64,000 bases of DNA from Bradyrhizobium sp. CB2312 (GTDB lineage Bacteria; Pseudomonadota; Alphaproteobacteria; Rhizobiales; Xanthobacteraceae), in contig NZ_CP121668.1 in NCBI RefSeq assembly GCF_029714425.1, forward strand, positions 2,749,501 to 2,813,500. Reading direction: 5' to 3'. Position numbers and translations under genes: made by a program. Positions 1 through 64,000 of the stretch are shown one piece after another. The notes below the pieces were generated by a model. That model saw only the letters and a program-made list of their open reading frames with translations, was not told where the DNA came from and ran no database searches. Position 1 is the stretch's first letter. Every line of letters begins with the position of its first letter.

Positions 1-694
1 ACGTCTTCAGCGTCCCCTTCTTCAGAAGCTCGGCCGAAAGCGGAGCCGAGTCCGCATACGGGACGATCTGATCGTCGTCCCCGTGCATCACCAGGACGGG
101 GATGGTAATCTTCTTGAGGTCATCGGTGAAATCGGTCTGCGAAAATGCGACGATCCCGTCGTAATGTGCCTTGGCGCCGCCCATCATACCCTGGCGCCAC
201 CAATTGTCGACGACGGCCTGCGAAGTCTTGGCGCCGGGTCGATTGTAGCCGTAGAACGGCCCCGCCGCGAAATCGCGATAGAATTGTGAACGGTTGCCGG
301 CGACTTGGGCCTGAAGTCCGTGGAAAACCTCCTTCGGAAGGTCGCCCGGATTGGCATCGGTCCTCACCATGAGAGGCGGCACCGACGAGATCATGACAGC
401 CTTTGCGGCTCGCGCTTCCCCATGCCTTGCCAGATAGTGCGCCACCTCGCCGCCGCCGGTGGAATGTCCGATGTGAATTGCATCTTTCAAGTCGAGATGC
501 GCAGTCAGAGCTGCGAGATCGTCGGCATAATGATCCATGTCGTGGCCGTCAGCCGTCTGGCTGGAGCGGCCGTGACCGCGGCGGTCGAGGGCGACGACGC
601 GATAGCCCTGATTGAGGAAGAACAGCATCTGCGTGTCCCAGTCGTCGGCCGACAGCGGCCAACCGTGGCTGAAGACGATCGGCTGGCCCGAGCC
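1..694 (-). pseudogene. alpha/beta hydrolase (non-haem chloroperoxidase/arylesterase type), N-terminus missing, runs off window
   Basis: The reverse strand reads continuously from [19 protein letters not shown] through the nucleophile elbow GHSTGGG to [16 protein letters not shown] and leaves the window at base 1. This is the alpha/beta-hydrolase order of the non-haem haloperoxidase/arylesterase family: oxyanion HGWP, Ser nucleophile, acid Asp in HGDDD. The catalytic His would lie outside the window. The usual first 20 or so residues are absent. Upstream of GSGQ the frame reaches a TGA near 730 with no ATG or GTG that would give a normal N-terminus. It appears to be a 5'-truncated remnant facing away from the broken exporter gene at 905. 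Substrate cannot be read from the sequence. Confidence 0.75.
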
Positions 695-696
695 CG

Positions 697-770
697 ATGA
701 GCTTCGGCCTGATCGTGCCGAAGCTGATCATCGACTACTTCGCCGACCAGCGCGCCCCGCCAACGAGGAC
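697..770 (+). pseudogene. possible inverted C-terminal scrap of a threonine/serine exporter
   Basis: This frame reads [18 protein letters not shown], which resembles the last membrane segment and tail of fused ThrE-type exporters. It lies on the opposite strand from the exporter N-domain at 905-1732, which lacks exactly that C-terminal part. An inversion breaking one original gene would explain both pieces. The assignment rests on remembered family resemblance of a short hydrophobic stretch, so it is tentative. Confidence 0.3.
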
Positions 771-904
771 CGCGCGGAACTCGGTAGGCGCCGCAAAAGG
801 CTGTGGTGACCGACCTGTCTTTGGTCTAAGGTCCGGGCCGTTCAGGCAACGAAGCCATGATCACACCGTCGGCGCAGGACAGCGAGGTTCTTTCGTTCGG
901 GCCT

Positions 905-1732
905 TTAGCAAGCTACTGCGACGCCAGCCGCGATGACGTCGAACCACAGTGGTACCGCCAGCCCGGGCGGGTCGATCGGCAGCGTTTCATTCGTCAGGGT
1001 GAGCCCCAGCAGCAGTCCGGTCGAGATGGCCAGCACGACGAGCCCGGCGTACATCAGCCGGGCCGCGCCGAGGTGAATGCGGCCCCTGATGAGGTCGATC
1101 GCGCCGTTGAGAATATGCGGCCCCGGAACCAGCACCATGCAAGGGCACACGACGACGAGACGGAACGCGGTGCTCAACTGATAGCGCGCCGCCCATCCTC
1201 CGATGAGGCCGGCGAGCAACGTTGCGCAGAACGGCTGAACGAAGATGTTTGTGCTGACGCCGCCGAGGGCGCGGCGCAGCAGGCCGCCGGCGCCGGCGCT
1301 CGCGAAGATGACGAGCGCAGCAGGCATGTGCTGTATGCCGAAAATGATGGCCAGCGAGACCGCGCCGGCTGCCGCAGCCAGGGCAAAGAGCCACGCGGGT
1401 GCCGGCGGCGCTTTGGCGATGACCTCGATGCGCTTGCGCGCCGCTTCCGGCGACAGCCGGTCGGCCTCGATATCCGCCACCGCCTGCATCGCGGAAGCGA
1501 CGCGATCCATGTCGACCCCGACAGGGTCGGCTGCCGCGTAGGAAATCGACCTGGTCCCGCCGCTCTCCTCATTCAATTGCAATTGGCCCCAGCGCGGCAA
1601 GAGCTCTGCCTTGACGCCGAGCTTCTTGCCGAGCCGCTGGATCGCGGCGACGATCTGGTCTGTCGCCTGGCCGTTCACGTAGAGGACCGTCGCGAACGCG
1701 AGGATCAGGTTGGAACGCTCCTCACTGGTCAT
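905..1732 (-). CDS. threonine/serine exporter, N-terminal (ThrE/YjjP-like) domain only
   Basis: This 275-residue membrane protein starts MTSEERSNLILAFATVLYVN and carries the hallmark stretch PCMVLVPGPHILNGAIDLIRG, followed by several hydrophobic helices (about residues 135-275). The family exports threonine and serine across the inner membrane. Members are either one long two-domain protein or a pair of YjjP- and YjjB-like subunits. Here the frame stops right after DVIAAGVAVAC, where fused versions continue into the second domain, and no partner gene follows. It is therefore either a split subunit without its partner or, more likely, the truncated front of a fused exporter (compare the inverted scrap at 697). 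Function is doubtful. Confidence 0.7.
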   Translation of the reverse strand: MTSEERSNLILAFATVLYVNGQATDQIVAAIQRLGKKLGVKAELLPRWGQLQLNEESGGTRSISYAAADPVGVDMDRVASAMQAVADIEADRLSPEAARKRIEVIAKAPPAPAWLFALAAAAGAVSLAIIFGIQHMPAALVIFASAGAGGLLRRALGGVSTNIFVQPFCATLLAGLIGGWAARYQLSTAFRLVVVCPCMVLVPGPHILNGAIDLIRGRIHLGAARLMYAGLVVLAISTGLLLGLTLTNETLPIDPPGLAVPLWFDVIAAGVAVAC

Positions 1733-1810
1733 GGCCCTTCTCTTGTCGCTATGCGGGAGATCGGGGACCGCCCGCGACCGGGACGGTCCCCGCCCGAGTA
1801 CGTCCGTTCT

Positions 1811-3235
1811 TTAACCGGCGGCCGATGCCGTCGGCGCGGCCGCCACGTAGGGTTTTACCATCTTGGCGGGATCGACCACGCGGTTGAACTCTTCCTCGTT
1901 GACGAACCCGAGCTTGAGCGCCGCATCCTTGAGGGTGAGGTCGTTGTCCATCGCATAATGGGCGATCTTCGAGGCCTTATCGTAGCCGATCACGGGCGAC
2001 AGCGCCGTCACCAACATCAGGGAGCGGTCGACATACTCCTTGATCTTCTTCACGTTCGGCTTGGTCCCTTCCACGAGGAACTTGCGGAAATTCACGCAAC
2101 CGTCGCTCAGAATGGTGATCGAGTGCGTGATGTTGAAGATCATCAGCGGCTTATAGACGTTCATCTCAAGATAGCCGCCGGCCCCGCCGAAGCCGACCGC
2201 GACGTCGTTCGCCATGGTTTGAACTGCGATCATGGCAAGCGCCTCGCACTGGGTAGGATTGACCTTGCCGGGCATGATCGAGGATCCAGGTTCGTTCTCC
2301 GGTATCAACAGCTCGGCAAAGCCCGCCCGCGGCCCACAAGACATCAGACGGATGTCGTTGGCGATCTTGTAGAGCGACACCGCAAGCGTGCGGATCGTGC
2401 CGGACAATTGCACCAGCGCGTCATGCGCGCCTTGCACGGTGAATTTGTTCGGCGCGGTCTGGAACGGCAGACCGGTAAGCTTGGCGATTTCGGCGGCGGC
2501 CGCTTCGGCAAAGCCGGGAGCCGAATTGATGCCGGTGCCGACGGCCGTGCCGCCGAGCGCCAATCGATAGACCCCTTGCAGGGCCGCTTCGATCCGTTCC
2601 AGATCGTCCGAAAGCATGCCGGCGTACCCCGACCATTCCTGGCCCAACGTCAGCGGGGTCGCGTCCTGCATGTGGGTACGACCGATTTTGACGATGTCGT
2701 CCCACTCCCTCGACTTGGCGGCGATCGCGTCGCGCAGCGCCGTCACCGACGGAGTCAGGCGTTGTTTAACGTTCACTGCGGCGGCGATATTCATAGTCGA
2801 GGGGAAGGAATCGTTCGACGATTGCGCCATATTGACGTGATCGTTGGGATGGACAGGCCTATGGCTGCCTAGCGCCGTGCCCGCAAGCTGGCTGCACCGG
2901 TTGGAGATTACCTCGTTGACGTTCATGTTGAATTGAGTGCCGCTGCCTGTCATCCAGACATGAAGCGGGAACATATCGTGGTGCTGACCGGCCAGGATTT
3001 CGTCGCAGGTCTGGACGATCAGTTTGTACCTCGTGTCGTCCAGCCGCCCACTGTCACGATTGGCGATGGCGGCGGCCTTTTTCAGGATCGCATAGCCCGT
3101 AATCATCTCGCGGGGGATCAGATCGGTGCCGATGCTGAAATGCTCGAGTGACCGCTGGGTTTGCGCTCCCCATAATTTGTCAGCGGGTACCTCGACGACG
3201 CCCAAACTGTCGGTCTCTTTTCTGACTTCGGTCAT
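1811..3235 (-). CDS. fumC: fumarate hydratase, class II
   Basis: This cytosolic TCA-cycle enzyme interconverts fumarate and L-malate. The 474-residue protein is close to the usual class II length. It shows the superfamily signature [16 protein letters not shown], the substrate-site stretch [14 protein letters not shown], and SSNDSFPS. The start at 3235 ([12 protein letters not shown]) is chosen because GGGAAGGA lies about 9 nt upstream. An in-frame ATG at 3271 would add 12 residues but has no comparable site. No TCA neighbours are present; the gene stands alone between the exporter fragment and a divergent cyclase gene. It appears intact. Confidence 0.95.
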
Positions 3236-3552
3236 GCGTTGTTCCTTCCCTTCGGTTACCTCGCTGCTCACGATGTTGCGGACACAAAGATCATGCGCTC
3301 GCCGCGTTTGACTGCGGCGATGGCGTGCCTGCGTTTCGCCCCGATGATACGCGCCAAATCCGGATGATTGCCCGTTGTGAGTTGTTTGAGAACGTTGACT
3401 CTTGCGAGTATTCGCGGACGGCCTGCACTCAGGAGGGTGGACCGTTGCTGCCCAGCTTGCGTGCCGCCGCTTGAAACTCTATTTCTGTTGGCCGCAACGA
3501 AGGACTGACGTTCTTTCGTAGTGGCAATTGCGGCGACCGCCGGGAACGACGC

Positions 3553-5286
3553 ATGTTCCGGAAATCCATCAGGCAGAAGATCGCTGGCATCGCCGCTGGA
3601 TTGATCGTGCTTGCCGTGATCGCTTCACTGTTGTCCATGGTGTTGGCAAGCCGGGTCGGCCATCTGCTCGACGAGCTCACCAACCGCTACATCCCCGCCT
3701 ATGGGCACCTCGCCCGCGTCAACATTCGCTCGCTAGAGCGCTCGCTTGCGCTCCGGCGCATGGTGATGGCGAAGATGCAGGCGCTGCCGGACGAGGTCGC
3801 ATACTCGGCTGCGCGCAAGGCCTACGAAGATATCGATCCAGTTCTGATCGGAGAAGCGGACGCCGCGCGAAAGCTGATCGATTCGATCATTCAGGATCCC
3901 GACACGCCATCGAACAAAGCCGAACTGGGCCGCATCGACGACCGGATCGACAACGCCATCAGCGACCTGCGCCGGCGCCTCGTCGAGGAGAACGCGACGC
4001 TACTGCGACAAATGAACGACGGCGATACAGCCGGCGTGAAGCAAACGATGGCTCGCACAGACCAGCTACGCGACGAGTTCCATGCCAGGATCGAATCCAT
4101 CCGGACCGACATGCTGGCGCAAGTCGCAGCCGCCGCCAATAACGTGATGACTGCACAAAATCGCGCATTCGTCATCTCCGCAATCGTCACCGCCATCGCC
4201 GGCGTGCTCGGCTTCGTGTTCGCGATGCTCGTCGGCAGCGGCATCACGCGCCCGGTCATGCGGCTCCTGGAGGGCGCGCGCGAGGTCGAGGCCGGCCGGC
4301 TCGACGGCAGCATCACCATCACGACGCAAGACGAGATCGGCCAGCTCTCGGCCGCATTCAACCGCATGATCGAAACGTTGCAGCATAACCAGAGGATCCG
4401 CGAAACCTTCGGTCGCTACATCAATCCGCGGATCGCGGAGGGACTGCTCGAGCAGCCGGCGATCGCCGCGACGGAGGGGCAGCGCCGGCTCATGACGGTG
4501 ATGTTCTGCGACATGAAGGGATTTACCAGCCTGAGCGAGGGCGTGACGCCGCGCGGCCTCGTCAAGATCATGAACCTCTACCTCGCGACCATGTCCGAGC
4601 CGATAAATGCCCAGGGCGGCATCATCGACAAGTATATCGGCGACGCGATCATGGCCTATTGGGGCGCCCCCTTCGTCGAGGAGGCCGAGCAGGCCGATCT
4701 CGCCGCGCTTGCCGCGCTCGACATGATCGGATGCGTCGCCGGCTTGCGGAAGGAGCTGCCCGAGCTCTTGGGGGTGCGCACGATTCCGACTGACTGCGAC
4801 GTCCGCATCGGGATCGCGACAGGGGAGGCGCTGGTCGGCAGCATCGGGTCGCGGCTCATGATGAGCTACACCGTGCTGGGAGACACGGTGAACCTCGCTT
4901 CCCGCCTGGAGGGCGCCAACAAATTCTACGGCTGCCGCTGCCTGATCTCGGAGGCCACCGCCTCCGCTTGCGCCCATGCAATCGAGCTGCGCGAGATCGA
5001 TCGCCTTGTGGCAGTCGGCCAGACGCAGTCTCAAGCGGTCTTCGAGATCATGGCGAGGAAGGGCGAGTTCACCTCGCAGCAGACCCTGCTGCGGCAGCAA
5101 TACTCGGAAGGACTTGCCGCCTACCGCGAGCGCCGCTGGGATGATGCGACGCGAGCTTTCGCGGCGGCCCTCGATGCCGTGCCTGGTGATGGCCCGTCGA
5201 TGACATTGATGGAGCGGGTAGACGCATACACGAAGACTCCGCCGGCGGCGGGTTGGGACGGAGCGTGGCAGATGGACCTTAAGTAG
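3553..5286 (+). CDS. membrane adenylate/guanylate cyclase with HAMP domain
   Basis: This 577-residue class III nucleotidyl cyclase would make cAMP (or cGMP) in response to a periplasmic or membrane signal. An N-terminal membrane helix spans about residues 10-32 and is followed by a mostly helical periplasmic sensor to about residue 200. A second membrane helix (about 203-225) and a HAMP linker (about 226-280, with the ITRPVMRLLEGAREVEAGRLD pattern) follow. The catalytic domain starts near residue 312. Metal-binding aspartates are visible in MFCDMKGFTSLSEG (about D320) and YIGDAIMAYWG (about D364). The tail has short TPR-like helices (YSEGLAAYRERRWDDATRAF). It is transcribed alone and divergently from fumC. 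Nucleotide preference cannot be decided by eye. Confidence 0.9.
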   Translation: MFRKSIRQKIAGIAAGLIVLAVIASLLSMVLASRVGHLLDELTNRYIPAYGHLARVNIRSLERSLALRRMVMAKMQALPDEVAYSAARKAYEDIDPVLIGEADAARKLIDSIIQDPDTPSNKAELGRIDDRIDNAISDLRRRLVEENATLLRQMNDGDTAGVKQTMARTDQLRDEFHARIESIRTDMLAQVAAAANNVMTAQNRAFVISAIVTAIAGVLGFVFAMLVGSGITRPVMRLLEGAREVEAGRLDGSITITTQDEIGQLSAAFNRMIETLQHNQRIRETFGRYINPRIAEGLLEQPAIAATEGQRRLMTVMFCDMKGFTSLSEGVTPRGLVKIMNLYLATMSEPINAQGGIIDKYIGDAIMAYWGAPFVEEAEQADLAALAALDMIGCVAGLRKELPELLGVRTIPTDCDVRIGIATGEALVGSIGSRLMMSYTVLGDTVNLASRLEGANKFYGCRCLISEATASACAHAIELREIDRLVAVGQTQSQAVFEIMARKGEFTSQQTLLRQQYSEGLAAYRERRWDDATRAFAAALDAVPGDGPSMTLMERVDAYTKTPPAAGWDGAWQMDLK

Positions 5287-5443
5287 CGTCAAAGGGCGAC
5301 CTGCGGATTCCTTTCGCCGCAACCGGTCCGGTCTATTTTGCACGATTGATGGAAGCGGTGGCCGAGAGTTTCTCTACGTACGGGGTAACATTACCGGGAT
5401 TGCGCACGCCGGGATCCCGTAGGGTCGAAGATATAGGTGCGTC

Positions 5444-6031
5444 ATGTTCGAAGGATGGGATGTAGTCGCGCTCGCCCGCGCACAATTCGCATTCACGATG
5501 TCGTTCCACATCGTTTTTCCCGCGTTCTCGATCGGGCTTGCGAGTTACCTTGCGGTCCTGGAAGCGCGGTGGCTTTTGACCGGACGCGAAGTCTTCCTCA
5601 ACCTGTTCAACTACTGGCTCAAAATCTTTGCGGTCGCCTTCGGAATGGGCGTCGTGTCGGGTATCGTGATGGCCTACCAGTTCGGGACCAACTGGTCGGC
5701 TTTCGCCGAGAAGACCGGCCCTGTGATCGGCGCGCTAGTGGCCTATGAGGTGCTTACCGCGCTCTTCCTTGAGGCCGGCTTCCTCGGCGTGATGCTGTTC
5801 GGCCTCAAGCTCGTCGGCCCACGGCTGCATTTCCTGGCGACGCTGATGGTCGCGATCTGTACGCTGATCTCGGCGTTCTGGATTCTCTCCTCCAATTCCT
5901 GGATGCAGACCCCAACTGGCTATGCGGTGAACGCCGACGGCCAGTTCATTCCGGCCGATTGGTTCAAGGTGATTTTCCGTCCTTTCCATATCGCCTTGTG
6001 CACATGGTGCTGGCGGCCTACCTCACCAGAT
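5444..6031 (+). pseudogene. truncated cytochrome bd-type ubiquinol oxidase subunit I
   Basis: The frame begins MFEGWDVVALARAQFAFTMSFH, the start of CydA/CioA proteins. It contains the haem-ligand region and quinol-oxidase helices, and QTPTGY with the following residues matches the family well. Full subunit I proteins have about 450-530 residues. Here the reading frame shifts near 5985 (FPYRLVHMVLAAYLT continues in another frame), and homology ends near 6031 beside the 124-bp tRNA-containing repeat. No subunit II gene follows. The oxidase gene was evidently cut by an integration or deletion event at the attachment-like repeat. It cannot make a working oxidase. Confidence 0.85.
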
Positions 6032-6076
6032 GCGCCGACACCCAGCAATGAAGCGCTCTCCTGGTGGAGATTTCGC

Positions 6077-6200
6077 TGTAAGCAATTGATCTGTAATGAT
6101 CGGATTTTGGCTCAGTTGGGACAATTCTTTTGAGAAATCAATGCCAGCAGCGTGTCTCTTCATCAGCGGGTCCCAGGTTCGAGCCCTGGTGCGCCCACCA
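6077..6200 (+). repeat. 124-bp direct repeat, copy 1 (attachment-site-like)
   Basis: This block aligns without gaps to 20950-21073, with about 15 mismatches by hand. It includes ATGATCGGATTTTGGCTCAG and ends in the 3' part of a tRNA-Lys gene. The two copies flank the 6.2-21.1 kb segment in direct orientation, as expected for island ends formed by integration into a tRNA 3' end. Confidence 0.8.
6153..6200 (+). tRNA. tRNA-Lys(CUU) 3' fragment, copy 1
   Basis: The sequence runs from the anticodon loop (CTCTTCA, with one change from CTCTTAA) through the T-arm GGTTCGAGCCC to GCGCCCACCA. The acceptor 5' strand and D-arm are not present upstream, so this is not a working tRNA. It marks a past integration junction. 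Confidence 0.75.
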
Positions 6201-6296
6201 AATAAAATCAATCACTTATAGCGATTGGGTATCAGAACGGGATTTTCAGTTGGACGATTTCGACGTCCAACCGACTGAGGTCGGCTCGGTTTTGCC

Positions 6297-6578
6297 AAGC
6301 GCATCCGTCGCTTCCTGGCCCGGCAGGGCACGGTGCAAAAAAAGACCGCGCAGGCCCAGCGAGCGGACCGACCGAACGTCGTAAAGCGACGCCAGAAGTG
6401 GCTTAACGACCAGCCCCGCTTGATTCCCAAGCGCCTCGTCTTCATCGATGAGACTTGGGCTTCGAGCAATATGGCCCGCTGCGATCACCAGGGTCGGCTG
6501 AGGGAAAAGCAGCAACGCTTCCCTGCTACCGCGGGGCCCGACAACTACGATTTCGAGGGCTTAATGGTAGTAGTTTGA
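6297..6578 (+). mobile_element. IS630-family transposase fragment
   Basis: The frame reads KKTAQAQRADRPNV, then RLVFIDETWASSNMARC, then DNYDFEGLMVV. IS630-type DDE transposases have the same order: a KKK-helix linker, the first-Asp motif VFIDE, and a later strand with the F-x-G core. Only about 90 of roughly 300 residues remain, and no inverted repeats were found. It lies just inside the left repeat of segment A. Confidence 0.7.
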
Positions 6579-6757
6579 GTGGAAGGTTTGTCTCTGAGAG
6601 ATGGTGCTCTCTGTCCACTTCGACTGAGCTGAATCACACGAGCCGTCAGCTCACGCCGAAAGTGTCGGACCGCAAAGATGTTCAATGACCTTTGAGAGCT
6701 CAGGGGCGACTGCCGGGCATGTCTCCCCTGAACCGGCGGCTGTTAACACAGCAACCT

Positions 6758-7366
6758 TCAGCTCTTCGGCCAAGCGTCCCTCAGCGCATTCCAAGCAGCC
6801 TGGTTGGCCTGATCGAACGCTTTGCGGGATTCCGCTAGTGCAGCGCTCAGCACTGACCAGGAATCGCTGCCGGCCTGCTTCAGCTTCTGCAGACGAGCTT
6901 CTGCCTCGGAGGCGTCGGCTTTCATCTGCTTTAGGGCGGCGTCGACGTCGCCCGTATGCGACGCGGCCACCTTGCCCGCCGCCTCACGGAACTTGTCCGC
7001 GGCCTCGCGCCAGGCCTTTGCCTGTGCGGCGGCGATGTCCTTAAACGTCACCTGCTGCTGCTCGATCTGTTTGCCGGCGCTTTCGAAGTAGGTCTTCATC
7101 TGTGCCTCGAAGCCGTTCCATTGTTTCTCGAGCTCCGTCCTGCTGCGTACCCATGCCGCTTCGCCGACTTCGACTTGCGTCTTGAGCTGCGCCTGAAATT
7201 CGTCGCGGCGCTTCTTCAGATCGCCGATAATATGCTCGGCTTTGACCTTGGATTCGGCCTTGGCCTCGCCGGCCTTGACCTCGAACGAGGTGAGGGCGGC
7301 ATCCATCTCGTCGATGCGCTCCTTGGCCCAATTCAGGTAAAAATGCATGCTGCTCTGCTCTGACAT
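6758..7366 (-). CDS. long alpha-helical coiled-coil protein, possibly phasin-like
   Basis: The 202-residue protein starts MSEQSSMHFYLNWAKERIDE. It is almost entirely charged, Ala/Lys/Glu/Gln-rich helix with no signal peptide or membrane segment. Heptad-like runs occur throughout (for example KVKAEHIIGDLKKRRDEF). The start at 7366 has GGAG about 10 nt upstream. The C-terminal stretch is reminiscent of phasin helices that coat polyhydroxybutyrate granules. The neighbours fit that idea: 3-hydroxybutyrate dehydrogenase, acetoacetate decarboxylase and a patatin lipase. That role is inferred; no defining motif is seen. Confidence 0.75.
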   Translation of the reverse strand: MSEQSSMHFYLNWAKERIDEMDAALTSFEVKAGEAKAESKVKAEHIIGDLKKRRDEFQAQLKTQVEVGEAAWVRSRTELEKQWNGFEAQMKTYFESAGKQIEQQQVTFKDIAAAQAKAWREAADKFREAAGKVAASHTGDVDAALKQMKADASEAEARLQKLKQAGSDSWSVLSAALAESRKAFDQANQAAWNALRDAWPKS

Positions 7367-7458
7367 GATCGTCTCCATTGGCTAAATTGAATGATCTCCG
7401 AGCTCGGCTTTGCTCGTATTGACTTGGGTCAACTGCCTCATCGCTTGCTGCCGCGTCC

Positions 7459-7707
7459 TCAGGCCGCGAGATAGGGAAAAAGCGCTGCCCTGTCGGCCTT
7501 GGTCGTTGGCCGAGTGCGCGGCGGCCCGGAAACAATCGGCGCATAGAAGTCGCTCGGAGCGATCAACTCGGCATCGTGGGGCAGTACATCTGAACTAAAG
7601 GTCTCCTCGCGCACGCGCAGGGCGTTGGCCAGCTCGTTTTCTCCCGTAGGATCGAGCTGGAAAGCGCGCCCGGTCTCGTCTCGGTTGGCATCTTTGAGAG
7701 AAGACAT
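7459..7707 (-). CDS. small conserved-looking protein of unknown function (82 aa)
   Basis: The protein starts MSSLKDANRDETGRAFQLDP and has GGAGC about 8 nt upstream. It is hydrophilic, without signal or membrane segments, and rich in Pro and acidic residues in its second half. It lies 26 nt downstream of the broken hydroxybutyrate dehydrogenase and probably belongs to the same transcript. No family was recognised. Confidence 0.6.
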   Translation of the reverse strand: MSSLKDANRDETGRAFQLDPTGENELANALRVREETFSSDVLPHDAELIAPSDFYAPIVSGPPRTRPTTKADRAALFPYLAA

Positions 7708-7733
7708 GATCCAAAGCTCCGTGAATTGGGCGG

Positions 7734-8522
7734 CTATGCGGCCGTCCAGCCTCCATCCATCGAGAGGTTGGCTCCCGTGATCTGAGCGGCATCGTGGCTG
7801 CACAGGAATAGCGCGAGCGAAGCAACCTGCTCGACGGTGACGAATTCCTTGGTCGGCTGCGCGGCGAGTAGGACATCGCTGATGACCTCGTCCCTCCGCA
7901 TGCGACGAGCCGCCATCGTATTTGGAATCTGCCTTTCCACGAGGGGCGTCCAGACGTAGCCGGGGCTGATGCAATTGCAGGTGATCTTCGAGCGGGCGAG
8001 TTCCAGCGCGACCGCTTTGGTAAGGCCCGCGATGCCGTGCTTGGCCGCGACATAGGCCGATTTGAAGGGCGAGGCGACCAGTGAATGCGCCGAAGCCGTG
8101 GTGATGATGCGGCCCCAACCCGCGCTTCTTCATGCCTGGTACCGCTGAGCGGATGGCATGAAAGGCGGCGGACAGGTTGACGGCGATGATCGCATTCCAC
8201 TTCTCGGCGGGGAATTCCTCAATCGGCGAAACGTGCTGGATGCCGGCATTATTGACCAGGATGTCATCGCTGCCGAGCGTCGCTTCGCCGAGAGCGATGA
8301 GCTCGGCAACCTCGTTCGGCTTCGTCATGTCCGCGGGCGAGTAGATGGCCCTAACCGCGAAAGCGCGCTCGATCGCAGCGCGTTCATTCTCGATATCGGC
8401 GGGGCGCCTATGCCATTCATCACGACATTGGCGCCCGCCCTGGCGAAGGCCTGGGCGCAGGCGAGGCCGATGCCGCTGGTCGAGCCGGTGACGACAGCCG
8501 TCTTACCGTTCAGAATTCCCAT
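7734..8522 (-). pseudogene. 3-hydroxybutyrate dehydrogenase (SDR family), two frameshifts
   Basis: The start MGILNGKTAVVTGSTSGIGL gives the SDR cofactor motif TGSTSGIG. After a +1 shift near 8405 the text resumes with VDILVNNAG-like ILVNNAGIQHVSPIEEFP and continues to KRG. After another extra base near 8115 it continues with the active-site stretch SAYVAAKHG and ends GANLSMDGGWTAA. All SDR elements of D-beta-hydroxybutyrate dehydrogenase are present but spread over three frames. Reads should be rechecked, because two single-base insertions could also be assembly errors. If real, the enzyme that turns 3-hydroxybutyrate into acetoacetate is lost. The next gene upstream encodes acetoacetate decarboxylase. 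Confidence 0.85.
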
Positions 8523-8572
8523 CTCGTGCACTTTCCTTGTAACATACCAATCAGCGCGGCGCGCATTTTGAC

Positions 8573-9364
8573 TTAGAAGACCAGAGCTCTCTCGCCGGTT
8601 CGTATCGAGCCGCGAGCCGGCTGGTGCAGATAGTCGTGCACCACCGTCCCGAGACCGAGCGTGAGGTCGGCGCGGATGTGGACGGCTGAGACGATCTCCA
8701 GGACCGGCAGTTCGGCGACCGGCGCCAAGGCGTGTGGCGTCAGGGCCAGGGCCGCCGGTCCGGTCCATGCACCTTTCAGCACGATGTCTTCGAGATGATA
8801 TTGAACTAGCTCGCAGATGCGTGGGCTGCCGTCGACGTGCGGGATGATCTTGAGCAGGAAGTTCGGCTCGTTGAGCCCAGCCTTGACCTTCGCCAGATCG
8901 GCCTCGCGGTGCTTGTAGCCCATTGTCCCCGTGGCGACCCGGAGCGGGCCGTAATCCAGTGTGCCGATCAGCGTATCGATCTCAGTTCGCAATGTCGGCT
9001 GCGCAAGCTTCTTCGGAAAGCCCCACAGCTCGCGTCCGCCCGCGATGGGTCCTTCGTCGTTGAGAAACATGCAATGAGTGTAACTGCCCTTGCGCCCGCG
9101 GAGCGAGACGGGGATGACCTGTCCGCTTTCCGTATAGTCGCCAAAGCCGTTGGAATCGGGCATCCGGATGAACTCGTATTTGACGATAGCTTCTCGCTCG
9201 TCGACCTCGAGCGGCCCCGGAACCACTGCCCGGAGCTTGGCCGGATCGGTGCGATAGGTGATGATCAGGTACTCGCGATCGACGAACCGATACGGCCCGG
9301 GCGGATAGGCCGGGCTGGTCAGCGGCATGGCGAAAGCACGTTGTTTCACATCAGTCTCGCGCAT
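8573..9364 (-). CDS. adc: acetoacetate decarboxylase
   Basis: This 263-residue cytosolic enzyme would convert acetoacetate to acetone and CO2 through a Schiff base on lysine. The core motif [14 protein letters not shown] is present with the paired lysines at about residues 118-119. Length and overall pattern ([17 protein letters not shown], then the [21 protein letters not shown] region) fit the family. It lies between a patatin lipase and the hydroxybutyrate dehydrogenase, so the group appears built to break down polyhydroxybutyrate or ketone bodies. The frame is intact. Confidence 0.92.
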
Positions 9365-9393
9365 TTGCGTTATCTCCAGGCGAAGAGGTTCGG

Positions 9394-10566
9394 TTACTCG
9401 CGGCCGTCATGTTCGAGATCGAAGGTGAAGACCCCGTCAGGACTCGAAGGCCGAGCGAGCACCTCGGGATGGCGCAAGGTGCGCAATGCGTCGTGGTAGC
9501 CGGCGCGCCAATGATCCTGCATCGACAGCCGCGAGAACTCGTAGTCCTTGGAATGCCCCTCGTGATTGCGCGCGCGATAGATCAGATGAACGATGCTGTA
9601 GACGTTCCGCGAGACCGCCGTACTGAGCAGCTTCACGTTCTCATGCTGACTGAGATCGTCGGGCAGCCTCCCCAGTAGATCCGTGAGTGCGCGCCGCAGG
9701 CGCTGCACATGCTTGAACTGGTCGGTGCTGGCGCGCGTGCGGCTCGAATACTGGATTTCCTTGTGCCGCGTGATTACTTCGGCCATGTTGCGGGGAAGTT
9801 GACCGCGCGCGCTCCAGAGGTCGACCTGGAATGCGAGCATGTCCTGCGGGGCATCAGATTCGATCACCCATTGCAGCGGCGTATTGGAGACCAGACCGCC
9901 GTCCCAATAGTGCTCGCCCTCGATCTCCACCGCCGGAAAGCCCGGAGGCAGCGCGCCGCTCGCCATGATGTGCTCGGGCCGGATCGTATGGGTCGTATTG
10001 TCGAAATAGACGAAATTTCCGGTTCGGACGTTGACCGCGCCGGCACTGAAGCGCGTCAGCCCGGCATTGATACGATCGAAGTCAACCAGGCGCTCCAGTG
10101 TCGTCTTGAGCGCACGCGTGTCATAGACGCTGGTCGCATCGCTGGCTCCGCCGGGCTGCAGCCAGGGCAGTACGGGACGGGCGGAGAAGAATCCTGTGGC
10201 GCCACAGGTGGCCGCCAGACCGGCGCTCATCTGGTTGATGAGGTTGCGCGTATTGTCGCTCCGCGTCCAATCCAGGAAAGGATTGCCGGACCAATCCCAG
10301 GGCGCGGTCGAGGTGACCTGGGTCCAAAAATCGCGCAGGCGGTCAACACGGGACTCGGGTGGATTGCCGGCGATGATGGCGGCATTGATGGCTCCGATCG
10401 AGATGCCAGCAACCCAGTCGGGATGAATGCTGGCTTCGGCCAGGGCTTCATAGACGCCGGCCTGATAGGCGCCGAGCGCACCGCCGCCTTGCAACAGCAG
10501 CGCGATGCAGTCGAAAGGAAGCTGCCGTTGTGCGGATGAGAGCTGTGATCGAGGCTGGAAGTTCAT
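9394..10566 (-). CDS. patatin-like phospholipase / acyl hydrolase
   Basis: The 390-residue protein shows the patatin elements in order. The oxyanion Gly-rich loop [11 protein letters not shown] lies at about residues 27-37, the GISIGA nucleophile elbow has Ser at about 56, and the Asp of the Ser-Asp dyad is in [12 protein letters not shown] near residue 220. The C-terminal third carries the conserved tail often found in rhizobial patatins next to hydroxybutyrate genes. No signal peptide is visible, so it is probably cytosolic or granule-bound. It may release acyl groups from lipid or polyhydroxybutyrate; the substrate is not determined. It is co-directional with adc, separated by about 30 nt. 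Confidence 0.9.
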
Positions 10567-10605
10567 GGCGTATGTGCTCTTTGAGTGCTGATGAATATGC
10601 TCGTG

Positions 10606-11205
10606 TTAATGCCGACTCGCGTCTTGCTTTCCGACATTTGGAGGCTCGAGCAGCACCTCTTTCAAATGGTCCCCGGAGGCGACGACGATCACGAAGTTGA
10701 GTTTGCCATCCTGTCGGATCAGTCCGCCGGCCAGCGCGCTGCCGGCCGCCGCTTTCTCGGCGACCTCTACGGCATCCGACAATTCCGGCTTGATCCATTT
10801 CAAGGCGACGATGTTGGCGAGGTCTTCCCGATCGAGCTCCTTCAGCGACGACGCCGTCTCTTTGCCCGTGATACTTCCGGTATTTGCGTCGATGGCGTTC
10901 TCCCACACGTGCTCATTCCGGATCGTGCGAACGCGGTAAACGGGCGGGCCATCGATCTCGAAGCTGATGTCGGCCGCCTTCGAGCCGTCATGCAGGCGCT
11001 CCGCGATCGTCATCGCCCGGCTGAGCGGGACGCGTATGGTACGGAATTCCGAGAGCACGCGTTGGATAGCGGCCTCTTCGGCCTGGCTTTGTGCGCTCGC
11101 GCTTCGGCTGTCTGCATCTGCAGATTTTTGAACGTCAGCGACGGCGGCGGTCGCGGTGAGCGTGGCGGACCACATGATCAGGGCAAACAAATGCTGCTTC
11201 GACAT
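10606..11205 (-). CDS. periplasmic PepSY-domain-like protein
   Basis: From the start MSKQHLFALIMWSATLTATAA the protein has a clear Sec signal (about 24 residues) and then about 175 soluble residues. The C-terminal part, with AVEVAEKAAAGSALAGGLI followed by FVIVVASGDHLKEVLLEP, fits a PepSY-type fold. PepSY domains often inhibit proteases or sense envelope state. An in-frame ATG 27 nt upstream is less likely because it delays the signal. It lies in a run of small minus-strand genes for envelope proteins. Confidence 0.7.
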   Translation of the reverse strand: MSKQHLFALIMWSATLTATAAVADVQKSADADSRSASAQSQAEEAAIQRVLSEFRTIRVPLSRAMTIAERLHDGSKAADISFEIDGPPVYRVRTIRNEHVWENAIDANTGSITGKETASSLKELDREDLANIVALKWIKPELSDAVEVAEKAAAGSALAGGLIRQDGKLNFVIVVASGDHLKEVLLEPPNVGKQDASRH

Positions 11206-11228
11206 TGAATTAATCTCGGTCTGGTTGG

Positions 11229-11528
11229 TCAATCGCCTGCGACGGGCGTGTGAGCGACGACGATCTCCTTGTCGGAGAGCGTGGGCAGCGACTGATTGGT
11301 ATCGATCACGACGCGCTCCGGCCGCTTCACGTCGGAGTGGATGCGGATCGGAGGCCGCGCAGGATCCGGTTCAGTGAAGCGGCTTGGCAGTTGGGCCGGG
11401 AGCATCCAACCGGTCGCCCAAAGCAAGCAGAGCAGGGCGCCTCCGACCGACAGAAAATAGCCGCGCAAGGGAAGGGCGGTGTCGGTCGATCGGCTCGCGC
11501 GCATGAGCATGGCGGATCGTCGGCTCAT
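11229..11528 (-). CDS. small single-pass membrane protein of unknown function
   Basis: The 99-residue protein starts MSRRSAMLMRASRSTD and has AGGAG about 10 nt upstream. A single hydrophobic helix lies at about residues 24-43 (YFLSVGGALLCLLWATGWM). A Pro/Arg-rich stretch follows. With a basic N-terminus the tail should face the periplasm. It is closely linked to the PepSY gene, with a 23-nt gap. Confidence 0.7.
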   Translation of the reverse strand: MSRRSAMLMRASRSTDTALPLRGYFLSVGGALLCLLWATGWMLPAQLPSRFTEPDPARPPIRIHSDVKRPERVVIDTNQSLPTLSDKEIVVAHTPVAGD

Positions 11529-11568
11529 GGCGTGCGGCTCCTGAAAACGGAATCTGTCCGTGTCATCG

Positions 11569-11787
11569 TCAGATGCTCCAGAGACGCGGACGCCGGCGCG
11601 CACGTTCGGCATCGAGATAGCCGCGCTCGTCGAGCCATTCGGTCGGACAATAGGCTGCGGCGTTGGGATCAATCGTGAATCCGTCACGCTGGAGCGCTGC
11701 CCGTGTTCCGGTCATACCAGTCCACACGACCTCGCCGCTGGTCGGGTCCACTTCCATTCCATCAAAGACTTCGATGAAGTTCAGCAT
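11569..11787 (-). CDS. small soluble protein of unknown function (72 aa)
   Basis: The protein starts MLNFIEVFDGMEVDPTSGEV and is soluble, Asp/Glu-rich in front and Arg-rich at the end. An upstream non-ATG start at 11847 is possible. It overlaps nothing on the same strand except near 11807, where the next small frame ends inside the longer version. No family was recognised. Confidence 0.5.
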   Translation of the reverse strand: MLNFIEVFDGMEVDPTSGEVVWTGMTGTRAALQRDGFTIDPNAAAYCPTEWLDERGYLDAERARRRPRLWSI

Positions 11788-11806
11788 CTCGGGTCCCAGT
11801 CCTGCT

Positions 11807-11962
11807 TCACGCCGCGTGCGTGAGGCGGTCGATTTCGTCAGGCGCAACGCCTCTGCGCGCGAGTTCGGACTCGATCACGTCGAACACGCATTCGACCGGC
11901 GCGATCCAGATGTTGACCCAGTAGATGATGCAGTCGCGGGCGATCAGCAGAGCCGGTGTCAT
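11807..11962 (-). CDS. very small protein (51 aa), unknown function
   Basis: The protein starts MTPALLIARDCIIYWVNIW, with GGAGG 9 nt upstream. It has one short hydrophobic front segment and an acidic tail ending DEIDRLTHAA. Its start overlaps the stop of the gene at 11959 as ATGA, which supports translational coupling. Confidence 0.6.
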   Translation of the reverse strand: MTPALLIARDCIIYWVNIWIAPVECVFDVIESELARRGVAPDEIDRLTHAA

Positions 11963-12159
11963 GCGACTGTCCTCCGATCCAGTCGAACGATGCTGGTCTG
12001 GCGTGTGGCGAGCGTATGAGCCCACGCGATCATCGCGATCGTGATGCCGAGCAGCAGGCTCAGAGCCACGAGGCACACGGCGACAATCACGTTCAGCGAT
12101 GCGGCGGCGAGGCCGGGCAACGGATTTTCGCGCATCAACGCGAACAGCACGGTTGACAT
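11959..12159 (-). CDS. small membrane protein (66 aa), first gene of the minus-strand run
   Basis: The protein starts MSTVLFALMRENPLPGLA and has one strong membrane helix (about residues 21-46, VIVAVCLVALSLLLGITIAM). GGAGACGGAGA precedes the ATG. It is the first gene after the operator-like sequence at 12176-12193, so the small-gene run below 12.16 kb is probably under that operator. Confidence 0.65.
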   Translation of the reverse strand: MSTVLFALMRENPLPGLAAASLNVIVAVCLVALSLLLGITIAMIAWAHTLATRQTSIVRLDRRTVA

Positions 12160-12175
12160 TCTCCGTCTCCTTAAT

Positions 12176-12193
12176 AAAATACACCGTATAGTT
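12176..12193 (+). promoter_or_regulatory. operator-like 18-mer, site 1
   Basis: The sequence AAAATACACCGTATAGTT matches site 2 at 14412-14429 at 16 of 18 positions in the same orientation. It lies in the divergent gap between the small membrane-protein run (minus) and the gene at 12311 (plus), where a TetR repressor could control both directions. Confidence 0.55.
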
Positions 12194-12310
12194 CATATAA
12201 ATCACGCGCCATGGCCGAAGTCAAGACGAGTGCGTCACAAGCGCGTGTGATCAAGGCGGCGAGGCTCCGCCAGGTTCAACCAGAAGTCTCGAGCAGAGAA
12301 GGGATCTGAC

Positions 12311-12565
12311 ATGACGAAATTGATGCCGGCGTTGTTCGCAGCGGCTGTGGTAGCGTTTGGCAGCGCAGCAGCTTTTGCCCAGGAGAACCGGGGTACACCG
12401 GAGCAGCGGGCGGCCTGCACGGCCGACGCCTTTCGCCTCTGCAGTGCCTACATTCCCGACCCGTCGGGAGTCGAAGCCTGTCTGCGGCTCAGGAAGTCGG
12501 ATCTGAGCGAAGGTTGTAAAGCGGTCTTCGAGCAGGCATCCACCGGATCGGTCAGGGGCAGATAA
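12311..12565 (+). CDS. small secreted Cys-containing protein
   Basis: The 84-residue protein has a Sec signal (MTKLMPALFAAAVVAFGSAAAFAQ, cleavage after AFA). A short mature part has four cysteines in an ACTADAFRLC...ACLRLRKSDLSEGC arrangement. Such periplasmic Cys-motif proteins are common in Bradyrhizobium; their role is unknown. It has its own divergent promoter region containing operator-like site 1. Confidence 0.8.
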   Translation: MTKLMPALFAAAVVAFGSAAAFAQENRGTPEQRAACTADAFRLCSAYIPDPSGVEACLRLRKSDLSEGCKAVFEQASTGSVRGR

Positions 12566-12644
12566 CGCGCGACGTTGCGGCGTGATGTGACCGGGCGTTG
12601 CCCTGAACCACATCCGCACCGCGACAGGAGACAGGAGCGTTCTT

Positions 12645-13082
12645 ATGAGCACGGTGTACATACCGGCCCTGGCTGCCTTCGGCGGCTCTGCGGTCGGCGC
12701 GGTCTCGACCATCGTCAGTGGATGGTTTAACGGACGCCGAAGGCGGCGCGAGCTTCATCATGCCCGCTCGTTCTCGAAGCGCGAACAATTGTACCATAGC
12801 TTCATAGAGGAGGCATCGCGGCTCTATGCCTACGCCCTGGTCAATGATCACGCCGAAATCCCGCAACTGGTCAGCCTCTATACGCTGGTCGGACGCATGC
12901 GGATCTTGTCGAGCAACGAGGTCGTTCAGGCCGCCGAGAGAGCCGGGCACTTGATCATCGAAACCTATCTCTCGCCAAATCGCACATTCGTCGATCTCCC
13001 CAAATTCATCGAGGAGATGGATCCCTTGCGTGATTTCGGAGAGGCCTGTCGCCGCGAGCTAATGAACATTCCGGCGCAGTGA
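12645..13082 (+). CDS. membrane-anchored helical protein of unknown function
   Basis: The 145-residue protein starts MSTVYIPALAAFGGSAVGAV. It has an N-terminal hydrophobic helix to about residue 28, a basic stop-transfer cluster GRRRRRELHH, and a cytosolic helical domain of about 110 residues. It overlaps or abuts the tetR gene that follows. The context suggests an accessory to the TetR-regulated envelope genes. No family was recognised. Confidence 0.7.
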   Translation: MSTVYIPALAAFGGSAVGAVSTIVSGWFNGRRRRRELHHARSFSKREQLYHSFIEEASRLYAYALVNDHAEIPQLVSLYTLVGRMRILSSNEVVQAAERAGHLIIETYLSPNRTFVDLPKFIEEMDPLRDFGEACRRELMNIPAQ

Positions 13083-13090
13083 GAGGCGGT

Positions 13091-13837
13091 ATGTGCGAGC
13101 AGATTGAAGACCGAACGAGGAGCGCCCGCCGCAAGATCGTGCAGGCCGCCATCCATCTCTATGGCGAGGTGGGACACAACAAGACCACCGTCGCCGACAT
13201 CGCGCGGAGCTTGTCGATGTCCTCAGCCAACGTCTATCGATTCTTTCCCTCAAAACAGGCGATCGAGGAGGCTGTGGTGGAGGAGGTGCTCGAGGAGACG
13301 GTCAGTGCGGCGGCTGAGGCGGCCCGTGGCAGTGGGCCAGCGCTGCGGCGCCTTGGCGCAATCCTGAAGGCCATCGCCGACTGCAATGAAGGTCGACCGG
13401 CGAAGCATCGACGACTGCAAGACCTGATAACTCTGGCCGTCCGTCAGAACTGGACGGTCGTCCTCACCTATGACGACAGGATCCGAGGCTTGGTGTGCCC
13501 GGTCATCGGCAATGGGCAAGCATGTGGGGAACTGCAGGGCGGCAGTCCGATGGCGCTCACCTGCTGCCTGCTGGGAGCCATGGATGTCCATCTCAACCCA
13601 TCCCGGGGCGGGGCTGCGACGCTGCGGCCAAGCTTCGACGAGATGTTGAGATTTTGTACGGGCGCTTTGCGTCGCCCTGCTCCTACGACCAGTCCGTCTC
13701 GCAAGCTGCCAGGAAAAAGCCGACACGCTCGCGCACGAAGCCGGGAAGTTCCTTCTTTAGGTCCTTCTGAGTTTCACCGACGAGCGACCGAAACAGCATC
13801 GGTAGCAGAATCAGGTCGAGAAAGATCTGCGCGGTAG
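13091..13837 (+). CDS. TetR-family transcriptional regulator, C-terminus extended by read-through
   Basis: The N-terminal helix-turn-helix is clear: ARRKIVQAAIHLYGEVGHN, then TTVADIARSLSMSSANVYRF, then FPSKQAIEE. The ligand domain runs to about residue 200, ending near EMLRFCTGALR. The frame then continues for about 45 low-complexity residues (Arg/Ser/Pro-rich), antisense to the end of the tetR at 13683. Typical members stop where that extension begins, so the native stop has probably been lost. ATG 13091 is chosen over a GTG at 13079; the preceding gene ends at 13082, so the two are likely co-transcribed. The ligand is unknown. Confidence 0.8.
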   Translation: MCEQIEDRTRSARRKIVQAAIHLYGEVGHNKTTVADIARSLSMSSANVYRFFPSKQAIEEAVVEEVLEETVSAAAEAARGSGPALRRLGAILKAIADCNEGRPAKHRRLQDLITLAVRQNWTVVLTYDDRIRGLVCPVIGNGQACGELQGGSPMALTCCLLGAMDVHLNPSRGGAATLRPSFDEMLRFCTGALRRPAPTTSPSRKLPGKSRHARARSREVPSLGPSEFHRRATETASVAESGRERSAR

Positions 13838-14333
13838 CACGGCTTCGCTTGGCGCTGAAAGGGCCCTTCGGGGTGCGAGCGAGCTTCTGCGTGGCGTCGT
13901 CCAGCAACTGGGACACTGCGGCCAGGGAGCGATCGCGCGCAGCGTCGTGAACGTTGCGGCTCAATTCGGGAAAGCGCTGCGATTCCGCGATCGTCGCGCG
14001 CACCATGCCGAGCGATTCCTCGACCACTCTCTCGACGATGGCCGTCCCGAGGCTCAGCAACTTGTCCTCGATGGTGCGACCCTCGGGCGAGAAGCCCTCG
14101 AAGTCCGTCAACCCATCGATGGTGCGGGCCACCACCGCCGCGAACAGCGCTTCCTTGCCGGGGAAGTGGGCGTAGATCGTCGGCTTGCTCGCGGGAGCGA
14201 GCTCGGAGATGTCGTCGATGCTGGCGCTGCGGTAGCCCTTCTCCAAAAACAGCTGCTGAGCCGCATCGAGAATTCGCTCCTGTGCGTCGCCGGCAAGATC
14301 CTTGGGCGGTCTGCCTCGCTTCGTCTTCTTCAT
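13683..14333 (-). CDS. TetR/AcrR-family repressor, likely regulator of the RND efflux operon
   Basis: The 216-residue protein starts MKKTKRGRPPKDLAGD, with GGAGG 10 nt upstream. The helix-turn-helix lies at about residues 36-62 (SASIDDISELAPASKPTIYA, then HFPGKEALF). The C-terminal domain ends KKELPGFVRERVGFFLAACE as in many AcrR-like repressors. It is divergent from the kinase-like/RND operon, and operator-like site 2 lies in the gap between them. The usual arrangement is a repressor controlling both itself and the pump; that is inferred here. Its 3' end overlaps the tail of the other tetR by about 155 bp. Confidence 0.88.
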   Translation of the reverse strand: MKKTKRGRPPKDLAGDAQERILDAAQQLFLEKGYRSASIDDISELAPASKPTIYAHFPGKEALFAAVVARTIDGLTDFEGFSPEGRTIEDKLLSLGTAIVERVVEESLGMVRATIAESQRFPELSRNVHDAARDRSLAAVSQLLDDATQKLARTPKGPFSAKRSRATAQIFLDLILLPMLFRSLVGETQKDLKKELPGFVRERVGFFLAACETDWS

Positions 14334-14411
14334 TCTTGAACCTCCGAAATCACGAGTCTGTGCGCGTCGCTTTCCCACTTGACATGGCTCGCAAAGAAAG
14401 GCAACAAAAAG

Positions 14412-14429
14412 AAAATATACGGTATAGTT
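14412..14429 (+). promoter_or_regulatory. operator-like 18-mer, site 2
   Basis: The sequence AAAATATACGGTATAGTT contains the palindrome TATAC-G-GTATA. It lies in the divergent gap between the AcrR-like repressor and the kinase-like/RND operon and is nearly identical to site 1. The same bases could serve as a -10 element, so repressor binding would block transcription directly. Confidence 0.6.
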
Positions 14430-14541
14430 TATTATTTCGTCAGGCTGCACGTTCCCGAGCTTGGCGAGCGCCCCCAAACGATCGGGGTCGCAAAGGTGAA
14501 GCGTTCTACCCCGATCGTCCGAGCCCAATGAGGAGAATGTC

Positions 14542-15321
14542 GTGACTGTTTTGAGCCCAGCCCCGTCCGGCTTTCAGGAGGGCGTGCTGTTACGCGAGCT
14601 GAATCGCAGGGTCACCAACGGTGTCGCCTTCGCTATCGACCTGGTCTCCGCCGCCGCCATCCGGGTCGACGGGACGGAAGCCAAGAGCGCGCTCAGCGAT
14701 GTCGTCGAGCTGCTGCATGGCTACGCCGACGTGCATCGTGTGCTGGCCATGCCCGCGGGCGACACGCTGACCCACGCCGCGACCTACATTCGCAAACTGG
14801 GCTGTGGCATGCGCCGGGCACTCCTGGACCGGATGAACATTCAGCTGGCATTCGCGACCGGGTCCCTCGCGCTTGAGCCGGAGCGCTGCTGGCATCTGGG
14901 GCTGATCGTCCATGAGCTCGTGATGCACGCGGCAAGACACGCTTGTTTCGACGCCCGGGCCGGGCAGATCACGATCAAGCTGACGCGTACCGGTGCGCTG
15001 GTGAACTGCGTGATCCTGGACAACGGCTCGCGTCCCGCGCGGGAAGCTTCCGACCGTGAATTGCGAATTGCCAGGGATATCGCGCGGGCGCTCGGCGGCC
15101 GGATCGAGCAGGGTTTCGGGACCGAATTCACCTCGATTGTCCTCTCGTTCCCGCTGACCGAGCGCGAACGGGGCGCAAACTGGTCAATCGCAACGCGCCA
15201 GATGAGGGCTCCGCGCCGCACGAGAGTCCCCGCTTCGAACGTGGCCGCGCTCGGTTCCCGCCGACCCGCCGATGCGCTTGGCAGGCTGTTGACGCTCTCC
15301 CTTCCGGTAAACGCGCCATGA
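14542..15321 (+). CDS. histidine-kinase-like protein of the HisKA_2/HWE type with altered H-box
   Basis: The 259-residue soluble protein has a dimerisation-helix region starting LLRELNRRVTNGVAFAIDLV and an ATPase-like region (CWHLGLIVHELVMHAARHA as N-box, LDNGSRPA as G1, IARDIARALGGRIEQGFG as G2). In the family the H-box reads ELNHRV-N with His as phospho-acceptor. Here that position is Arg (codon CGC), so autophosphorylation at the normal site looks impossible. The GTG start has AGGAG about 9 nt upstream. No sensor domain is present. It heads the RND operon, overlapping the next start as ATGATG/TGA. It may act as a non-phosphorylating partner or be decaying. Confidence 0.75.
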   Translation: MTVLSPAPSGFQEGVLLRELNRRVTNGVAFAIDLVSAAAIRVDGTEAKSALSDVVELLHGYADVHRVLAMPAGDTLTHAATYIRKLGCGMRRALLDRMNIQLAFATGSLALEPERCWHLGLIVHELVMHAARHACFDARAGQITIKLTRTGALVNCVILDNGSRPAREASDRELRIARDIARALGGRIEQGFGTEFTSIVLSFPLTERERGANWSIATRQMRAPRRTRVPASNVAALGSRRPADALGRLLTLSLPVNAP

Positions 15322-16436
15322 TGAACCAGCGCTCCAATCGCAATCATCGAGCGCCGCGTGCGACGAAGGTCCTCGTTACAGCGGCCGCGCTCGTCAGCGT
15401 CGCGCTGAGCGGCTGCAATGATCACGCGACGCACACGGCCACGCGCGCCGCGCTGGTCCGGACCATGATCGTGCAGCCGCGCGATCGGCAATCCTCCATC
15501 ACATTGACAGGAGAGGTCCAGGCGCGCTTCCGTGCCGATCTTTCGTTCCGCGCCAGCGGACGCGTGGTTGCTCGCACCGTGGACGTCGGCGCTCACGTCA
15601 ACAAGGGCGACGTCCTCGCCCGCCTGGATCCGGCCGAGCAGGCGGCCGACGTGGATGCTGCGACGGCGGCCGTGGCCTCCGCCGACGCCCAGCTGCGCGT
15701 GGCGAGGGCCACGTTCGAGCGGCAGAAGGCTCTCATCGCAAGCGGCTTCACCACCCGGACCGTTTACGACCAGGCCCAGGAAGGCCTGCGAACCGCAGAG
15801 GGCGTGCTGGAAGCGGCCAAGGCGCAGCTTGGCACTTCGCAGGATGCGCTTGGCTACACCGTCCTGCGCGCCGAAGCCGACGGTGTCGTGACCGCACGAA
15901 ATCTCGAGGTCGGCCAGGTCGTTCCGGCTGCCCAACCCGTGTTCTCGCTTGCTCAGGACGGGGAGCGGGATGCCGTCTTCGAGGTCTATGAATCCGTCTT
16001 CCTTGGCCAGCCCGACAGCCGCCGCGTGACGCTGGCGCTGGTCTCCGATCCCACCGTGGCAGCAGCGGGCGAGGTCAGAGAGATTTCTCCGGCCATCGAC
16101 GCGAAGAGCTCCACGATCCGCGTCAAAGTGTCCATCGAGAACCCACCGGCTGCGATGACGCTGGGCGGCGCCGTCGCGGGAACGGTGAAGGCGAAAGCTC
16201 AGAATGAGATCACCTTGCCCTGGAGCGCGCTGATGGCGGCGGGCAGGAAGCCTGCCGTCTGGACAGTCGACCCGAAAACGCAGACGGCGTCGCTGAAGCC
16301 GGTCACTGTCGGCGCCTATGAAGCCGGTCAGGTGCTGATCAAGGCAGGGCTCGAGCCCGGCGAGCGCGTCGTCGTCGATGGCGGCAAGCTTTTGAGTGTC
16401 GGTCAGTCCGTCACTGAGGAGGGAGGTCAATCATGA
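15318..16436 (+). CDS. RND efflux periplasmic adaptor (membrane fusion lipoprotein) 1
   Basis: The 372-residue adaptor has a lipobox VALSGC (Cys at about 33) that anchors it to the inner membrane from the periplasmic side. The lipoyl/barrel-sandwich halves are visible (GEVQARFRADLSFRASGRVV and GYTVLRAEADGVVTARNLEVG) around a hairpin of Ala-rich helices at about residues 110-170. It links the RND pump to an outer-membrane channel. It overlaps the genes on both sides by 4 nt, so the operon is translationally coupled. Confidence 0.92.
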   Translation: MMNQRSNRNHRAPRATKVLVTAAALVSVALSGCNDHATHTATRAALVRTMIVQPRDRQSSITLTGEVQARFRADLSFRASGRVVARTVDVGAHVNKGDVLARLDPAEQAADVDAATAAVASADAQLRVARATFERQKALIASGFTTRTVYDQAQEGLRTAEGVLEAAKAQLGTSQDALGYTVLRAEADGVVTARNLEVGQVVPAAQPVFSLAQDGERDAVFEVYESVFLGQPDSRRVTLALVSDPTVAAAGEVREISPAIDAKSSTIRVKVSIENPPAAMTLGGAVAGTVKAKAQNEITLPWSALMAAGRKPAVWTVDPKTQTASLKPVTVGAYEAGQVLIKAGLEPGERVVVDGGKLLSVGQSVTEEGGQS

Positions 16437-17509
16437 AGCGACAGGTCATGATGATCGCTGGCACGCTCGCGGCGGCCTCGTTGCTTACCGGCTGTCAGCA
16501 GGAGACGAACGCGCCGGCCCCCGTGCGCCCCGTGCTCTCAATGGTGGCCAAGCCGAACAGCGGTGACAGCACGGCTGCCGTCGGCGTCGTCGAACCGCGC
16601 TACAAGACCAACCTTGGCTTTCGCGTACTCGGACGGCTGACTTCGCGCCCGGTCTACGTTGGCGACATCGTCAGCGAAGGACAAATCATCGGGACGATTG
16701 ATCCCACCGCACTCGATCTCGCCGTTCGCGCGGCCAAAGCTCAGCTTTCGAAGGCCGAGGCGCAGCTTGCGACAGCCAAGGCCACGGAGGGGCGGCAACG
16801 CACGCTCATCACCAGCGATGCGACCACCAGGCAGACGCTTGATAATGCCGAGCAGGCTCGCGCCGGCGCCGAAGCAAACGTCGCGCAGGAGCAGGCGAAC
16901 CTGACGAAGGCGATCGAGCAACTCGGCTATGCCCAGATCAAGGCCGACTTCGGTGGCGTCGTCACCGCTGTCGGCGCGGAAGTAGGCCAGGTGGTTTCGC
17001 CCGGTCAAACCGTGGTGACGGTTGCGCGGCCGGACGTTCGCGAGGCAGTCGTCGATATCGGGGAAGATCTGCCTGTGCCGCTCGAAGTCGGTCTCCCGTT
17101 TACCGTCGGCCTGCAGCTCCTCCCCACCGTTCAGGTCGAGGGCAGGATCCGCGAAATCGCGCCGCAAGCAGATGCAGTGACGCGGCTGCGACGTGTCCGG
17201 ATTGCACTCGACAACCCACCCGAAAGCTTCCGCCTCGGCGCGACCGTCACGGCAAAGCTCGGCAAGGACCAGAGCGTGGACTTGCGCCTGCCCGCATCAG
17301 CGGTGCTCGCCAAGGATGGCGCCGATTTCGTCTGGGTGGTCGATCAGTCCGCCGGCACCGTCTCGCTGCAGAAGATCGATGGGGTCGTCGAACGGGCGGG
17401 CATCCGCGTCACCGGTGGGCTTGCCGCCGGCACCCGCGTCGTCACCGCCGGAATCCACAGCCTCAAGCCGGGACAGCACGTCCGCTTCGAACAGGATCAA
17501 GAGCCATGA
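16433..17509 (+). CDS. RND efflux periplasmic adaptor (membrane fusion lipoprotein) 2
   Basis: The 358-residue protein has lipobox SLLTGC (Cys about 21). Barrel-sandwich motifs are TNLGFRVLGRLTSRPVYVGD and GYAQIKADFGGVVTAVGAEV, and it has a shorter alpha-hairpin. It is about as long as adaptor 1 and related to it, but clearly diverged. Two adaptors before a single RND pump suggest a mixed or asymmetric adaptor ring. It overlaps its neighbours by ATGA. Confidence 0.92.
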   Translation: MKRQVMMIAGTLAAASLLTGCQQETNAPAPVRPVLSMVAKPNSGDSTAAVGVVEPRYKTNLGFRVLGRLTSRPVYVGDIVSEGQIIGTIDPTALDLAVRAAKAQLSKAEAQLATAKATEGRQRTLITSDATTRQTLDNAEQARAGAEANVAQEQANLTKAIEQLGYAQIKADFGGVVTAVGAEVGQVVSPGQTVVTVARPDVREAVVDIGEDLPVPLEVGLPFTVGLQLLPTVQVEGRIREIAPQADAVTRLRRVRIALDNPPESFRLGATVTAKLGKDQSVDLRLPASAVLAKDGADFVWVVDQSAGTVSLQKIDGVVERAGIRVTGGLAAGTRVVTAGIHSLKPGQHVRFEQDQEP

Positions 17510-20500
17510 AGTCGTTCAACCTTTCCGACTGGGCGCTCGGCCATCGCTCGCTCGTCTGGTATTTCATGATCGCCTTCATGGCGGCCGGCCTGTTTGCCTA
17601 TCTCCAGCTGGGACGACAGGAGGATCCTGACTTCACTATCAAGACCATGGTGGTCCAGGCGCAGTGGCCGGGCGCCTCGCCCGAGGAGATGACGCGTCAG
17701 GTCACAGACCGGATAGAGAAGAAGCTGGAGGAGCTGGAATCGCTCGACTACACCAAGAGCGTGACGGTCGCAGGCCAGACTACCGTCTTCGTTTACTTGC
17801 GCGATTCGACCAAGGCGGCGGACGTCAAGCCGACCTGGGTGCGCGTCCGCAACATGATCGCAGACATCAGGGGCGATTTCCCGCAAGGCGTGATCGGACC
17901 CGGTTTCAACGACCGCTTCGGTGACGTCTTCGGCAACGTCTATGCGTTCACCAGCGACGGCTTGAGCCAGCGACAGCTTCGCGATGAGGTCGAGGACATC
18001 CGCGCCAAGGTGCTGACGGTGCCCGATGTCGGCAAAGTCGACATTCTCGGTGCTCAGGACGAGGTCATCTATCTCGAATTCTCCACCCGCAAGATCGCGG
18101 CGCTCGGCCTCGACGTCCACGCCATCATGAATTCGCTCCAGGGCCAGAACGCGGTGGCGCCCTCGGGCGTGTTCCAGGAGGGGCCGGAGCGGATCAGTGT
18201 CCGCGTGAATGGCCAGTTCACATCGGAGGCGAGCCTCAAAGCCGTCAATCTCCGCATCAACGATCGCTTCTTCCCGCTGACCGATGTTGCGACCATCACG
18301 CGAGGTTACGCCGATCCGCCGTCGACGCTGTTCAGATACAACGGTCAGCCCGCCATTGCGCTCGCGATCGGCATGAAGTCCGGTGCCAACCTGCTCCAGT
18401 TCGGGGAGGCTCTGAAGGAGGAGATGAGCAGGATCATCGCCGACCTGCCGATTGGCGTCGGCGTGCACCTCGTTGCCGACCAGCCCGTCGTGGTCGAACA
18501 TGCCGTTTCCGGCTTCACCGAAGCGCTGTTCGAGGCCGTGATCATCGTGCTCGGCATCAGCTTCCTGAGCCTGGGCTTCCGCGCGGGGCTCGTGGTCGCC
18601 ATCGCTATTCCGCTCGTGCTCGCGATCACCTTCGTCGTGATGGCCTATTGCGGCATCTCGCTGCAACGCATTTCGCTGGGGGCCCTGATCATCGCGCTTG
18701 GCCTGCTGGTCGACGACGCCATGATCGCGGTCGAGATGATGGTGGCGCGGCTCGAGATCGGCGATCCCCTCGAAAAGGCGGCAACCCACGTCTATACCTC
18801 GACCGCGTTTCCGATGCTGACGGGAACGCTGGTCACCGTGGCCGGCTTCATCCCGATCGGGCTCAACAGCAGCAACGCCGGCGAGTTCACGTTCACCCTG
18901 TTCGTGGTGATCGCGGTGTCGTTGATCGTCTCCTGGATCGTGGCCGTCTTGTTCACGCCGCTGCTCGGCGTCACCATTTTGCCGGCCAGGATGAAGGGAC
19001 ATCACGAGCAGAAGGGCCGCGTGGCGCAGACGTTCGCGCGCCTCCTCCTGTTCTGCATGCATCACCGCTGGAGCACCGTCGCCGTGACGGCCGGCGCCTT
19101 TCTTCTTGCATTGTTCGGCTTGCAGTTCGTGCAGCAGCAGTTCTTCCCCTCGTCCGACCGTGCCGAGCTCGTCATCGATTGGAACCTGCCGCAGAACGCG
19201 TCGATCACTGACACCAACGCTCAGATGACACGCTTCGAGCGCGAGCAGTTGCAGGGCAATGTTTCGGTTGAGCACTGGTCCACCTATGTCGGCACCGGTG
19301 CGCCGCGCTTCGTGCTGTCCTTCGACCTGCAGACCGCCAACACCTGGTTCGGCCAGCAGGTGATCGTGACCAAAGGCGGCATCGCCGCGCGCGACAAGCT
19401 CAAGTCGCAGTTCGAGGACTATTTGAGGAAGACGTTCCCGGGCACCGACACCTACGTCAAGCTGCTCGAGGTTGGCCCTCCCGTCGGCCGTCCGGTGCAA
19501 TACCGCCTGAGCGGCCCCGACATTGCTGAGGTCCGCGACCTCTCGCAGAAGCTTGCAGGCGTCATTCGCAGCAGTCCTGACCTCGGCAACGTGGTGTTCG
19601 ATTGGATGGAGCCGGCGCGCGTCGTCAAGGTCGATGTGCTCCAGGACAAGGCGCGCCAGCTCGGCGTGACCTCGGAAGACATCGCCACAACCCTGAACTC
19701 GGTGCTCCAGGGCTCTCCGATCACGCAGGTGCGCGACAGCATCTATCTCGTCAATGTCACGGGACGTGCGACCGCGCCGGAACGCGCCTCGATAGACACG
19801 CTGCGTGACCTGCAGATGACCGGGCTCGGCGGCCAATCGGTGCCGCTCGGGGCCGTCGCCAATCTGCGCTACGAGCTCGAGCAGCCGACGATCTGGCGGC
19901 GCGCGCGTATTCCGACGGTCACGCTGAAGGCCGGCGTCGTCAGCGACGTTCAGCCAAAGACGATCGTCGACCAACTCGCGCCGAGGGTGGCGGAATTTGC
20001 AAAGCAGCTGCCCGCGGGCTACTCGATCAAGACCGGCGGCTCAGTGGAAGAGAGCGCCAAGAGCCAGGGGCCGATCATCGCGGTCGTGCCGTTGATGCTG
20101 TTCGTCATGGCGACCGTGCTGATGGTACAGCTGCAGAGCTTTTCGCGCCTGTTCCTGGTGTTCGCGGTGGCGCCGCTCGCGCTGATCGGCGTCGTCATGG
20201 CCATGTTGCCGAGTGGCGCGCCGCTGGGCTTCGTCGCCATCCTCGGCGTGCTGGCCCTCATTGGCATCCTGGTCCGAAACTCCGTGATCCTGATCGTGCA
20301 GATTGAGGATCTGAAGAAGGAGGGGGTGCCAGCCTGGGAAGCCGTGGTGGAAGCAACCGAGCACCGTATGCGACCGATCCTTCTGACGGCCGCCGCCGCA
20401 AGTCTCGCGCTCATTCCAATCGCGCGCGAGATTTTCTGGGGCCCGATGGCCTATGCCATGATGGGTGGCATCATCGTCGGTACGCTCCTGACGCTGCTGT

Positions 20501-20655
20501 TCCTGCCGGCGCTCTATGTGGCGTGGTTCCGGATCCATCCGGACTATGGGGATGAATCTCCTTCACAAGAACCCGAAGCCGTTGCGAACGAGGCACTGGC
20601 CGAACAGAGGCCCGCTCACCACGCCCCGGCGCCTGTGCTCGAGCCCCAGATCTAG
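17506..20655 (+). CDS. RND-family efflux pump permease
   Basis: The 1049-residue, AcrB-type inner-membrane proton antiporter has the standard plan. The first membrane helix is near residue 15, a large periplasmic loop follows to about residue 330, and helices 2-6 follow that. The proton-relay pair is in GLLVDDAMIAVEMM (about residues 398-411). The second half repeats the fold, with LGVLALIGILVRNSVILIVQ near residue 920. It belongs to the subclass with QLGRQEDPDFTIKTMVV after helix 1. No TolC-like gene is present, so an outer-membrane channel would come from elsewhere. Substrates are not predictable. Confidence 0.95.
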   Translation: MKSFNLSDWALGHRSLVWYFMIAFMAAGLFAYLQLGRQEDPDFTIKTMVVQAQWPGASPEEMTRQVTDRIEKKLEELESLDYTKSVTVAGQTTVFVYLRDSTKAADVKPTWVRVRNMIADIRGDFPQGVIGPGFNDRFGDVFGNVYAFTSDGLSQRQLRDEVEDIRAKVLTVPDVGKVDILGAQDEVIYLEFSTRKIAALGLDVHAIMNSLQGQNAVAPSGVFQEGPERISVRVNGQFTSEASLKAVNLRINDRFFPLTDVATITRGYADPPSTLFRYNGQPAIALAIGMKSGANLLQFGEALKEEMSRIIADLPIGVGVHLVADQPVVVEHAVSGFTEALFEAVIIVLGISFLSLGFRAGLVVAIAIPLVLAITFVVMAYCGISLQRISLGALIIALGLLVDDAMIAVEMMVARLEIGDPLEKAATHVYTSTAFPMLTGTLVTVAGFIPIGLNSSNAGEFTFTLFVVIAVSLIVSWIVAVLFTPLLGVTILPARMKGHHEQKGRVAQTFARLLLFCMHHRWSTVAVTAGAFLLALFGLQFVQQQFFPSSDRAELVIDWNLPQNASITDTNAQMTRFEREQLQGNVSVEHWSTYVGTGAPRFVLSFDLQTANTWFGQQVIVTKGGIAARDKLKSQFEDYLRKTFPGTDTYVKLLEVGPPVGRPVQYRLSGPDIAEVRDLSQKLAGVIRSSPDLGNVVFDWMEPARVVKVDVLQDKARQLGVTSEDIATTLNSVLQGSPITQVRDSIYLVNVTGRATAPERASIDTLRDLQMTGLGGQSVPLGAVANLRYELEQPTIWRRARIPTVTLKAGVVSDVQPKTIVDQLAPRVAEFAKQLPAGYSIKTGGSVEESAKSQGPIIAVVPLMLFVMATVLMVQLQSFSRLFLVFAVAPLALIGVVMAMLPSGAPLGFVAILGVLALIGILVRNSVILIVQIEDLKKEGVPAWEAVVEATEHRMRPILLTAAAASLALIPIAREIFWGPMAYAMMGGIIVGTLLTLLFLPALYVAWFRIHPDYGDESPSQEPEAVANEALAEQRPAHHAPAPVLEPQI

Positions 20656-20656
20656 A

Positions 20657-20950
20657 ATGGAGTCGACGATGCTCTCGAAGACGTTATCAACCTTTGCCTG
20701 CCGGCCCGCCCCCGGTGGCTCAAGCAGGTCCCCCAGCCCTTGCGGGTCCCCCGCAGCCCGGTCCCTCTGTCGCTGGCCCTGGGCCTCGCTTCGGTCCGAG
20801 ATCTGGGCCGCGCGCTGATCTCGCCGCGCGAGGTGGGACCCGGGTCAACATCGGCAGTGTCGGGGCTTATCGCTATGGTAGTGCGCACGGATATGGCCGG
20901 CTGATACACGGCCGGCTCTTACGCCGGCTCTTGTGGTTGGATTTATCGTT
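20657..20950 (+). pseudogene. secreted Pro-rich protein, frameshifted and cut at the 124-bp repeat
   Basis: The start MESTMLSKTLSTFA looks like a signal-peptide front. The text then moves to another frame (a Pro/Gly-rich stretch, GTRVNIGSVGAYRYGSAHGYG) and a third frame gives SYAGSCGWIYRCK. In rhizobial small secreted proteins, CGW-YR-K is followed by a C-terminal tail. Here it runs straight into the repeat. The gene was truncated by the integration junction, in the same manner as the oxidase gene at the left copy. Confidence 0.5.
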
Positions 20951-21073
20951 GTAAGCCATTGACCTCTAATGATCGGATTTTGGCTCAGTTGGAAAAATTC
21001 TCTCGTAAAATCAATGATACTAGCATGTCTCTTAATCAGCGGGTCCCAGGTTCGAGCCCTGGTGCGCCCACCA
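20950..21073 (+). repeat. 124-bp direct repeat, copy 2 (attachment-site-like)
   Basis: This is the partner of 6077-6200: same length, same orientation, ungapped. It separates segment A from segment B and lies about 180 bp before the decayed integrase. Confidence 0.8.
21026..21073 (+). tRNA. tRNA-Lys(CUU) 3' fragment, copy 2
   Basis: The fragment has the intact loop text CTCTTAATCAGCGGG, the T-arm and GCGCCCACCA. The 5' half of the tRNA is absent upstream, so it is a remnant and not a functional gene. Confidence 0.78.
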
Positions 21074-21086
21074 TCCTTAAGAGATT

Positions 21087-21103
21087 GGCCCGCAAGGGCT
21101 TTT
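21087..21103 (+). terminator. short terminator-like hairpin after tRNA fragment 2
   Basis: GCCC-GCAA-GGGC is followed by six T residues, just beyond the CCA of the tRNA fragment. It is short but correctly placed for a tRNA terminator that travelled with the chromosomal side of the junction. Confidence 0.55.
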
Positions 21104-21253
21104 TTCATTCCTTCGACAGAACAAACCGAGTGTCATGCGACGCTTTTGGTGGTCGCACGCCGTGCGACGTCTCAGATGTTTGGGGAATTATTCATCGCAC
21201 CGAGCTCAGACGGTCCTTGTTTGCGCGGAGAGCGATGAAGCGTACGCCTCGCC

Positions 21254-21670
21254 TTAGGAAGGCGGGAATCGCGGACGGTGATTGCGCGCTACACCGCTCC
21301 ACCGGATTAACGAAACTCTGCCGCCGTCCGTCCAGCCCTTCATCCCTTCCTTTCGAACCTGCAATTCAAGCCTGTCGATGCCGGAATCGGCACGCGCCCC
21401 ATTGCGGGCGCGGTTGTGCTTCACGATGGTCTGTTCGCTTCGGTATGAATGTCCAGTGATGTCGCAGATCGTCAGCAAGTCGCAGCCAGCTCGATCGAGC
21501 AGCATGACGCAAGTATCACGCAGGTCCTCGTCGTGCTTTTGGTCAAGTTCGCCGGCGCCGTTTACAAACATCAGCGCGGGACAAGGCTTCAGGCGCCATG
21601 CTGTTTCATCTCCATTGCTGTCGCGTCCGGTCTGCGCAGCTCGGCGTCGAGAACCGCTGCGTGGTGCCAT
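21254..21670 (-). pseudogene. tyrosine recombinase (integrase) C-terminal remnant
   Basis: The frame contains EDLRDTCVMLLDRAGCDLLT followed by ICDITGHSYRSEQTIVKHN. These match the integrase catalytic box: the Arg of H-x-L-R, the ITGH stretch, then the region with the nucleophilic Tyr. Two key residues are off: the expected HDLR His is Glu, and the expected KHY Tyr is Asn. Only the last third of a normal integrase is present. Its place about 180 bp from the tRNA-Lys repeat is where an island integrase is expected. It is dead, so the island can no longer move on its own. Confidence 0.75.
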
Positions 21671-22005
21671 TCAACTCCTTCAGCGAATTCAACAACGCCG
21701 AAGGTGGCGACATCTGGTTCGCGCTCGACGAGACCCGGCCCCTCGCCTGCTTCGCCGGTATCTGGGTCAACGGGACGTCATTGCGAAAGGTCCAAGGAAG
21801 GAGAGACCGCCAACGACCTCTATGCGTTCCTCACGACTGAGCCGAACGCCGAAGTCGGCGCCATTCACCCTAAGGCGATGCCGGTGATCCTGACGACCGC
21901 GGAAGAGTACGACGTTTGGATGCGAGCGCCTTGGGATGAAGGCTCAGACGCTACGGCGTCCTCTTCCAGACGGCACACTCAAGACAGTGGCCCGGCGTGA
22001 AGGAA
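21598..22005 (+). pseudogene. SRAP (YedK/HMCES-like) DNA-damage protein, truncated and frameshifted
   Basis: RCVVPFNSFSEFN, then IWFALDETRPLACFAGIWVN, lie in one frame. GETANDLYAFLTTEPNAEVG, then HPKAMPVILTTAEEYDVWM, lie in the next. These are consecutive parts of SOS-response-associated peptidases, which bind abasic sites through an N-terminal Cys. The Cys-bearing start is missing, and shifts occur near 21780 and 21945. It overlaps the end of the integrase remnant on the other strand. It is a relic of island cargo. Confidence 0.75.
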
Positions 22006-23071
22006 GATCCCGCACCGCAACCTAGCCTGACGCATCCGTTTCGAAGCTGCGATTTCGCAGCGTGATCCGACGTGGCGGAGCCACTCCGAGGCTCCGTCCT
22101 GAGCGAGGTTATCGCTCGGGAAGACGAGGCAAGCGTCGTTTTCCTCAGGCGTAGCCGCGCTCCTGCGCCTTGGTGAGGTAGCGACGGACTTTGTGCTCGA
22201 AGGCGCACCACTCGGCCAGGAGCCTCGATCAGCTCGTGTCCCCACCCCAGACTATCCACCAGCCGGCGCCTCGCCTCGTCGAAAATAGCGACCGGCGCCG
22301 CGCCGGGCGAGGTAGGAGGAACGGGTCACGCTGGCGTTACCACCTTTCCCCACACTCCAGTTACGCGGTTGGGGCAAGCGTTTCACCGAGCAGGGTACTT
22401 AAACGATCGAACTTCCTCCAAGCGGATTCTTGTCGCCAAAGCGCGATCGCGCGCGAAGCCGCATAATCATCGACATCAATATCATCACGTCACCCACGCC
22501 TTGTGTGTGACGACGCGGATCCGTTCGATCCTCCCGCGGCCGCCGCGGCGGCGTTCGCTGGCATGGAGGTCCGGTCTATAGCCTCGATCAACTCCCGCTT
22601 GCTCAGCACCCGTCCGGCATGAGTCGCGGGCAGCCAGAGCATGTCGATGGACGTCGGCCTGAGCCTGATCGTGTCGGCATCCGGGCCGAACGGTTCGGCA
22701 CGTTTCAGATCGCGTCATTGGCTTTCAGGGAGGAATATGCGCTGCCCGCTTTTTTCTTCTGTTGATCCAGACCCTTAAAGGGGGCCGGTAGCTCCCCGCT
22801 GCTCCTGGGATTGTCACTCTCCGCCGGACTTCAGAAAAATTTTGGAAGACGTCGGCCCGACTCCATGAGATGCATGAGCGAGCACAATGCCGCGCGCGGG
22901 GCGGCGATCGACAGGTTCAGGTTTCGGATCGGAGCCGCCGCGCTGCTCGTTTTTCAAAGTGCGATCGAGAAGGCCGTCACGCGCTGTTGGCGGTCCGTGA
23001 ACCCGGGGGGGACGCTTGGGATCTTTTGCGATTGACGGTTTCGGACCGTCCGCCGGGTTGTCCCGACGCCG
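22006..23071. other. decayed stretch with gene relics only
   Basis: No intact gene is seen. On the minus strand at about 22150-22210, AEWCAFEHKVRRYLTKAQER ends a lost gene. At about 22590-22700 (minus), TIRLRPTSIDMLWLPATHAG and GRVLSKRELIEAI look like the start of an OmpR-type winged-helix regulator that falls out of frame. An open frame at 22811-23035 (plus) has no recognisable features. Confidence 0.4.
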
Positions 23072-23962
23072 ATGGTGATGACTGCCGACGATATCCTGGC
23101 GCATCCGGCGTTGGAGAGCTGCGTTCGCGGCCAGGCTCAAGCGTTGCTGGCGATACACGATGCCAGCCCGCGAACTTCGTCGCCGTTCGCGACCCAGCAG
23201 CGCTGGCTGATGAGTCAGGCGATGCTGGCGGCTTATTTTCGCAACGAGGCACAGCAGATCGATTCCGGAATTCTGCCCGCACGACTGGTCGATCCGATCG
23301 TCGCCCACGGACTCGCAAGCCGCAACACTGCGTCAGCCTTCGTCAACGAGATGCTGAAATACGGCATCGTGCGCCATGTCACGGGGAACGAAGGCCGGCG
23401 CTATCGGCCGATCGAGCCGTCGCCAATGGCCCTTGCAGTGTTGTCGCATTGGCTGGGGGCGCATCTGACGGCGCTGGACGGGCTCGATGGCGGCAACAGG
23501 TCGGTCGAACTGCGTGAGCGGCCGGCTCTGCTCGGCGCGATTCAGCCGCTCATCGCCGATGGCCTGCTGGCGTCGCGCGCGGTTCGGGAGCCGAACGGAA
23601 CCTTCTCGCTGTTTACCTGGATCGACGATGGCGGCGTCGTGATGGATCGCCTGATCGTCGGGTGTCAGCAGGATTCGATCGCTCTCTCACGCATTCCGAC
23701 CGATGTGACGTCGGTTTCGTGGTTGGCGCGGGGACTCAATCTGTCGCGGAGCCAACTCGCCCGCAAATTCGCCACCGCCGAGACGATGGGCAGCCTTGGT
23801 TGGTCCGGCGTCCGCGGCAAATCCGCGTTGTGGGTATCGGCCGAATTCTGGCGCGAATATCACGCCGCGCAAGCGGTGAAGCTCGCCATCATCGACGCGG
23901 CTCTCGAAGCCTGTCGCCCGTATTGCGAGGGCGATCAGGCGCGCGGCGTAGCGGCTACCTGA
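23072..23962 (+). CDS. predicted winged-helix DNA-binding protein of unknown function
   Basis: The 296-residue soluble protein has two stretches that look like helix-turn-helix units. The first is at about residues 85-120 (NTASAFVNEMLKYGIVRHV, then GRRYRPIEPS as a wing). The second is at about residues 215-245 (SVSWLARGLNLSRSQLARKF). It resembles two fused MarR-like halves but matches no family I can name. It is the nearest intact regulator-like gene to the giant-protein cluster, separated only by the divergent porin gene. It is the best local candidate for binding the palindromes at 25.0 kb. The start at ATG 23072 lacks a good ribosome site; ATG 23078 is equally possible. Confidence 0.6.
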   Translation: MVMTADDILAHPALESCVRGQAQALLAIHDASPRTSSPFATQQRWLMSQAMLAAYFRNEAQQIDSGILPARLVDPIVAHGLASRNTASAFVNEMLKYGIVRHVTGNEGRRYRPIEPSPMALAVLSHWLGAHLTALDGLDGGNRSVELRERPALLGAIQPLIADGLLASRAVREPNGTFSLFTWIDDGGVVMDRLIVGCQQDSIALSRIPTDVTSVSWLARGLNLSRSQLARKFATAETMGSLGWSGVRGKSALWVSAEFWREYHAAQAVKLAIIDAALEACRPYCEGDQARGVAAT

Positions 23963-23992
23963 TGATGCCGGTCGTCGCGAAATTCGCGAGGA

Positions 23993-24799
23993 TCAGCCGT
24001 GCCAGAACCGATAGTCAAGACCGAAGCGAATCTGGTCGAACCGCTCGCCGCGCGACCAGCTGAAGGTCTGGGTGCTGCCTCTAAATCCGGCCGTCGATAC
24101 CGAACTGGTGACGTTGCCGAGATCGACATGAAGCCATTCGGCGCGCGCAAACCAGTTGCCGTCGATATTCCATTCGCCGCCGAGGCCAGCCACCCATCCA
24201 GACCGCGTCACCGAACTGCTCGACGTTCCCGCGGTCGCTAAGGGCGATACGCCGCAGCCGCCGACAAGACAGCTCTGCGTGGCCGTTGTATCAACGCGTC
24301 CCCAAGCGGCGCCGCCGGTGACGTAGATCAGGAATTTGTCCATGGCGATGGTGCCGAAGCGGCCGCGCACCGTCGAAAGCCAAGCGGTCTTGCTGCTCAG
24401 CGAATCCGTGCCGAAGCCGGTATCGCCGCAAACACCCGGCACAATGGTCCCACGGCAGAAGCCGTATTTGGCATTGGTGTAATCGCCATCAGCTTCAATG
24501 CCGACAAGCCAGCGCTGGGCGAATTGCCAATTGTAGCCTGCTTGCACGCCACCGAGAAATCCGGTCGCGTCATTCCGATTGGCAGCCGGAAATGCGCGAT
24601 TAGGGAGTGTATCCGTAAAATTCGACGTTCCCGAATTCGAATTGATGACGCCGCCAATGTTGCCACCGATATAAAAGCCGGTCCAGCTGAGCGCCGGCGG
24701 TGCGGCGACCACGGGCGCCTTCACGGCCATGTCAGCCGCAAACGCCGGCGTCGCGACGAGAGCCGCAAGGCCAAGAATACTGAGCGCGATTTTGTTCAA
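23993..24799 (-). CDS. outer-membrane beta-barrel protein (Omp25/RopB-like)
   Basis: The 268-residue protein has a signal peptide (NKIALSILGLAALVATPAFA, then ADMAVKAP). The following text is typical of the family: SWTGFYIGGNIGGV, a strand set with alternating hydrophobics (GYNWQFAQRWLVGIEADGDY), and a final strand FGLDYRFWHG. Such proteins form small eight-stranded barrels in the outer membrane. The start codon reads TTG at 24799. It is divergent from the giant-protein gene, and its promoter shares the 365-bp gap with that gene. Confidence 0.85.
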   Translation of the reverse strand: MNKIALSILGLAALVATPAFAADMAVKAPVVAAPPALSWTGFYIGGNIGGVINSNSGTSNFTDTLPNRAFPAANRNDATGFLGGVQAGYNWQFAQRWLVGIEADGDYTNAKYGFCRGTIVPGVCGDTGFGTDSLSSKTAWLSTVRGRFGTIAMDKFLIYVTGGAAWGRVDTTATQSCLVGGCGVSPLATAGTSSSSVTRSGWVAGLGGEWNIDGNWFARAEWLHVDLGNVTSSVSTAGFRGSTQTFSWSRGERFDQIRFGLDYRFWHG

Positions 24800-24938
24800 T
24801 GCCCCCTCCAGAAAAACGTTTCGTCGGCACGGACGAATGAAAGCAATTCGTGGTTGACCCTAGCATCCGAAAATAGCGCACACCACTACTATGTGGAAGC
24901 CAAGTGGCGTTCGCGGCATTTCAGGAAGCCGACTCAGA

Positions 24939-24968
24939 CGATTCATCCACGCCCGATTCATCCACACC
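24939..24968 (+). repeat. tandem 15-bp direct repeat upstream of the giant gene
   Basis: CGATTCATCCACGCC is directly followed by CGATTCATCCACACC (one mismatch, no spacer). It lies about 200 bp before the giant gene in a gap that otherwise has no gene. It is a plausible activator site. Confidence 0.6.
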
Positions 24969-25010
24969 GCGCGGATTTTGCACGGCGCCGATTATTGCGG
25001 AGCGTCATTG

Positions 25011-25047
25011 TGAACGCGCGTTCAGCGGCGTTGTGAACGTGCATTCA
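25011..25047 (+). promoter_or_regulatory. paired palindromic operator-like sites
   Basis: TGAACGCGCGTTCA (25011-25024) is a perfect 14-bp palindrome. TGAACGTGCATTCA (25034-25047) is a near copy 23 bp downstream. Both are preceded by TTG. Two equally oriented copies spaced about two helical turns apart suggest cooperative binding of a dimeric regulator. They lie about 120 bp upstream of the giant gene. The regulator is unknown. Confidence 0.6.
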
Positions 25048-25164
25048 CGACAAGGTCATGCATCTGCTCATTTTTGGGGTTCGCCCCGCGCATGAGGGCC
25101 GAACTGCCTTGCGCTCGAGACTGGCCTAAACGATACGTGATTCAGCCGATGGTAATCGGGAGAG

Positions 25165-28100
25165 GTGGCGGTGAAGACGAAGGGTAAACTCACGAGCAAA
25201 TCGTCGGACGGCACGACAGCCAACTTCCGTCCCCTGAGCGCGGACGATCTCGATGGCATCGTTGGCGGAAATATCACGCCGCCTCCCGGTCAATTCAATT
25301 CGATTGCGGGCTTCGATACATCCCACCTCAATCTCGATGCCAACTCGATGCTCGCCGGCGTCTCTTCTCAGGAGATCGCGCAGGCCGTCGTCAATCACCA
25401 GACCACCGAAACGCAGGCGATGCATTTGATCGAGGCGGTTGCGGCCTACGATCAGACTCACGTCACTCAGGGGCTTGCTGCCTTTGCCGGCGCGATCACG
25501 CAGATTTCGGGCCACAGCAATGATGGCTATGTGGTCGGCGCCGAGATCGGCCACCAGATCGCCGCGGGGCAGGTGAGTGCCACGCAGGCGATATCGGACA
25601 TCGCCGGATCAGTTACTGCGGGGCAGTCGACCGGCCATGTGGCGGTCACCATGCTCGCGGGCATGAGCGGACCGGTTTCCGCGAGCGTTCAGGCCGCGGC
25701 TGGAACGGAAATCGCGGCGCTGGTGACCGCGGGTAGCCTCACCGCAACACAGGCGGTAACCGACATCGTCAACGCAAATGGTGCGGCCGGTGCGCTGACC
25801 CTCGATCAAGTTATCAATGTCCTGAACGATGCAGCCGGCACGCCAGCCATGCACGCCGCGGTGGCGAGCGAGTACAACAGCCTGATGGCGAGCGGTCTGA
25901 CCACGGGCAACCACATTACCGCCGATATCGGTGCCGCAGCGGCGCAGTCCTATTCTGGGATCAGCCACGATACGACCGCCGACATGAACATGATCATGGT
26001 CGCGAAAACCCTGACCATGGATGCGGTGATCGCTGGCGATTATGGCGCTCTGGCGGGTTTCCAGCCGTTGTTGGCCACGATGCAGAACGCCGTCGCCAAC
26101 GGCAACGAGTCCGTTCTCGACGATGCGGTGGCCAATAGCGTGCTGTCGCTGGTGAATGCCGGCGACCTCACGCTGACGACGGCCGTTGCCGATCTGGTGC
26201 AACAGATCAACAGCCACGTCATCAGCGGCAGTCAAGGTTTCGCGCTGCTGAATTCGCTGGTGAACCTCGCGCCGAACTACTCCAATCTCGCGAACAACGT
26301 CGGTAGTCCGCTCTCGGTCGATGCCGTACTCAACCAATTGGCGCCGGCGAGCGCGCAGACGGGGAGTCTTGCCGAGGTCGTCGCCGAAGTGAATTCCGGT
26401 CGATTGGCCGTGGGGCAGGCCATCGCCGCATTTGGCGGCCTTGCCGCCGGCTCCACGGTCGCGCAGATCATGGCAGGTGCCGACATCGCCGGATTCATCC
26501 AGTCCGGCTATATCACCACCAATGCGGCCATTGCTGACATCGTCAGCTCCAACTGGTCCACCACGGAGACGTTCAATTTCCTGCTCGGCATGGCGAGCAG
26601 CGGCAACACCGCGATCGCGGGCGCCGCGATTGCAGAAATGCCGAGCGTAAGCTCGCCGTCGCAGGCCGTCGCCGCCATCAATTCCGCCATTGGCCTGACC
26701 GCGATCACGCCGACGCAGGCGCTTGGTGTCCTGGTCGATCTCGCCGGTTCGACCGGTATGCAAGCGGCCGTCGCCGGTGAAATCGATTCCCTGATCTCGA
26801 ACCACCAGCTGACCACGTCTCAGGTCATGACCGCCATCGGCAGCGCGGTGACCTCATCGATTCTTACCGCGACGGAAGCCCTGACCTTGCTGGCGGACAT
26901 CGCGGCGCCGGCTTCGACGGCCGTGCAGACCGCCGTCACCGCGGAAATTGCGTCCTTTGTCACCGCCGGCAATCTGACCGCCGATCAGGTGGTCACGGCG
27001 CTGGCCGGTCTTGTTGGGGGCGGCGGGGCTGCGATGCGGTCATTCGTTGCCACGGAGATCAGCGCGCTTGTCGCGGCGAACCAGATCACGACGGTGCAAG
27101 CATTCGCCGACGTCGCGGCCGCAGGTGCTTCACATGTTCTGAACGCCGGTCAGACCATTGCCTTGCTGGCGTCTTTGGCTTCCAACTCAACGCCTCTGCA
27201 ATTCACCCTGGGGTCCGACATCGCCGCGATGATCGGAGCGGGCGCGATCACGGCAAGTGCGGCGGTGACCGACATCGCCGGCCTCAACCTGTCGGCGTCG
27301 GAGGCATTCAACATACTGCTTGGCCTTGCAACCAACGGCGACACAACGACCGTAAGTGCCGCCACCGCGGGAATGGCGAGCCTGCTGTCGCCAACGCAGC
27401 TGGTCAGCGATATCGACTCCGCCATTGCCACTTTCACGATTACCACTTCGCAGGGCGTGGGCCTGCTGATCCGCCTCGCCAGCAGTGCGAACATGATATC
27501 GGCGGTCGCCGGCGAAATCGATGCACTGATCGCAAGCAATCAGGTCTCGACCGGCACGGCAATGGCGAGCATCGGCAGCGCCGTGACGTCGTCCGTCCTC
27601 ACGGCGGCGCAGGCGGTGACCTTGCTGGCCTATGTGGCGGCGCCGGCGTCGACGCCCGTGCAAACCGCCGTGACGGCGGAGATCGCCGCGCTGGTGACGG
27701 GCACGACCGTCACGGCGAATCAGGCGGTCAACGCGCTGACGGCGCTCTTCCCCGGCGGCACCACGGCGATGAAGGCGTTCGTGGTCGCGGAGATCAACGC
27801 GCTCGTGGGCGCGAACCAGATCACGGCCGTTCAGGCCGTCAGCGACATCGCGGCCGCCGTGACCGCGCATGTCCTGACCGCCGACCAGGCCGTCTCCTTG
27901 CTGAACATGCTGTCCAGCGCCGGATCGACCGCCATGCAGGCCGCGGCCGGTGCCGAGATCGCGGCGCTGATCGGCTCGGCCTCGATTTCCACCACCAATG
28001 CGGTCGCCGCCATCACACACTCGATCAACATGAGCAGTGTCGCGTCGATCGAACTCGCGATCGTGCAGCTGATGAACGTCGCGGCGAGCGGCAATGCGTC

Positions 28101-31100
28101 GGTGCGAGCGGAGATCAACGCCGACATCGCCGGGTTGATTTCGGCGACCTTCCCGGCCGATACCGCGGTGACCTTCCTCGCTAGCCTCGCTGCGAGCAAC
28201 AACGCCGCGCTCGACAATGCGGTCGCCGGCGCGATTCTGTCTTTGGTCGGAGGCGGCGCGTTGTCGATCACCTCCGCGATCGCTGACGTGACGCAGGCGG
28301 TCAGCACCCAGGCCATCAGCGCCGACCAGGCCGTGGCGCTGTTCGCGTCGATGCTTGGCGCCGTCGGGAGCAACGCCACCAATCAGGCCGCGATCATCAC
28401 GGCGCTCGGACAACTGGTCTCGGGTTCGTTCACCCTGTCGGCGGTCATGGCGGACATCGTCACGGCCGTGGGTGGTGGTCAGTTGACCGCGGCGCAGGCC
28501 ATCTCGGCGTTTATCAGCCTGATTGCCGGCGGGCCCATCAACGCGCAGGTCGCCGCCGGCACCGAGATTGCCGCGCTGATCCAGACCGGCGCGATCACCG
28601 CCAGCGCTGCAATTACGGCGATCGGTGGCCTCGCCTCGGCCGAAACCTTCAACATCCTGATCGGCATGGCGGTCAGCGGCAATGCCGCGACCACGAGTGC
28701 GGCTGTCGCGGACATCAGCACGCTGGTGTCGCCGGGGCAGGCGCGCCTCGACATCATCGCGGTGCTGAACGCGTCCGCCATCACGGCGCCGCAGGCGCTG
28801 CCGATTCTCGTAGACCTCTCCGTCATCCCGTCGTCACCCGGCGACGGGTTTTCCTGGCAAACGATGATGTCCCAGGAAATCTCGACATTGCTGAGCGCTA
28901 GCCAGGTCTCGGCGACGCAGATCACCGCTGCGGTCGACGGCGCCGTTAGGGCCTCAGCTATCACCGCAGCCGCGGCCGTGAACCTGCTGACCAATCTCGG
29001 CTCGTTGGGGTCGACGAGCACGCAGACCGCGATGTCGGCAGAGATCGTCGCGCTGGTCACCGGGGGCAAGATCACGGCCGTGCGGGCGATCACGGGGCTG
29101 ACCAGCGTCTTCACCGGGTCTGGTGGCAGCGAAGGCGGCAGTGTGGCGTCGTTCACGACGAACTTCGTGTCGCATACCATCGGCGCGCTGGTTGCGGCCG
29201 GGCAGGTCTCCAACACGGCCGCGATCAACGACATCGTCGGGCTGATCTCGTCGAGATTCACGCCGGCGACGGCGGTGGTCGTGCTGGCCGGATTTGCGTC
29301 GAACAACAGCCTGACGCTCGATAATGCGGTGGCAGCTGCCATCGTGTCCTTGCTGAACGCCCAGACATTCAGCATGACTCAGGCCGCCCGTGGCGTCTCC
29401 ACCGCGGTGAGCAACGGCGCGATTACCGCCGACCAAAGCATCACCTTGCTGGCGGCGATGCTCGGCATCACCGGCAACGTCAATCCGAATTCGCCGCTCG
29501 GCCCGACCGGAATCTGTCAGGCGCTCGCGGCGCTGGTTCCCTCGCAGATCACCGCGACGGCGGCCGTGGCGGACATCGTCACGGCGGTCGGCAACGGCCA
29601 GCTGACGGCGGTGGAAGCGATCAACGCGTTCGCCTATGTGGCGAGCTCCATCACGGCGCAATTCGCCGCGGGCCAGGACATCGCCGCGATGATCCAGTCC
29701 GGGGCCATCACCGCCAGCGCCGCCATTGCGCAGGTCGGCGGCCTCGCCCCGGGCACCATCAGTAGCAACGAAGCATTCTATATCCTCGCCGGCATCGCGC
29801 TCAATGGCAGCAGCGCGACCGCAAGCGCCGCCGCCGTCGTCATGGCTGGCCTCGGCGTGCCGGGGCAGGCGACCCAATACATTACCACGGCCGTCAACAG
29901 CGCGGCGATCACGGTCCCGCAGGCGGTCAGCATCCTGCTCGAGCTCGCAACCGTCACCGGCATGCAAGCGGCGGTCGGCGCCGAACTCGGCACATTCATC
30001 TCGAACAACCAGATCACCACGGCGGTGGTGATGACCGATATCGGCAACGCGGTGGCGTCGTCGATTCTGACAGCGACGCAAGCCGTGAACGTGCTGGCTG
30101 ATCTCGCGGCGCCGGCCTCATTGGCGGTGCAAAACGCTGCCGCAGCGGAAATCACCGCGCTGGTGAGCGGCGGTTACATCACCGGCAATCAGGCGGCCAC
30201 GGCGCTGATCGGTCTCCTCACCGGCGGCACAGCGGCGATGCAGGTCTTCGCGCTCACCGCCATCAATGCGCTTATCGCCGCGAACCAGGTCGCCACCACA
30301 CAGGTGGTGGCCGACGTCGTCGCCGCGGGCGCCGCCAATGCGCTGACCACGGACCAGACGATCTCGTTGCTGGCGTATCTGGCCGAGTCTGGGTCCGCAA
30401 CGGTGCTGGCCACTGTCGGCGCCGATATCGCCGCGATGGTCACGGCCGGCACCGTGACCGCCACCCAGGCGGTCGCGGACATCTTCGGCACCACCGACAC
30501 CATCACGCCGGCCAGCATCCTGCCCGCCATCCCGGTGATGATGTTCTCGGCCGCAAGCGGCAATGCGAGCTTGCAGAGTGCTGTCATTGCACAATTGTCG
30601 TCGCTGGTCGCGCCGATCACCCAACCCCAGATGGCGACAGCGCTCGGAGCGCTCGCCGCCTACAACAACCCGGCGCTCAATGCGCTTGTCGCCAACACCA
30701 TCTGGTCCATGGTCAGTGGCGGCGAGTTCGTGTCGTTCAATGTCGCGCTGAGCGCTGCCGTCAACAACAACGCCGCGCTCAACGTCACGCAGCAGGCGGC
30801 CCTGTTGCTGGTGCTGGCGGCCGACGTACCCAGCGGCGCGAACAGCACCGTCTACCTCAACACCATTGGCAGCGTCTTCGCCACTCTGACAGCCGCCCAC
30901 GGGCTCCCGCTCACCCAGGTGACAGCCGATATCACTGCCGCGGTCAATTCCCATCAATTGACCGGCGCTCAGGCGGTTCAGCTATTGGTCGGTGCCGGAT
31001 CCATCAGCATCGGCGCCCAGATCTTGGTCGGCGGCCAGATCGACGCGCTGATCCAGGCCGGCAGTGTCAGCGCGTCCGATGCCGCCGCGCTCGTCGCCGC

Positions 31101-34100
31101 GGTCGGCGCTGCGTCCGGCGCTGCCAATGCGTCGTTCGGCGTGCTGATCGGCATGCTGGTCAACGGCAACAGCGCGAACATCGGCGTAGTTGCGCAGGAA
31201 ATGCTGAGCCTCACTCAGATCCAATTCCCCGCCTCGGCCTTCAACGATATCAACACCGCGATCTACGCCGGCGCCATCACGGCGGATCAGGGCCTTGCGG
31301 TGCTGGCGGCGTTCGCCGCTGCCGGCAACGCCTCGACCCAGAGTTCAGTCGGTGCGGAGATTGCCGCGCTGATCGGCAACAACACCATCACGTTCACCGG
31401 CGCGATCGCCGACATCAACGCGGCCGTCGCGTCGACGGTGCTGAGTGGCGCCCAGGCGGCCAACATCCTGCTCGGTCTCGCGAGCCAGAGCAGCGTAACG
31501 ACGCAAGTCGCCATCGGCGCCGAATTCGCCGCGCTGGTCTCGTCGGGCGCTCTGACCGCAAATGCGGCGACGGCCGAAATCGCGGCCGCGGTTCCGTCGA
31601 TCGTCACGGCCAACCAGTCCTTCAACATCCAGATCGGGATGGCGTCGAGTGGCGACCCGGCGCTGCAGACGACCCTGACGCCCGCGCAGGTCATGACCGA
31701 CATCAACGGCGCGCTGGGCGCGTCGTCGATCACGGTCACTCAGGCGCTCGCCTTGCTGGCGCAGCTCGCGCGCGGCGGCAGCAGCGCCATGCAGTCGGCG
31801 GTGGCGGGCGAGATCAATCTGCTGGTCGGCAACGCGACCATCACGGCGGCGACAGCCGATCAGGCGTTCGCCGTGCTGGCGCAGCTCGCACACGTGGGCA
31901 ACAGCAGCGTCCAATCGGCCGTGATCAGCGACATCAATCTGATGATCGCGGATTCGGTCATCACCACGTCGCAGGCGATGACTGACATCGCGACGGCGGT
32001 GCACGGCGCGTCGCTGACCGGCGATCAGGCGGTGGCGCTGCTGGTGGGCATCGCCGCGCAAAGCTCGCTCAGCGTGCAATTCGCAGCCGGCGGATCGATC
32101 GTCGCGCTGATCGCGGCCGGCGCGCTTGCCGCCACCAGTGCAGCGACCGACATCGGCAATGCGGTCGCCGCATCGAGCCTCACGTCCGACCAGGCGGTCG
32201 CGATCCTGCTCGGCATGGCGATCGGCACCAATGCGGCCGCGGCCTCGGCGGCGGCGCACGAGCTGGAAATCCTCGTCACGCCCGCGCAGCTCATCACCGA
32301 CCTCAACAACGCGGTGACGGCGTCCCAGCTCACCGCGACCCAGGCCTTGAGCGTGCTGGCCACGCTGGCGGCGACCGGGCCGACCGCGATGCAGACCGCG
32401 GCCATTAGCGAGATAAACACCCTGATCGGCGGGCTCACCGTCACGCAGGCGATGACCGAATTGCTCGCCATCGCCGCCAACGGCCCGATCGTGCAGGGCG
32501 CGGTGGCGAACGAAATCAACACGCTGATTTCAGGCAACCTCCTCACCGCCGCGCAGGCGGCCGCCGATATCGGCGCCGCGGTGCCGTCGGTGCTGACGGC
32601 GGACCAGGCCGTCACGCTGCTGATCAATCTCGCCACCTCGGCGCCGACCGCCGTGCAGACCGCCGTCAGCGCGGAAATCTCCACGCTGATCAGCGGCGGC
32701 CATATCACCGCCGACCGGGCGGTCGTCGACTTGGTGGGCGTTGCGGCGACGGGCTCTGCGGCATTGCAGGCGGCTGCCGTCGCCGAAATCAACGCGATGA
32801 TCGCGGCCGGCCAGATCACAGCGACGCGGGCAATCAGCGATTTCGGTGCTGCCGTCAGCGCAGGCGGTCTCACTGCGGACCAGGCGATCACGCTGATTGC
32901 ATATCTGGTGGCGCCGGCGTCCGAAGCGATGCTGCAGCAGGCTGGCGCCGTCATTGCGGCTTTCGTCAACAGCGGTCTCACCACCGCCGCGCAAGCCGTC
33001 AGCGACGTTACGAGTACGATGTCGCAGGGGGTGACTGCCGCTCAAGCCGTCGCGGTGCTGATCAATGCCGCTGCAGGCGGCAATGCAGGCCTGTACAGCG
33101 CGGCTCTCGCCGAAATCGGCACTCTCGCGAGGCAGCCAGACGATGCGGTGTGGGATCTGCTCCCGCAGATCGCTTTCCTTCACCAGGCTGGCCTCGGTCA
33201 GACCCAGCTGACGCAAGCGCTTGACCAGATCGCGCAGCAGATCGGTCAACTCATCAGCGTCAACAACCCGAGCGTGTCCGCGGCGATGGCCTATGCCGAT
33301 CTGCATTTGGCAATCAACGCCGGCGTCATTTCCGTCGGCGACTACTTCGCGATGGCGGCTTATCTTGATGCCAATTACGGCAGCGTCTGGGATCCCGTGC
33401 TGACGGCGGGAATCGCAACGCCGACCCAGGGCGCTGATGCCGTCGCAACGCTTGCCTGGCTACTGCCCAGCGCCAACAGCGCTGTGGTGACGGCAATCAC
33501 CAATGCCGTTCTTCTGATCGTCAATAATCATCAGGTCACCTTCCAGAGCGCGGTCGCCAACATCGTTTCGCATCCGTCGGATCAGGCCGTCGTGGCTCTG
33601 ACGGCGATGGCGGCGGGTGGCCAGTTCGGGCCGACGGCATTTGGTCAACCGGCCACCATCGGTGGCGTCACCACCAGCGGAATCTGGTCGATTATCCAGA
33701 GCGGCCACGTTTCCGCGGCTAGTGCCATGTCGGATGTTGTCACCAGCATGGTGGCCGGGCTGATCTCGGCAGATCAAGCCGCCTATGTCATGATCTACGT
33801 GGCAAAGCAGGCCGATGCCTCGACGCAGGTGGCCGTCGGCGCCGGATTGGCCGCGCTGATCGGACAGGCATCGCAGGTTCTGTCCGACCTGGAGAACGGC
33901 ACCGTCCAGACGTTTGCGGAACTGACGCCCGACCAGATTGTCGCGGTGTTCTCAGGCGCGATCAGCGCGCCGGGCACCAGCGCAACCGTTCAGGCTTCGC
34001 TGGCGACCGAGATGGCAGACTTGACTCCCTTCACGTTGAGCGGGCAGCGAGTCGTGACCGACATCGACAATCTCGTCGCCGGCGGCGCATTGACGGCGGC

Positions 34101-37100
34101 GCAGGCCGCGATCGTCTTCTATCAGCTCGGCGCCAATATCAACGGTGCGACAAACGGGCAGATTGCGTCGCTGCAGACGGCGCTCAACGGCGCGCTGTCG
34201 TCGCTTGGCCCGGCCGCGGCCGGTGGTATCGCCACACTCATCTCCGAACACATTATCACTGCGGATCAGGGCGTCGTCCTGATGCTGAGCCTTGTCGGCA
34301 ACGGCACCGGCTCAAACGGCCTGGTCGCCGGCGAAATAGCGACCCTGGTGCACAACAACGCCACGACCGCCGCGCAGGTGATGACGGACATCATGGCTGC
34401 CGTCAGCTCCGGCGGCGCCACCGTCGATCAGGCGGTCACGCTGCTGGCGGTCCTGTCGGTCCAGGGTAATGCGGCGCTGCAATCCGCCGCCGATGCCGAG
34501 ATTCTCTCGCTCATCACCGGCAATCAGATCCCGGCCGCGCAGGCGATGACAGATATCGGCAACACCATCGCGGCCGGCACGCTGACCGGCGACCAGGCGG
34601 TGGCGCTGCTGGCGAGCCTTGCCGGAAGCGGCAACGCGGTGGTGCAGGCCGCGATCGGCAGCGAAATCGCAAGCCTCATCGGCGCCGGCAAGCTGACGGC
34701 GAGCCAGGTCAACACCGATCTCGCTGCTGCGATCACCGCCAACGCACTGACCGTCGATCAGGCCGTTGTCGTGGTCGGCAGCGAAGCGCTTGCGGGCAGT
34801 GCTGCGGTGCGCACCGCGGCCATCGGCGAGCTCTCGGCACTGGTCAGCGGCAACCAGATCGCCGCCGCCCAGGTCGGCACCGACATTGGCAGCGCGATCG
34901 GCACCGGCTTCACCGCCGATCAGGCGGTCGCGCTCCTGGCCAGCATCGCGGCTCAGGGCAATGCGGCTCTGCAGGGCGCCGCCGCGACGGAAATTCTCGC
35001 CTTGATCTCCGGCCATCAGGTCACCGCCGCGCAGGCGATGACCGATATCGGCAACGCCATCACCGCCGGCACGCTGACCGGCGACCAGGCCATCGGTGTG
35101 TTCGCCCTGCTGGCGAATTCCGGCACCGCGGCCGAACAGGCCGTCATCGGGGCCGAGCTGGCGACGCTGATCGCCGCCGCCACGATCACCGCCACGCAGG
35201 CCACGGCCGATATCAACACCGCCATCACCACCAACGCGCTGACGGCCGATCATGCGATTGCCGTGCTCGCTAATCTCGCGGCCGCCAGCAGCGCCACGGT
35301 GGCCGGCGTCGCCATGACCGAAATCGCCGCGCTGGTCGGCGCCAACAGGATTTCGGCCGCCGCTGTGGCGACCGACATCGTCGGCACTATCGGTGCGTCT
35401 CTCACGGTTGACCAGGCGGTCGCGCTGCTGGCCGGCGTCGGCGGCCAAAGCGGGGCGGCGCTGCAAGCCGCCGCCATCGGCAGCATTCTCACGCTGGTCC
35501 AGAACAGCCAGATCACCATCGCGCAGGCGCTCACCGACATCGGCGGCACCGTCGCGGCCGGCACCCTCACGGGCGATCAGGTGGTCGGCCTGCTGGCGGC
35601 TCTCGCCAATGCCGGCAGCGCGGCGCAACAGCAGGCAGTTGGTGCCGAAATTGCGGCGCTGATCGCGGCGAACCGCATCACCGCCTCGCGGGCGATGACC
35701 GATCTCGACACTGCGATCGGGACGGGTGCGCTCACTGCCGATCGCGGCGTCACCGTGCTGGCCGGCGTCTGGCTTGCCGGCGGCACCGGCGTGCCCGCCA
35801 CCGCGGTCAGCGAAATCCTGGCGCTGGTCACCGAGAGCAGGCTCAGCGCCGCTCAGGCTGCGACCGATATCGGCGGCATGGTGGGCGGCGTGCTCACCGC
35901 CAATCAGGACGTGACGCTGCTGGCGAGCCTGTGGCTGCAGGGCGGCACGACGGTTCGGGGCGCCGTCGCCCAGGAGCTGGTCACGCTCATCACCAACGGC
36001 AACGTCGCGGCCGCGCAGTTCGGCGCTGCGATCACGGCGGGCGCGCTGACGGCGGATCAGGTTATCGCCCTGATGGCCGTGGTCGCCAGCGACGGCACCA
36101 CGCAGATTCAGACCGCCATTGGCGCCGGCATTGCGGCGCTGATCGCCGGCAACCAGATTACCGTCACGGCGACGATCAGCGACATCAACACAGCCATCAC
36201 CAACGGTGTGCTCACGCCGGACCAGGGCGTCGCGGTCTTGTCCGGCATGTCGGCGAACGGCAGCACGGCAGTGCAGACCGCGGTCGCCGACGAGATCAAG
36301 GTCCTGACGGGTCCCGTCATTTCGGCCAGCCAGGCGATGGCCGACATCGCCAATGCGGTCGGCAACGGCATTTCGATCGACCAGGCCATCGCGATGCTGG
36401 CGGTGCTGTGGACCGAGAACGACGCAACGCTGCAAGGCGCCGTCGTCAGCGAAATTCTCGCACTGATTTCCGGCGGCCAGGTCACGGCCACGCAGGCGAT
36501 GACCGATATCGGCAACACGCTCGCTGCCGGCACGCTGACCAACGCCCAGGTCACGGCGCTGTTCAGCGCGCTGTCGAGCGCGGGATCGTCGACCGTGCAG
36601 ACCGCGGTGGCCACCGAGATCGCGAACCTGCAGGGCGTCGCCGGCATCGATGCGCAGGTCACCAGTCACGGCATCACCGCTGCAGCCGCTATTCCGGCGC
36701 TCCTGAACCTGCTCGCCGGCGATCCGTCGCAGCAGTCGGCGATCACGACCGAACTTCTCAAGCTCGCCGGAGAGACGCCCAGCGTTATTCCGTCGATCGC
36801 GTCGGACATCGGCGCGGCGATCGGACAGAATTTCAGCGCCGATCAGGCAGTCAACCTGCTCATCAGCGTCGGCGCGCAGGGCAACGCGGCGCTGCAAGCC
36901 AGCTGCGGCGCGGAGATCGCGTCGCTGATCACGGGCAACCAGGCCAGCATCGCTCAAGTGATGACGGATGTGCTGACCGCGGTCGATTCGCAGTGGGCCG
37001 CGGGTCTCGACCCGTTGGCGCGCACGGGAGCCGACATTCGGACCATATCGGCGGATCAGGCGATTGCGCTGTTGACCGTGATCTCGTCGCATTCGGGAGC

Positions 37101-40100
37101 CGCCGTCCAGGTCGCGGCCGGCGACACGATCTTCGTGTTCACGCAGTTGAATTGGATTTCGGCCACGCAGGCGGTCGGCGACATCACCGCCGCGGTCACG
37201 TCGGGTACGCTCGGCGCCGGACCTGCGGTGGTCATGCTGGCCGCGGGCGCCGAATTCGCCGCCAATATCCTGCAATCGGGCTACTATACGATCTTCAGCA
37301 GTAGTATCCCGGCGAACTACGTTGCTCCGACCCAGTCGGTTTTCCTGGGCGGAATCACCACGCTGATTGCCAACAATGCGTTGAGTGCGGCTGCCGCCAT
37401 GGCGGATGTCGCAATCATCGCGGGCGTCCCAACGCTCGGCTTTGTCGATCAGGCGACCCAGTACTGGATTTATCGCGGCTTCACGACCACCCAGTATCAA
37501 GGGCCTGGTTATCTTTACACCTACACCGTCGATAACGTCGGGGTGAATACCACCACCGCGCCCGCCAGCGCCAACCACGTGTTGTCGCTGCTGGTCGGCC
37601 TGGCGGAAATCGGCACAACGGCCGTGCAGTCCGCGGCCGGCACCGAAATCTCCACACTGATCGGGCAAAATCAGATCACCGCGACGCAGGCGGCGACTGC
37701 CATCGGCGGCGCGATTGGCAACGGGATGACCGCCGACCAGGTCATGGCGATGCTGGCGGGTATCGCCGCCACCGGCGGTTCAACCGCGACCGCGGTCGGT
37801 AACGAAATTCTCGCGCTGGTGACCGCCGGCAAGATCACCACCACGCAGGCAATGACCGACATCGACCACGCCGTTGCCAATTCGGCCATGCCGGCCGGCG
37901 CCGGACTCGCGGTGCTGAATGCCGTCGCGGCCGGCGGCAATGCCAGCGAGCAGATCGCCGTAATCGGCGAGGTTGGTGCATTGCTCGTCGAAAGCAAGAT
38001 CACGTTCTCGCAGGCGCTTTCGATGTTGGCGACCGTCGCGGGCGAAGGCTCGACCGCCGTGCAGTCGGCGGCCGTCAGCGAGATCGTAACGCTGATATCG
38101 GGCCACCAGCTCACCGTGGCGCAGGCTGTCAACGGCATCGGCAACGCCGCCGGGGCCAGCCTCAGCGGCACCCAGGCGGTGAACTTGCTGATGTCGCTTG
38201 CGGTGCAGGACACTGCGGCCCAGAGCGCAGTCACGGGGGAATTCCTCGTCCTGGTCAACGCCAACCAGACCACGCCCGGCGAGGTGGCGAACACGATCGT
38301 CAATTCGGTTCTCGCGGGAACGATCGTGCCGACACAGGCGCTCACGATGCTGATCGGGCTTGCCGAAGGCGGCGATATCGCGCTCGCGCTCGCTGTCGGC
38401 GCTGCGATGAACCGGTGGACCGGCAACAATTCCCTCGCCGCGGTCACGTCGGCCGTCAACACCCATGCCATGAGCGCCAATCAGGCCGTCGCGATGCTCG
38501 TCGCCATGGAGGGGGGCGGCTCGGCGGCGGTCACCAACGGTCTCGTCGCCACCAACGTCATCACGGCTCAACAGGCTGCCACGGCGCTGTTGCTGGTCTG
38601 GACGCAGAACGATCCGTCTCAGCACCTGCAAGCAATCGTGTCCGTAGAGCTGACCGCGCTGATGGCCGGGATCGGCTCGGGTGCCCTGATCTCGCCGGCG
38701 GCGCTGATGGCGGATATCACGGCGGCCGTCACGTCGAATACGCTGTCCAGCTCACAGGCCGTCATCCTGCTCGGCGCGCTGCTGTGGCAAGCGCCTTCTA
38801 GTCTGCCTGCTATCATCACCGAGGTCGGATCGCTGGCCAATCAATTCGGCGCTGCCCAGATCATCTCGCAAATCCAGGCAACGCTGACCTCGAATCAGGC
38901 TCTGGCCGTCTTCTCGAATCTCGAAACGTACCCCTGGCGTTTGAACGCCGACGTGGCGAAGTACATGAGCCAGTTGTTGTGCGGCGTTGCCACCGGCAGC
39001 GCCGCCAACACGATGCTGACCGGCGCAGCGCTCGCCTCGATGATCGTGCAGCAGCAGCTCTCGTTCTACACGTTCAACATCACGCCGTTGGTCACGAGCG
39101 GTGCCTTGACCCAGGCCCAGGGCGTCAATGTGCTCGCGGCGACCATCGCCAACCTCCCGTCATCCGCCATCGAGGCCTCGGGCATCGCCGGGCAGCCGGG
39201 CGTCAACGCGATCAGCAACCTCGCCAACTACATCGTCTCGCTGGCGGGTGTCGCGGCGATCGGCGAGATCGACGCCTTTATCGGCGCGTCGTCGGCGTCG
39301 ATGACCGCCTGTGGTGCGCTCGCCGGTGCGTTCGCCGATCTTCTCACGCGGTTGAACAGCCAGGGTCAGCCCCTCGCCACCGTCGCGCAGATCGTGACGC
39401 AGGTGCATAACGACGTCAGCAGCAACGTGCTCGGGGCCGACCAGGCGATCTGGTTGCTCTCGAGCCTCGCGTCGCACGTGACCAGTCCGCTGATCGGCGC
39501 CGAAATCGCCACGCTGGTGGCCAGCGGCCGCGTCACCGCCGCGCAGGCGATCGGCGATCTCGGTGCCGCCGTCACGGGCAATCTGTTGTCCGCCAGCCAG
39601 GCGATTGCGGTCCTTGGTGGCATTGCGGCGAACGCGCATGGCAACGCCACGCTGCTGACCGGTGTCGCCAACGAAGTCGCGAGCCTCGAAGGCGCCATCA
39701 TCGGCACCACGCAATTCCAGGCGGCCATCACTTATACGGCGGGTGAGTTCGTCGCGCTGGCCAGCGGCCAGAAGACCGCGGCGCAGGTGATCTCGGATCT
39801 TGAAGCCTACACGCCCGCCAGTGTGCCGGCGGATGTGCTGTTGAGCGTCGCGCTGATCGAAAGTCAGGGCGCTGGCCTGACGACGGCTGCCAACGCGCTT
39901 GCGACCGAGATCTACAGCCGCATCAACAGCGATGCCGCCGAGAGCGGCCTCGCCCAGCTGGTCTCGGGAGGCATTGTCTCCCTGGCGACGGCCCAACTGA
40001 TCATCACCGAGGCCTTGACCGCCGCGTGGCCGAATATTCCGACGCCGGTCCTCAACCTGTCGAGCGTGCCGTCGAGCGGTCCCTATTCGGCCAGCGTCAC

Positions 40101-42018
40101 CGGCGGCATCACCGCGCCGATGACCTTGCAGCAGGCGCTCGTCCCCGCAATGGATCTGCTGAACCAGGATCTCATCGCCTATACGGACGCCCCCGCCGTC
40201 ATCGCCGGAACGATGACCGCCGCGACGGCGATCGCCAACGTCGAAGCCTACAGCGGCGCCTTCCCCTATGTGGTCGACGTGGCGCTGATGCATCTGTCGA
40301 CGCTGGTGAACGCCGGCGTCGGCCCGGCGCCGAACCTGACGCTTCTGCAGCAGCTGGGCGGTTACACTCCGGCAGATCTCCAGGCCGTCCAGAGCGCCTA
40401 CAACGCCCTCACCGCGGCGAACGCCGCAATTCTGGTGGCGCTGGGCCATCGCATCGGTACCGGCACCACCGAAACCGGCCTGGTGGGCGCGATCACCAGC
40501 GGATACCTGCCGTACACCCAGGCGATGGCGCTCCTGAACAACGAATTGACGGCCGCGCTGGTGAAGGCCTCGTCGAGCGAAAACAGCACGCTGCACAGCG
40601 TGGCGTATGCCTGGGTCGATATCGTCGCCCACAACATCGCCAACGGCACCGCGGGCGGGACCGAGGCCATCCCGTCAGGCAGCGGCGTCCATACCGTCAC
40701 CGTCCCCGGCATCCTCTCGATCCACAACGCCGCGCTGGCGGTGCAGAGCCAGATCGAAAGCGGCGGCCTTGCGACCATCCAGTCGTTGCTGACCGGCGTT
40801 GCGACCATCAACGCTGTCGAGAGGAATGCGGCCAATTACTCGGTCGAGACCGATCTCGGTGTTCACCTCAGCCAGATGTGGACTGTCCTGATATTGCCCG
40901 CCAATGCGAGCATCACGGACGTGGCCGAGGCGGCCCACACAGCGACAGCCTGGTACCAGGCCGCGTGGACCGCGGCGTGGACCAACTTCCCGCTGGCGCG
41001 CATCATCGGCGGCGAGATCGCCGGCAATCCGACCAGCGCGCAAGGGTACATGGATCTGCTGTCAAATCTGCTGGTGGCCGGCCTACCGGTCGGGCAGGGG
41101 CCGCTGATGAACGCCCTGGGGCTCGGCAAAAATGTCCAGTCCATGCAGTCGGCGCTGATCAACCAGATCTTCGGCACCACGGGCGAGATTGTCGATCCCG
41201 AGGACATGGCCAACGGCTTCGGCGATGTGCTCAAGGACGCGTGGGAAAAGATCAGCTTCGGCTATGGCAAGGGTCTGACCGGAAGCGGCGCCGGCGAGGC
41301 GGGAGAATTCGAGGTGACGCTCGACTCCGGCACGCTCGTCGAGTTCAGCCCGGCCATGACATTCACGATGGTTCAGCTGGCCTCGAACGGCATGGTCGCA
41401 TTGATGACCATGAATACCGTGGCGAGTGCCCTCAGCTCCAATCCGGTCCTTGCGAATATCTCAGGGCCTCTGGTGGGCGCGCTGAAGCTCGTCGCGAACT
41501 CTTGCAACCTGGTTACCAACCTCCTGAACACCACGGCGCTCACCTACATCAATCAGGTCTATTCCATCGGCGCCGACATCGTGAGTATTTTCGGCGACGG
41601 CAGCAACACCCAGAAGATCGCATCCGATGGGGCGGCGCTGGGCCAGGCGTTGTTCCAATATTCGGTGGGCTTCCAGTTCCCGGCCGTGCAGAACCTCGCC
41701 CAGGATGTCGGCGCCGCGTTCCAGGATCTGTTCACCGGGCATCCGCTCAGCCTCGCCAGCGACGTGCTGTCACTCGGCGGCGACGCGATCCAGCTGATCC
41801 TGAGCAATCCCTACCTGCAGGCCGCCGCCACCGTGCTCAACACCTACGCCACACAGGTGGAAGACGATCTTGGCCTGAACAAGGTTGCCGACGCGTTCAA
41901 GAGCCTGGGCGATTGGCTGTCCGAGGCCAGTGCCCTGCCTCCGAACACCACCGTGCAGCCGCTGGGCCTCAACTCGGCGACGTTCTATCATGGCCTTCAG
42001 TCGCTCTTCAGCTGGTGA
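25165..42018 (+). CDS. giant (about 5617 aa) repetitive alpha-helical protein with double-glycine leader, predicted export substrate
   Basis: Residues 1-35 are a leader: basic and hydrophilic, ending PLSADDLDGIVGG (Gly-Gly at about 34-35), which fits the bacteriocin-type rule LSxxELxxIxGG cut by C39 peptidases. From about residue 60 to 4850 the protein is a chain of roughly 85-90 repeats of about 55 residues. The pattern is xDQAVxLLAxLA, then xxxQxAxxxEIxALI, then xxxITxxQAxxDIxxAV, three helices per unit. This suggests a very long helical solenoid. Composition is Ala/Thr/Ile/Val/Gly-rich, acidic, with very few Cys, Lys or Trp. A Tyr-rich insert lies near residues 4030-4135. The last 650 or so residues are non-repetitive, with hydrophobic helices, and end SLFSW. 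The start is GTG; a second GTG two codons later has GGGAGAGG about 5 nt upstream and may be the true start. The downstream exporter genes support secretion. Toxin, adhesin or matrix roles are all open. Confidence 0.88.
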   Translation: MAVKTKGKLTSKSSDGTTANFRPLSADDLDGIVGGNITPPPGQFNSIAGFDTSHLNLDANSMLAGVSSQEIAQAVVNHQTTETQAMHLIEAVAAYDQTHVTQGLAAFAGAITQISGHSNDGYVVGAEIGHQIAAGQVSATQAISDIAGSVTAGQSTGHVAVTMLAGMSGPVSASVQAAAGTEIAALVTAGSLTATQAVTDIVNANGAAGALTLDQVINVLNDAAGTPAMHAAVASEYNSLMASGLTTGNHITADIGAAAAQSYSGISHDTTADMNMIMVAKTLTMDAVIAGDYGALAGFQPLLATMQNAVANGNESVLDDAVANSVLSLVNAGDLTLTTAVADLVQQINSHVISGSQGFALLNSLVNLAPNYSNLANNVGSPLSVDAVLNQLAPASAQTGSLAEVVAEVNSGRLAVGQAIAAFGGLAAGSTVAQIMAGADIAGFIQSGYITTNAAIADIVSSNWSTTETFNFLLGMASSGNTAIAGAAIAEMPSVSSPSQAVAAINSAIGLTAITPTQALGVLVDLAGSTGMQAAVAGEIDSLISNHQLTTSQVMTAIGSAVTSSILTATEALTLLADIAAPASTAVQTAVTAEIASFVTAGNLTADQVVTALAGLVGGGGAAMRSFVATEISALVAANQITTVQAFADVAAAGASHVLNAGQTIALLASLASNSTPLQFTLGSDIAAMIGAGAITASAAVTDIAGLNLSASEAFNILLGLATNGDTTTVSAATAGMASLLSPTQLVSDIDSAIATFTITTSQGVGLLIRLASSANMISAVAGEIDALIASNQVSTGTAMASIGSAVTSSVLTAAQAVTLLAYVAAPASTPVQTAVTAEIAALVTGTTVTANQAVNALTALFPGGTTAMKAFVVAEINALVGANQITAVQAVSDIAAAVTAHVLTADQAVSLLNMLSSAGSTAMQAAAGAEIAALIGSASISTTNAVAAITHSINMSSVASIELAIVQLMNVAASGNASVRAEINADIAGLISATFPADTAVTFLASLAASNNAALDNAVAGAILSLVGGGALSITSAIADVTQAVSTQAISADQAVALFASMLGAVGSNATNQAAIITALGQLVSGSFTLSAVMADIVTAVGGGQLTAAQAISAFISLIAGGPINAQVAAGTEIAALIQTGAITASAAITAIGGLASAETFNILIGMAVSGNAATTSAAVADISTLVSPGQARLDIIAVLNASAITAPQALPILVDLSVIPSSPGDGFSWQTMMSQEISTLLSASQVSATQITAAVDGAVRASAITAAAAVNLLTNLGSLGSTSTQTAMSAEIVALVTGGKITAVRAITGLTSVFTGSGGSEGGSVASFTTNFVSHTIGALVAAGQVSNTAAINDIVGLISSRFTPATAVVVLAGFASNNSLTLDNAVAAAIVSLLNAQTFSMTQAARGVSTAVSNGAITADQSITLLAAMLGITGNVNPNSPLGPTGICQALAALVPSQITATAAVADIVTAVGNGQLTAVEAINAFAYVASSITAQFAAGQDIAAMIQSGAITASAAIAQVGGLAPGTISSNEAFYILAGIALNGSSATASAAAVVMAGLGVPGQATQYITTAVNSAAITVPQAVSILLELATVTGMQAAVGAELGTFISNNQITTAVVMTDIGNAVASSILTATQAVNVLADLAAPASLAVQNAAAAEITALVSGGYITGNQAATALIGLLTGGTAAMQVFALTAINALIAANQVATTQVVADVVAAGAANALTTDQTISLLAYLAESGSATVLATVGADIAAMVTAGTVTATQAVADIFGTTDTITPASILPAIPVMMFSAASGNASLQSAVIAQLSSLVAPITQPQMATALGALAAYNNPALNALVANTIWSMVSGGEFVSFNVALSAAVNNNAALNVTQQAALLLVLAADVPSGANSTVYLNTIGSVFATLTAAHGLPLTQVTADITAAVNSHQLTGAQAVQLLVGAGSISIGAQILVGGQIDALIQAGSVSASDAAALVAAVGAASGAANASFGVLIGMLVNGNSANIGVVAQEMLSLTQIQFPASAFNDINTAIYAGAITADQGLAVLAAFAAAGNASTQSSVGAEIAALIGNNTITFTGAIADINAAVASTVLSGAQAANILLGLASQSSVTTQVAIGAEFAALVSSGALTANAATAEIAAAVPSIVTANQSFNIQIGMASSGDPALQTTLTPAQVMTDINGALGASSITVTQALALLAQLARGGSSAMQSAVAGEINLLVGNATITAATADQAFAVLAQLAHVGNSSVQSAVISDINLMIADSVITTSQAMTDIATAVHGASLTGDQAVALLVGIAAQSSLSVQFAAGGSIVALIAAGALAATSAATDIGNAVAASSLTSDQAVAILLGMAIGTNAAAASAAAHELEILVTPAQLITDLNNAVTASQLTATQALSVLATLAATGPTAMQTAAISEINTLIGGLTVTQAMTELLAIAANGPIVQGAVANEINTLISGNLLTAAQAAADIGAAVPSVLTADQAVTLLINLATSAPTAVQTAVSAEISTLISGGHITADRAVVDLVGVAATGSAALQAAAVAEINAMIAAGQITATRAISDFGAAVSAGGLTADQAITLIAYLVAPASEAMLQQAGAVIAAFVNSGLTTAAQAVSDVTSTMSQGVTAAQAVAVLINAAAGGNAGLYSAALAEIGTLARQPDDAVWDLLPQIAFLHQAGLGQTQLTQALDQIAQQIGQLISVNNPSVSAAMAYADLHLAINAGVISVGDYFAMAAYLDANYGSVWDPVLTAGIATPTQGADAVATLAWLLPSANSAVVTAITNAVLLIVNNHQVTFQSAVANIVSHPSDQAVVALTAMAAGGQFGPTAFGQPATIGGVTTSGIWSIIQSGHVSAASAMSDVVTSMVAGLISADQAAYVMIYVAKQADASTQVAVGAGLAALIGQASQVLSDLENGTVQTFAELTPDQIVAVFSGAISAPGTSATVQASLATEMADLTPFTLSGQRVVTDIDNLVAGGALTAAQAAIVFYQLGANINGATNGQIASLQTALNGALSSLGPAAAGGIATLISEHIITADQGVVLMLSLVGNGTGSNGLVAGEIATLVHNNATTAAQVMTDIMAAVSSGGATVDQAVTLLAVLSVQGNAALQSAADAEILSLITGNQIPAAQAMTDIGNTIAAGTLTGDQAVALLASLAGSGNAVVQAAIGSEIASLIGAGKLTASQVNTDLAAAITANALTVDQAVVVVGSEALAGSAAVRTAAIGELSALVSGNQIAAAQVGTDIGSAIGTGFTADQAVALLASIAAQGNAALQGAAATEILALISGHQVTAAQAMTDIGNAITAGTLTGDQAIGVFALLANSGTAAEQAVIGAELATLIAAATITATQATADINTAITTNALTADHAIAVLANLAAASSATVAGVAMTEIAALVGANRISAAAVATDIVGTIGASLTVDQAVALLAGVGGQSGAALQAAAIGSILTLVQNSQITIAQALTDIGGTVAAGTLTGDQVVGLLAALANAGSAAQQQAVGAEIAALIAANRITASRAMTDLDTAIGTGALTADRGVTVLAGVWLAGGTGVPATAVSEILALVTESRLSAAQAATDIGGMVGGVLTANQDVTLLASLWLQGGTTVRGAVAQELVTLITNGNVAAAQFGAAITAGALTADQVIALMAVVASDGTTQIQTAIGAGIAALIAGNQITVTATISDINTAITNGVLTPDQGVAVLSGMSANGSTAVQTAVADEIKVLTGPVISASQAMADIANAVGNGISIDQAIAMLAVLWTENDATLQGAVVSEILALISGGQVTATQAMTDIGNTLAAGTLTNAQVTALFSALSSAGSSTVQTAVATEIANLQGVAGIDAQVTSHGITAAAAIPALLNLLAGDPSQQSAITTELLKLAGETPSVIPSIASDIGAAIGQNFSADQAVNLLISVGAQGNAALQASCGAEIASLITGNQASIAQVMTDVLTAVDSQWAAGLDPLARTGADIRTISADQAIALLTVISSHSGAAVQVAAGDTIFVFTQLNWISATQAVGDITAAVTSGTLGAGPAVVMLAAGAEFAANILQSGYYTIFSSSIPANYVAPTQSVFLGGITTLIANNALSAAAAMADVAIIAGVPTLGFVDQATQYWIYRGFTTTQYQGPGYLYTYTVDNVGVNTTTAPASANHVLSLLVGLAEIGTTAVQSAAGTEISTLIGQNQITATQAATAIGGAIGNGMTADQVMAMLAGIAATGGSTATAVGNEILALVTAGKITTTQAMTDIDHAVANSAMPAGAGLAVLNAVAAGGNASEQIAVIGEVGALLVESKITFSQALSMLATVAGEGSTAVQSAAVSEIVTLISGHQLTVAQAVNGIGNAAGASLSGTQAVNLLMSLAVQDTAAQSAVTGEFLVLVNANQTTPGEVANTIVNSVLAGTIVPTQALTMLIGLAEGGDIALALAVGAAMNRWTGNNSLAAVTSAVNTHAMSANQAVAMLVAMEGGGSAAVTNGLVATNVITAQQAATALLLVWTQNDPSQHLQAIVSVELTALMAGIGSGALISPAALMADITAAVTSNTLSSSQAVILLGALLWQAPSSLPAIITEVGSLANQFGAAQIISQIQATLTSNQALAVFSNLETYPWRLNADVAKYMSQLLCGVATGSAANTMLTGAALASMIVQQQLSFYTFNITPLVTSGALTQAQGVNVLAATIANLPSSAIEASGIAGQPGVNAISNLANYIVSLAGVAAIGEIDAFIGASSASMTACGALAGAFADLLTRLNSQGQPLATVAQIVTQVHNDVSSNVLGADQAIWLLSSLASHVTSPLIGAEIATLVASGRVTAAQAIGDLGAAVTGNLLSASQAIAVLGGIAANAHGNATLLTGVANEVASLEGAIIGTTQFQAAITYTAGEFVALASGQKTAAQVISDLEAYTPASVPADVLLSVALIESQGAGLTTAANALATEIYSRINSDAAESGLAQLVSGGIVSLATAQLIITEALTAAWPNIPTPVLNLSSVPSSGPYSASVTGGITAPMTLQQALVPAMDLLNQDLIAYTDAPAVIAGTMTAATAIANVEAYSGAFPYVVDVALMHLSTLVNAGVGPAPNLTLLQQLGGYTPADLQAVQSAYNALTAANAAILVALGHRIGTGTTETGLVGAITSGYLPYTQAMALLNNELTAALVKASSSENSTLHSVAYAWVDIVAHNIANGTAGGTEAIPSGSGVHTVTVPGILSIHNAALAVQSQIESGGLATIQSLLTGVATINAVERNAANYSVETDLGVHLSQMWTVLILPANASITDVAEAAHTATAWYQAAWTAAWTNFPLARIIGGEIAGNPTSAQGYMDLLSNLLVAGLPVGQGPLMNALGLGKNVQSMQSALINQIFGTTGEIVDPEDMANGFGDVLKDAWEKISFGYGKGLTGSGAGEAGEFEVTLDSGTLVEFSPAMTFTMVQLASNGMVALMTMNTVASALSSNPVLANISGPLVGALKLVANSCNLVTNLLNTTALTYINQVYSIGADIVSIFGDGSNTQKIASDGAALGQALFQYSVGFQFPAVQNLAQDVGAAFQDLFTGHPLSLASDVLSLGGDAIQLILSNPYLQAAATVLNTYATQVEDDLGLNKVADAFKSLGDWLSEASALPPNTTVQPLGLNSATFYHGLQSLFSW

Positions 42019-42049
42019 GGCAAGCGTCAGTTTGGGATCAGGAGCTCAC

Positions 42050-42439
42050 ATGTCCGATCAAACCGAAGTGCCGGTGTCCGGCAAGGCCGCCGATCCCGCA
42101 GACCCAAAGGGGGCGGAGGCTTTGGGCACGGCGCTGGGCCTCTCCCTCCAGCAACTGGCCGTCGCCAATGACGCACAGCAGATTGCGATCCTGGCGATGA
42201 CCGCGGTCCTGGCGCTGTCGCCGGGGACCGCCGCCATCGAGACCGACAAGCTCGGGGCCGTGCTGGCGATCCTGACCAAAGGCCAGCCCAACGGCGACGC
42301 CTACCGGGCGCGGATCGCCCAGTATGTTGGCCTGATGGTCAATGTCGCCCGCAAGCTGCCTGCGATGGTGGACGAGGCGAAAAAGGCGGCCGCTCAGGCG
42401 CCAGCGGGCGCCACCGAGAGCCCGCGAAAGGATAACTAA
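42050..42439 (+). CDS. 129-aa helical protein of unknown function inside the export cluster
   Basis: The protein starts MSDQTEVPVSGKAADPADPK with AGGAG 7 nt upstream, 31 nt after the giant gene. It has a disordered acidic front, two or three Ala/Leu-rich helices (LGLSLQQLAVANDAQQIAIL, then MTAVLALSPG) and a charged Ala/Lys tail. It has no signal peptide and no double-glycine leader, so it is probably cytosolic. An earlier in-frame start would overlap the giant gene and lacks a ribosome site. By position it could be a chaperone, an export factor or an immunity protein. No family was recognised. Confidence 0.75.
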   Translation: MSDQTEVPVSGKAADPADPKGAEALGTALGLSLQQLAVANDAQQIAILAMTAVLALSPGTAAIETDKLGAVLAILTKGQPNGDAYRARIAQYVGLMVNVARKLPAMVDEAKKAAAQAPAGATESPRKDN

Positions 42440-42569
42440 CGGCGTGGGGTCGGGCAGCCGCCGCGGAATTCACCATCCGCGGCAAAAGGCTGAGGCGCCG
42501 CAAGGCCATTGGTGTAAATATGGCAGGCCGCCCGGTCAGGACGGGCGCGGCCAGGCGTAGCGAACGGGC

Positions 42570-43868
42570 ATGGCGAACGAGGGCATTTTTCGCGAAGCAG
42601 CACTTGAAAGGTTGTCGGCGCCGGAGCGGCTCGACCAGGGGCTCCGTATTGTCGGACGTCCGACCTGGGTCGCGCTGCTGGCGCTGGCGGGTCTCGTCGT
42701 CGGCGGCCTGATCTGGAGCATCGTCCTGACGGTGCCGGTCACGGTGCCGGGCCAGGGCATTTTGCTGTCGCCGGGCGGCCTGCTCGACGTCACCGCCGAC
42801 AATCCGGGGCGCCTGCTGAGCTTCAGCGTGGCGGTCGGCGACAAGATCAAGGCCGGTACGGCGGTGGCCCGGCTCGATCAGCCGGAGATTCGCGAAGACC
42901 TGATCAACGCGGAAGCCGAATACCGCGATGCGGTCGGCGAACGCGACCAGATCGTGAAATTCCAGGAGCGCCGCGGGCCGCCGCTCGCCGCCTCGATCGC
43001 GCAGCGCCGGCAGGGCTACAAGGACGATATCGCGTTTCTTGAAAAGCAGCTTGGCTGGCTCGACGAGATCGCCAAGGGCGACGCCGTGCTGATGGACAAG
43101 CAGATCCTCACACGCAAGAGCGCGCTCGAGACTCGCGTCGAGATCGGCAAGGCGGAGACGCAGCGCGCGCAGGCCCAGGACGGCATTCGCAACCTCGATT
43201 TCGAGGCCACCAAGGCGCAGACCGACGACGAGCGCGAGCGCCTCAATGCCGACCTGAAGGTCGCGGCCGCCGAGCGCAAGATCCGCACGTTGCGCGAGAA
43301 GCTCGACCGCCAGAGCGTGGTGCTGAGCCCGTACGACGGCACTGTCATCGAACTCAAGGTCAATCCGGGCGAAATCGTCGATCGCAACGCCGCTTTGTTC
43401 TCGCTGATTCCCGACAAGGTCGCCGAGGCGCTGCCGAAGGATGTCAGAGATCCGATCGGGCCGCTCTATGCGGTTGTCTATGTGCCGTCGAATGACGGCA
43501 AGAAGGTCCGCCCCGGCATGAACGTGCGCCTGTCGCCCTCGACGGTGCGGCGGGAAGAGTTCGGCTTCATCGAAGGCCGCGTCCGCGCCGTAGCGGAGGT
43601 GCCGGCGACTGCGGAAGGCATGTACCGCACGCTGAAGAACCGGCAGCTCGGACAGTCGCTCGCCAAGGACGGCGCCCCTTACGAAGTCGTGGTGGATCTG
43701 TTCGCCGCCAGGGACACGCCGAGCGGCTATCGCTGGTCGTCGTCGCGCGGCCCCGATCTCAGCATCAATGCCGGCACGACGGTCGGCAGCGACATCGAGA
43801 CCATGTCGTTGCCGCTCCTGAGCCTGTTGATCCCGCCGCTGCGGCAGGTCCTGGGAAGCGGTTCGTGA
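42570..43868 (+). CDS. HlyD-family secretion adaptor, NHLM bacteriocin-export type
   Basis: The 432-residue protein has a cytosolic front FREAALERLSAPERLDQGL that is typical of NHLM-system adaptors. A membrane helix follows at about residues 33-55 (WVALLALAGLVVGGLIWSIV). The periplasmic lipoyl halves (PGGLLDVTADNPGRLLSFSV and SVVLSPYDGTVIELKVNPGE) flank a long charged coiled coil (about residues 110-250). It would bridge the ABC transporters and the periplasm or outer membrane. It ends with the same bases that start the next gene (GTGA overlap). No TolC-like gene is in the cluster. Confidence 0.88.
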   Translation: MANEGIFREAALERLSAPERLDQGLRIVGRPTWVALLALAGLVVGGLIWSIVLTVPVTVPGQGILLSPGGLLDVTADNPGRLLSFSVAVGDKIKAGTAVARLDQPEIREDLINAEAEYRDAVGERDQIVKFQERRGPPLAASIAQRRQGYKDDIAFLEKQLGWLDEIAKGDAVLMDKQILTRKSALETRVEIGKAETQRAQAQDGIRNLDFEATKAQTDDERERLNADLKVAAAERKIRTLREKLDRQSVVLSPYDGTVIELKVNPGEIVDRNAALFSLIPDKVAEALPKDVRDPIGPLYAVVYVPSNDGKKVRPGMNVRLSPSTVRREEFGFIEGRVRAVAEVPATAEGMYRTLKNRQLGQSLAKDGAPYEVVVDLFAARDTPSGYRWSSSRGPDLSINAGTTVGSDIETMSLPLLSLLIPPLRQVLGSGS

Positions 43869-46105
43869 GGGCGTTGCTTGCGCTGAAAACCAAAATCGCC
43901 GAGGCGACGTCGCGCGCGGCGTTGCTGTTTGCCGGCACGTGGCCAACACTGCGGGCACGCATCGGCGACACTTCGGCGCACAGGACACCTACGATCCTTC
44001 AATACGAGGCAGCCGAATGCGGCGTCGCGTGTCTCGCCATCCTGCTCGGTTATTTCGGCCGGTGGGTCCCGATCGAGGAGTTGCGTGAGGTCGCCGGCGT
44101 CAACCGGGACGGGACCAATGCAAAAAATCTGCTGCTGACCGCAGAGCGCTACGGACTCGAGGGTGGCGGCTACACGGTCGGTCCAGACGATCTGACCGAC
44201 GACGTTCTGCCATGCATCGTGTTTTGGGAATTCAATCATTTCGTCGTGGTGGAGCGCCGCACCGGCGAGAAAGTCTGGATCAACGATCCGGCGACCGGTC
44301 CCTGTGTTCTCACGACGCAGGATTTCGATCGGGCGTTCACCGGGGTGATACTCGCCCTGAAGCCGGGTCCCGACTTTGCTCCGGGGGGTGAAGCGCCTGA
44401 TCTGCTGCGCAGCATCCGCCAGACCCTGCCGGGCTTCAAGGCGCCGATCCTGGCCGCCGTGCTCGCCGGCTTCCTGCTGGTGGTGCCGGGCCTGATCATC
44501 CCCGGCCTGCAGCGCGCTTTCGTCGACTACTACATGATCGCCGGATTGTCGCGCTGGCTGTGGTGGCTGGTCGGCGGCATCGCCGCGATCGCGCTGGCGA
44601 AGGGATTGCTGACCTTCCTGCAACAGCGCACGCTGGCGCGGTTCCAGGTCAAGCTCGGCGTCGATACCAGTGGTCGGGTGTTGTGGCACATCCTTCGCTT
44701 GCCGATGGCTTTCTTCGCCCAGCGCAACAGCGGCGAAATCACCAACCGCCTCATGGTCAGCGACCGCCTGACCGGCCTGCTTTCGGGCAATATCGCGGTG
44801 ACGTTCATCGGCCTGCTGTCGATCGTGATCTACGCGCTCGTCATGCTGGCCTACAACGTGCCGCTGGCGCTGGTGGTGATCGCATTCGCGGTTCTCAACC
44901 TGGCGCTGCTGGTTTGGTTGTCGCGCCGGCTGTCGGACGCCAGCCGGCGGATGCTGCAGGATGAAGCCCGCATGCAATCCACCATGATCCACGGCTTCGC
45001 CAATCTTGATACTTACCGGGCGAGCGGCGCCGAAAACCTGTTCTTCCGGCGCTGGGCCGGCGAGCACGCCAAAGTCGTCAGCGCCGAGCAGGCCATGGCG
45101 TTCTGGCAGCGGCTGCTGGCCGGCCTCCCGATCCTGCTCGGCACGATCGCAGGTGCCTGCATCGTCTTCATCGGCGGCGTGGGCGTGATGCAAGGGACCA
45201 TCAGCATCGGCATGCTGGTGGCGTTCCAGGCGCTGATGGCCAATTTCAACGCGCCCGTCACCAGCGTGATGGGACTGACCGCGCAATTGCAGCAGGCGCG
45301 GGGTCATATCGACCGGCTCGGCGATGTCGGCCGGCAGCGCGTCGATCCAATTCTCGAGGCCCCTGATGAATCGGGCGTAATCCCGGCGCTGCATGGCGCC
45401 CTGGATATCCAGGGCCTGACCTTCGGTTACACGACCGTGACGGCGCCGTTCCTGCGCGACATTTCGCTGAAAGTGCCGGCCGGCGGTCGCGTCGCCATCA
45501 CGGGCGCCACCGGCAGCGGAAAGTCCACGCTCGCCCGGCTGATGGTTGGATTGATGACACCGCGCGACGGTGTGATCCGGATCGATGGCATCGATCTCGC
45601 CCGGCTGTCGGCGCCGGTGTTGCGCTCGGCGGTGGCCTATGTGGACCAGACCACCACGCTGTTCGGCGGTACGGTGCGCGAAAACCTGACCATGTGGGAT
45701 CTGACCATCAGCGAGGATCGCGTGGTGGCGGCGGCCCGGGACGCGATGGTGCACGAAATGATCGCGTCGCGTCCGATGGCCTACGAGACCCGCGTCGATG
45801 ACAATGGCCGCAATTTCAGTGCGGGCGAACGTCAGCGCCTTGCCATCGCCCGGGCGCTCGCGGTCGATCCGGTGCTTATCGTGTTCGACGAAGCGATGAG
45901 TTCGCTGGATTCCATCGCCGAACAGGGAATCATCGACAACATCCGCCGCCGTGGCTGCACTTGCATCCTGATCTCGCACCGCATTTCGACCCTGCGAGAT
46001 TGCGACGAAATCATCGTTCTGGACGAGGGCCGCATTGTCGAGCGCGGCCGCCACACCGCCCTGATGGCGGCGCATCGCCATTACCAGAAGCAGGTCGAGG
46101 TATGA
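43865..46105 (+). CDS. peptidase-containing ABC transporter (C39 domain, NHLM exporter subunit 1)
   Basis: This 746-residue transporter would cleave a double-glycine leader and export the rest. The C39 peptidase (about residues 40-165) has all catalytic parts: Gln about 46, Cys about 52 in EAAECGVACLAILLGYFG, His about 125 in FNHFVVVE, and Asp about 141 in INDPATG. Six membrane helices follow (about 190-460). The ATPase has Walker A TGATGSGKST (about 546), signature FSAGERQRLAIARAL (about 651) and Walker B LIVFDEAMSSLD (about 669). FSAGE replaces LSGGQ, and DEAMS replaces DEATS. It is translationally coupled to its neighbours, and the peptidase looks fully active. Confidence 0.93.
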   Translation: MRALLALKTKIAEATSRAALLFAGTWPTLRARIGDTSAHRTPTILQYEAAECGVACLAILLGYFGRWVPIEELREVAGVNRDGTNAKNLLLTAERYGLEGGGYTVGPDDLTDDVLPCIVFWEFNHFVVVERRTGEKVWINDPATGPCVLTTQDFDRAFTGVILALKPGPDFAPGGEAPDLLRSIRQTLPGFKAPILAAVLAGFLLVVPGLIIPGLQRAFVDYYMIAGLSRWLWWLVGGIAAIALAKGLLTFLQQRTLARFQVKLGVDTSGRVLWHILRLPMAFFAQRNSGEITNRLMVSDRLTGLLSGNIAVTFIGLLSIVIYALVMLAYNVPLALVVIAFAVLNLALLVWLSRRLSDASRRMLQDEARMQSTMIHGFANLDTYRASGAENLFFRRWAGEHAKVVSAEQAMAFWQRLLAGLPILLGTIAGACIVFIGGVGVMQGTISIGMLVAFQALMANFNAPVTSVMGLTAQLQQARGHIDRLGDVGRQRVDPILEAPDESGVIPALHGALDIQGLTFGYTTVTAPFLRDISLKVPAGGRVAITGATGSGKSTLARLMVGLMTPRDGVIRIDGIDLARLSAPVLRSAVAYVDQTTTLFGGTVRENLTMWDLTISEDRVVAAARDAMVHEMIASRPMAYETRVDDNGRNFSAGERQRLAIARALAVDPVLIVFDEAMSSLDSIAEQGIIDNIRRRGCTCILISHRISTLRDCDEIIVLDEGRIVERGRHTALMAAHRHYQKQVEV

Positions 46106-49032
46106 TGGCGCCCCGCCCGCCCGTGCTCACCCTGGCGTCGAGTGACGGAATGCTGGCCGCGCCGTTCGCGGCCGCGCCCAGCATCAATCTCGAGCCCGGT
46201 GAGGCTCTGGCGCTCAGCGAAACCCAGCAAGGCCACATCATCGCCGCCGGACGGGTCGAGATCTATCTCGTCGTGAAGAGCGGCGACGAGTTGTCGGGAC
46301 GCATGTTCCTGTGCGAACTCGGCGGCGGCGAGTACATCGCACCGATCGTGGTGGCAGACGATCTATTGGTGACCGCGGTAGCGGTCGAGACCAGCGCGAT
46401 CGCCGCCATCCGCACCGACACGCTGGCGGTCCAGGCCAAAGGCTCCGAGCAGCAACACAACGCGGTGGCCGCATCCATCGACGGGTGGCTTAGTCATCTC
46501 AGCGCCGCCGTGAGCCGTATGGTCGGCCCGGCGCCGCTCGATATCGTCACGTTCGCGCCCGGTGAACAGGCGAAGGCCGCCGGCGAAGCCGCGCTCATGA
46601 CCCGTGGCGGCGTGGTCTGGTTGACGGCATTGGGCGCCGACCTGTCATGCTGTGGCGGCGTGCCGGTCGCCGGCATAAATCGCCGGCAGGTGGCGGCGGT
46701 GGCCGGCGGCATCTGGATCTCGCCGGCGCGGCCCTGCGAGGTTCATGCGGTCGGCACCGCCGATATCCTTCGCCTGTCGGAATGGCAGCGCCTGCTGGAG
46801 TTTACCCACGCCACTTTGTTCTTGCTGGTCCGGCGCGCGCACGACACCCGTCAGGACGCGTTGCGCGAGGCAGTCCAAGGCCGGATGGCGCGTACCACGC
46901 GCACGGTGAATCGCGCCTTCACGCGGTTCGACGCGGTGCTGGGCAAGGTCGCGCCGCAAGCCGCCGCCGAGCCTGTCGGCGACGAGCCGTTCGTCGCGCC
47001 GTTCGTCACCATTGCGAGCAAGCTCGGGCTCGACTTCACCAACCGGCAGCGCGAACAGCTGTCGCGGGCGAGCAATGTCGACGACGCGGCGCGCGCGGTG
47101 CGGTTGCGCAACCGCCAGGTGGTGCTGAGCAGCGACTGGTTGCAGCAGGATCTCGGCCCGCTGATCGGTTTCCTCGATGACGCGCGGCACCCGGTGGCGC
47201 TGATCCCGACCGACGCGAAGCGCTGGGTGATGATCGAGGCGGAGCACGCCAGGCCGACGCCGGTCGACGCCACGCTGGCGGCCCGGCTGGCGCCGCAGGC
47301 GCACATGCTCTATCCGCCGTTCCCGGATCGGCCGATCGGGTTTCGGCAATTCATCGGTTTCGGCTGGCTGCGCAACCGGTGGGATGCGGCGCTCGCTGTC
47401 TCCATGGCGCTGGCCTCCGCGCTGCTCGGCCTCGCGACGCCGATGGCGATGCAACTGGCGTTCGATCGCTTCATTCCGGGCCACCAGACGCTGTCGCTGT
47501 TAACTCTCGGCATGGGCCTCGTGCTGGCCGCGTTCATCGCCGCCGGCTTTCGTTTCGTGTTCGACATCGCAAGCCTGCGGCTCGATGGGCGCGGGGCGGG
47601 CGCCTTGCAGGCCGCCTTCATGGACCGGCTTTTGCGGCTGCCCGACAGCGCGCTGCGCATGAGCCCCGGCAATATCGCCAGTCGCTTCGTCGCGGCGGAT
47701 CAATTGCGGCGCGGCGCCTATTCGCTGATGCTCGGCTCGATTTCGGCGCTGCTCTTTTTCGTCAGCAACATCGGCCTGATGTTCTACTACTCGCCTGCGG
47801 CGGCGGGGGCGGCGATCGGGCTGTTCGCCCTGATCGCCGCGGTTGCGGCGTTCTGCGGCTATCATCAGCTCGATGCGCTGCAGCGCGGGGAGGAGATCCT
47901 CTCCGATATCTACGGCATCGTGTTCCAGCTCGTGCATGGCATCACGACTCTGCGTGCCACCGGATCCGAGCAGCGCGGCTTTGCGCGCTGGGCCATGGAC
48001 TTCGCCGAGCTGCGCTCCCGCATGTACCGGGCGCGGACCTTCGGCACCCTGTTCGAAACCGCGCTTGTGGCCTTCGAGCTGCTGGCGCTGGCGGTCATCC
48101 TGTTGATCCTGTCGCAGCTGTCGCGCGACGAACTCTCGACCGGCGCGTTCGTGTCCTTCATAGCCGCGTATGGCGCCTACATGGGCGCCTCGCTGCAACT
48201 GGCGCGCAGCGTCGTTGCCGCCTGGAATTCGCAACCCTCCTGGGGGCGTGTGGCGCCCTTGCTGCGCGCTGCGCCTGATGTCGCCGGATCGAAGCGCGAT
48301 CCGGGCGTGCTGACCGGGAACATCGATGTCACCAACGTCTATTTCCGTTACGGCCCCGATGCGCCGTTCGCGCTCCAGGGCGTCTCGCTGTCGCTGGCAC
48401 CGGGCGAGCACGTCGCGCTAGTCGGCCCCTCGGGATCCGGCAAGTCGACCCTGATGCGGCTGCTGCTCGGGTTTGAGATGCCGGCGAGCGGCACCGTGCA
48501 ATATGACCGGCAGGATCTGCGCTATCTCGACATCGAAATGGTGCGGCGGCAGATTGGCGGCGTGTTGCAGAACACCGCGCTGTTTCCCGGCACGCTCTAT
48601 GAAAACATCATGGGCACCCACGAGGGCACGCTCGACCAGGCGTGGGAGGCTGCGCGACAGGCCAATATCGACCAGGACATCAACGCCATGCCGATGGGCA
48701 TGCATACGATCGTGACCGAAGCCGCGGCTGCTTTCTCCGGCGGCCAGATCCAGCGTTTAGCGGTCGCCCGCGCACTGGTCGGCAAGCCGCGGATTTTGTT
48801 GCTCGACGAGGCCATGAGCGCGGTCGACAACGTGACGCAGGCCCGCCTAACCGAAAGCCTGCACCGGCTGGCGGTGACACGCCTCGTCATCGCGCATCGT
48901 CTCACCACCGTGAAGAGCGCCGACCGCATCATCGTTCTCGACCGCGGTAAAGTGGTGCAAACCGGCCGTTACGACGAGCTGATGGCGGTCAAGGGCTTGT
49001 TCGCCGATCTGGTCGCGCGGCAGCTTGTTTGA
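46102..49032 (+). CDS. second ABC transporter of the NHLM-type exporter, with long N-terminal domain
   Basis: The 976-residue protein starts at the ATGATG that overlaps the previous stop. Residues 1-400 form a soluble region with a cupin/cyclic-nucleotide-binding-like start (LALSETQQGHIIAAGRVEIY, then LCELGGGEYIAP), as in NHLM export ABC2 proteins. The membrane domain covers about residues 413-700. The ATPase has GPSGSGKST (about 774), FSGGQIQRLAVARAL (about 878), LLLDEAMSAVD (about 898) and IAHRLTT. It has no C39 domain; ABC1 provides it. Together the two probably form a heterodimer. An upstream in-frame ATG at 45961 lies inside ABC1 and is rejected. Confidence 0.9.
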   Translation: MMAPRPPVLTLASSDGMLAAPFAAAPSINLEPGEALALSETQQGHIIAAGRVEIYLVVKSGDELSGRMFLCELGGGEYIAPIVVADDLLVTAVAVETSAIAAIRTDTLAVQAKGSEQQHNAVAASIDGWLSHLSAAVSRMVGPAPLDIVTFAPGEQAKAAGEAALMTRGGVVWLTALGADLSCCGGVPVAGINRRQVAAVAGGIWISPARPCEVHAVGTADILRLSEWQRLLEFTHATLFLLVRRAHDTRQDALREAVQGRMARTTRTVNRAFTRFDAVLGKVAPQAAAEPVGDEPFVAPFVTIASKLGLDFTNRQREQLSRASNVDDAARAVRLRNRQVVLSSDWLQQDLGPLIGFLDDARHPVALIPTDAKRWVMIEAEHARPTPVDATLAARLAPQAHMLYPPFPDRPIGFRQFIGFGWLRNRWDAALAVSMALASALLGLATPMAMQLAFDRFIPGHQTLSLLTLGMGLVLAAFIAAGFRFVFDIASLRLDGRGAGALQAAFMDRLLRLPDSALRMSPGNIASRFVAADQLRRGAYSLMLGSISALLFFVSNIGLMFYYSPAAAGAAIGLFALIAAVAAFCGYHQLDALQRGEEILSDIYGIVFQLVHGITTLRATGSEQRGFARWAMDFAELRSRMYRARTFGTLFETALVAFELLALAVILLILSQLSRDELSTGAFVSFIAAYGAYMGASLQLARSVVAAWNSQPSWGRVAPLLRAAPDVAGSKRDPGVLTGNIDVTNVYFRYGPDAPFALQGVSLSLAPGEHVALVGPSGSGKSTLMRLLLGFEMPASGTVQYDRQDLRYLDIEMVRRQIGGVLQNTALFPGTLYENIMGTHEGTLDQAWEAARQANIDQDINAMPMGMHTIVTEAAAAFSGGQIQRLAVARALVGKPRILLLDEAMSAVDNVTQARLTESLHRLAVTRLVIAHRLTTVKSADRIIVLDRGKVVQTGRYDELMAVKGLFADLVARQLV

Positions 49033-49710
49033 AATTCAACACGGCTTCCTGCCTGCAGGATATTCGGCGGTCGCACATGCAAATGATGAATCGTTGGCCT
49101 GGTTGGTGTGGTGACAAAGGAATGGTGGGCCCGGCAGGACTCGAAGCTGCAACCAGACCGTTATGAGCGACGGGATGTCCAGCAGCCTCGTTGGTGTTTT
49201 CGCATGCGCGGGTCACGCGATGTCGCGGACCAGTGACCTGAATCCCCGACTGATCGGACGCATCCGGCAACGTGACGCGTTGCCACGCGCCTACCCATAC
49301 AACGCCGCTCCAGATCTTCGCAGAGGCTTCGGAAGGTTGGCGATCTCGGCCAGCGGATTTTGGGCGGACGCTGCCGATCGGCCAAGGTGAGGGGCCGGCA
49401 AGTCGTGCCAGGCTATGGTAGTGCAATATGCACGGCACCACCGAACGTCACGACATCATCCGTCGCCTGTTTGGCGCCACTTTCAAAAGTGCGTGGGAAA
49501 CCTGCCCAGCAGGCGTGGCATGTTTTCCTGTTATGAATTTCTCGTCGAGCGTGTGGCAAGTGCGGCGACCGCGAGTTCGATTGGAAGCCGGATCGGCAAA
49601 TTGACGCGCATGGCTATGTGCGAATCTACTGAGATCAACCTGCCAGCTAGGCGTCACTCCTCAAATTTCTTCAGTAGCTCGATGGCATCCATTCGAAAAT
49701 TGTAAGCGAG
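49033..49710. other. gene-poor stretch after the export operon
   Basis: No convincing gene was found. The stretch contains the tRNA-Met-like fragment described separately. Short open frames on both strands lack ribosome sites and family signals. No strong terminator with a T-run was seen directly after the ABC gene. Confidence 0.5.
49123..49172 (-). tRNA. tRNA 3' fragment with anticodon CAU (tRNA-Met/Ile2-like)
   Basis: Read on the minus strand, the sequence has an anticodon loop CTCATAA flanked by CG/CG pairs, a variable region, a T-arm (with one change) and CCGGGCCCACCA at the end. The D-arm and 5' acceptor strand are missing on the high-coordinate side. It is a remnant of a second, different tRNA target, about 90 bp after the export operon. 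Confidence 0.65.
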
Positions 49711-49932
49711 CTAGATCGACAGAAGGCCAATGGCGCCGGTGGTCCCGAGAGCGATTGCGAATTCGAGGATCGGAACCGAGGCAAACGTCGCGGTGAGCGC
49801 CGTCAGGGGCACAAAGTATCCGCCGAACATAAAGCCCGCGGCAAGGCTGTTGTAGTAAGAAGCGTGTATCTTGCGAGGCTCGTTTCGTGCCGTCTTGGTC
49901 GGCGCAGTTGGGCTCCAGTTCATTTTGCTCAT
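49711..49932 (-). CDS. small two-helix membrane protein (73 aa)
   Basis: The protein starts MSKMNWSPTAPTKTARNEPR, with AAGGGGTGG about 7 nt upstream. Two hydrophobic helices follow (about residues 27-48 and 51-72), ending AIGLLSI. The short basic front and hairpin layout suggest a small inner-membrane protein. No family was recognised. Confidence 0.65.
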   Translation of the reverse strand: MSKMNWSPTAPTKTARNEPRKIHASYYNSLAAGFMFGGYFVPLTALTATFASVPILEFAIALGTTGAIGLLSI

Positions 49933-50183
49933 CCTGCCACCCCTTGCTTTCGGATTGGCGGTACCTGCTGTTTTCCAAGCCTTTAGCCTGAGGCGTTCAT
50001 CGTGCATTGCGCGTTTTAGGCGCAGAGCGATCTCGCTCTTGATCAAGCCCACTCATCCTGCCTTCCTACCGTCGGTCTGTCGATCGTGAGTACCCCGAAT
50101 GGCGCCGTGCGACGAACGCCGATTTTAGCCCCTATAAGCGCAGTCGTTGCGACGACTAAATCATTGAAACAGCTGACATGACG

Positions 50184-50233
50184 GCTGACTCTTAATCAGC
50201 GGGTCCCAGGTTCGAGCCCTGGTGCGCCCACCA
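50184..50233 (+). tRNA. tRNA-Lys(CUU) 3' fragment, copy 3
   Basis: This copy includes the whole anticodon arm GCTGA-CTCTTAA-TCAGC, then the T-arm and GCGCCCACCA. The 5' acceptor strand and D-arm are not present in the required 30 nt upstream, and the 124-bp flank of copies 1 and 2 is absent. It marks the right end of segment B. Confidence 0.78.
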
Positions 50234-50263
50234 TATAAATCAAGACCTTAGCGAGAGAAACCG

Positions 50264-50318
50264 TTTGAGACGGCCGAACTAAAACGGTTTTTCAAACGGT
50301 GTTTTTGGCCGTCTCAAA
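50264..50318. repeat. nested inverted repeat beside tRNA fragment 3
   Basis: TTTGAGACGGCC (50264-50275) is complementary to GGCCGTCTCAAA (50307-50318). A second pair, CCGTTTGA and TCAAACGG, lies partly inside the first, giving interlocked (pseudoknot-capable) arms. It starts 31 bp after the tRNA end, where integrase arm sites or a terminator could lie. Confidence 0.6.
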
Positions 50319-50460
50319 GGCGAAGTTGATGACGAGCTGCGGGCCGGACTATGCGAACCGGGTAGCTATCTCACGCACTCTTCGGACCTGCAGGCTCACG
50401 GCCACAGCACGGTGGTCAGTTCAGCGTGCTGTGGCTCCGGCACCCGCACGTAAGTTCAGC

Positions 50461-50580
50461 TCAAGCAAACGGCGTGTTGATCTTCTCGATATGGATCCGG
50501 CCGTCTTGTACTGGCTCAACCTGGCCGGCGAGCTCGAGAAGCTAGCGCGCGACAGTTTCAGGACGGCGTTTGGGGCGGCC
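50461..50580 (-). pseudogene. relic of a small helix-rich protein family (copy a)
   Basis: The reverse strand reads LLELAGQVEPVQDGRIHIEK, then INTPFA and a stop. The same family motif (VQDGRIHIEKIN-PF) recurs inside 61283-61691, and its C-terminal end recurs at 57553-57650. Only the middle remains here and there is no start. Confidence 0.5.
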
Positions 50581-50659
50581 GTCGCCTTGTTTCACAAGGA
50601 GAACCTTCCGGCACTTGGTTCATTTCCTCGTAGGCAGTTTTGGTCGCGGAGAAAATGCC

Positions 50660-50875
50660 ATGGAAGGCTTTCTAGCTGCGGTTAGCGTCGCCGCCGTTTT
50701 TTAATTGCTGTTCCGATTTCTCAAATTTCGATCACAGCAGGAACAACGCGACGGCCGGTGGCACGCGGACAGAAACAAAATGCGCCGATGGTTCAATGGA
50801 TCGTGGCAGTATCGCGAGATGAACGCCGAAGATCTTAAAGACCAAAATGAGTGGCAAGATCGCGAGAGCATCTGA
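50660..50875 (+). pseudogene. small membrane-anchored protein with an in-frame stop
   Basis: The frame reads MEGFLAAVSVAAVF, TAA, then LLFRFLKFRSQQEQRDGRWH, ending QNEWQDRESI. Without the single stop at codon 15 it is a coherent 71-residue protein with an N-terminal membrane helix and a charged tail. A point mutation in the helix is the simplest explanation. Confidence 0.6.
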
Positions 50876-50906
50876 GCGGAACATCAATAAGGTGAGCCAC
50901 TCGCAT

Positions 50907-51114
50907 CTCGGATCCAAAGGCACTGGGGTCCAGGCGCGAGAAGGCGCCGGCGAAAGCGCAGGCGGCCCTGTACGCGGCGGGACAGATGGACACGTTTTGG
51001 TACGAGGCTGAGAAGCAGCTTCTTGCCGCAGCTTCCGCATTGGTATCCATCGGCGACGTGATGGCGCGGCAGTCCTTGCCCAAAAAATCAGCGCGACACG
51101 GTCGTCCTTCTTAG
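50907..51114 (+). pseudogene. probable relic of a small helical protein
   Basis: The frame KAQAALYAAGQMDTFWYEAE, then LLAAASALVSIGDVMARQ, reads like the body of a small rhizobial protein. No usable start precedes it and a TGA lies just upstream. It is probably a 5'-truncated remnant. Confidence 0.35.
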
Positions 51115-51153
51115 CGACACTCAAGGTCGCGCCAAGCGGCGAGCGAGGCCGGT

Positions 51154-51402
51154 ATGGCAAAGGTTGTCCTGATAAGTCCAAGGGCCTGCCCATGCTGCGA
51201 TACCGTGCTTGATGGGATCAGGCCGATCGATAGCATGCCTGACCTTGAGACAGTGTCGATAAACTTCACCGTCTGCGACTGCTGCGGCCATTTCATGATG
51301 GTGGACCGCAATCTCACGCTCCGCGAACTGACGACAGAGGAGTTCCGCGAAGTGACCAATCATCCCACCGTCGTCGCCGAATGGCGGCGATGGGTGAACT
51401 GA
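51154..51402 (+). CDS. small Cys-motif (zinc-ribbon-like) protein
   Basis: The 82-residue protein has CPCC near residue 12 and CDCC near residue 41, a spacing that would bind one zinc. The C-terminal half is helical (LTLRELTTEEFREVTNHPTV). It overlaps the beginning of the next frame and is probably cytosolic. The role is unknown. Confidence 0.65.
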   Translation: MAKVVLISPRACPCCDTVLDGIRPIDSMPDLETVSINFTVCDCCGHFMMVDRNLTLRELTTEEFREVTNHPTVVAEWRRWVN

Positions 51403-51416
51403 GCGCGGGCCGCGGA

Positions 51417-51662
51417 ATGTCCACCCCGGTTCGACGAGACCAGTTTAAGATTGCGCCCAAGGGTATTGTCCACCTGCCAACGGGGGCTGCGTATACTCCG
51501 CATCCAGGCGCGCCATACGTTGGAACCATAAATCCAAATCAACTTGGAAACGTACTCCCGAATGGTGAGGACTATCGGCCACATGAAGTGAAGGCGATGA
51601 TGGAGCAGTTGTGGGCAGAATACGTCACCGCGAATTCCCGTCTCTTCGAAGTGGACGATTAG
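51417..51662 (+). CDS. small soluble protein of unknown function (81 aa)
   Basis: The protein starts MSTPVRRDQFKIAPKGIVHL. The middle is rich in Gly/Pro/Asn (PGAPYVGTINPNQLG) and a C-terminal helix follows (HEVKAMMEQLWAEYV). In-frame starts at 51390 and 51381 would overlap the preceding gene; the choice is uncertain because no site is strong. It is probably co-transcribed with the Cys-motif gene. Confidence 0.55.
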   Translation: MSTPVRRDQFKIAPKGIVHLPTGAAYTPHPGAPYVGTINPNQLGNVLPNGEDYRPHEVKAMMEQLWAEYVTANSRLFEVDD

Positions 51663-52127
51663 AAGGGGCCGCGCCGCAGCATTGAGGGGCGCTCATCGGT
51701 GCGCCAGTTAACAATTACAATGCTTCTTCCCGGCTCATCGGCGCCTCTCCTCTTATTCGAGGGCGTCCAAGAACGTCACAAGCGCTCGCTTCCCGGCGTA
51801 TTCGGCGGCCATCTATGATTGAAAGCCAGTTGCGCCAAACCCGCCCCCATCGGAGCGCTGCGCCTGCGCAATTCCCACCGACAAGGGTGCGGGCGCTCTC
51901 CTGTGTCGACGACATCAATGTAAAAATCAGGCGTCGTTGCCATCGAGTTAGAATATATCGTAGCGCGTCAAAGGGGAGCTGCCTGCCTCGAAAACGGGCA
52001 ACCGTGTGGTGTTCGGCGCGGAGGTATTGCGCTAAGAAGCGTTTATCGGCCCGCGCCGGGCGCGACCCCGGGCTGGTCCGAAAACAAAGCGTTGGCCGGT
52101 TGTTATTTTCAGGCGCATAAATGGGAC
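51663..52127. other. stretch without a supported gene
   Basis: Frames on both strands are Arg-rich shadows without ribosome sites or motifs. Nothing else was recognised. Confidence 0.5.
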
Positions 52128-52322
52128 ATGTCCGAGTCTCATCACCGAACCTGCCAGTGCGGAGCTGTCTACAGCCGCACCGAGGCGATGGCCCCTTCGC
52201 GGGAAATCGCGAGCTTCGACTGCTCGGTTTGCGGCGCGACTATGGAATCGTGGAACACCGCTTGGGTACCTACATATCGGTTGATAGCTGGCCCTGTTCG
52301 ACTGCCTACAAACAGCAACTAG
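52128..52322 (+). CDS. small zinc-ribbon-like protein
   Basis: The 64-residue protein starts MSESHHRTCQCGAVYSRTEA. Two Cys pairs (CQC and CSVC, about 28 residues apart) could bind zinc, and the ESWNTAWVPTYRLIAGPV tail is of a type common in Bradyrhizobium small proteins. An upstream in-frame start at 52092 is less likely. Function unknown. Confidence 0.7.
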   Translation: MSESHHRTCQCGAVYSRTEAMAPSREIASFDCSVCGATMESWNTAWVPTYRLIAGPVRLPTNSN

Positions 52323-52345
52323 CAACAACGCGTCCGCGTTAGCCA

Positions 52346-52591
52346 ATGATGGCGGAGTCGTTCGGCAATTCGTTCACCATTGTTGAGGTGGCCTCAGACG
52401 ACGCGCCACCGACGAAGCAGACATGGCTCGCGTTAGCCAAGCCTCGCCAGGCGCTGACGCTGGTACTCGCCGCCGTCCCCGAAGGCTGGACGGCGCAAGT
52501 TGTTCCAGTGGTCCTTACGGAAAGCCAGCAAAGGTCATTCGAGGAACTAGACCTCATTCCGGGCGACGTTTACAGGATCGATCCAGAGTAA
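52346..52591 (+). CDS. small protein of unknown function (81 aa)
   Basis: The protein starts MMAESFGNSFTIVEVASDDA. It is predicted mixed alpha/beta, with ALTLVLAAVPEGWTAQVVPV and an acidic end. It lies 23 nt after the zinc-ribbon gene and is co-directional. No family was recognised. Confidence 0.5.
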   Translation: MMAESFGNSFTIVEVASDDAPPTKQTWLALAKPRQALTLVLAAVPEGWTAQVVPVVLTESQQRSFEELDLIPGDVYRIDPE

Positions 52592-52707
52592 CTCCGTCAT
52601 CGCTGGCGCCTTCGACATCCAAGGTCAGGCGATCGTTGACGGCGAGGTCGTCGTTATCGCCGAAGCGTGTCCGATCAGAACCATCGTCATGACGGCCTGC
52701 GTGAATA

Positions 52708-53033
52708 TCATGCCGACCTCCGTAGCGCGGCGGCCCAAGGTCGCCGCCGCCGCATCGGCACCCCGCCAGGAGGCGGGTCGTCGTCTTCGCCGTCGACCCG
52801 CCGCAGCGCGGCGAGGATGTCGGCGAGCCGGATGGCGTGGCTCATGCCAGGTACCTTGCGCAAGGCGGGAAAGGACTCGACTGCGAACATATCGGACGCC
52901 CAGGACGATAGGATGACCGTTTCTCCGGCGCGGCGAGCCCCGGATCGTTCAGGACATCTTCCGGAGACGCATAGTGCGCCGCCGGATGGAAGAGGGAATT
53001 GAGATTGCCTGCGTTCGTGCCGGCTTTGGTCAT
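52708..53033 (-). pseudogene. conserved small rhizobial protein, one frameshift
   Basis: MTKAGTNAGNLNSLFHPAAH, then YASPEDVLNDPGLAAPEKR, lie in one frame. After the loss of one base near 52915, SSWASDMFAVESFPALRKVP and HAIRLADILAALRRVDGEDD continue in another. The joined protein has about 108 residues, with helices and a Pro/Gly-rich end. It lies directly downstream of the hsp20 pair and was probably part of that transcript. Confidence 0.7.
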
Positions 53034-53111
53034 GGATGCCTCCTTTTACGCTCCTTCCTCGGAGGGTCTTCGGTGAGTTCGGGCGGCGGCGACCGCCGCC
53101 CGAAATGGTCT

Positions 53112-53603
53112 TTACTGCGACTTGATCGCGATGCGCTTGACGCCCGCGCGCGGATTTTCGGATTTTGGTACCGAGATCGTTAGGACGCCGTCCTTAAACG
53201 AGGCCTCGGCCCTGTCCTCCTCGACGTCCTCGAGGGCTATCTGCCGCTGGAAGGAGCCGTAGTAACGATCTGTGAAGTATCTGCCTTCCTCCTTGCGCTC
53301 GCTCTTTTTCTCGCCGCGGATGATCAGCATCCCGTTTGCGATTTCGATCTGAACATCCTTCTCCGTCATACCCGGGAGCTCGGCCGAGATCGTCAGCCCC
53401 TTGTCGGTCTCGCCGAGCTCGATCTTGGGCCAACTGAATTGCCCCTCCATGAGCGGCGAGAGGCTTTCGCCCCCGAAGCCGCGGAAGACGTCGTCGAAGA
53501 GCCGGTTCATTTCGCGGTGAAGCGTCATGAACGGATCGCGGGTGCCGCGCGGCGGCGCGACCTCCTGGTTTCTGGACCAGGGAATGAGATCACGAACTGC
53601 CAT
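53112..53603 (-). CDS. small heat-shock protein (Hsp20/alpha-crystallin), second of two
   Basis: The 163-residue chaperone holds unfolding proteins in the cytosol. It starts MAVRDLIPWSRNQEVAPPRG, with GAGGGAG about 9 nt upstream. The alpha-crystallin domain spans about residues 55-150, with ELPGMTEKDVQIEIANGMLI and ASFKDGVLTISVPKSE. The C-terminal IAIKSQ replaces a clear I-x-I tail. It lies 82 nt after the first hsp20 and in the same direction, so one heat-shock transcript is likely. Confidence 0.93.
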   Translation of the reverse strand: MAVRDLIPWSRNQEVAPPRGTRDPFMTLHREMNRLFDDVFRGFGGESLSPLMEGQFSWPKIELGETDKGLTISAELPGMTEKDVQIEIANGMLIIRGEKKSERKEEGRYFTDRYYGSFQRQIALEDVEEDRAEASFKDGVLTISVPKSENPRAGVKRIAIKSQ

Positions 53604-53685
53604 GGTTTTTCTCCCTCGTTGCATGAGCCAGGGAGCGCGGCCGGGCTTGCGCGCGCCGCGCTCCGCCGTCGAACCTTGGCCGGCC

Positions 53686-54144
53686 TCAGGCCGCCTTCTG
53701 TTCGATGTGTGAGGCAGGAGAGGCGCCACTTCCGATCTGGATCCGGCGCGGCTTCATGGCTTCCGGCACCTCGCGGACCAGATCGATGATCAGTAGTCCG
53801 TCGCGGAAGCAGGCATCCTTCACCTGGACGTAGTCGGCCAGGTTGAACACGCGCCGGAACGGTCGCGCGGCGATGCCCTGGTACAGGTACTCGCCGGCTG
53901 CCTTCTCGGGCTTCCTGCCCTCGATGGTGAGCGCGTTCTGCTCGGCGGTCACGGCGATGTCGTCGGCACCAAACCCGGCGACGGCGAGCGAGAGCCGGTA
54001 GTGGTCCTCACTGGTGCGCTCGATGTTGTACGGGGGATAGTGGTCTTCGCTCGGGCGGCGCAGCGTGCTGTCGACGAGGTCGGCCAAGTGGTCGAAGCCG
54101 ATGGTGGAGCGCCACAGGGGCGCGAAGTCGAAGGTGGTCCTCAT
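53686..54144 (-). CDS. small heat-shock protein (Hsp20/IbpA-like), first of two
   Basis: The 152-residue protein starts MRTTFDFAPLWRSTIGFDHL, an IbpA-type beginning. Its crystallin domain contains YRLSLAVAGFGADDIAVTAE and RPFRRVFNLADYVQVKDACF. An IQI motif (RRIQIGSG) allows oligomer assembly. The start at 54144 is fixed by GGAGG 9 nt upstream. Translation is probably blocked at low temperature by the ROSE-like leader. The 5' longer frame is rejected because it runs through that leader. Confidence 0.93.
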   Translation of the reverse strand: MRTTFDFAPLWRSTIGFDHLADLVDSTLRRPSEDHYPPYNIERTSEDHYRLSLAVAGFGADDIAVTAEQNALTIEGRKPEKAAGEYLYQGIAARPFRRVFNLADYVQVKDACFRDGLLIIDLVREVPEAMKPRRIQIGSGASPASHIEQKAA

Positions 54145-54265
54145 GTCCAAGTCCTCCAAAGAGCAAGCTGGATACAAGGAGCGCAAGGCAGGGTCAGAGC
54201 GGATCTGGTACCCGGCCGGCGCCCGCGCCGGACCCATAAAGGCGCCCGGCACACCGCTCTCGCGG
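54145..54265 (-). ncRNA. ROSE-like RNA thermometer in the hsp20 5' leader
   Basis: The last hairpin of the leader reads TTGCTCTTTGGAGGAC just before the start codon: TTGCTC can pair with the GGAGG ribosome site. This is the hallmark of rhizobial ROSE elements, which open on heating. Upstream lie GC-rich arms (CCGGCGCGGGCGCCGG). CTTGAA near the far end could be part of a heat-shock promoter. The fold was judged by eye. Confidence 0.7.
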
Positions 54266-54382
54266 CGAAAAACGACTTAGAAAAACGCAAGGGCGATTCA
54301 AGGGGGGCCGCCGAATTTTTTTGAGCTCGCGGATTGGTTAACACGCCAGGGCTCAAGTGTGGCGCACTGCACCACTACAATC

Positions 54383-54410
54383 TTGACAGGGTTTTCGCGC
54401 CGAATATTTT
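54383..54410 (+). promoter_or_regulatory. sigma-70-like promoter of the mini-operon
   Basis: TTGACA (54383-54388), a 16-bp spacer and TATTTT (54405-54410), about 70 bp before the gene at 54478. It is the best promoter-like match in this gap. Confidence 0.5.
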
Positions 54411-54477
54411 TTCGCCGGGAATTCGCTTTCCCATTTCTCGAACCGCAAAAGGGCTTGGAAGACCGTCAGGAGTGGCG

Positions 54478-54702
54478 ATGATGATCGACGAAGATATTGC
54501 CCGCATTCGTGCGCACCGCAACAACATCCACCGCTATCGGAGACTTCTGAAGACACGGCTCTCCGACCTCGAGCGCCAGTTCATCGAACGGCGTCTCTCC
54601 GAAGAGAGCTCGGCGCTGGAGGCGTTGACGTCCGAAACCTTCCCTATCGCGCTCACCATGCCTAGCCCGGACTTCCCTGCGAACGCGGGGGCGGCGTCAT
54701 GA
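54478..54702 (+). CDS. small helical protein, first of a three-gene overlapping set
   Basis: The 74-residue protein starts MMIDEDIARIRAHRNNIHRY, with AGGAG 5 nt upstream. It has two basic helices (RYRRLLKTRLSDLERQFIER) and a loose Pro-rich tail. It overlaps the next start by 4 nt. Small proteins of this arginine-helix type are common in Bradyrhizobium; their role is unknown. Confidence 0.7.
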   Translation: MMIDEDIARIRAHRNNIHRYRRLLKTRLSDLERQFIERRLSEESSALEALTSETFPIALTMPSPDFPANAGAAS

Positions 54703-54878
54703 CCGACGTCAAGGACCTGCTGATCCGCGGCAGCGAGAAGGTCATCGCCCACTATCGGCTGCTGCTTGCCAGCGCGAAAACCGAGAAGGAGCGCGAACTC
54801 TACCTGAGCCGAATCGAGCGCGAGCAGCGGCTCTTGGACCAGCTCCAAGGCAGCTTACCGGGACGGATCGCGGCATGA
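54699..54878 (+). CDS. very small helical protein (59 aa), second of the set
   Basis: The protein starts MTDVKDLLIRGSEKVIAHYR in the ATGA overlap with the previous stop. It is a single charged helix pair (AKTEKERELYLSRIEREQRL), similar in style to its neighbour, which suggests an old duplication. It ends in a further ATGA overlap, so it is translationally coupled on both sides. Confidence 0.7.
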   Translation: MTDVKDLLIRGSEKVIAHYRLLLASAKTEKERELYLSRIEREQRLLDQLQGSLPGRIAA

Positions 54879-55117
54879 ACACTCGAACCGGCGAAGAGAA
54901 CTATGCGGGATTCGATGTCGGACGCGGTAGATGGAAGTGGGCCGTCTGCACAGCTGGAGGCGACGTCGTGATGTCCGGCTCGGAGTGCAGCCGCGCTGCC
55001 GCGAGGTACCAGGCGGAGCGCGCGCTGTTTCTCCTGCTCGGCGCGAGCGCGTCGCGGGTGCTGTCCGTAGGAGAGGCGCGGACCACAGACTCGGGTTTGC
55101 CGCGGCGCTCGTGCTAG
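54875..55117 (+). CDS. small protein of unknown function (80 aa), third of the set
   Basis: The protein starts MNTRTGEENYAGFDVGRGRW and has a compact alpha/beta front (KWAVCTAGGDVVMSGSECSR) and a helical middle. The last 15 or so residues look irregular, so the tail may be altered. It has an ATGA overlap with the preceding gene. Confidence 0.65.
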   Translation: MNTRTGEENYAGFDVGRGRWKWAVCTAGGDVVMSGSECSRAAARYQAERALFLLLGASASRVLSVGEARTTDSGLPRRSC

Positions 55118-55175
55118 GAACCTTCAACGTCGCCGGCCGGTTGTCCGCCTCTCGACCCTTGCCGCGGAGGCTATC

Positions 55176-55464
55176 TTGGAAAGCACGATTATCGGAGATT
55201 TTGCGACCCGCCGTGAAGCCGAACTAGCCGTGGAGCATGTCTTCAGGAATGCGGTGTGGCGCGCGGCGACGTCTTCATTCAGCGGCGCGAACTCGGCCGG
55301 AGCACGCGCGGCGGGTGCGGACGCCAAGGTCGCCCCAGAACAGGATGGAAGACAGAAGCTGGAGGGCGTGATTGAGGTGTCGGTTGGTTTTTCATGGCGA
55401 CGATCCGCAGAAGATCGCCGATGCGCTGACAGGAGCCGGAGCCAACACAGTGCGCACCAAGTAG
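55176..55464 (+). pseudogene. small conserved protein, three-frame relic
   Basis: IIGDFATRREAELAVEHV starts in frame 1. ECGVARGDVFIQ continues in another. ANSAGARAAGADAKVAPEQD and LEGVIEVSVGF return to frame 1. HGDDPQKIADALTGAGANTV, then RTK and a stop, finish in a third. Joined, these form one protein of about 95 residues. The start codon is TTG or lost. Confidence 0.65.
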
Positions 55465-55739
55465 GGCGATACGGCTGCGCCCGTGAAGCTGCATAGCCGC
55501 GGGGTCGTTGCCCTACAGCTAACGACCGTAGTGGCGCGAACACCAGGATGGGAGAGGGCGTCAGCGCCTTGCCTCAACTGAACACAGCATGAGCAAGAAT
55601 GGCGAAGTAGGCGACGATCAGGAAAAAAGCCATCGTCTGGAGCTCTTTTGCGCGCAGCTCGGCGGCTTGATAACTCAATGGCTTTTGCCGACGCTCAGCA
55701 GATACAGTCCGCGACAGGCGTAAGGGCCACACCAGATGC

Positions 55740-55955
55740 TTATCTCCTTTGCGCACCACCGAGCTCGCCGGAAATCCCTGTCGCGTCATCCTTCCAAGCC
55801 AGTCGGCCACGGTTTGAGCACTCGTACACAGAGACCCGGCGACCATCGCGAGAGTCGCGGATAACGGATCTAAGGGCCGTGACGATGTGGCAATCTTCGC
55901 AATTGGGAGGCCGATCAAAAAACGTCGCCTCAAAGGTTGCTTGTTGCTCGCGCAT
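55740..55955 (-). CDS. small Cys-containing protein (71 aa)
   Basis: The protein starts MREQQATFEATFFDRPPNCE, with GGAGA about 10 nt upstream. NCEDC and VYEC suggest a zinc site with one position lost. The end SGELGGAQRR looks irregular, and a further frame on this strand continues to 55574 with a hydrophobic tail (FFLIVAYFAILAHAVFS). That tail may belong to another truncated small membrane protein. Confidence 0.5.
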   Translation of the reverse strand: MREQQATFEATFFDRPPNCEDCHIVTALRSVIRDSRDGRRVSVYECSNRGRLAWKDDATGISGELGGAQRR

Positions 55956-56220
55956 GTGATTCGTCTCCGTCCCAGATGGGATCAGATCGCGAGTCCGCTA
56001 TCAACATCATGGATTATGCCGAGACGGTCGGGTAGCATCTGGTTCGTCAAGATCCCCACTTCAATTTGCGCCGAATCACACCGCAACAGAAGCTGTGGCG
56101 CAACGGCAGCGCGCCGGCATATGTTGGGGATGGCTTCTGTCGGCCTCTTTGCGGTCGCGAGCCAGGCGTGCACCGTCAATCGCGTGTCCAACGTTCATAG
56201 ATGGCGGTAGGGAACAGGCC

Positions 56221-56463
56221 ATGCCCCGGAGCACCAACCGTAACCTGCCGAAGTCCGCGGACCTATTGGTCATTAAAGAAGAGCTGATGAGTAGTCGCAG
56301 GATCGTTGTTGCTGCTTCGGCCGGGCCGCGCCTGAGTGGTCGGATCGGTATCGTTGTTGGCCAAGGGGCGACCGCGACTCAGGTCAAGGTGCTCCTCGAC
56401 GGAACCAAGCGCTTCGTGACATTGCACGCGCGCTACGTTGACTTACTCAAAACACGTTCTTAG
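56221..56463 (+). CDS. small protein with SH3/KOW-like strand pattern
   Basis: The 80-residue protein starts MPRSTNRNLPKSADLLVIKE. The region GRIGIVVGQGATATQVKVLL, then KRFVTLHARYVDLL, has the short-strand layout of KOW/SH3-like folds that bind nucleic acid. Basic residues at both ends support that. Start chosen for its spacing to AGGGAACAGG. Function is inferred only from fold impression. Confidence 0.6.
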   Translation: MPRSTNRNLPKSADLLVIKEELMSSRRIVVAASAGPRLSGRIGIVVGQGATATQVKVLLDGTKRFVTLHARYVDLLKTRS

Positions 56464-56587
56464 TCAGAGCTGCTAAGCTCCGGGCGGGCCGCAGCAGGTG
56501 CGAGCCCATGATGAAACAGACGGCAAGGAAAGCGCCGCCGGCCCGATTGCGGTCGCACCGCTGGTGCCAGTGGGCGGTCCAAGCGCA

Positions 56588-56842
56588 TCATTGCAACGTG
56601 GTTCTATTAGCCGCGAAGAGCAACGCAGCCTGAAAGACCGGTCCTGACGCTGTTCTGACCTCGATGGCAACATCTGGCCGGAGCGCTTGTCCTGGAGCTT
56701 CCTCCGCAAAATCGCGCGCCAATTTCGCCAGGGTGTCTAGAGCCTCTGCCTCAGCATCTGCTTGCGAAGGCAATTCCACGCCTTGCTCATCGGGGCAGAA
56801 GTCCCACCCGTTCCTGACGTCGAAGAAATATCGCGCCACCAT
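56588..56842 (-). CDS. DUF6894-type small protein (1)
   Basis: The 84-residue protein starts MVARYFFDVRNGWDFCPDEQ. The RYFFDVR...D-x-x-G-x-E-L-P layout followed by an Ala/Glu helix is the DUF6894 pattern common in Bradyrhizobium and Methylobacterium. A relative lies at 62016-62252. Its role is unknown. Confidence 0.8.
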   Translation of the reverse strand: MVARYFFDVRNGWDFCPDEQGVELPSQADAEAEALDTLAKLARDFAEEAPGQALRPDVAIEVRTASGPVFQAALLFAANRTTLQ

Positions 56843-57364
56843 AGCACTCCAAAAAAGTGAGCGCCGAGAGCCGTCTTCCAGGGCCTGAAGGTATTAACCC
56901 CGAAATCTGCCAAAGTAGCGGCGATGACCGCGTCCTGTAAGTGCCTAAAAGAGGTAGAACTGGAATCGATGACGGCCTGTCCGTGTGTGTGTGTCAGAAC
57001 TTGGCTAGCCTTGCGCGGAGCCGAACCCCGTCAACTCGGAGGCGAGACTGTCGCGGCGCCAATATGCATCGGAAAGCGGACGACGGTCCCGACCAGGCAG
57101 GGACATGCTGCTGAAGGAGTAGGCCGGGGCCTCGACTGGAGGTGCTTGGTCGGTTGCACCAAGCGGAGGTGAGGCACTATCAGACCGACGGGTGCTCTGT
57201 CCGCTTTCGCACTGTTCCCGCCAGGAACATCTGTTGGGCGCTCGAATGTTGTGGCGATTCACATAGGCAAATGCAGGGATTAGTTGACGACGGCGTATTT
57301 GGTAGGTGTCGGTGGCTGAGAGACCGAGAGCGCCGCCACCTGCACAAGCGAAAGGGGCGCCGTC
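56843..57364. other. stretch without a supported gene
   Basis: Only overlapping shadow frames are present. No RNA gene, repeat or promoter could be supported. Confidence 0.5.
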
Positions 57365-57517
57365 ATGGCCGACATCAACGCTACTCGCGAGCAGATACAC
57401 GGACTGCCTTCCGAGATCGCAGAGGAGTGCGCTCGCATTCGGCAGTTGACGGCGAAAGCGGCCGAAAACCCTCAAGTTACCAAAGCCAAATACCTTCCTG
57501 GGCCGCAAGACATATGA
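57365..57517 (+). CDS. very small protein (50 aa)
   Basis: The protein starts MADINATREQIHGLPSEIAE and has one amphipathic helix pair (ECARIRQLTAKAAENPQVTK), ending PGPQDI. A GGGG stretch lies about 9 nt upstream. A terminator-like hairpin follows 27 nt later, which supports a real transcript. Confidence 0.5.
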   Translation: MADINATREQIHGLPSEIAEECARIRQLTAKAAENPQVTKAKYLPGPQDI

Positions 57518-57544
57518 GCCGTTCCCTGATGAGCCCAAAGAATA

Positions 57545-57570
57545 AGGCCGCCTCAATTGGCGGCCTCTTT
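57545..57570 (+). terminator. rho-independent-like terminator
   Basis: AGGCCGCC-loop-GGCGGCCT is followed by CTTTC. It is an 8-bp GC stem placed after the 50-aa gene. Confidence 0.65.
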
Positions 57571-57650
57571 CATCGTATGAGCTGCTTCGCGCTTGAGCCG
57601 CACATAGGTCCCGCTCTCGTGCAGCTCGAGCCAGCCGCGATCGGCGCGGG
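57553..57650 (-). pseudogene. relic of the repeated small protein family (copy b, C-terminal end)
   Basis: The reverse strand reads RGWLELHESGTYVRLKREAA, ending KEAAN and a stop. It matches the C-terminal part (GWLELHESGTDVRL) of the copy inside 61283-61691. No start remains. Confidence 0.5.
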
Positions 57651-57689
57651 CCTTTCAACTTTGCCCTGTCTTGTGGGTTACCCTTGCAC

Positions 57690-57860
57690 ATGGCCGTGAC
57701 AGACGCAGAACTCTTCCGCAAGGAAGCCGAGGATTGCCTCCACCTGGCGGAGAAGGCGATCAGCGCCTTAGACAAGGAAGAGTGGCAGCGCTTGGCCGCC
57801 GAGTGGCTTAAGCTCGCACAGGAAGCCGAGAGTCGTGGAGGTCGATGGTTTCGCACCTGA
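57690..57860 (+). CDS. very small helical protein (56 aa)
   Basis: The protein starts MAVTDAELFRKEAEDCLHLA and is nearly one continuous amphipathic helix (EKAISALDKEEWQRLAAEWL). This is a common type of small protein in rhizobia. No ribosome site is strong; coding is supported by residue pattern only. Confidence 0.55.
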   Translation: MAVTDAELFRKEAEDCLHLAEKAISALDKEEWQRLAAEWLKLAQEAESRGGRWFRT

Positions 57861-57967
57861 TATGTACGGCATCACGAAGTGCGACCTCTAGTCGTTGCCG
57901 GATCGGCTAATGATTGTTCGACGGTGCCAGCGCACGCAGGCTCGCCAGTTCACGTGGTCGTTCATCC

Positions 57968-58273
57968 CTATTGCCGGATCTCGTATCGCTCGCAGCGAGG
58001 ATCGCCGCGTTTCACCAGAGTGATCTCTTGGAGGTTGTATTTTGGTTCACAGTGCAATAGCCCATATTCCGACAAATACGGGTATGGTGCGCGCCAACAA
58101 AGATTCACGCCCGCCGGAACCTCTTGTGGATACCCGCGTATCGTGTAGGTGCAGACCTCGCGGAAGCTAGGATCTGCCCTTCCGGACGTCTCGGCTCTGC
58201 CTTGAGCTGCCTCTTGTGCATGAGCCTGGAATAGCGAAGCCAATGCGAAGAATACCACCAAAAAGGCGCGCAT
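57968..58273 (-). CDS. small secreted protein with four cysteines
   Basis: The 101-residue protein has a Sec signal MRAFLVVFFALASLFQAHAQ (cleavage after AHA). The mature part has CTYTIRGYP, NLCWRAPYPY, LLHCEPKY and PRCERYEI, giving four Cys that could form two disulphides in the periplasm. The frame is intact. No family was recognised. Confidence 0.75.
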   Translation of the reverse strand: MRAFLVVFFALASLFQAHAQEAAQGRAETSGRADPSFREVCTYTIRGYPQEVPAGVNLCWRAPYPYLSEYGLLHCEPKYNLQEITLVKRGDPRCERYEIRQ

Positions 58274-58539
58274 TTTGTTTCCCCTTGGTTTGCGCCTTCA
58301 AATTGCGACCACCAAGTTCATCATACGCTCCCGCCCCGTTTGAGCCGCCAGGGCGCTCCGATACTGCACGCGAGAACGGCCCCGGCGCGCGAGGCTGGCG
58401 GACACGCCGGGGCCGTTCGTCCCCGTGCGCTCCGCCGCGCGCAAAGCCACTGTACAGGGAAGGAGCGGCAAAGTGAGTTGCGCTCCGGGAGTAACCCATG
58501 AGGCCATCTCAATGGCCTTGACGGCGGACTCGTCGTCGG

Positions 58540-58758
58540 AGTCTGATCTGCGGCCATGGGGCAGCACCGGAACGACATCGACGAGCTCCCGCCCATGGAG
58601 CGGCTCTGCCAGCGGCCGGCCTCGAGAGCGATGTGATGCCCGCAATGGCAATGGACTAGGACGCCGCGCAACCCCATCTCGCGCATCTCACCGAAAGTGA
58701 TCTTGAGCGGCCGACCATCGGCGTGGGTTGGAGCGTGGCGGCGAACAGGGCGAGGCAT
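58540..58758 (-). pseudogene. small zinc-ribbon protein, frameshifted
   Basis: MPRPVRRHAPTHADGRPLKI, then GEMREMGLRGVLVHCHCGHH, are the standard front of a Bradyrhizobium small protein with a C-x-C-G-H zinc site. After IALEAGRW the frame departs, and the expected second Cys pair is only partly readable (FRCCPMA). A base loss near 58610 is the likely cause. Confidence 0.6.
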
Positions 58759-58980
58759 TACCTGTCAAAGCGGCATCGTGAGTATCTCGCAAATTATCGA
58801 TTCCTAGCGGCTCAAGGCTCGCGAGCTACTGCCGGTCGTGGGTGTGGAAAAGCAAACGTGACGCAGAGGGCGCGATCAAGAGCGCCGCTTATATCCAAAG
58901 GGATACAGACCCGATTGTCGAATCACCCTAGACCTCGGCATGCCTCGGCGGCGCCCCATTACTGTCGAGGTCTCCAACAG

Positions 58981-59015
58981 CGGCTCCGGCGGGTTGTGCT
59001 GGGGCCGTTTTTTTT
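58981..59015 (+). terminator. terminator-like hairpin with T-run
   Basis: CGGCTCCGG, a short loop, GGGGCCG and then eight T residues. It lies in a gap of about 320 bp (58759-59081) in which no gene is seen. Confidence 0.55.
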
Positions 59016-59081
59016 GACCTGCAAGCTACCGTCACTGGCTATTTCGCTTGGTGGCAAGCTGCGGGTTGTTTCCAGCGGCTG

Positions 59082-59339
59082 CTACTGAAGGACTTTGGGC
59101 AGCACGACTATGACCTCAATCAGCTGTTTCAAGATCTCCGTAGCTAAGTCAGCAATCACCAAAGCGAAGTCATCCTCAATCTCCGAAGCGGTGCTTTCGT
59201 CCTTTGCATAGACGTACAAGAGCGGTCCGTCGACTTCAGCGAATCTGACGCCAGCGAACACGCGATAGAAAACAGTCGCGCCTATTACACCGGCTAGCTT
59301 TGCCTGTATCGCGTAATCCTGAGTATTGGTGAGATCCAT
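59082..59339 (-). CDS. small protein of unknown function (85 aa)
   Basis: The protein starts MDLTNTQDYAIQAKLAGVIG. Alternating strands and helices are suggested (YRVFAGVRFAEVDGPLLYVY, then ALVIADLATEILKQLIEVIV), giving a compact soluble alpha/beta protein. It is less GC-rich than its neighbours, so it may have been acquired separately. The ribosome site is weak. Confidence 0.6.
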   Translation of the reverse strand: MDLTNTQDYAIQAKLAGVIGATVFYRVFAGVRFAEVDGPLLYVYAKDESTASEIEDDFALVIADLATEILKQLIEVIVVLPKVLQ

Positions 59340-59541
59340 AGCGCGGAGATAAACTCACTTCGCGCGAAAATAAGTCATAAAAAATATTTCAGCAACCTAT
59401 TGCAAGCGAGTTAGCGGAGACTCTTGTTGTCTGCAGGCGCGGTTCTCATCCGCTTGCTGTTGGAGCGGACGCCATCGCGGTTGGCGGTCCGAATGCGCAG
59501 TTATAGCGCAAGGACCATTTGCGCCTAGAGGAGGGAGCAAT

Positions 59542-59760
59542 GTGCAACGCATATCGGACCGGAGAGCGCCGACCGCGGTCGAGCGTGAAGCTCCAAAGGT
59601 GTTTCGAGATTCAGGCGCCAGCGTGCCGGCCTCGCAGTATGAGCGCGACCAACAGACATTCCATGCAAACCGGGAGCGCCTGAAGGCGGAGCGGCTGGCT
59701 TGCGAGGCGGCCGTCAAGCACAAGCCCAAGACCGGATCGTTGCGTCCTCAGCGAGGCTAG
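59542..59760 (+). CDS. small basic protein (72 aa), GTG start
   Basis: The frame is read from GTG with GGAGGG about 7 nt upstream. It contains [20 protein letters not shown], then [19 protein letters not shown], a front loop and a charged helix seen in other rhizobial small proteins. An ATG three bases upstream opens a different frame without such features. Its stop overlaps the end of the depolymerase relic on the other strand. Confidence 0.55.
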
Positions 59761-60040
59761 TAATTTTGTCTCCGCTGCAACGAATGTTCGAGAAAGAAAC
59801 GCAGCATCTCCCTCGTCGCATCCGGTCCGTTTGGATCGGTGTAGGAGCCGGCGGGACTGCCTCCCGACCATGCGTGTCCGGCTCCGTGGATTTCCCAGTG
59901 TTCGAGGATTTCGCGCCCGCGCGCGTCGGTGTGGACCGTGCGGGTGTAGGCATGCCCTCCAGGTACCCGCCCGCGATGCACCTTCGCCTTGGTGCGGGAT
60001 CCGCCGATCGCCTGTCGGACGATCTGAGCCGCGGAGAGGC
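59757..60040 (-). pseudogene. PHB depolymerase/esterase (LpqC-like), C-terminal fragment
   Basis: The reverse strand reads [20 protein letters not shown], then [20 protein letters not shown] and [20 protein letters not shown]. This is the C-terminal end of short-chain polyhydroxyalkanoate depolymerases, with the catalytic His in GAGHAWSGG. The Ser and Asp parts are missing and no start precedes it. Confidence 0.75.
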
Positions 60041-60250
60041 GAGCCGATCAGGAGGAGGCGTGGTACGAACAGACGCACCGTCTCCGCCGGACTTCCGATG
60101 AACTGTCCCAGTTCCGCAATCTGCGTCCACGATTTTCCGGACTGGACCGCTTTCCGGCCCAGGACTTGCGTGTTTGGCCCGGCCGTTACAAAGTATGCAA
60201 TCTTGGAATGAGCACAACCTAGTTTGCATCCTAATCAGAGGCAGGACGCA

Positions 60251-60448
60251 ATGGTGAGTGAAAGGCCGAGGGCAGGCAGATTTCTTGTTCGAATGGGCGG
60301 AGCCGGCTGGATGGTTTACGATCGAGAGCGCAGAGGTCCAGCACTGATCGGCACCGAGTGGGCAGCCAATTTAACCAGAGAGCAGGCGGAAATAGTGCAC
60401 CGCACTCTCTCCGGTACTTCGGGAGAAGCTGAAAGGCGTTCGACTTGA
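60251..60448 (+). CDS. small soluble protein (65 aa)
   Basis: The protein starts MVSERPRAGRFLVRMGGAGW, with AGGAC 5 nt upstream. WMVYDRERRGPALIGTEWAA, then LTREQAEIVHRTL, is a known style of rhizobial small protein: a short beta front and a helix. The role is unknown. Confidence 0.65.
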   Translation: MVSERPRAGRFLVRMGGAGWMVYDRERRGPALIGTEWAANLTREQAEIVHRTLSGTSGEAERRST

Positions 60449-60630
60449 ACGATCCGGGTCGGAACGGCCCCAAGCCCGTCTCTGGGGCTGGTGAGGGACG
60501 AGTCGGGGCCGCCCGCGCACGCTAACCCAACGCATGCGCTGGCAGTAATCTCGGCCCGAGATTTCAATTCGTCTGTACGAAATGAGCCGGATTGCAGATT
60601 AAATTCGAGGCGGTCGGCTTATAGATGAAA

Positions 60631-60668
60631 GACGGCTCCGGTTGACCCGGGGGGGACCCGGAGCCGTC
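60631..60668. terminator. hairpin between convergent genes
   Basis: GACGGCTCCGG pairs with CCGGAGCCGTC across a 16-nt C/G-rich loop. It has no T-run but lies between the ends of 60448 (plus) and 60701 (minus), so it may end transcription in both directions. Confidence 0.55.
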
Positions 60669-60700
60669 CTGCCAACCCTTCATGCCAGCCCGCGTGAAGG

Positions 60701-61114
60701 CTAATGTGCAGGGAAATTTTCGACGCCTTGCGTCGTTCCTACTACCTTTGGCGGTGTCTTAGCCTCGATTTTGGAGGAACTGGAGCAGCCCTGCTGTAGC
60801 GGGCCGCAATTCAGGGTCTTTATTTTCCCGACATCATTAAAGGCCAAGGCGGCCTTCACTATGTTTTTCTCGGTGATGTAGGTGATCATTGCCCCACCGG
60901 GCGAGGGCTGAAGATCGTCCAGGTCGGCAGCCCGGTATTCCTGCAGACGAGCAGCCCAGTAGGCTCGCAGGCCTTCTCGGCCAGTGATAACCACGCCTGC
61001 ACAATCGCAGAACACCACAGCATCTTCGGCATACATTTCCATTATTGCTTCGATATCGCCCGCCCGGTAGGCATCAAGCCAATCGACGGCAGCGGCCATA
61101 GGATCGAAATACAT
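60701..61114 (-). CDS. SnoaL/NTF2-like protein
   Basis: The 137-residue protein starts MYFDPMAAAVDWLDAYRAGD, with GGAGGT 6 nt upstream. The helix front followed by EAIMEMYAEDAVVFCDCAGV, then GREGLRAYWAARLQEY, is the NTF2-like fold with a small-molecule pocket. The last 35 residues (GCSSSSKIEAKTPPKVV) are an unusual loose tail. The ligand or reaction is unknown; many relatives are of unknown function. Confidence 0.8.
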   Translation of the reverse strand: MYFDPMAAAVDWLDAYRAGDIEAIMEMYAEDAVVFCDCAGVVITGREGLRAYWAARLQEYRAADLDDLQPSPGGAMITYITEKNIVKAALAFNDVGKIKTLNCGPLQQGCSSSSKIEAKTPPKVVGTTQGVENFPAH

Positions 61115-61282
61115 ACAAGCACCTCCATGCCAGAATTTGGCCTAGAAGCACCCCGCTAAGTCTTTGGCCAATCGACTGTGAATTTTTGCTGTTTCGGTTC
61201 TGCCAAGCCCATATGCCGCATGCCATAGGGCGTTACCTTGTCCACTGACGTTCGGTGTCGCCGTCGAGACAAAGCTAGCAAG

Positions 61283-61691
61283 CTAGCTCGTCAGCCGGTC
61301 TTTAGCTTGCGCCAGCAGACGAACGTCGGTGCCGCTCTCGTGGAGTTCGAGCCAGCCCTGCTCGATCGGGTACTTGATGCCCGCGCCGAACTCCGGTCCA
61401 CTAGCCTTGAACGTGTAGAGAAACGGCGCATTAATCTTCTCGATGTGAATGCGGCCGTCCTGGACGGCCTCGATGCCGCGAGCGATCTCTATCAGCTTGC
61501 GGGCCGCACTTCACCTCAAATAGCGGTAGCCGGCATTGAGGGCGTCACCGAGTGTCGCCGCGAAAACTGAGCATGCGGACATTCCAGGCCTGGCAGGCGA
61601 GGATGTCCGCGTCCTTTCGGGCGTCGCGGGCGCGTTCGGCCAGAACGCGGACCGTTGTCCCGAACAGGTATTCGCGCGACTTGGTGGTCAT
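61283..61691 (-). pseudogene. fusion relic of two small rhizobial proteins
   Basis: MTTKSREYLFGTTVRVLAER, then ARDARKDADILACQAWNVRM, starts a family that normally continues into a Cys-rich zinc part. Here it shifts frame at RGDTR, resumes with GDALNAGYRYL, and near 61515 runs into an unrelated tail: RKLIEIARGIEAVQDGRIHI, KINAPFLYTF, then GWLELHESGTDVRL and a stop. That tail belongs to the family of relics a and b, so a recombination joined two genes. Confidence 0.65.
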
Positions 61692-61941
61692 GGTGAATTG
61701 ATTCCGCCGGAAAGAGCCAGAAGCAAGCCGCTAGCGCTAGATGCGCCGCTCCGCGGACGGCCAACCCTTGGTCAAGCGTATTGTGGCAGGCGAGCGGAAA
61801 ACTTAAGAAGGCTAGGAACATGCTGCGCGCAGCTAGTTTTGCATTTCCATACCAAGAGAAATTGCAATTGCGCTCTGTTCTCTAGCCGCAGCCTGCTTGG
61901 TGGCATTCACTTTGGCTGCAATCGTCTCTCCTCACTAGCCA

Positions 61942-61978
61942 AACGGGAAAGGCCGCTTCATCGGCGGCCTTTCCCGTT
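61942..61978. terminator. strong hairpin
   Basis: AACGGGAAAGGCCGC pairs with the matching G-rich arm (GGCGGCCTTTCCCGTT) across TTCATC, a stem of about 15 bp. It lies in a 320-bp stretch (61692-62015) without genes, 38 bp beyond the end of the DUF6894 gene. Confidence 0.7.
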
Positions 61979-62015
61979 GCGGTTTACCGGCGATCGCAAC
62001 CCAAGTCTCGTTCGC

Positions 62016-62252
62016 TCACCGCTGTTTCGGCACCTCCGCGTTAATGCGCAGGACAAGGATCGTATTCTCAAATTCATCCGCCACCTCCAACCGCCATTCA
62101 CGACCGGGCACGAGATTTCCATCGATGCTCTGCAAGGTCTGGCCGGCCACCACCGTGGCCTCCTTCCAAGCAGCGCGATCATCGGGCAACTCTTCACCGA
62201 CCTCATCGATGATGGTGCGATGGTAAGTCACGTGGAAAAAGTAGCGGGGCAT
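62016..62252 (-). CDS. DUF6894-type small protein (2)
   Basis: The 78-residue protein starts MPRYFFHVTYHRTIIDEVGE, with AGGAC 5 nt upstream. The RYFFHV...D-E-x-G-E-E-L-P front and WKEATVVAGQTLQ helix match the pattern at 56588. It follows the 58-aa gene by 5 nt, so both lie in one transcript. Confidence 0.8.
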   Translation of the reverse strand: MPRYFFHVTYHRTIIDEVGEELPDDRAAWKEATVVAGQTLQSIDGNLVPGREWRLEVADEFENTILVLRINAEVPKQR

Positions 62253-62257
62253 GCGTC

Positions 62258-62434
62258 CTAGCTTGGGCGAAGGGAAGTGGTCAGCTTGCTGGTCATTTCG
62301 ATCTGTCGCGCCTTCCGCAACAGCATCTCCCGTCTCCAACTTTCCGACTGAGACTTGGCTTCCTCCCTTAGCTTTTGCGCAGCCGACTGAAGCCTCTCCT
62401 CCAACGTTTGGCTTTGCTTGATGCGACGCCGCAT
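62258..62434 (-). CDS. very small helical protein (58 aa)
   Basis: The protein starts MRRRIKQSQTLEERLQSAAQ and reads KLREEAKSQSESWRREMLLR, then KARQIEMTSK. This is the charged-helix type with an LLRKAR-Q-E-x-x-S motif seen widely in Bradyrhizobium. A longer frame through this region shares bases but has a random composition. The stop is 5 nt before the DUF6894 start. Confidence 0.65.
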   Translation of the reverse strand: MRRRIKQSQTLEERLQSAAQKLREEAKSQSESWRREMLLRKARQIEMTSKLTTSLRPS

Positions 62435-62523
62435 CGCTCATCCTGCCCGTTAGCGGCCCGAAACGGACCGAGCGCGGGCAAAACGAACGATGTTGCCGAT
62501 CGTTCCGTCTTTTGGAACAGCCC

Positions 62524-62874
62524 CTAGGACGCCTGTAGAAGTTCCGCGATGCAACGTTCGAGTTGTTCGATGGGGAATGGCTTTCTGAGAAGTGGACGTT
62601 CGCGAAAGGCTTCTGGGACGGCCTCGGCGCCAAAGCCGCTCGCAAATGCGAACGGGATGTTTCGGTTTGCAAGAGCCACCGCCACAGGCTCCGCGCTGTC
62701 GCGACCAAGTGAAACGTCCAGCAGGGCCATATCAAAATCAGAGTCGCGGGCGTGCCGTAATGCAGACGGCAAGTCGTTCGCTTCTGCCTCGACTATGTGG
62801 CCAAGCTCTGTCACCATGTCGGCGACCATCATCCTGATGAGGGCTTCATCCTCGACCAAGAATACCGAAGCCAT
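62524..62874 (-). CDS. single-domain response regulator (receiver only)
   Basis: The 116-residue CheY-like protein has the acidic pair VEDEA (about residues 8-9), phospho-acceptor Asp about 53 in ALLDVSLG, and Lys about 98 in LLRKPF. There is no output domain. It would pass phosphate on or act by binding a partner. Related lone receivers are often partnered by HWE/HisKA_2 kinases, but no kinase is adjacent. The start at 62874 is chosen because the longer frame adds a shadow sequence. Confidence 0.88.
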   Translation of the reverse strand: MASVFLVEDEALIRMMVADMVTELGHIVEAEANDLPSALRHARDSDFDMALLDVSLGRDSAEPVAVALANRNIPFAFASGFGAEAVPEAFRERPLLRKPFPIEQLERCIAELLQAS

Positions 62875-62891
62875 GAAACGCCGCCGCTCAA

Positions 62892-63100
62892 CTACTGCCA
62901 CGTGATCTTCGTTGCAGTCGCGAAAGCTTGGAGAGCCCCGCTTCGAAGCTCGCCCAAAGTATTTTGGCCTGCCTCGGCGGCCTGCAAAAGCCTTCGGCAA
63001 TCAGTCGTCGGCTCTCGTGATCTCCACCGTGCGGAAGCTCTCGGCAAGTCTCTCCCAACACTAATTCCATGTTCGACTTCACGCGGTCGGACAGAGTCAT
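62892..63100 (-). pseudogene. small conserved protein, frameshifted
   Basis: MTLSDRVKSNMELVLGETCR, then ELPHGGDHESRRLIAEG, is the standard front of a rhizobial small protein of about 70 residues, with GGAGAAAG upstream. A shift near 62985 moves the continuation (LLQAAEAGQNTLGELR) to another frame. It lies just upstream of the receiver gene. Confidence 0.65.
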
Positions 63101-63445
63101 CCAACTTTCTCCGGCTCCGATGTCGGTGGTTTGGTAATATGGGACCGGTCCGAAGCGCTCGTCAAGAAGGCGCGCGCCCGCGCTGCATTTTTTGTGTTTT
63201 GCGGCTCCGTTTGTAGCACTTCCGAGAAGTTGGGGCTCCCCGGTTTGAGGTCTGCTCCGCCGGGTCAAGCAGACGCGAATCGCTCGCTTTGAGCATGTCG
63301 ACCCGGAGCGCCTCACTTCCATCGTCAGATCGTGGAGAGCCGGGGGAGCTTGGAACAATGTTCAGGCGATCTAATTGGAGCGTTGACCATCTCAGCTGAG
63401 GATGTGCCGTTCGCTGGGAAGCGTCTTGAGGAGGAAGGAGCTACA

Positions 63446-63634
63446 ATGGACGACGAACGAAAAAAATCAGAAGCGGGGGAACGGGCCGCGGAAGGCTTGC
63501 GCAAAGCAGCATCCAACGAGGAAGCAAAAAACGAGAGCAAGATGGGGCACGATCTAGCTAAGGCGGCTGATCGTTTCGAAGAGCGCTCTAAGAGCTCCGA
63601 TGGAAAGAGCGCAGGCGAGAAACAAAAAACCTAA
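63446..63634 (+). CDS. small highly charged protein (62 aa)
   Basis: The protein starts MDDERKKSEAGERAAEGLRK, with AAGGAG about 7 nt upstream. It is Lys/Glu/Ala-rich throughout, hydrophilic and helical, similar in style to small stress-related proteins. No cysteine or membrane segment is present. The role is unknown. Confidence 0.65.
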   Translation: MDDERKKSEAGERAAEGLRKAASNEEAKNESKMGHDLAKAADRFEERSKSSDGKSAGEKQKT

Positions 63635-64000
63635 ATCTACCCGCACACCGGTCGCGGCTTTCTGACGTAAGGTCTCCGCGTCGATCGTGCGGCCTTTGCA
63701 CACAGGGAAGGTCTGCTTTCGCTGGTGGTTCGTGCCCTGGAAACGGGCGGCTTCCCCCGTGGAGCGCGCTAAGACACCTGCGGGAGGATGCCGACAGACC
63801 CCCGGACCTCCCCGCACTTGGTGTCGGCTTTTGGCTCATTTGCGACATCTGATGGTCCGGTGTTGGGACCGGACATCAACGTCGTCCTTTCAAGCCGGGC
63901 AAATGGGGAACCCGCTGAAGACGACCATGGGCGCCGTCCTCTAAGCTGATGGTTCGTCGGATCGCCCCCTGCCCCCGTTCCGCCTAGCCAGAAGTCCAGG
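63635..64000. other. end of window, no supported gene
   Basis: Frames on both strands are short and lack ribosome sites or motifs. A gene may begin beyond the edge. Confidence 0.4.

Follow-up and report, generated by a model that had tools for sequence, protein, structure and literature searches.

The five-gene cluster described here encodes an NHLM-type exporter, made up of a C39 peptidase/ABC transporter, an HlyD-type adaptor and a second ABC transporter, and its predicted cargo is the adjacent 550-kDa repeat protein. We consider with good confidence that this giant is probably recognized and clipped at an N-terminal double-glycine leader. The prediction that the pump clips and exports the giant follows from two elements, i.e., the leader-type export tag on the giant and the recurrent pairing of giant and pump. 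The link between exporter and giant is supported by comparative genomics, whereas secretion itself is predicted from sequence. Most likely, the cluster belongs to a clade of NHLM-type exporters that would be adapted to leader-directed export of giant proteins.

All positions below refer to the window, i.e., the whole stretch of 64,000 nucleotides that was analyzed, and all features of the cluster lie on the forward strand. The giant is encoded at 25165..42018 from a GTG start (5617 amino acids). Its first 35 residues make up the leader (25165..25269), with 25171 as an alternative start because several homologs begin two codons later (MKAKGK...). A region of 55-residue repeats covers 26365..38364, these limits being approximate. 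After a spacing of 31 nt follows the gene of a 129-residue protein (42050..42439) that has six homologs and whose role as a partner or chaperone is a guess. The HlyD-type adaptor (42570..43868), the C39 peptidase/ABC exporter, called ABC1 (43865..46105), and the second ABC transporter, ABC2, which lacks a peptidase (46102..49032), complete the cluster, with 4-nt overlaps at both the HlyD/ABC1 and the ABC1/ABC2 junction. For ABC2 the open reading frame begins in the list at a TTG (45961); a likelier start is provided by the ATG at 46102, which overlaps the ABC1 stop and gives 976 amino acids. The initial annotation had described five genes on the same strand in this order, and this was confirmed. 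Its statement that the cluster contains no TolC-like gene holds as well, as the ten PF02321 matches of the genome fall in five open reading frames elsewhere.

The assignment of the exporter to the NHLM type, made earlier from the letters of the DNA, was confirmed by the NCBIfam models: HlyD and both ABC proteins exceed the NHLM_micro cut-offs, two of the three narrowly. HlyD scores 301.1 bits against TIGR03794 (NHLM_micro_HlyD; cut-off 156.2), ABC1 854.6 bits against TIGR03796 (NHLM_micro_ABC1; cut-off 853.3, a margin of 1.3 bits) and ABC2 718.5 bits against TIGR03797 (NHLM_micro_ABC2; cut-off 709.4, a margin of 9.1 bits). No NCBIfam match to the NHLP (TIGR03793) or Nif11-type (TIGR03798) precursors was obtained with pieces of the giant, the leader or the 129-residue protein, and the remaining short open reading frames of the window were screened for precursors by the leader motif alone. 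The cluster is classed as an NHLM-type exporter, not as an NHLP precursor system.

The C39 peptidase domain of ABC1 (residues 41–168, at 43985..44368; PF03412, 116.8 bits) aligns to the PCAT peptidase 6mpz with an E-value of 4.8e-39, and its catalytic residues are Cys52, His125 and Asp141 in ABC1 numbering. These Cys, His and Asp residues are found in all five ABC1 rows of the giant-linked clade and in 62, 62 and 61, respectively, of 62 other rows. ABC1 keeps its catalytic residues and thus does not carry a degenerate C39-like domain of the hemolysin type. Near the ABC signature (45827–45844, residues 655–660), residue 655 is Glu in the five giant-clade copies and Gln in 61/62 others, and residue 660 is Ala in these five and Glu in 62/62 others. 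When ABC1 was compared for the FxT/W channel motifs of type I secretion, the motif did not show in the comparison rows. The N-terminal extension of ABC2, about 300 amino acids long, gives a weak cNMP_binding match (E 0.028) that is below the cut-off.

The giant was earlier put at about half a megadalton with a C39-type leader, and this description stands: it has a mass of 549.9 kDa and a leader core, LSADDLDGIVGG, of which the last residue is residue 35. It has a pI of 4.05, 21% Ala, a GRAVY of 0.67, 1.0% Lys plus Arg and five Cys. The sequence has a period of 55 residues, with further autocorrelation peaks at 18 and 37. The claim that it forms a helical solenoid was borne out for residues 3001–3450, the sole segment so modelled, for which AlphaFold2 returned a helical solenoid with three helices per repeat and a pLDDT of 92.7, using an input of eight alignment rows of which two are shifted stretches of the same repeats. 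It did not extend to the C-terminal 737 residues, for which the model (pLDDT 43) was left unused. With regard to a HEAT/ARM-like fold, Foldseek and VIA-align recovered only generic helical solenoids with the repeat model, the repeat profile had zero matches among PDB sequences at E 0.1, and searching five pieces of the giant against Pfam and NCBIfam gave no match above cut-off. Public records name four of the homologous giants (P0012, P0013, P0017 and P0023) 'beta strand repeat-containing protein', and the modelled repeats of the window giant are helical. Compared with the copy in genome G205, the giant has an identity of 86.6% and a dN/dS of 0.37 over 5487 codons, and the giant gene is therefore under selection. 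Two other kinds of exported protein were considered and rejected. An RTX-type cargo does not fit the zero GGxGxD matches in the giant, and a Sec signal does not fit its N-terminus, which on direct reading of the sequence has no hydrophobic core.

No NCBIfam or Pfam model matched the first 60 residues of the window giant. C39 domains read leader positions -12, -7 and -4 (PMC6959990). The giant has L at -12 and -7, I at -4, and then G(-2) and G(-1), so that the hydrophobic positions and the double glycine of a PCAT-type leader are all present in it. Two protein searches, returning 13 and 12 proteins among 957 and 1167 candidates scored, identified at least 17 different homologs of 3134–5644 amino acids, i.e., at least 18 giants with that of the window. 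Among the matches listed, 15 of 18 giants have the leader core near the N-terminus, and it is kept while the giant bodies fall to 25% identity; six of these 15 are near copies from Bradyrhizobium, the window giant included. Three of the 18 lack a leader as annotated among the matches listed. P0016 begins inside the repeats. P0026, which is 76% identical to the leader-bearing P0022, begins past the position of the double glycine, and its missing leader looks like a late start call. P0023, a Bradyrhizobium protein, begins at the segment that comes after the leader in others, and may be a leaderless giant. Leader columns were counted over ten giants, excluding five near copies of the window giant, P0016, P0023 and then P0026, whose annotated sequence has no leader. 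Within these ten, which have pairwise local identities of 25–68%, S-11, L-7, D-6, V-3, G-2 and G-1 are invariant, position -12 is L or I and position -4 is V or I; some near copies of the window giant have Asn at -6. Outside its core the leader is not specially conserved, because residues 1–35 are less conserved between the window and the G205 copy (identity 74.3%, dN/dS 0.49) than the whole giant is.

Relatives of the exporter were collected by HlyD searches at the levels of family (198 genomes, E 1e-20), genus (265 genomes, E 1e-30) and order (397 genomes, E 1e-80), these sets overlapping, and with a four-sequence HlyD profile in 391 family and 385 class genomes (E 1e-75) that overlap with the other sets. 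Close HlyD relatives (48–99% identity) occur, besides the genome of the window (G000), in G205, in B. sacchari (G291), in a Xanthobacteraceae MAG that encodes giant P0019 (G010) and in Methyloraptor flagellatus, which encodes P0017 (G655). The initial annotation had proposed to look in other genomes for the same exporter set beside very long repeat proteins. A leader-bearing giant adjoins the exporter in all five loci, from Bradyrhizobium, the Xanthobacteraceae MAG and Methyloraptor, with the frame of the giant split in the G291 draft. G205, G010 and G655 all keep the gene order giant-HlyD-ABC1-ABC2, as does G291 apart from its split giant frame. In this draft (L097/L098) the giant is divided into 825 amino acids with the leader and then 4784, while the B. 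sacchari record P0011 is one protein of 5616 amino acids; the split is either an assembly error or a real break. Neighbourhoods were read for five of the 18 giants, the remainder being P0013–P0016, P0018 and P0020–P0027, of which ten are leader-bearing among the matches listed. The gene of the 129-residue protein is present in four of the five loci, with a relative of 36% identity at the same place in G010 and no match in the G655 locus.

Some further genes were seen around these loci. An outer-membrane beta-barrel gene (PF13505, at 23993–24799 of the window) is divergent from the giant, and G205 and G291 each have a similar open reading frame at this place. An open reading frame of about 172 amino acids (MRKVLYILSRL...) follows ABC2 in G655 (L092) and G010 (L070), and by reading has the look of a cyclic-nucleotide-binding protein. 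Beyond the exporter of Methyloraptor (L094, 6876–14500) lie, by reading, a 1107-residue Cas9-like open reading frame, further open reading frames and a CRISPR-looking repeat array.

In Bradyrhizobium, some NHLM-like HlyD is found in 70 of 265 genomes at E 1e-30, and the HlyD of the giant-linked clade (98–100% identity) in three. A search with residues 36–500 of the giant (E 1e-8, best six candidates per genome) matched in the same 3/265 genomes; distant giants escape this search, as P0023, from Bradyrhizobium, was not caught. At E 1e-100, HlyD searches recovered no further giant-clade exporter in two genomes of the genus of G010 or in 15 of the family of G655, each set containing only that of G010 or G655 itself. 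Trees were made from 69 hand-chosen rows, i.e., the five giant loci, 41 other loci from the genome searches and 23 of 48 further loci; 63 rows were usable for HlyD and 67 for ABC1, where G1267 and G842 are missing. The five giant-linked exporters fall on one side of a branch with support 100/99 in the HlyD tree, where 0/500 shuffles were as low, and on one side of a branch with support 100 in the ABC1 tree. In Bradyrhizobium, the giant-linked exporters are therefore closer in the trees to their counterparts from other genera than to the ordinary NHLM-like exporters found within the genus.

For contrast, 45 other loci from the same searches were considered, which are NHLM-like by similarity to the window proteins, not by family cut-offs, and have HlyD identities of 28–41%. 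With a short leader open reading frame defined as one below 300 amino acids and a giant as a single open frame of at least 1500, short leaders occur in 31 of the 45 and leader-bearing giants in none. Some of the 45 loci are truncated where a contig or the fetched stretch stops, and chance may account for a few of the short-leader cases. Ten codon-shuffled controls gave short leaders in 1–6 of the 45 loci and giants in none. Applied to the giant-linked clade, the same motif rule finds giants in four of five loci, G291 failing through its split frame, and short leaders in one of five (G291, with five open reading frames). Beside other NHLM-like exporters, three long open reading frames without a leader were set aside by reading: the 3457-residue one of G098b is Gly-rich with a Sec-like start, the 2110-residue one of L050 is polyketide-synthase-like, and the 2831-residue one of G103 lies on the strand opposite to the exporter. 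Among the nearest relatives that are not linked to a giant, G977, G103 and G1084 have leader proteins of 74, 103 and 220 amino acids, respectively, and none was seen in G1267, G057 and G842. These small and medium leader proteins suggest that the giant cargo may have evolved from a smaller leader cargo.

The frequency of short leaders in the 45 loci raises the question whether the exporter serves short leader peptides that are encoded elsewhere or were missed, the giant being a neighbour that is only seemingly linked. In B. sacchari, five short double-glycine-leader open reading frames indeed lie close to the giant, 3–5 kb upstream (L098, about 12.8–14.5 kb, at the end of G291:C12). The same five kinds, however, surround an ordinary NHLM-like exporter of G251 (L099), and two of them flank a second B. 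sacchari exporter on contig C15. They therefore probably belong to a neighbouring short-peptide system, and two NHLM systems may adjoin each other across the contig break in B. sacchari, although no single unbroken contig displays this arrangement. In the stretches of the window, G205, G010 and G655 the motif rule finds no short leader, and the leader motif, sought on the two strands of the window, gives one match, which upholds the initial annotation in calling the giant the sole leader-bearing protein of the cluster. That annotation had also pointed to related clusters with a short leader and without the giant as evidence to the contrary; the relatives with 48–99% HlyD identity are all giant-linked, and such clusters appear among the more distant exporters (28–41%). 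As the leader is on the giant itself and the pair of giant and exporter recurs in three genera, we consider a short-peptide cargo improbable.

Leader-directed export is also to be weighed against the possibility that the giant stays intracellular, where the leader would only dock it to the peptidase or exporter as a scaffold or export regulator. Known PCAT cargo is far smaller, with CtA, the cargo of PCAT1, having 66 residues behind a 24-residue leader (PMC6959990), and the GRAVY of the giant and its C-terminal 737 residues, for which there is no confident model, count on the same side. On the other hand, the leader positions agree with those of cleaved substrates (PMC6959990) and the C39 catalytic residues are present, while the few Cys, the low content of Lys and Arg and the pI fit exported type I cargo, which is described as fairly acidic (PMC8277102). 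A docking role is given a similarly small chance.

Clearly less probable still is export by an ordinary type I system through a C-terminal signal, with the N-terminal leader as a relic. Published giants such as SiiE (595 kDa) do leave by type I systems (PMC8277102), and of four ABC paralogs examined in the genome of the window L002 and L004 lack all three catalytic residues, like the hemolysin-type exporter without a catalytic cysteine (PMC8277102). The other two paralogs are C39 exporters that keep the Cys, the His and the Asp, which weighs against the preferred reading. Yet the leader core persists in the giants despite their diverged bodies, GGxGxD repeats are absent, and the exporter, which has the C39 catalytic residues, is co-inherited with the giant. 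A polyprotein cut into many small products at internal double-glycine sites, to which the regular 55-residue repeats might point, has a negligible probability, since the repeats in the modelled segment make up a single unbroken solenoid and the low number of leader-type sites, one in the window giant, at its N-terminus, and 0–2 in each of 14 giants counted, argues against it.

The preferred reading, leader-directed export of the giant, shares features with several known systems. Giant adhesins of type I secretion, such as SiiE and LapA, likewise combine an ABC exporter and an HlyD-type adaptor with an acidic, Cys-poor giant repeat cargo, but they use an uncleaved C-terminal signal instead of an N-terminal leader and C39 catalytic residues, and SiiE has Ig-type domains, where the window giant has helical repeats without the RTX motif. 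With the PCATs (PCAT1, LahT and ComA) the cluster has in common the C39 Cys/His/Asp residues and the leader positions -12, -7 and -4 with the double glycine. The NHLM three-gene cluster is defined by TIGR03794, TIGR03796 and TIGR03797, with precursors that end in short cores, on average 26 residues for one group (Haft et al., 2010; PMC2887384). Here, the same three exporter families and a double-glycine leader on the linked cargo are found, but in place of a short core about 5580 residues follow the leader, there is no match to the nitrile hydratase or Nif11 leader families, and no modification enzyme is seen among the five genes. The short-peptide NHLM-like systems of Bradyrhizobium (e.g., G251 and G291b) have the same exporter gene set and LxDxELxxVxGG leaders, but their HlyD proteins are 28–38% identical to that of the window, and they carry short leader open reading frames and no giant.

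In the proposed mechanism, the leader would dock on the C39 domain of ABC1, with the hydrophobic residues at -12, -7 and -4 as contacts, and be cut off after Gly35. The new N-terminus would then enter ABC1, and the chain would be threaded from N- to C-terminus across many ATP cycles, possibly during translation, since the leader is the first part to emerge from the ribosome. From ABC1, and perhaps also from ABC2, HlyD would make the connection to a shared outer-membrane channel of the TolC family that is encoded away from the cluster; any role for ABC2 is a guess, as is the idea that the 129-residue protein may hold the chain unfolded. Outside, the exported chain would fold into a long helical solenoid, for which a function as a fibre on the surface, as an adhesin or as a spacer is a guess.

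Type I cargo of Gram-negatives tends to be large and to have a C-terminal signal that is not cleaved off (PMC6959990), and giant cargo of this kind requires threading, while peptide-type transporters are built differently and are thought to be suited to small cargo (PMC8277102). Peptide-type C39 exporters are portrayed as pumps that move small cargo by alternating access (PMC8277102; PMC6959990). A leader-directed giant would fall between these two models. The initial annotation did not recognize the combination as a described system, and no report of a leader-bearing giant was found in the open-licence PMC literature, including passages of PMC2887384, PMC8277102, PMC6959990, PMC3482391 and PMC8939145, a body of work outside which most subscription papers lie. 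We give about even weight to the broader proposal that Alphaproteobacteria have a secretion route dedicated to giant proteins, in which a cleavable N-terminal leader would direct the half-megadalton cargo to a C39 ABC exporter of the peptide class, turned into a processive conveyor that is able to begin export before translation ends, with the signal at the end opposite to that in classical type I secretion through a C-terminal signal. If true, a cleaving C39 exporter with a cargo of 5,600 residues would force the alternating-access and threading models together. It would become directly testable in culturable Bradyrhizobium what length of chain can be threaded by a pump of this kind and whether threading can take place during translation, and the leader would offer a handle to export very large repeat proteins.
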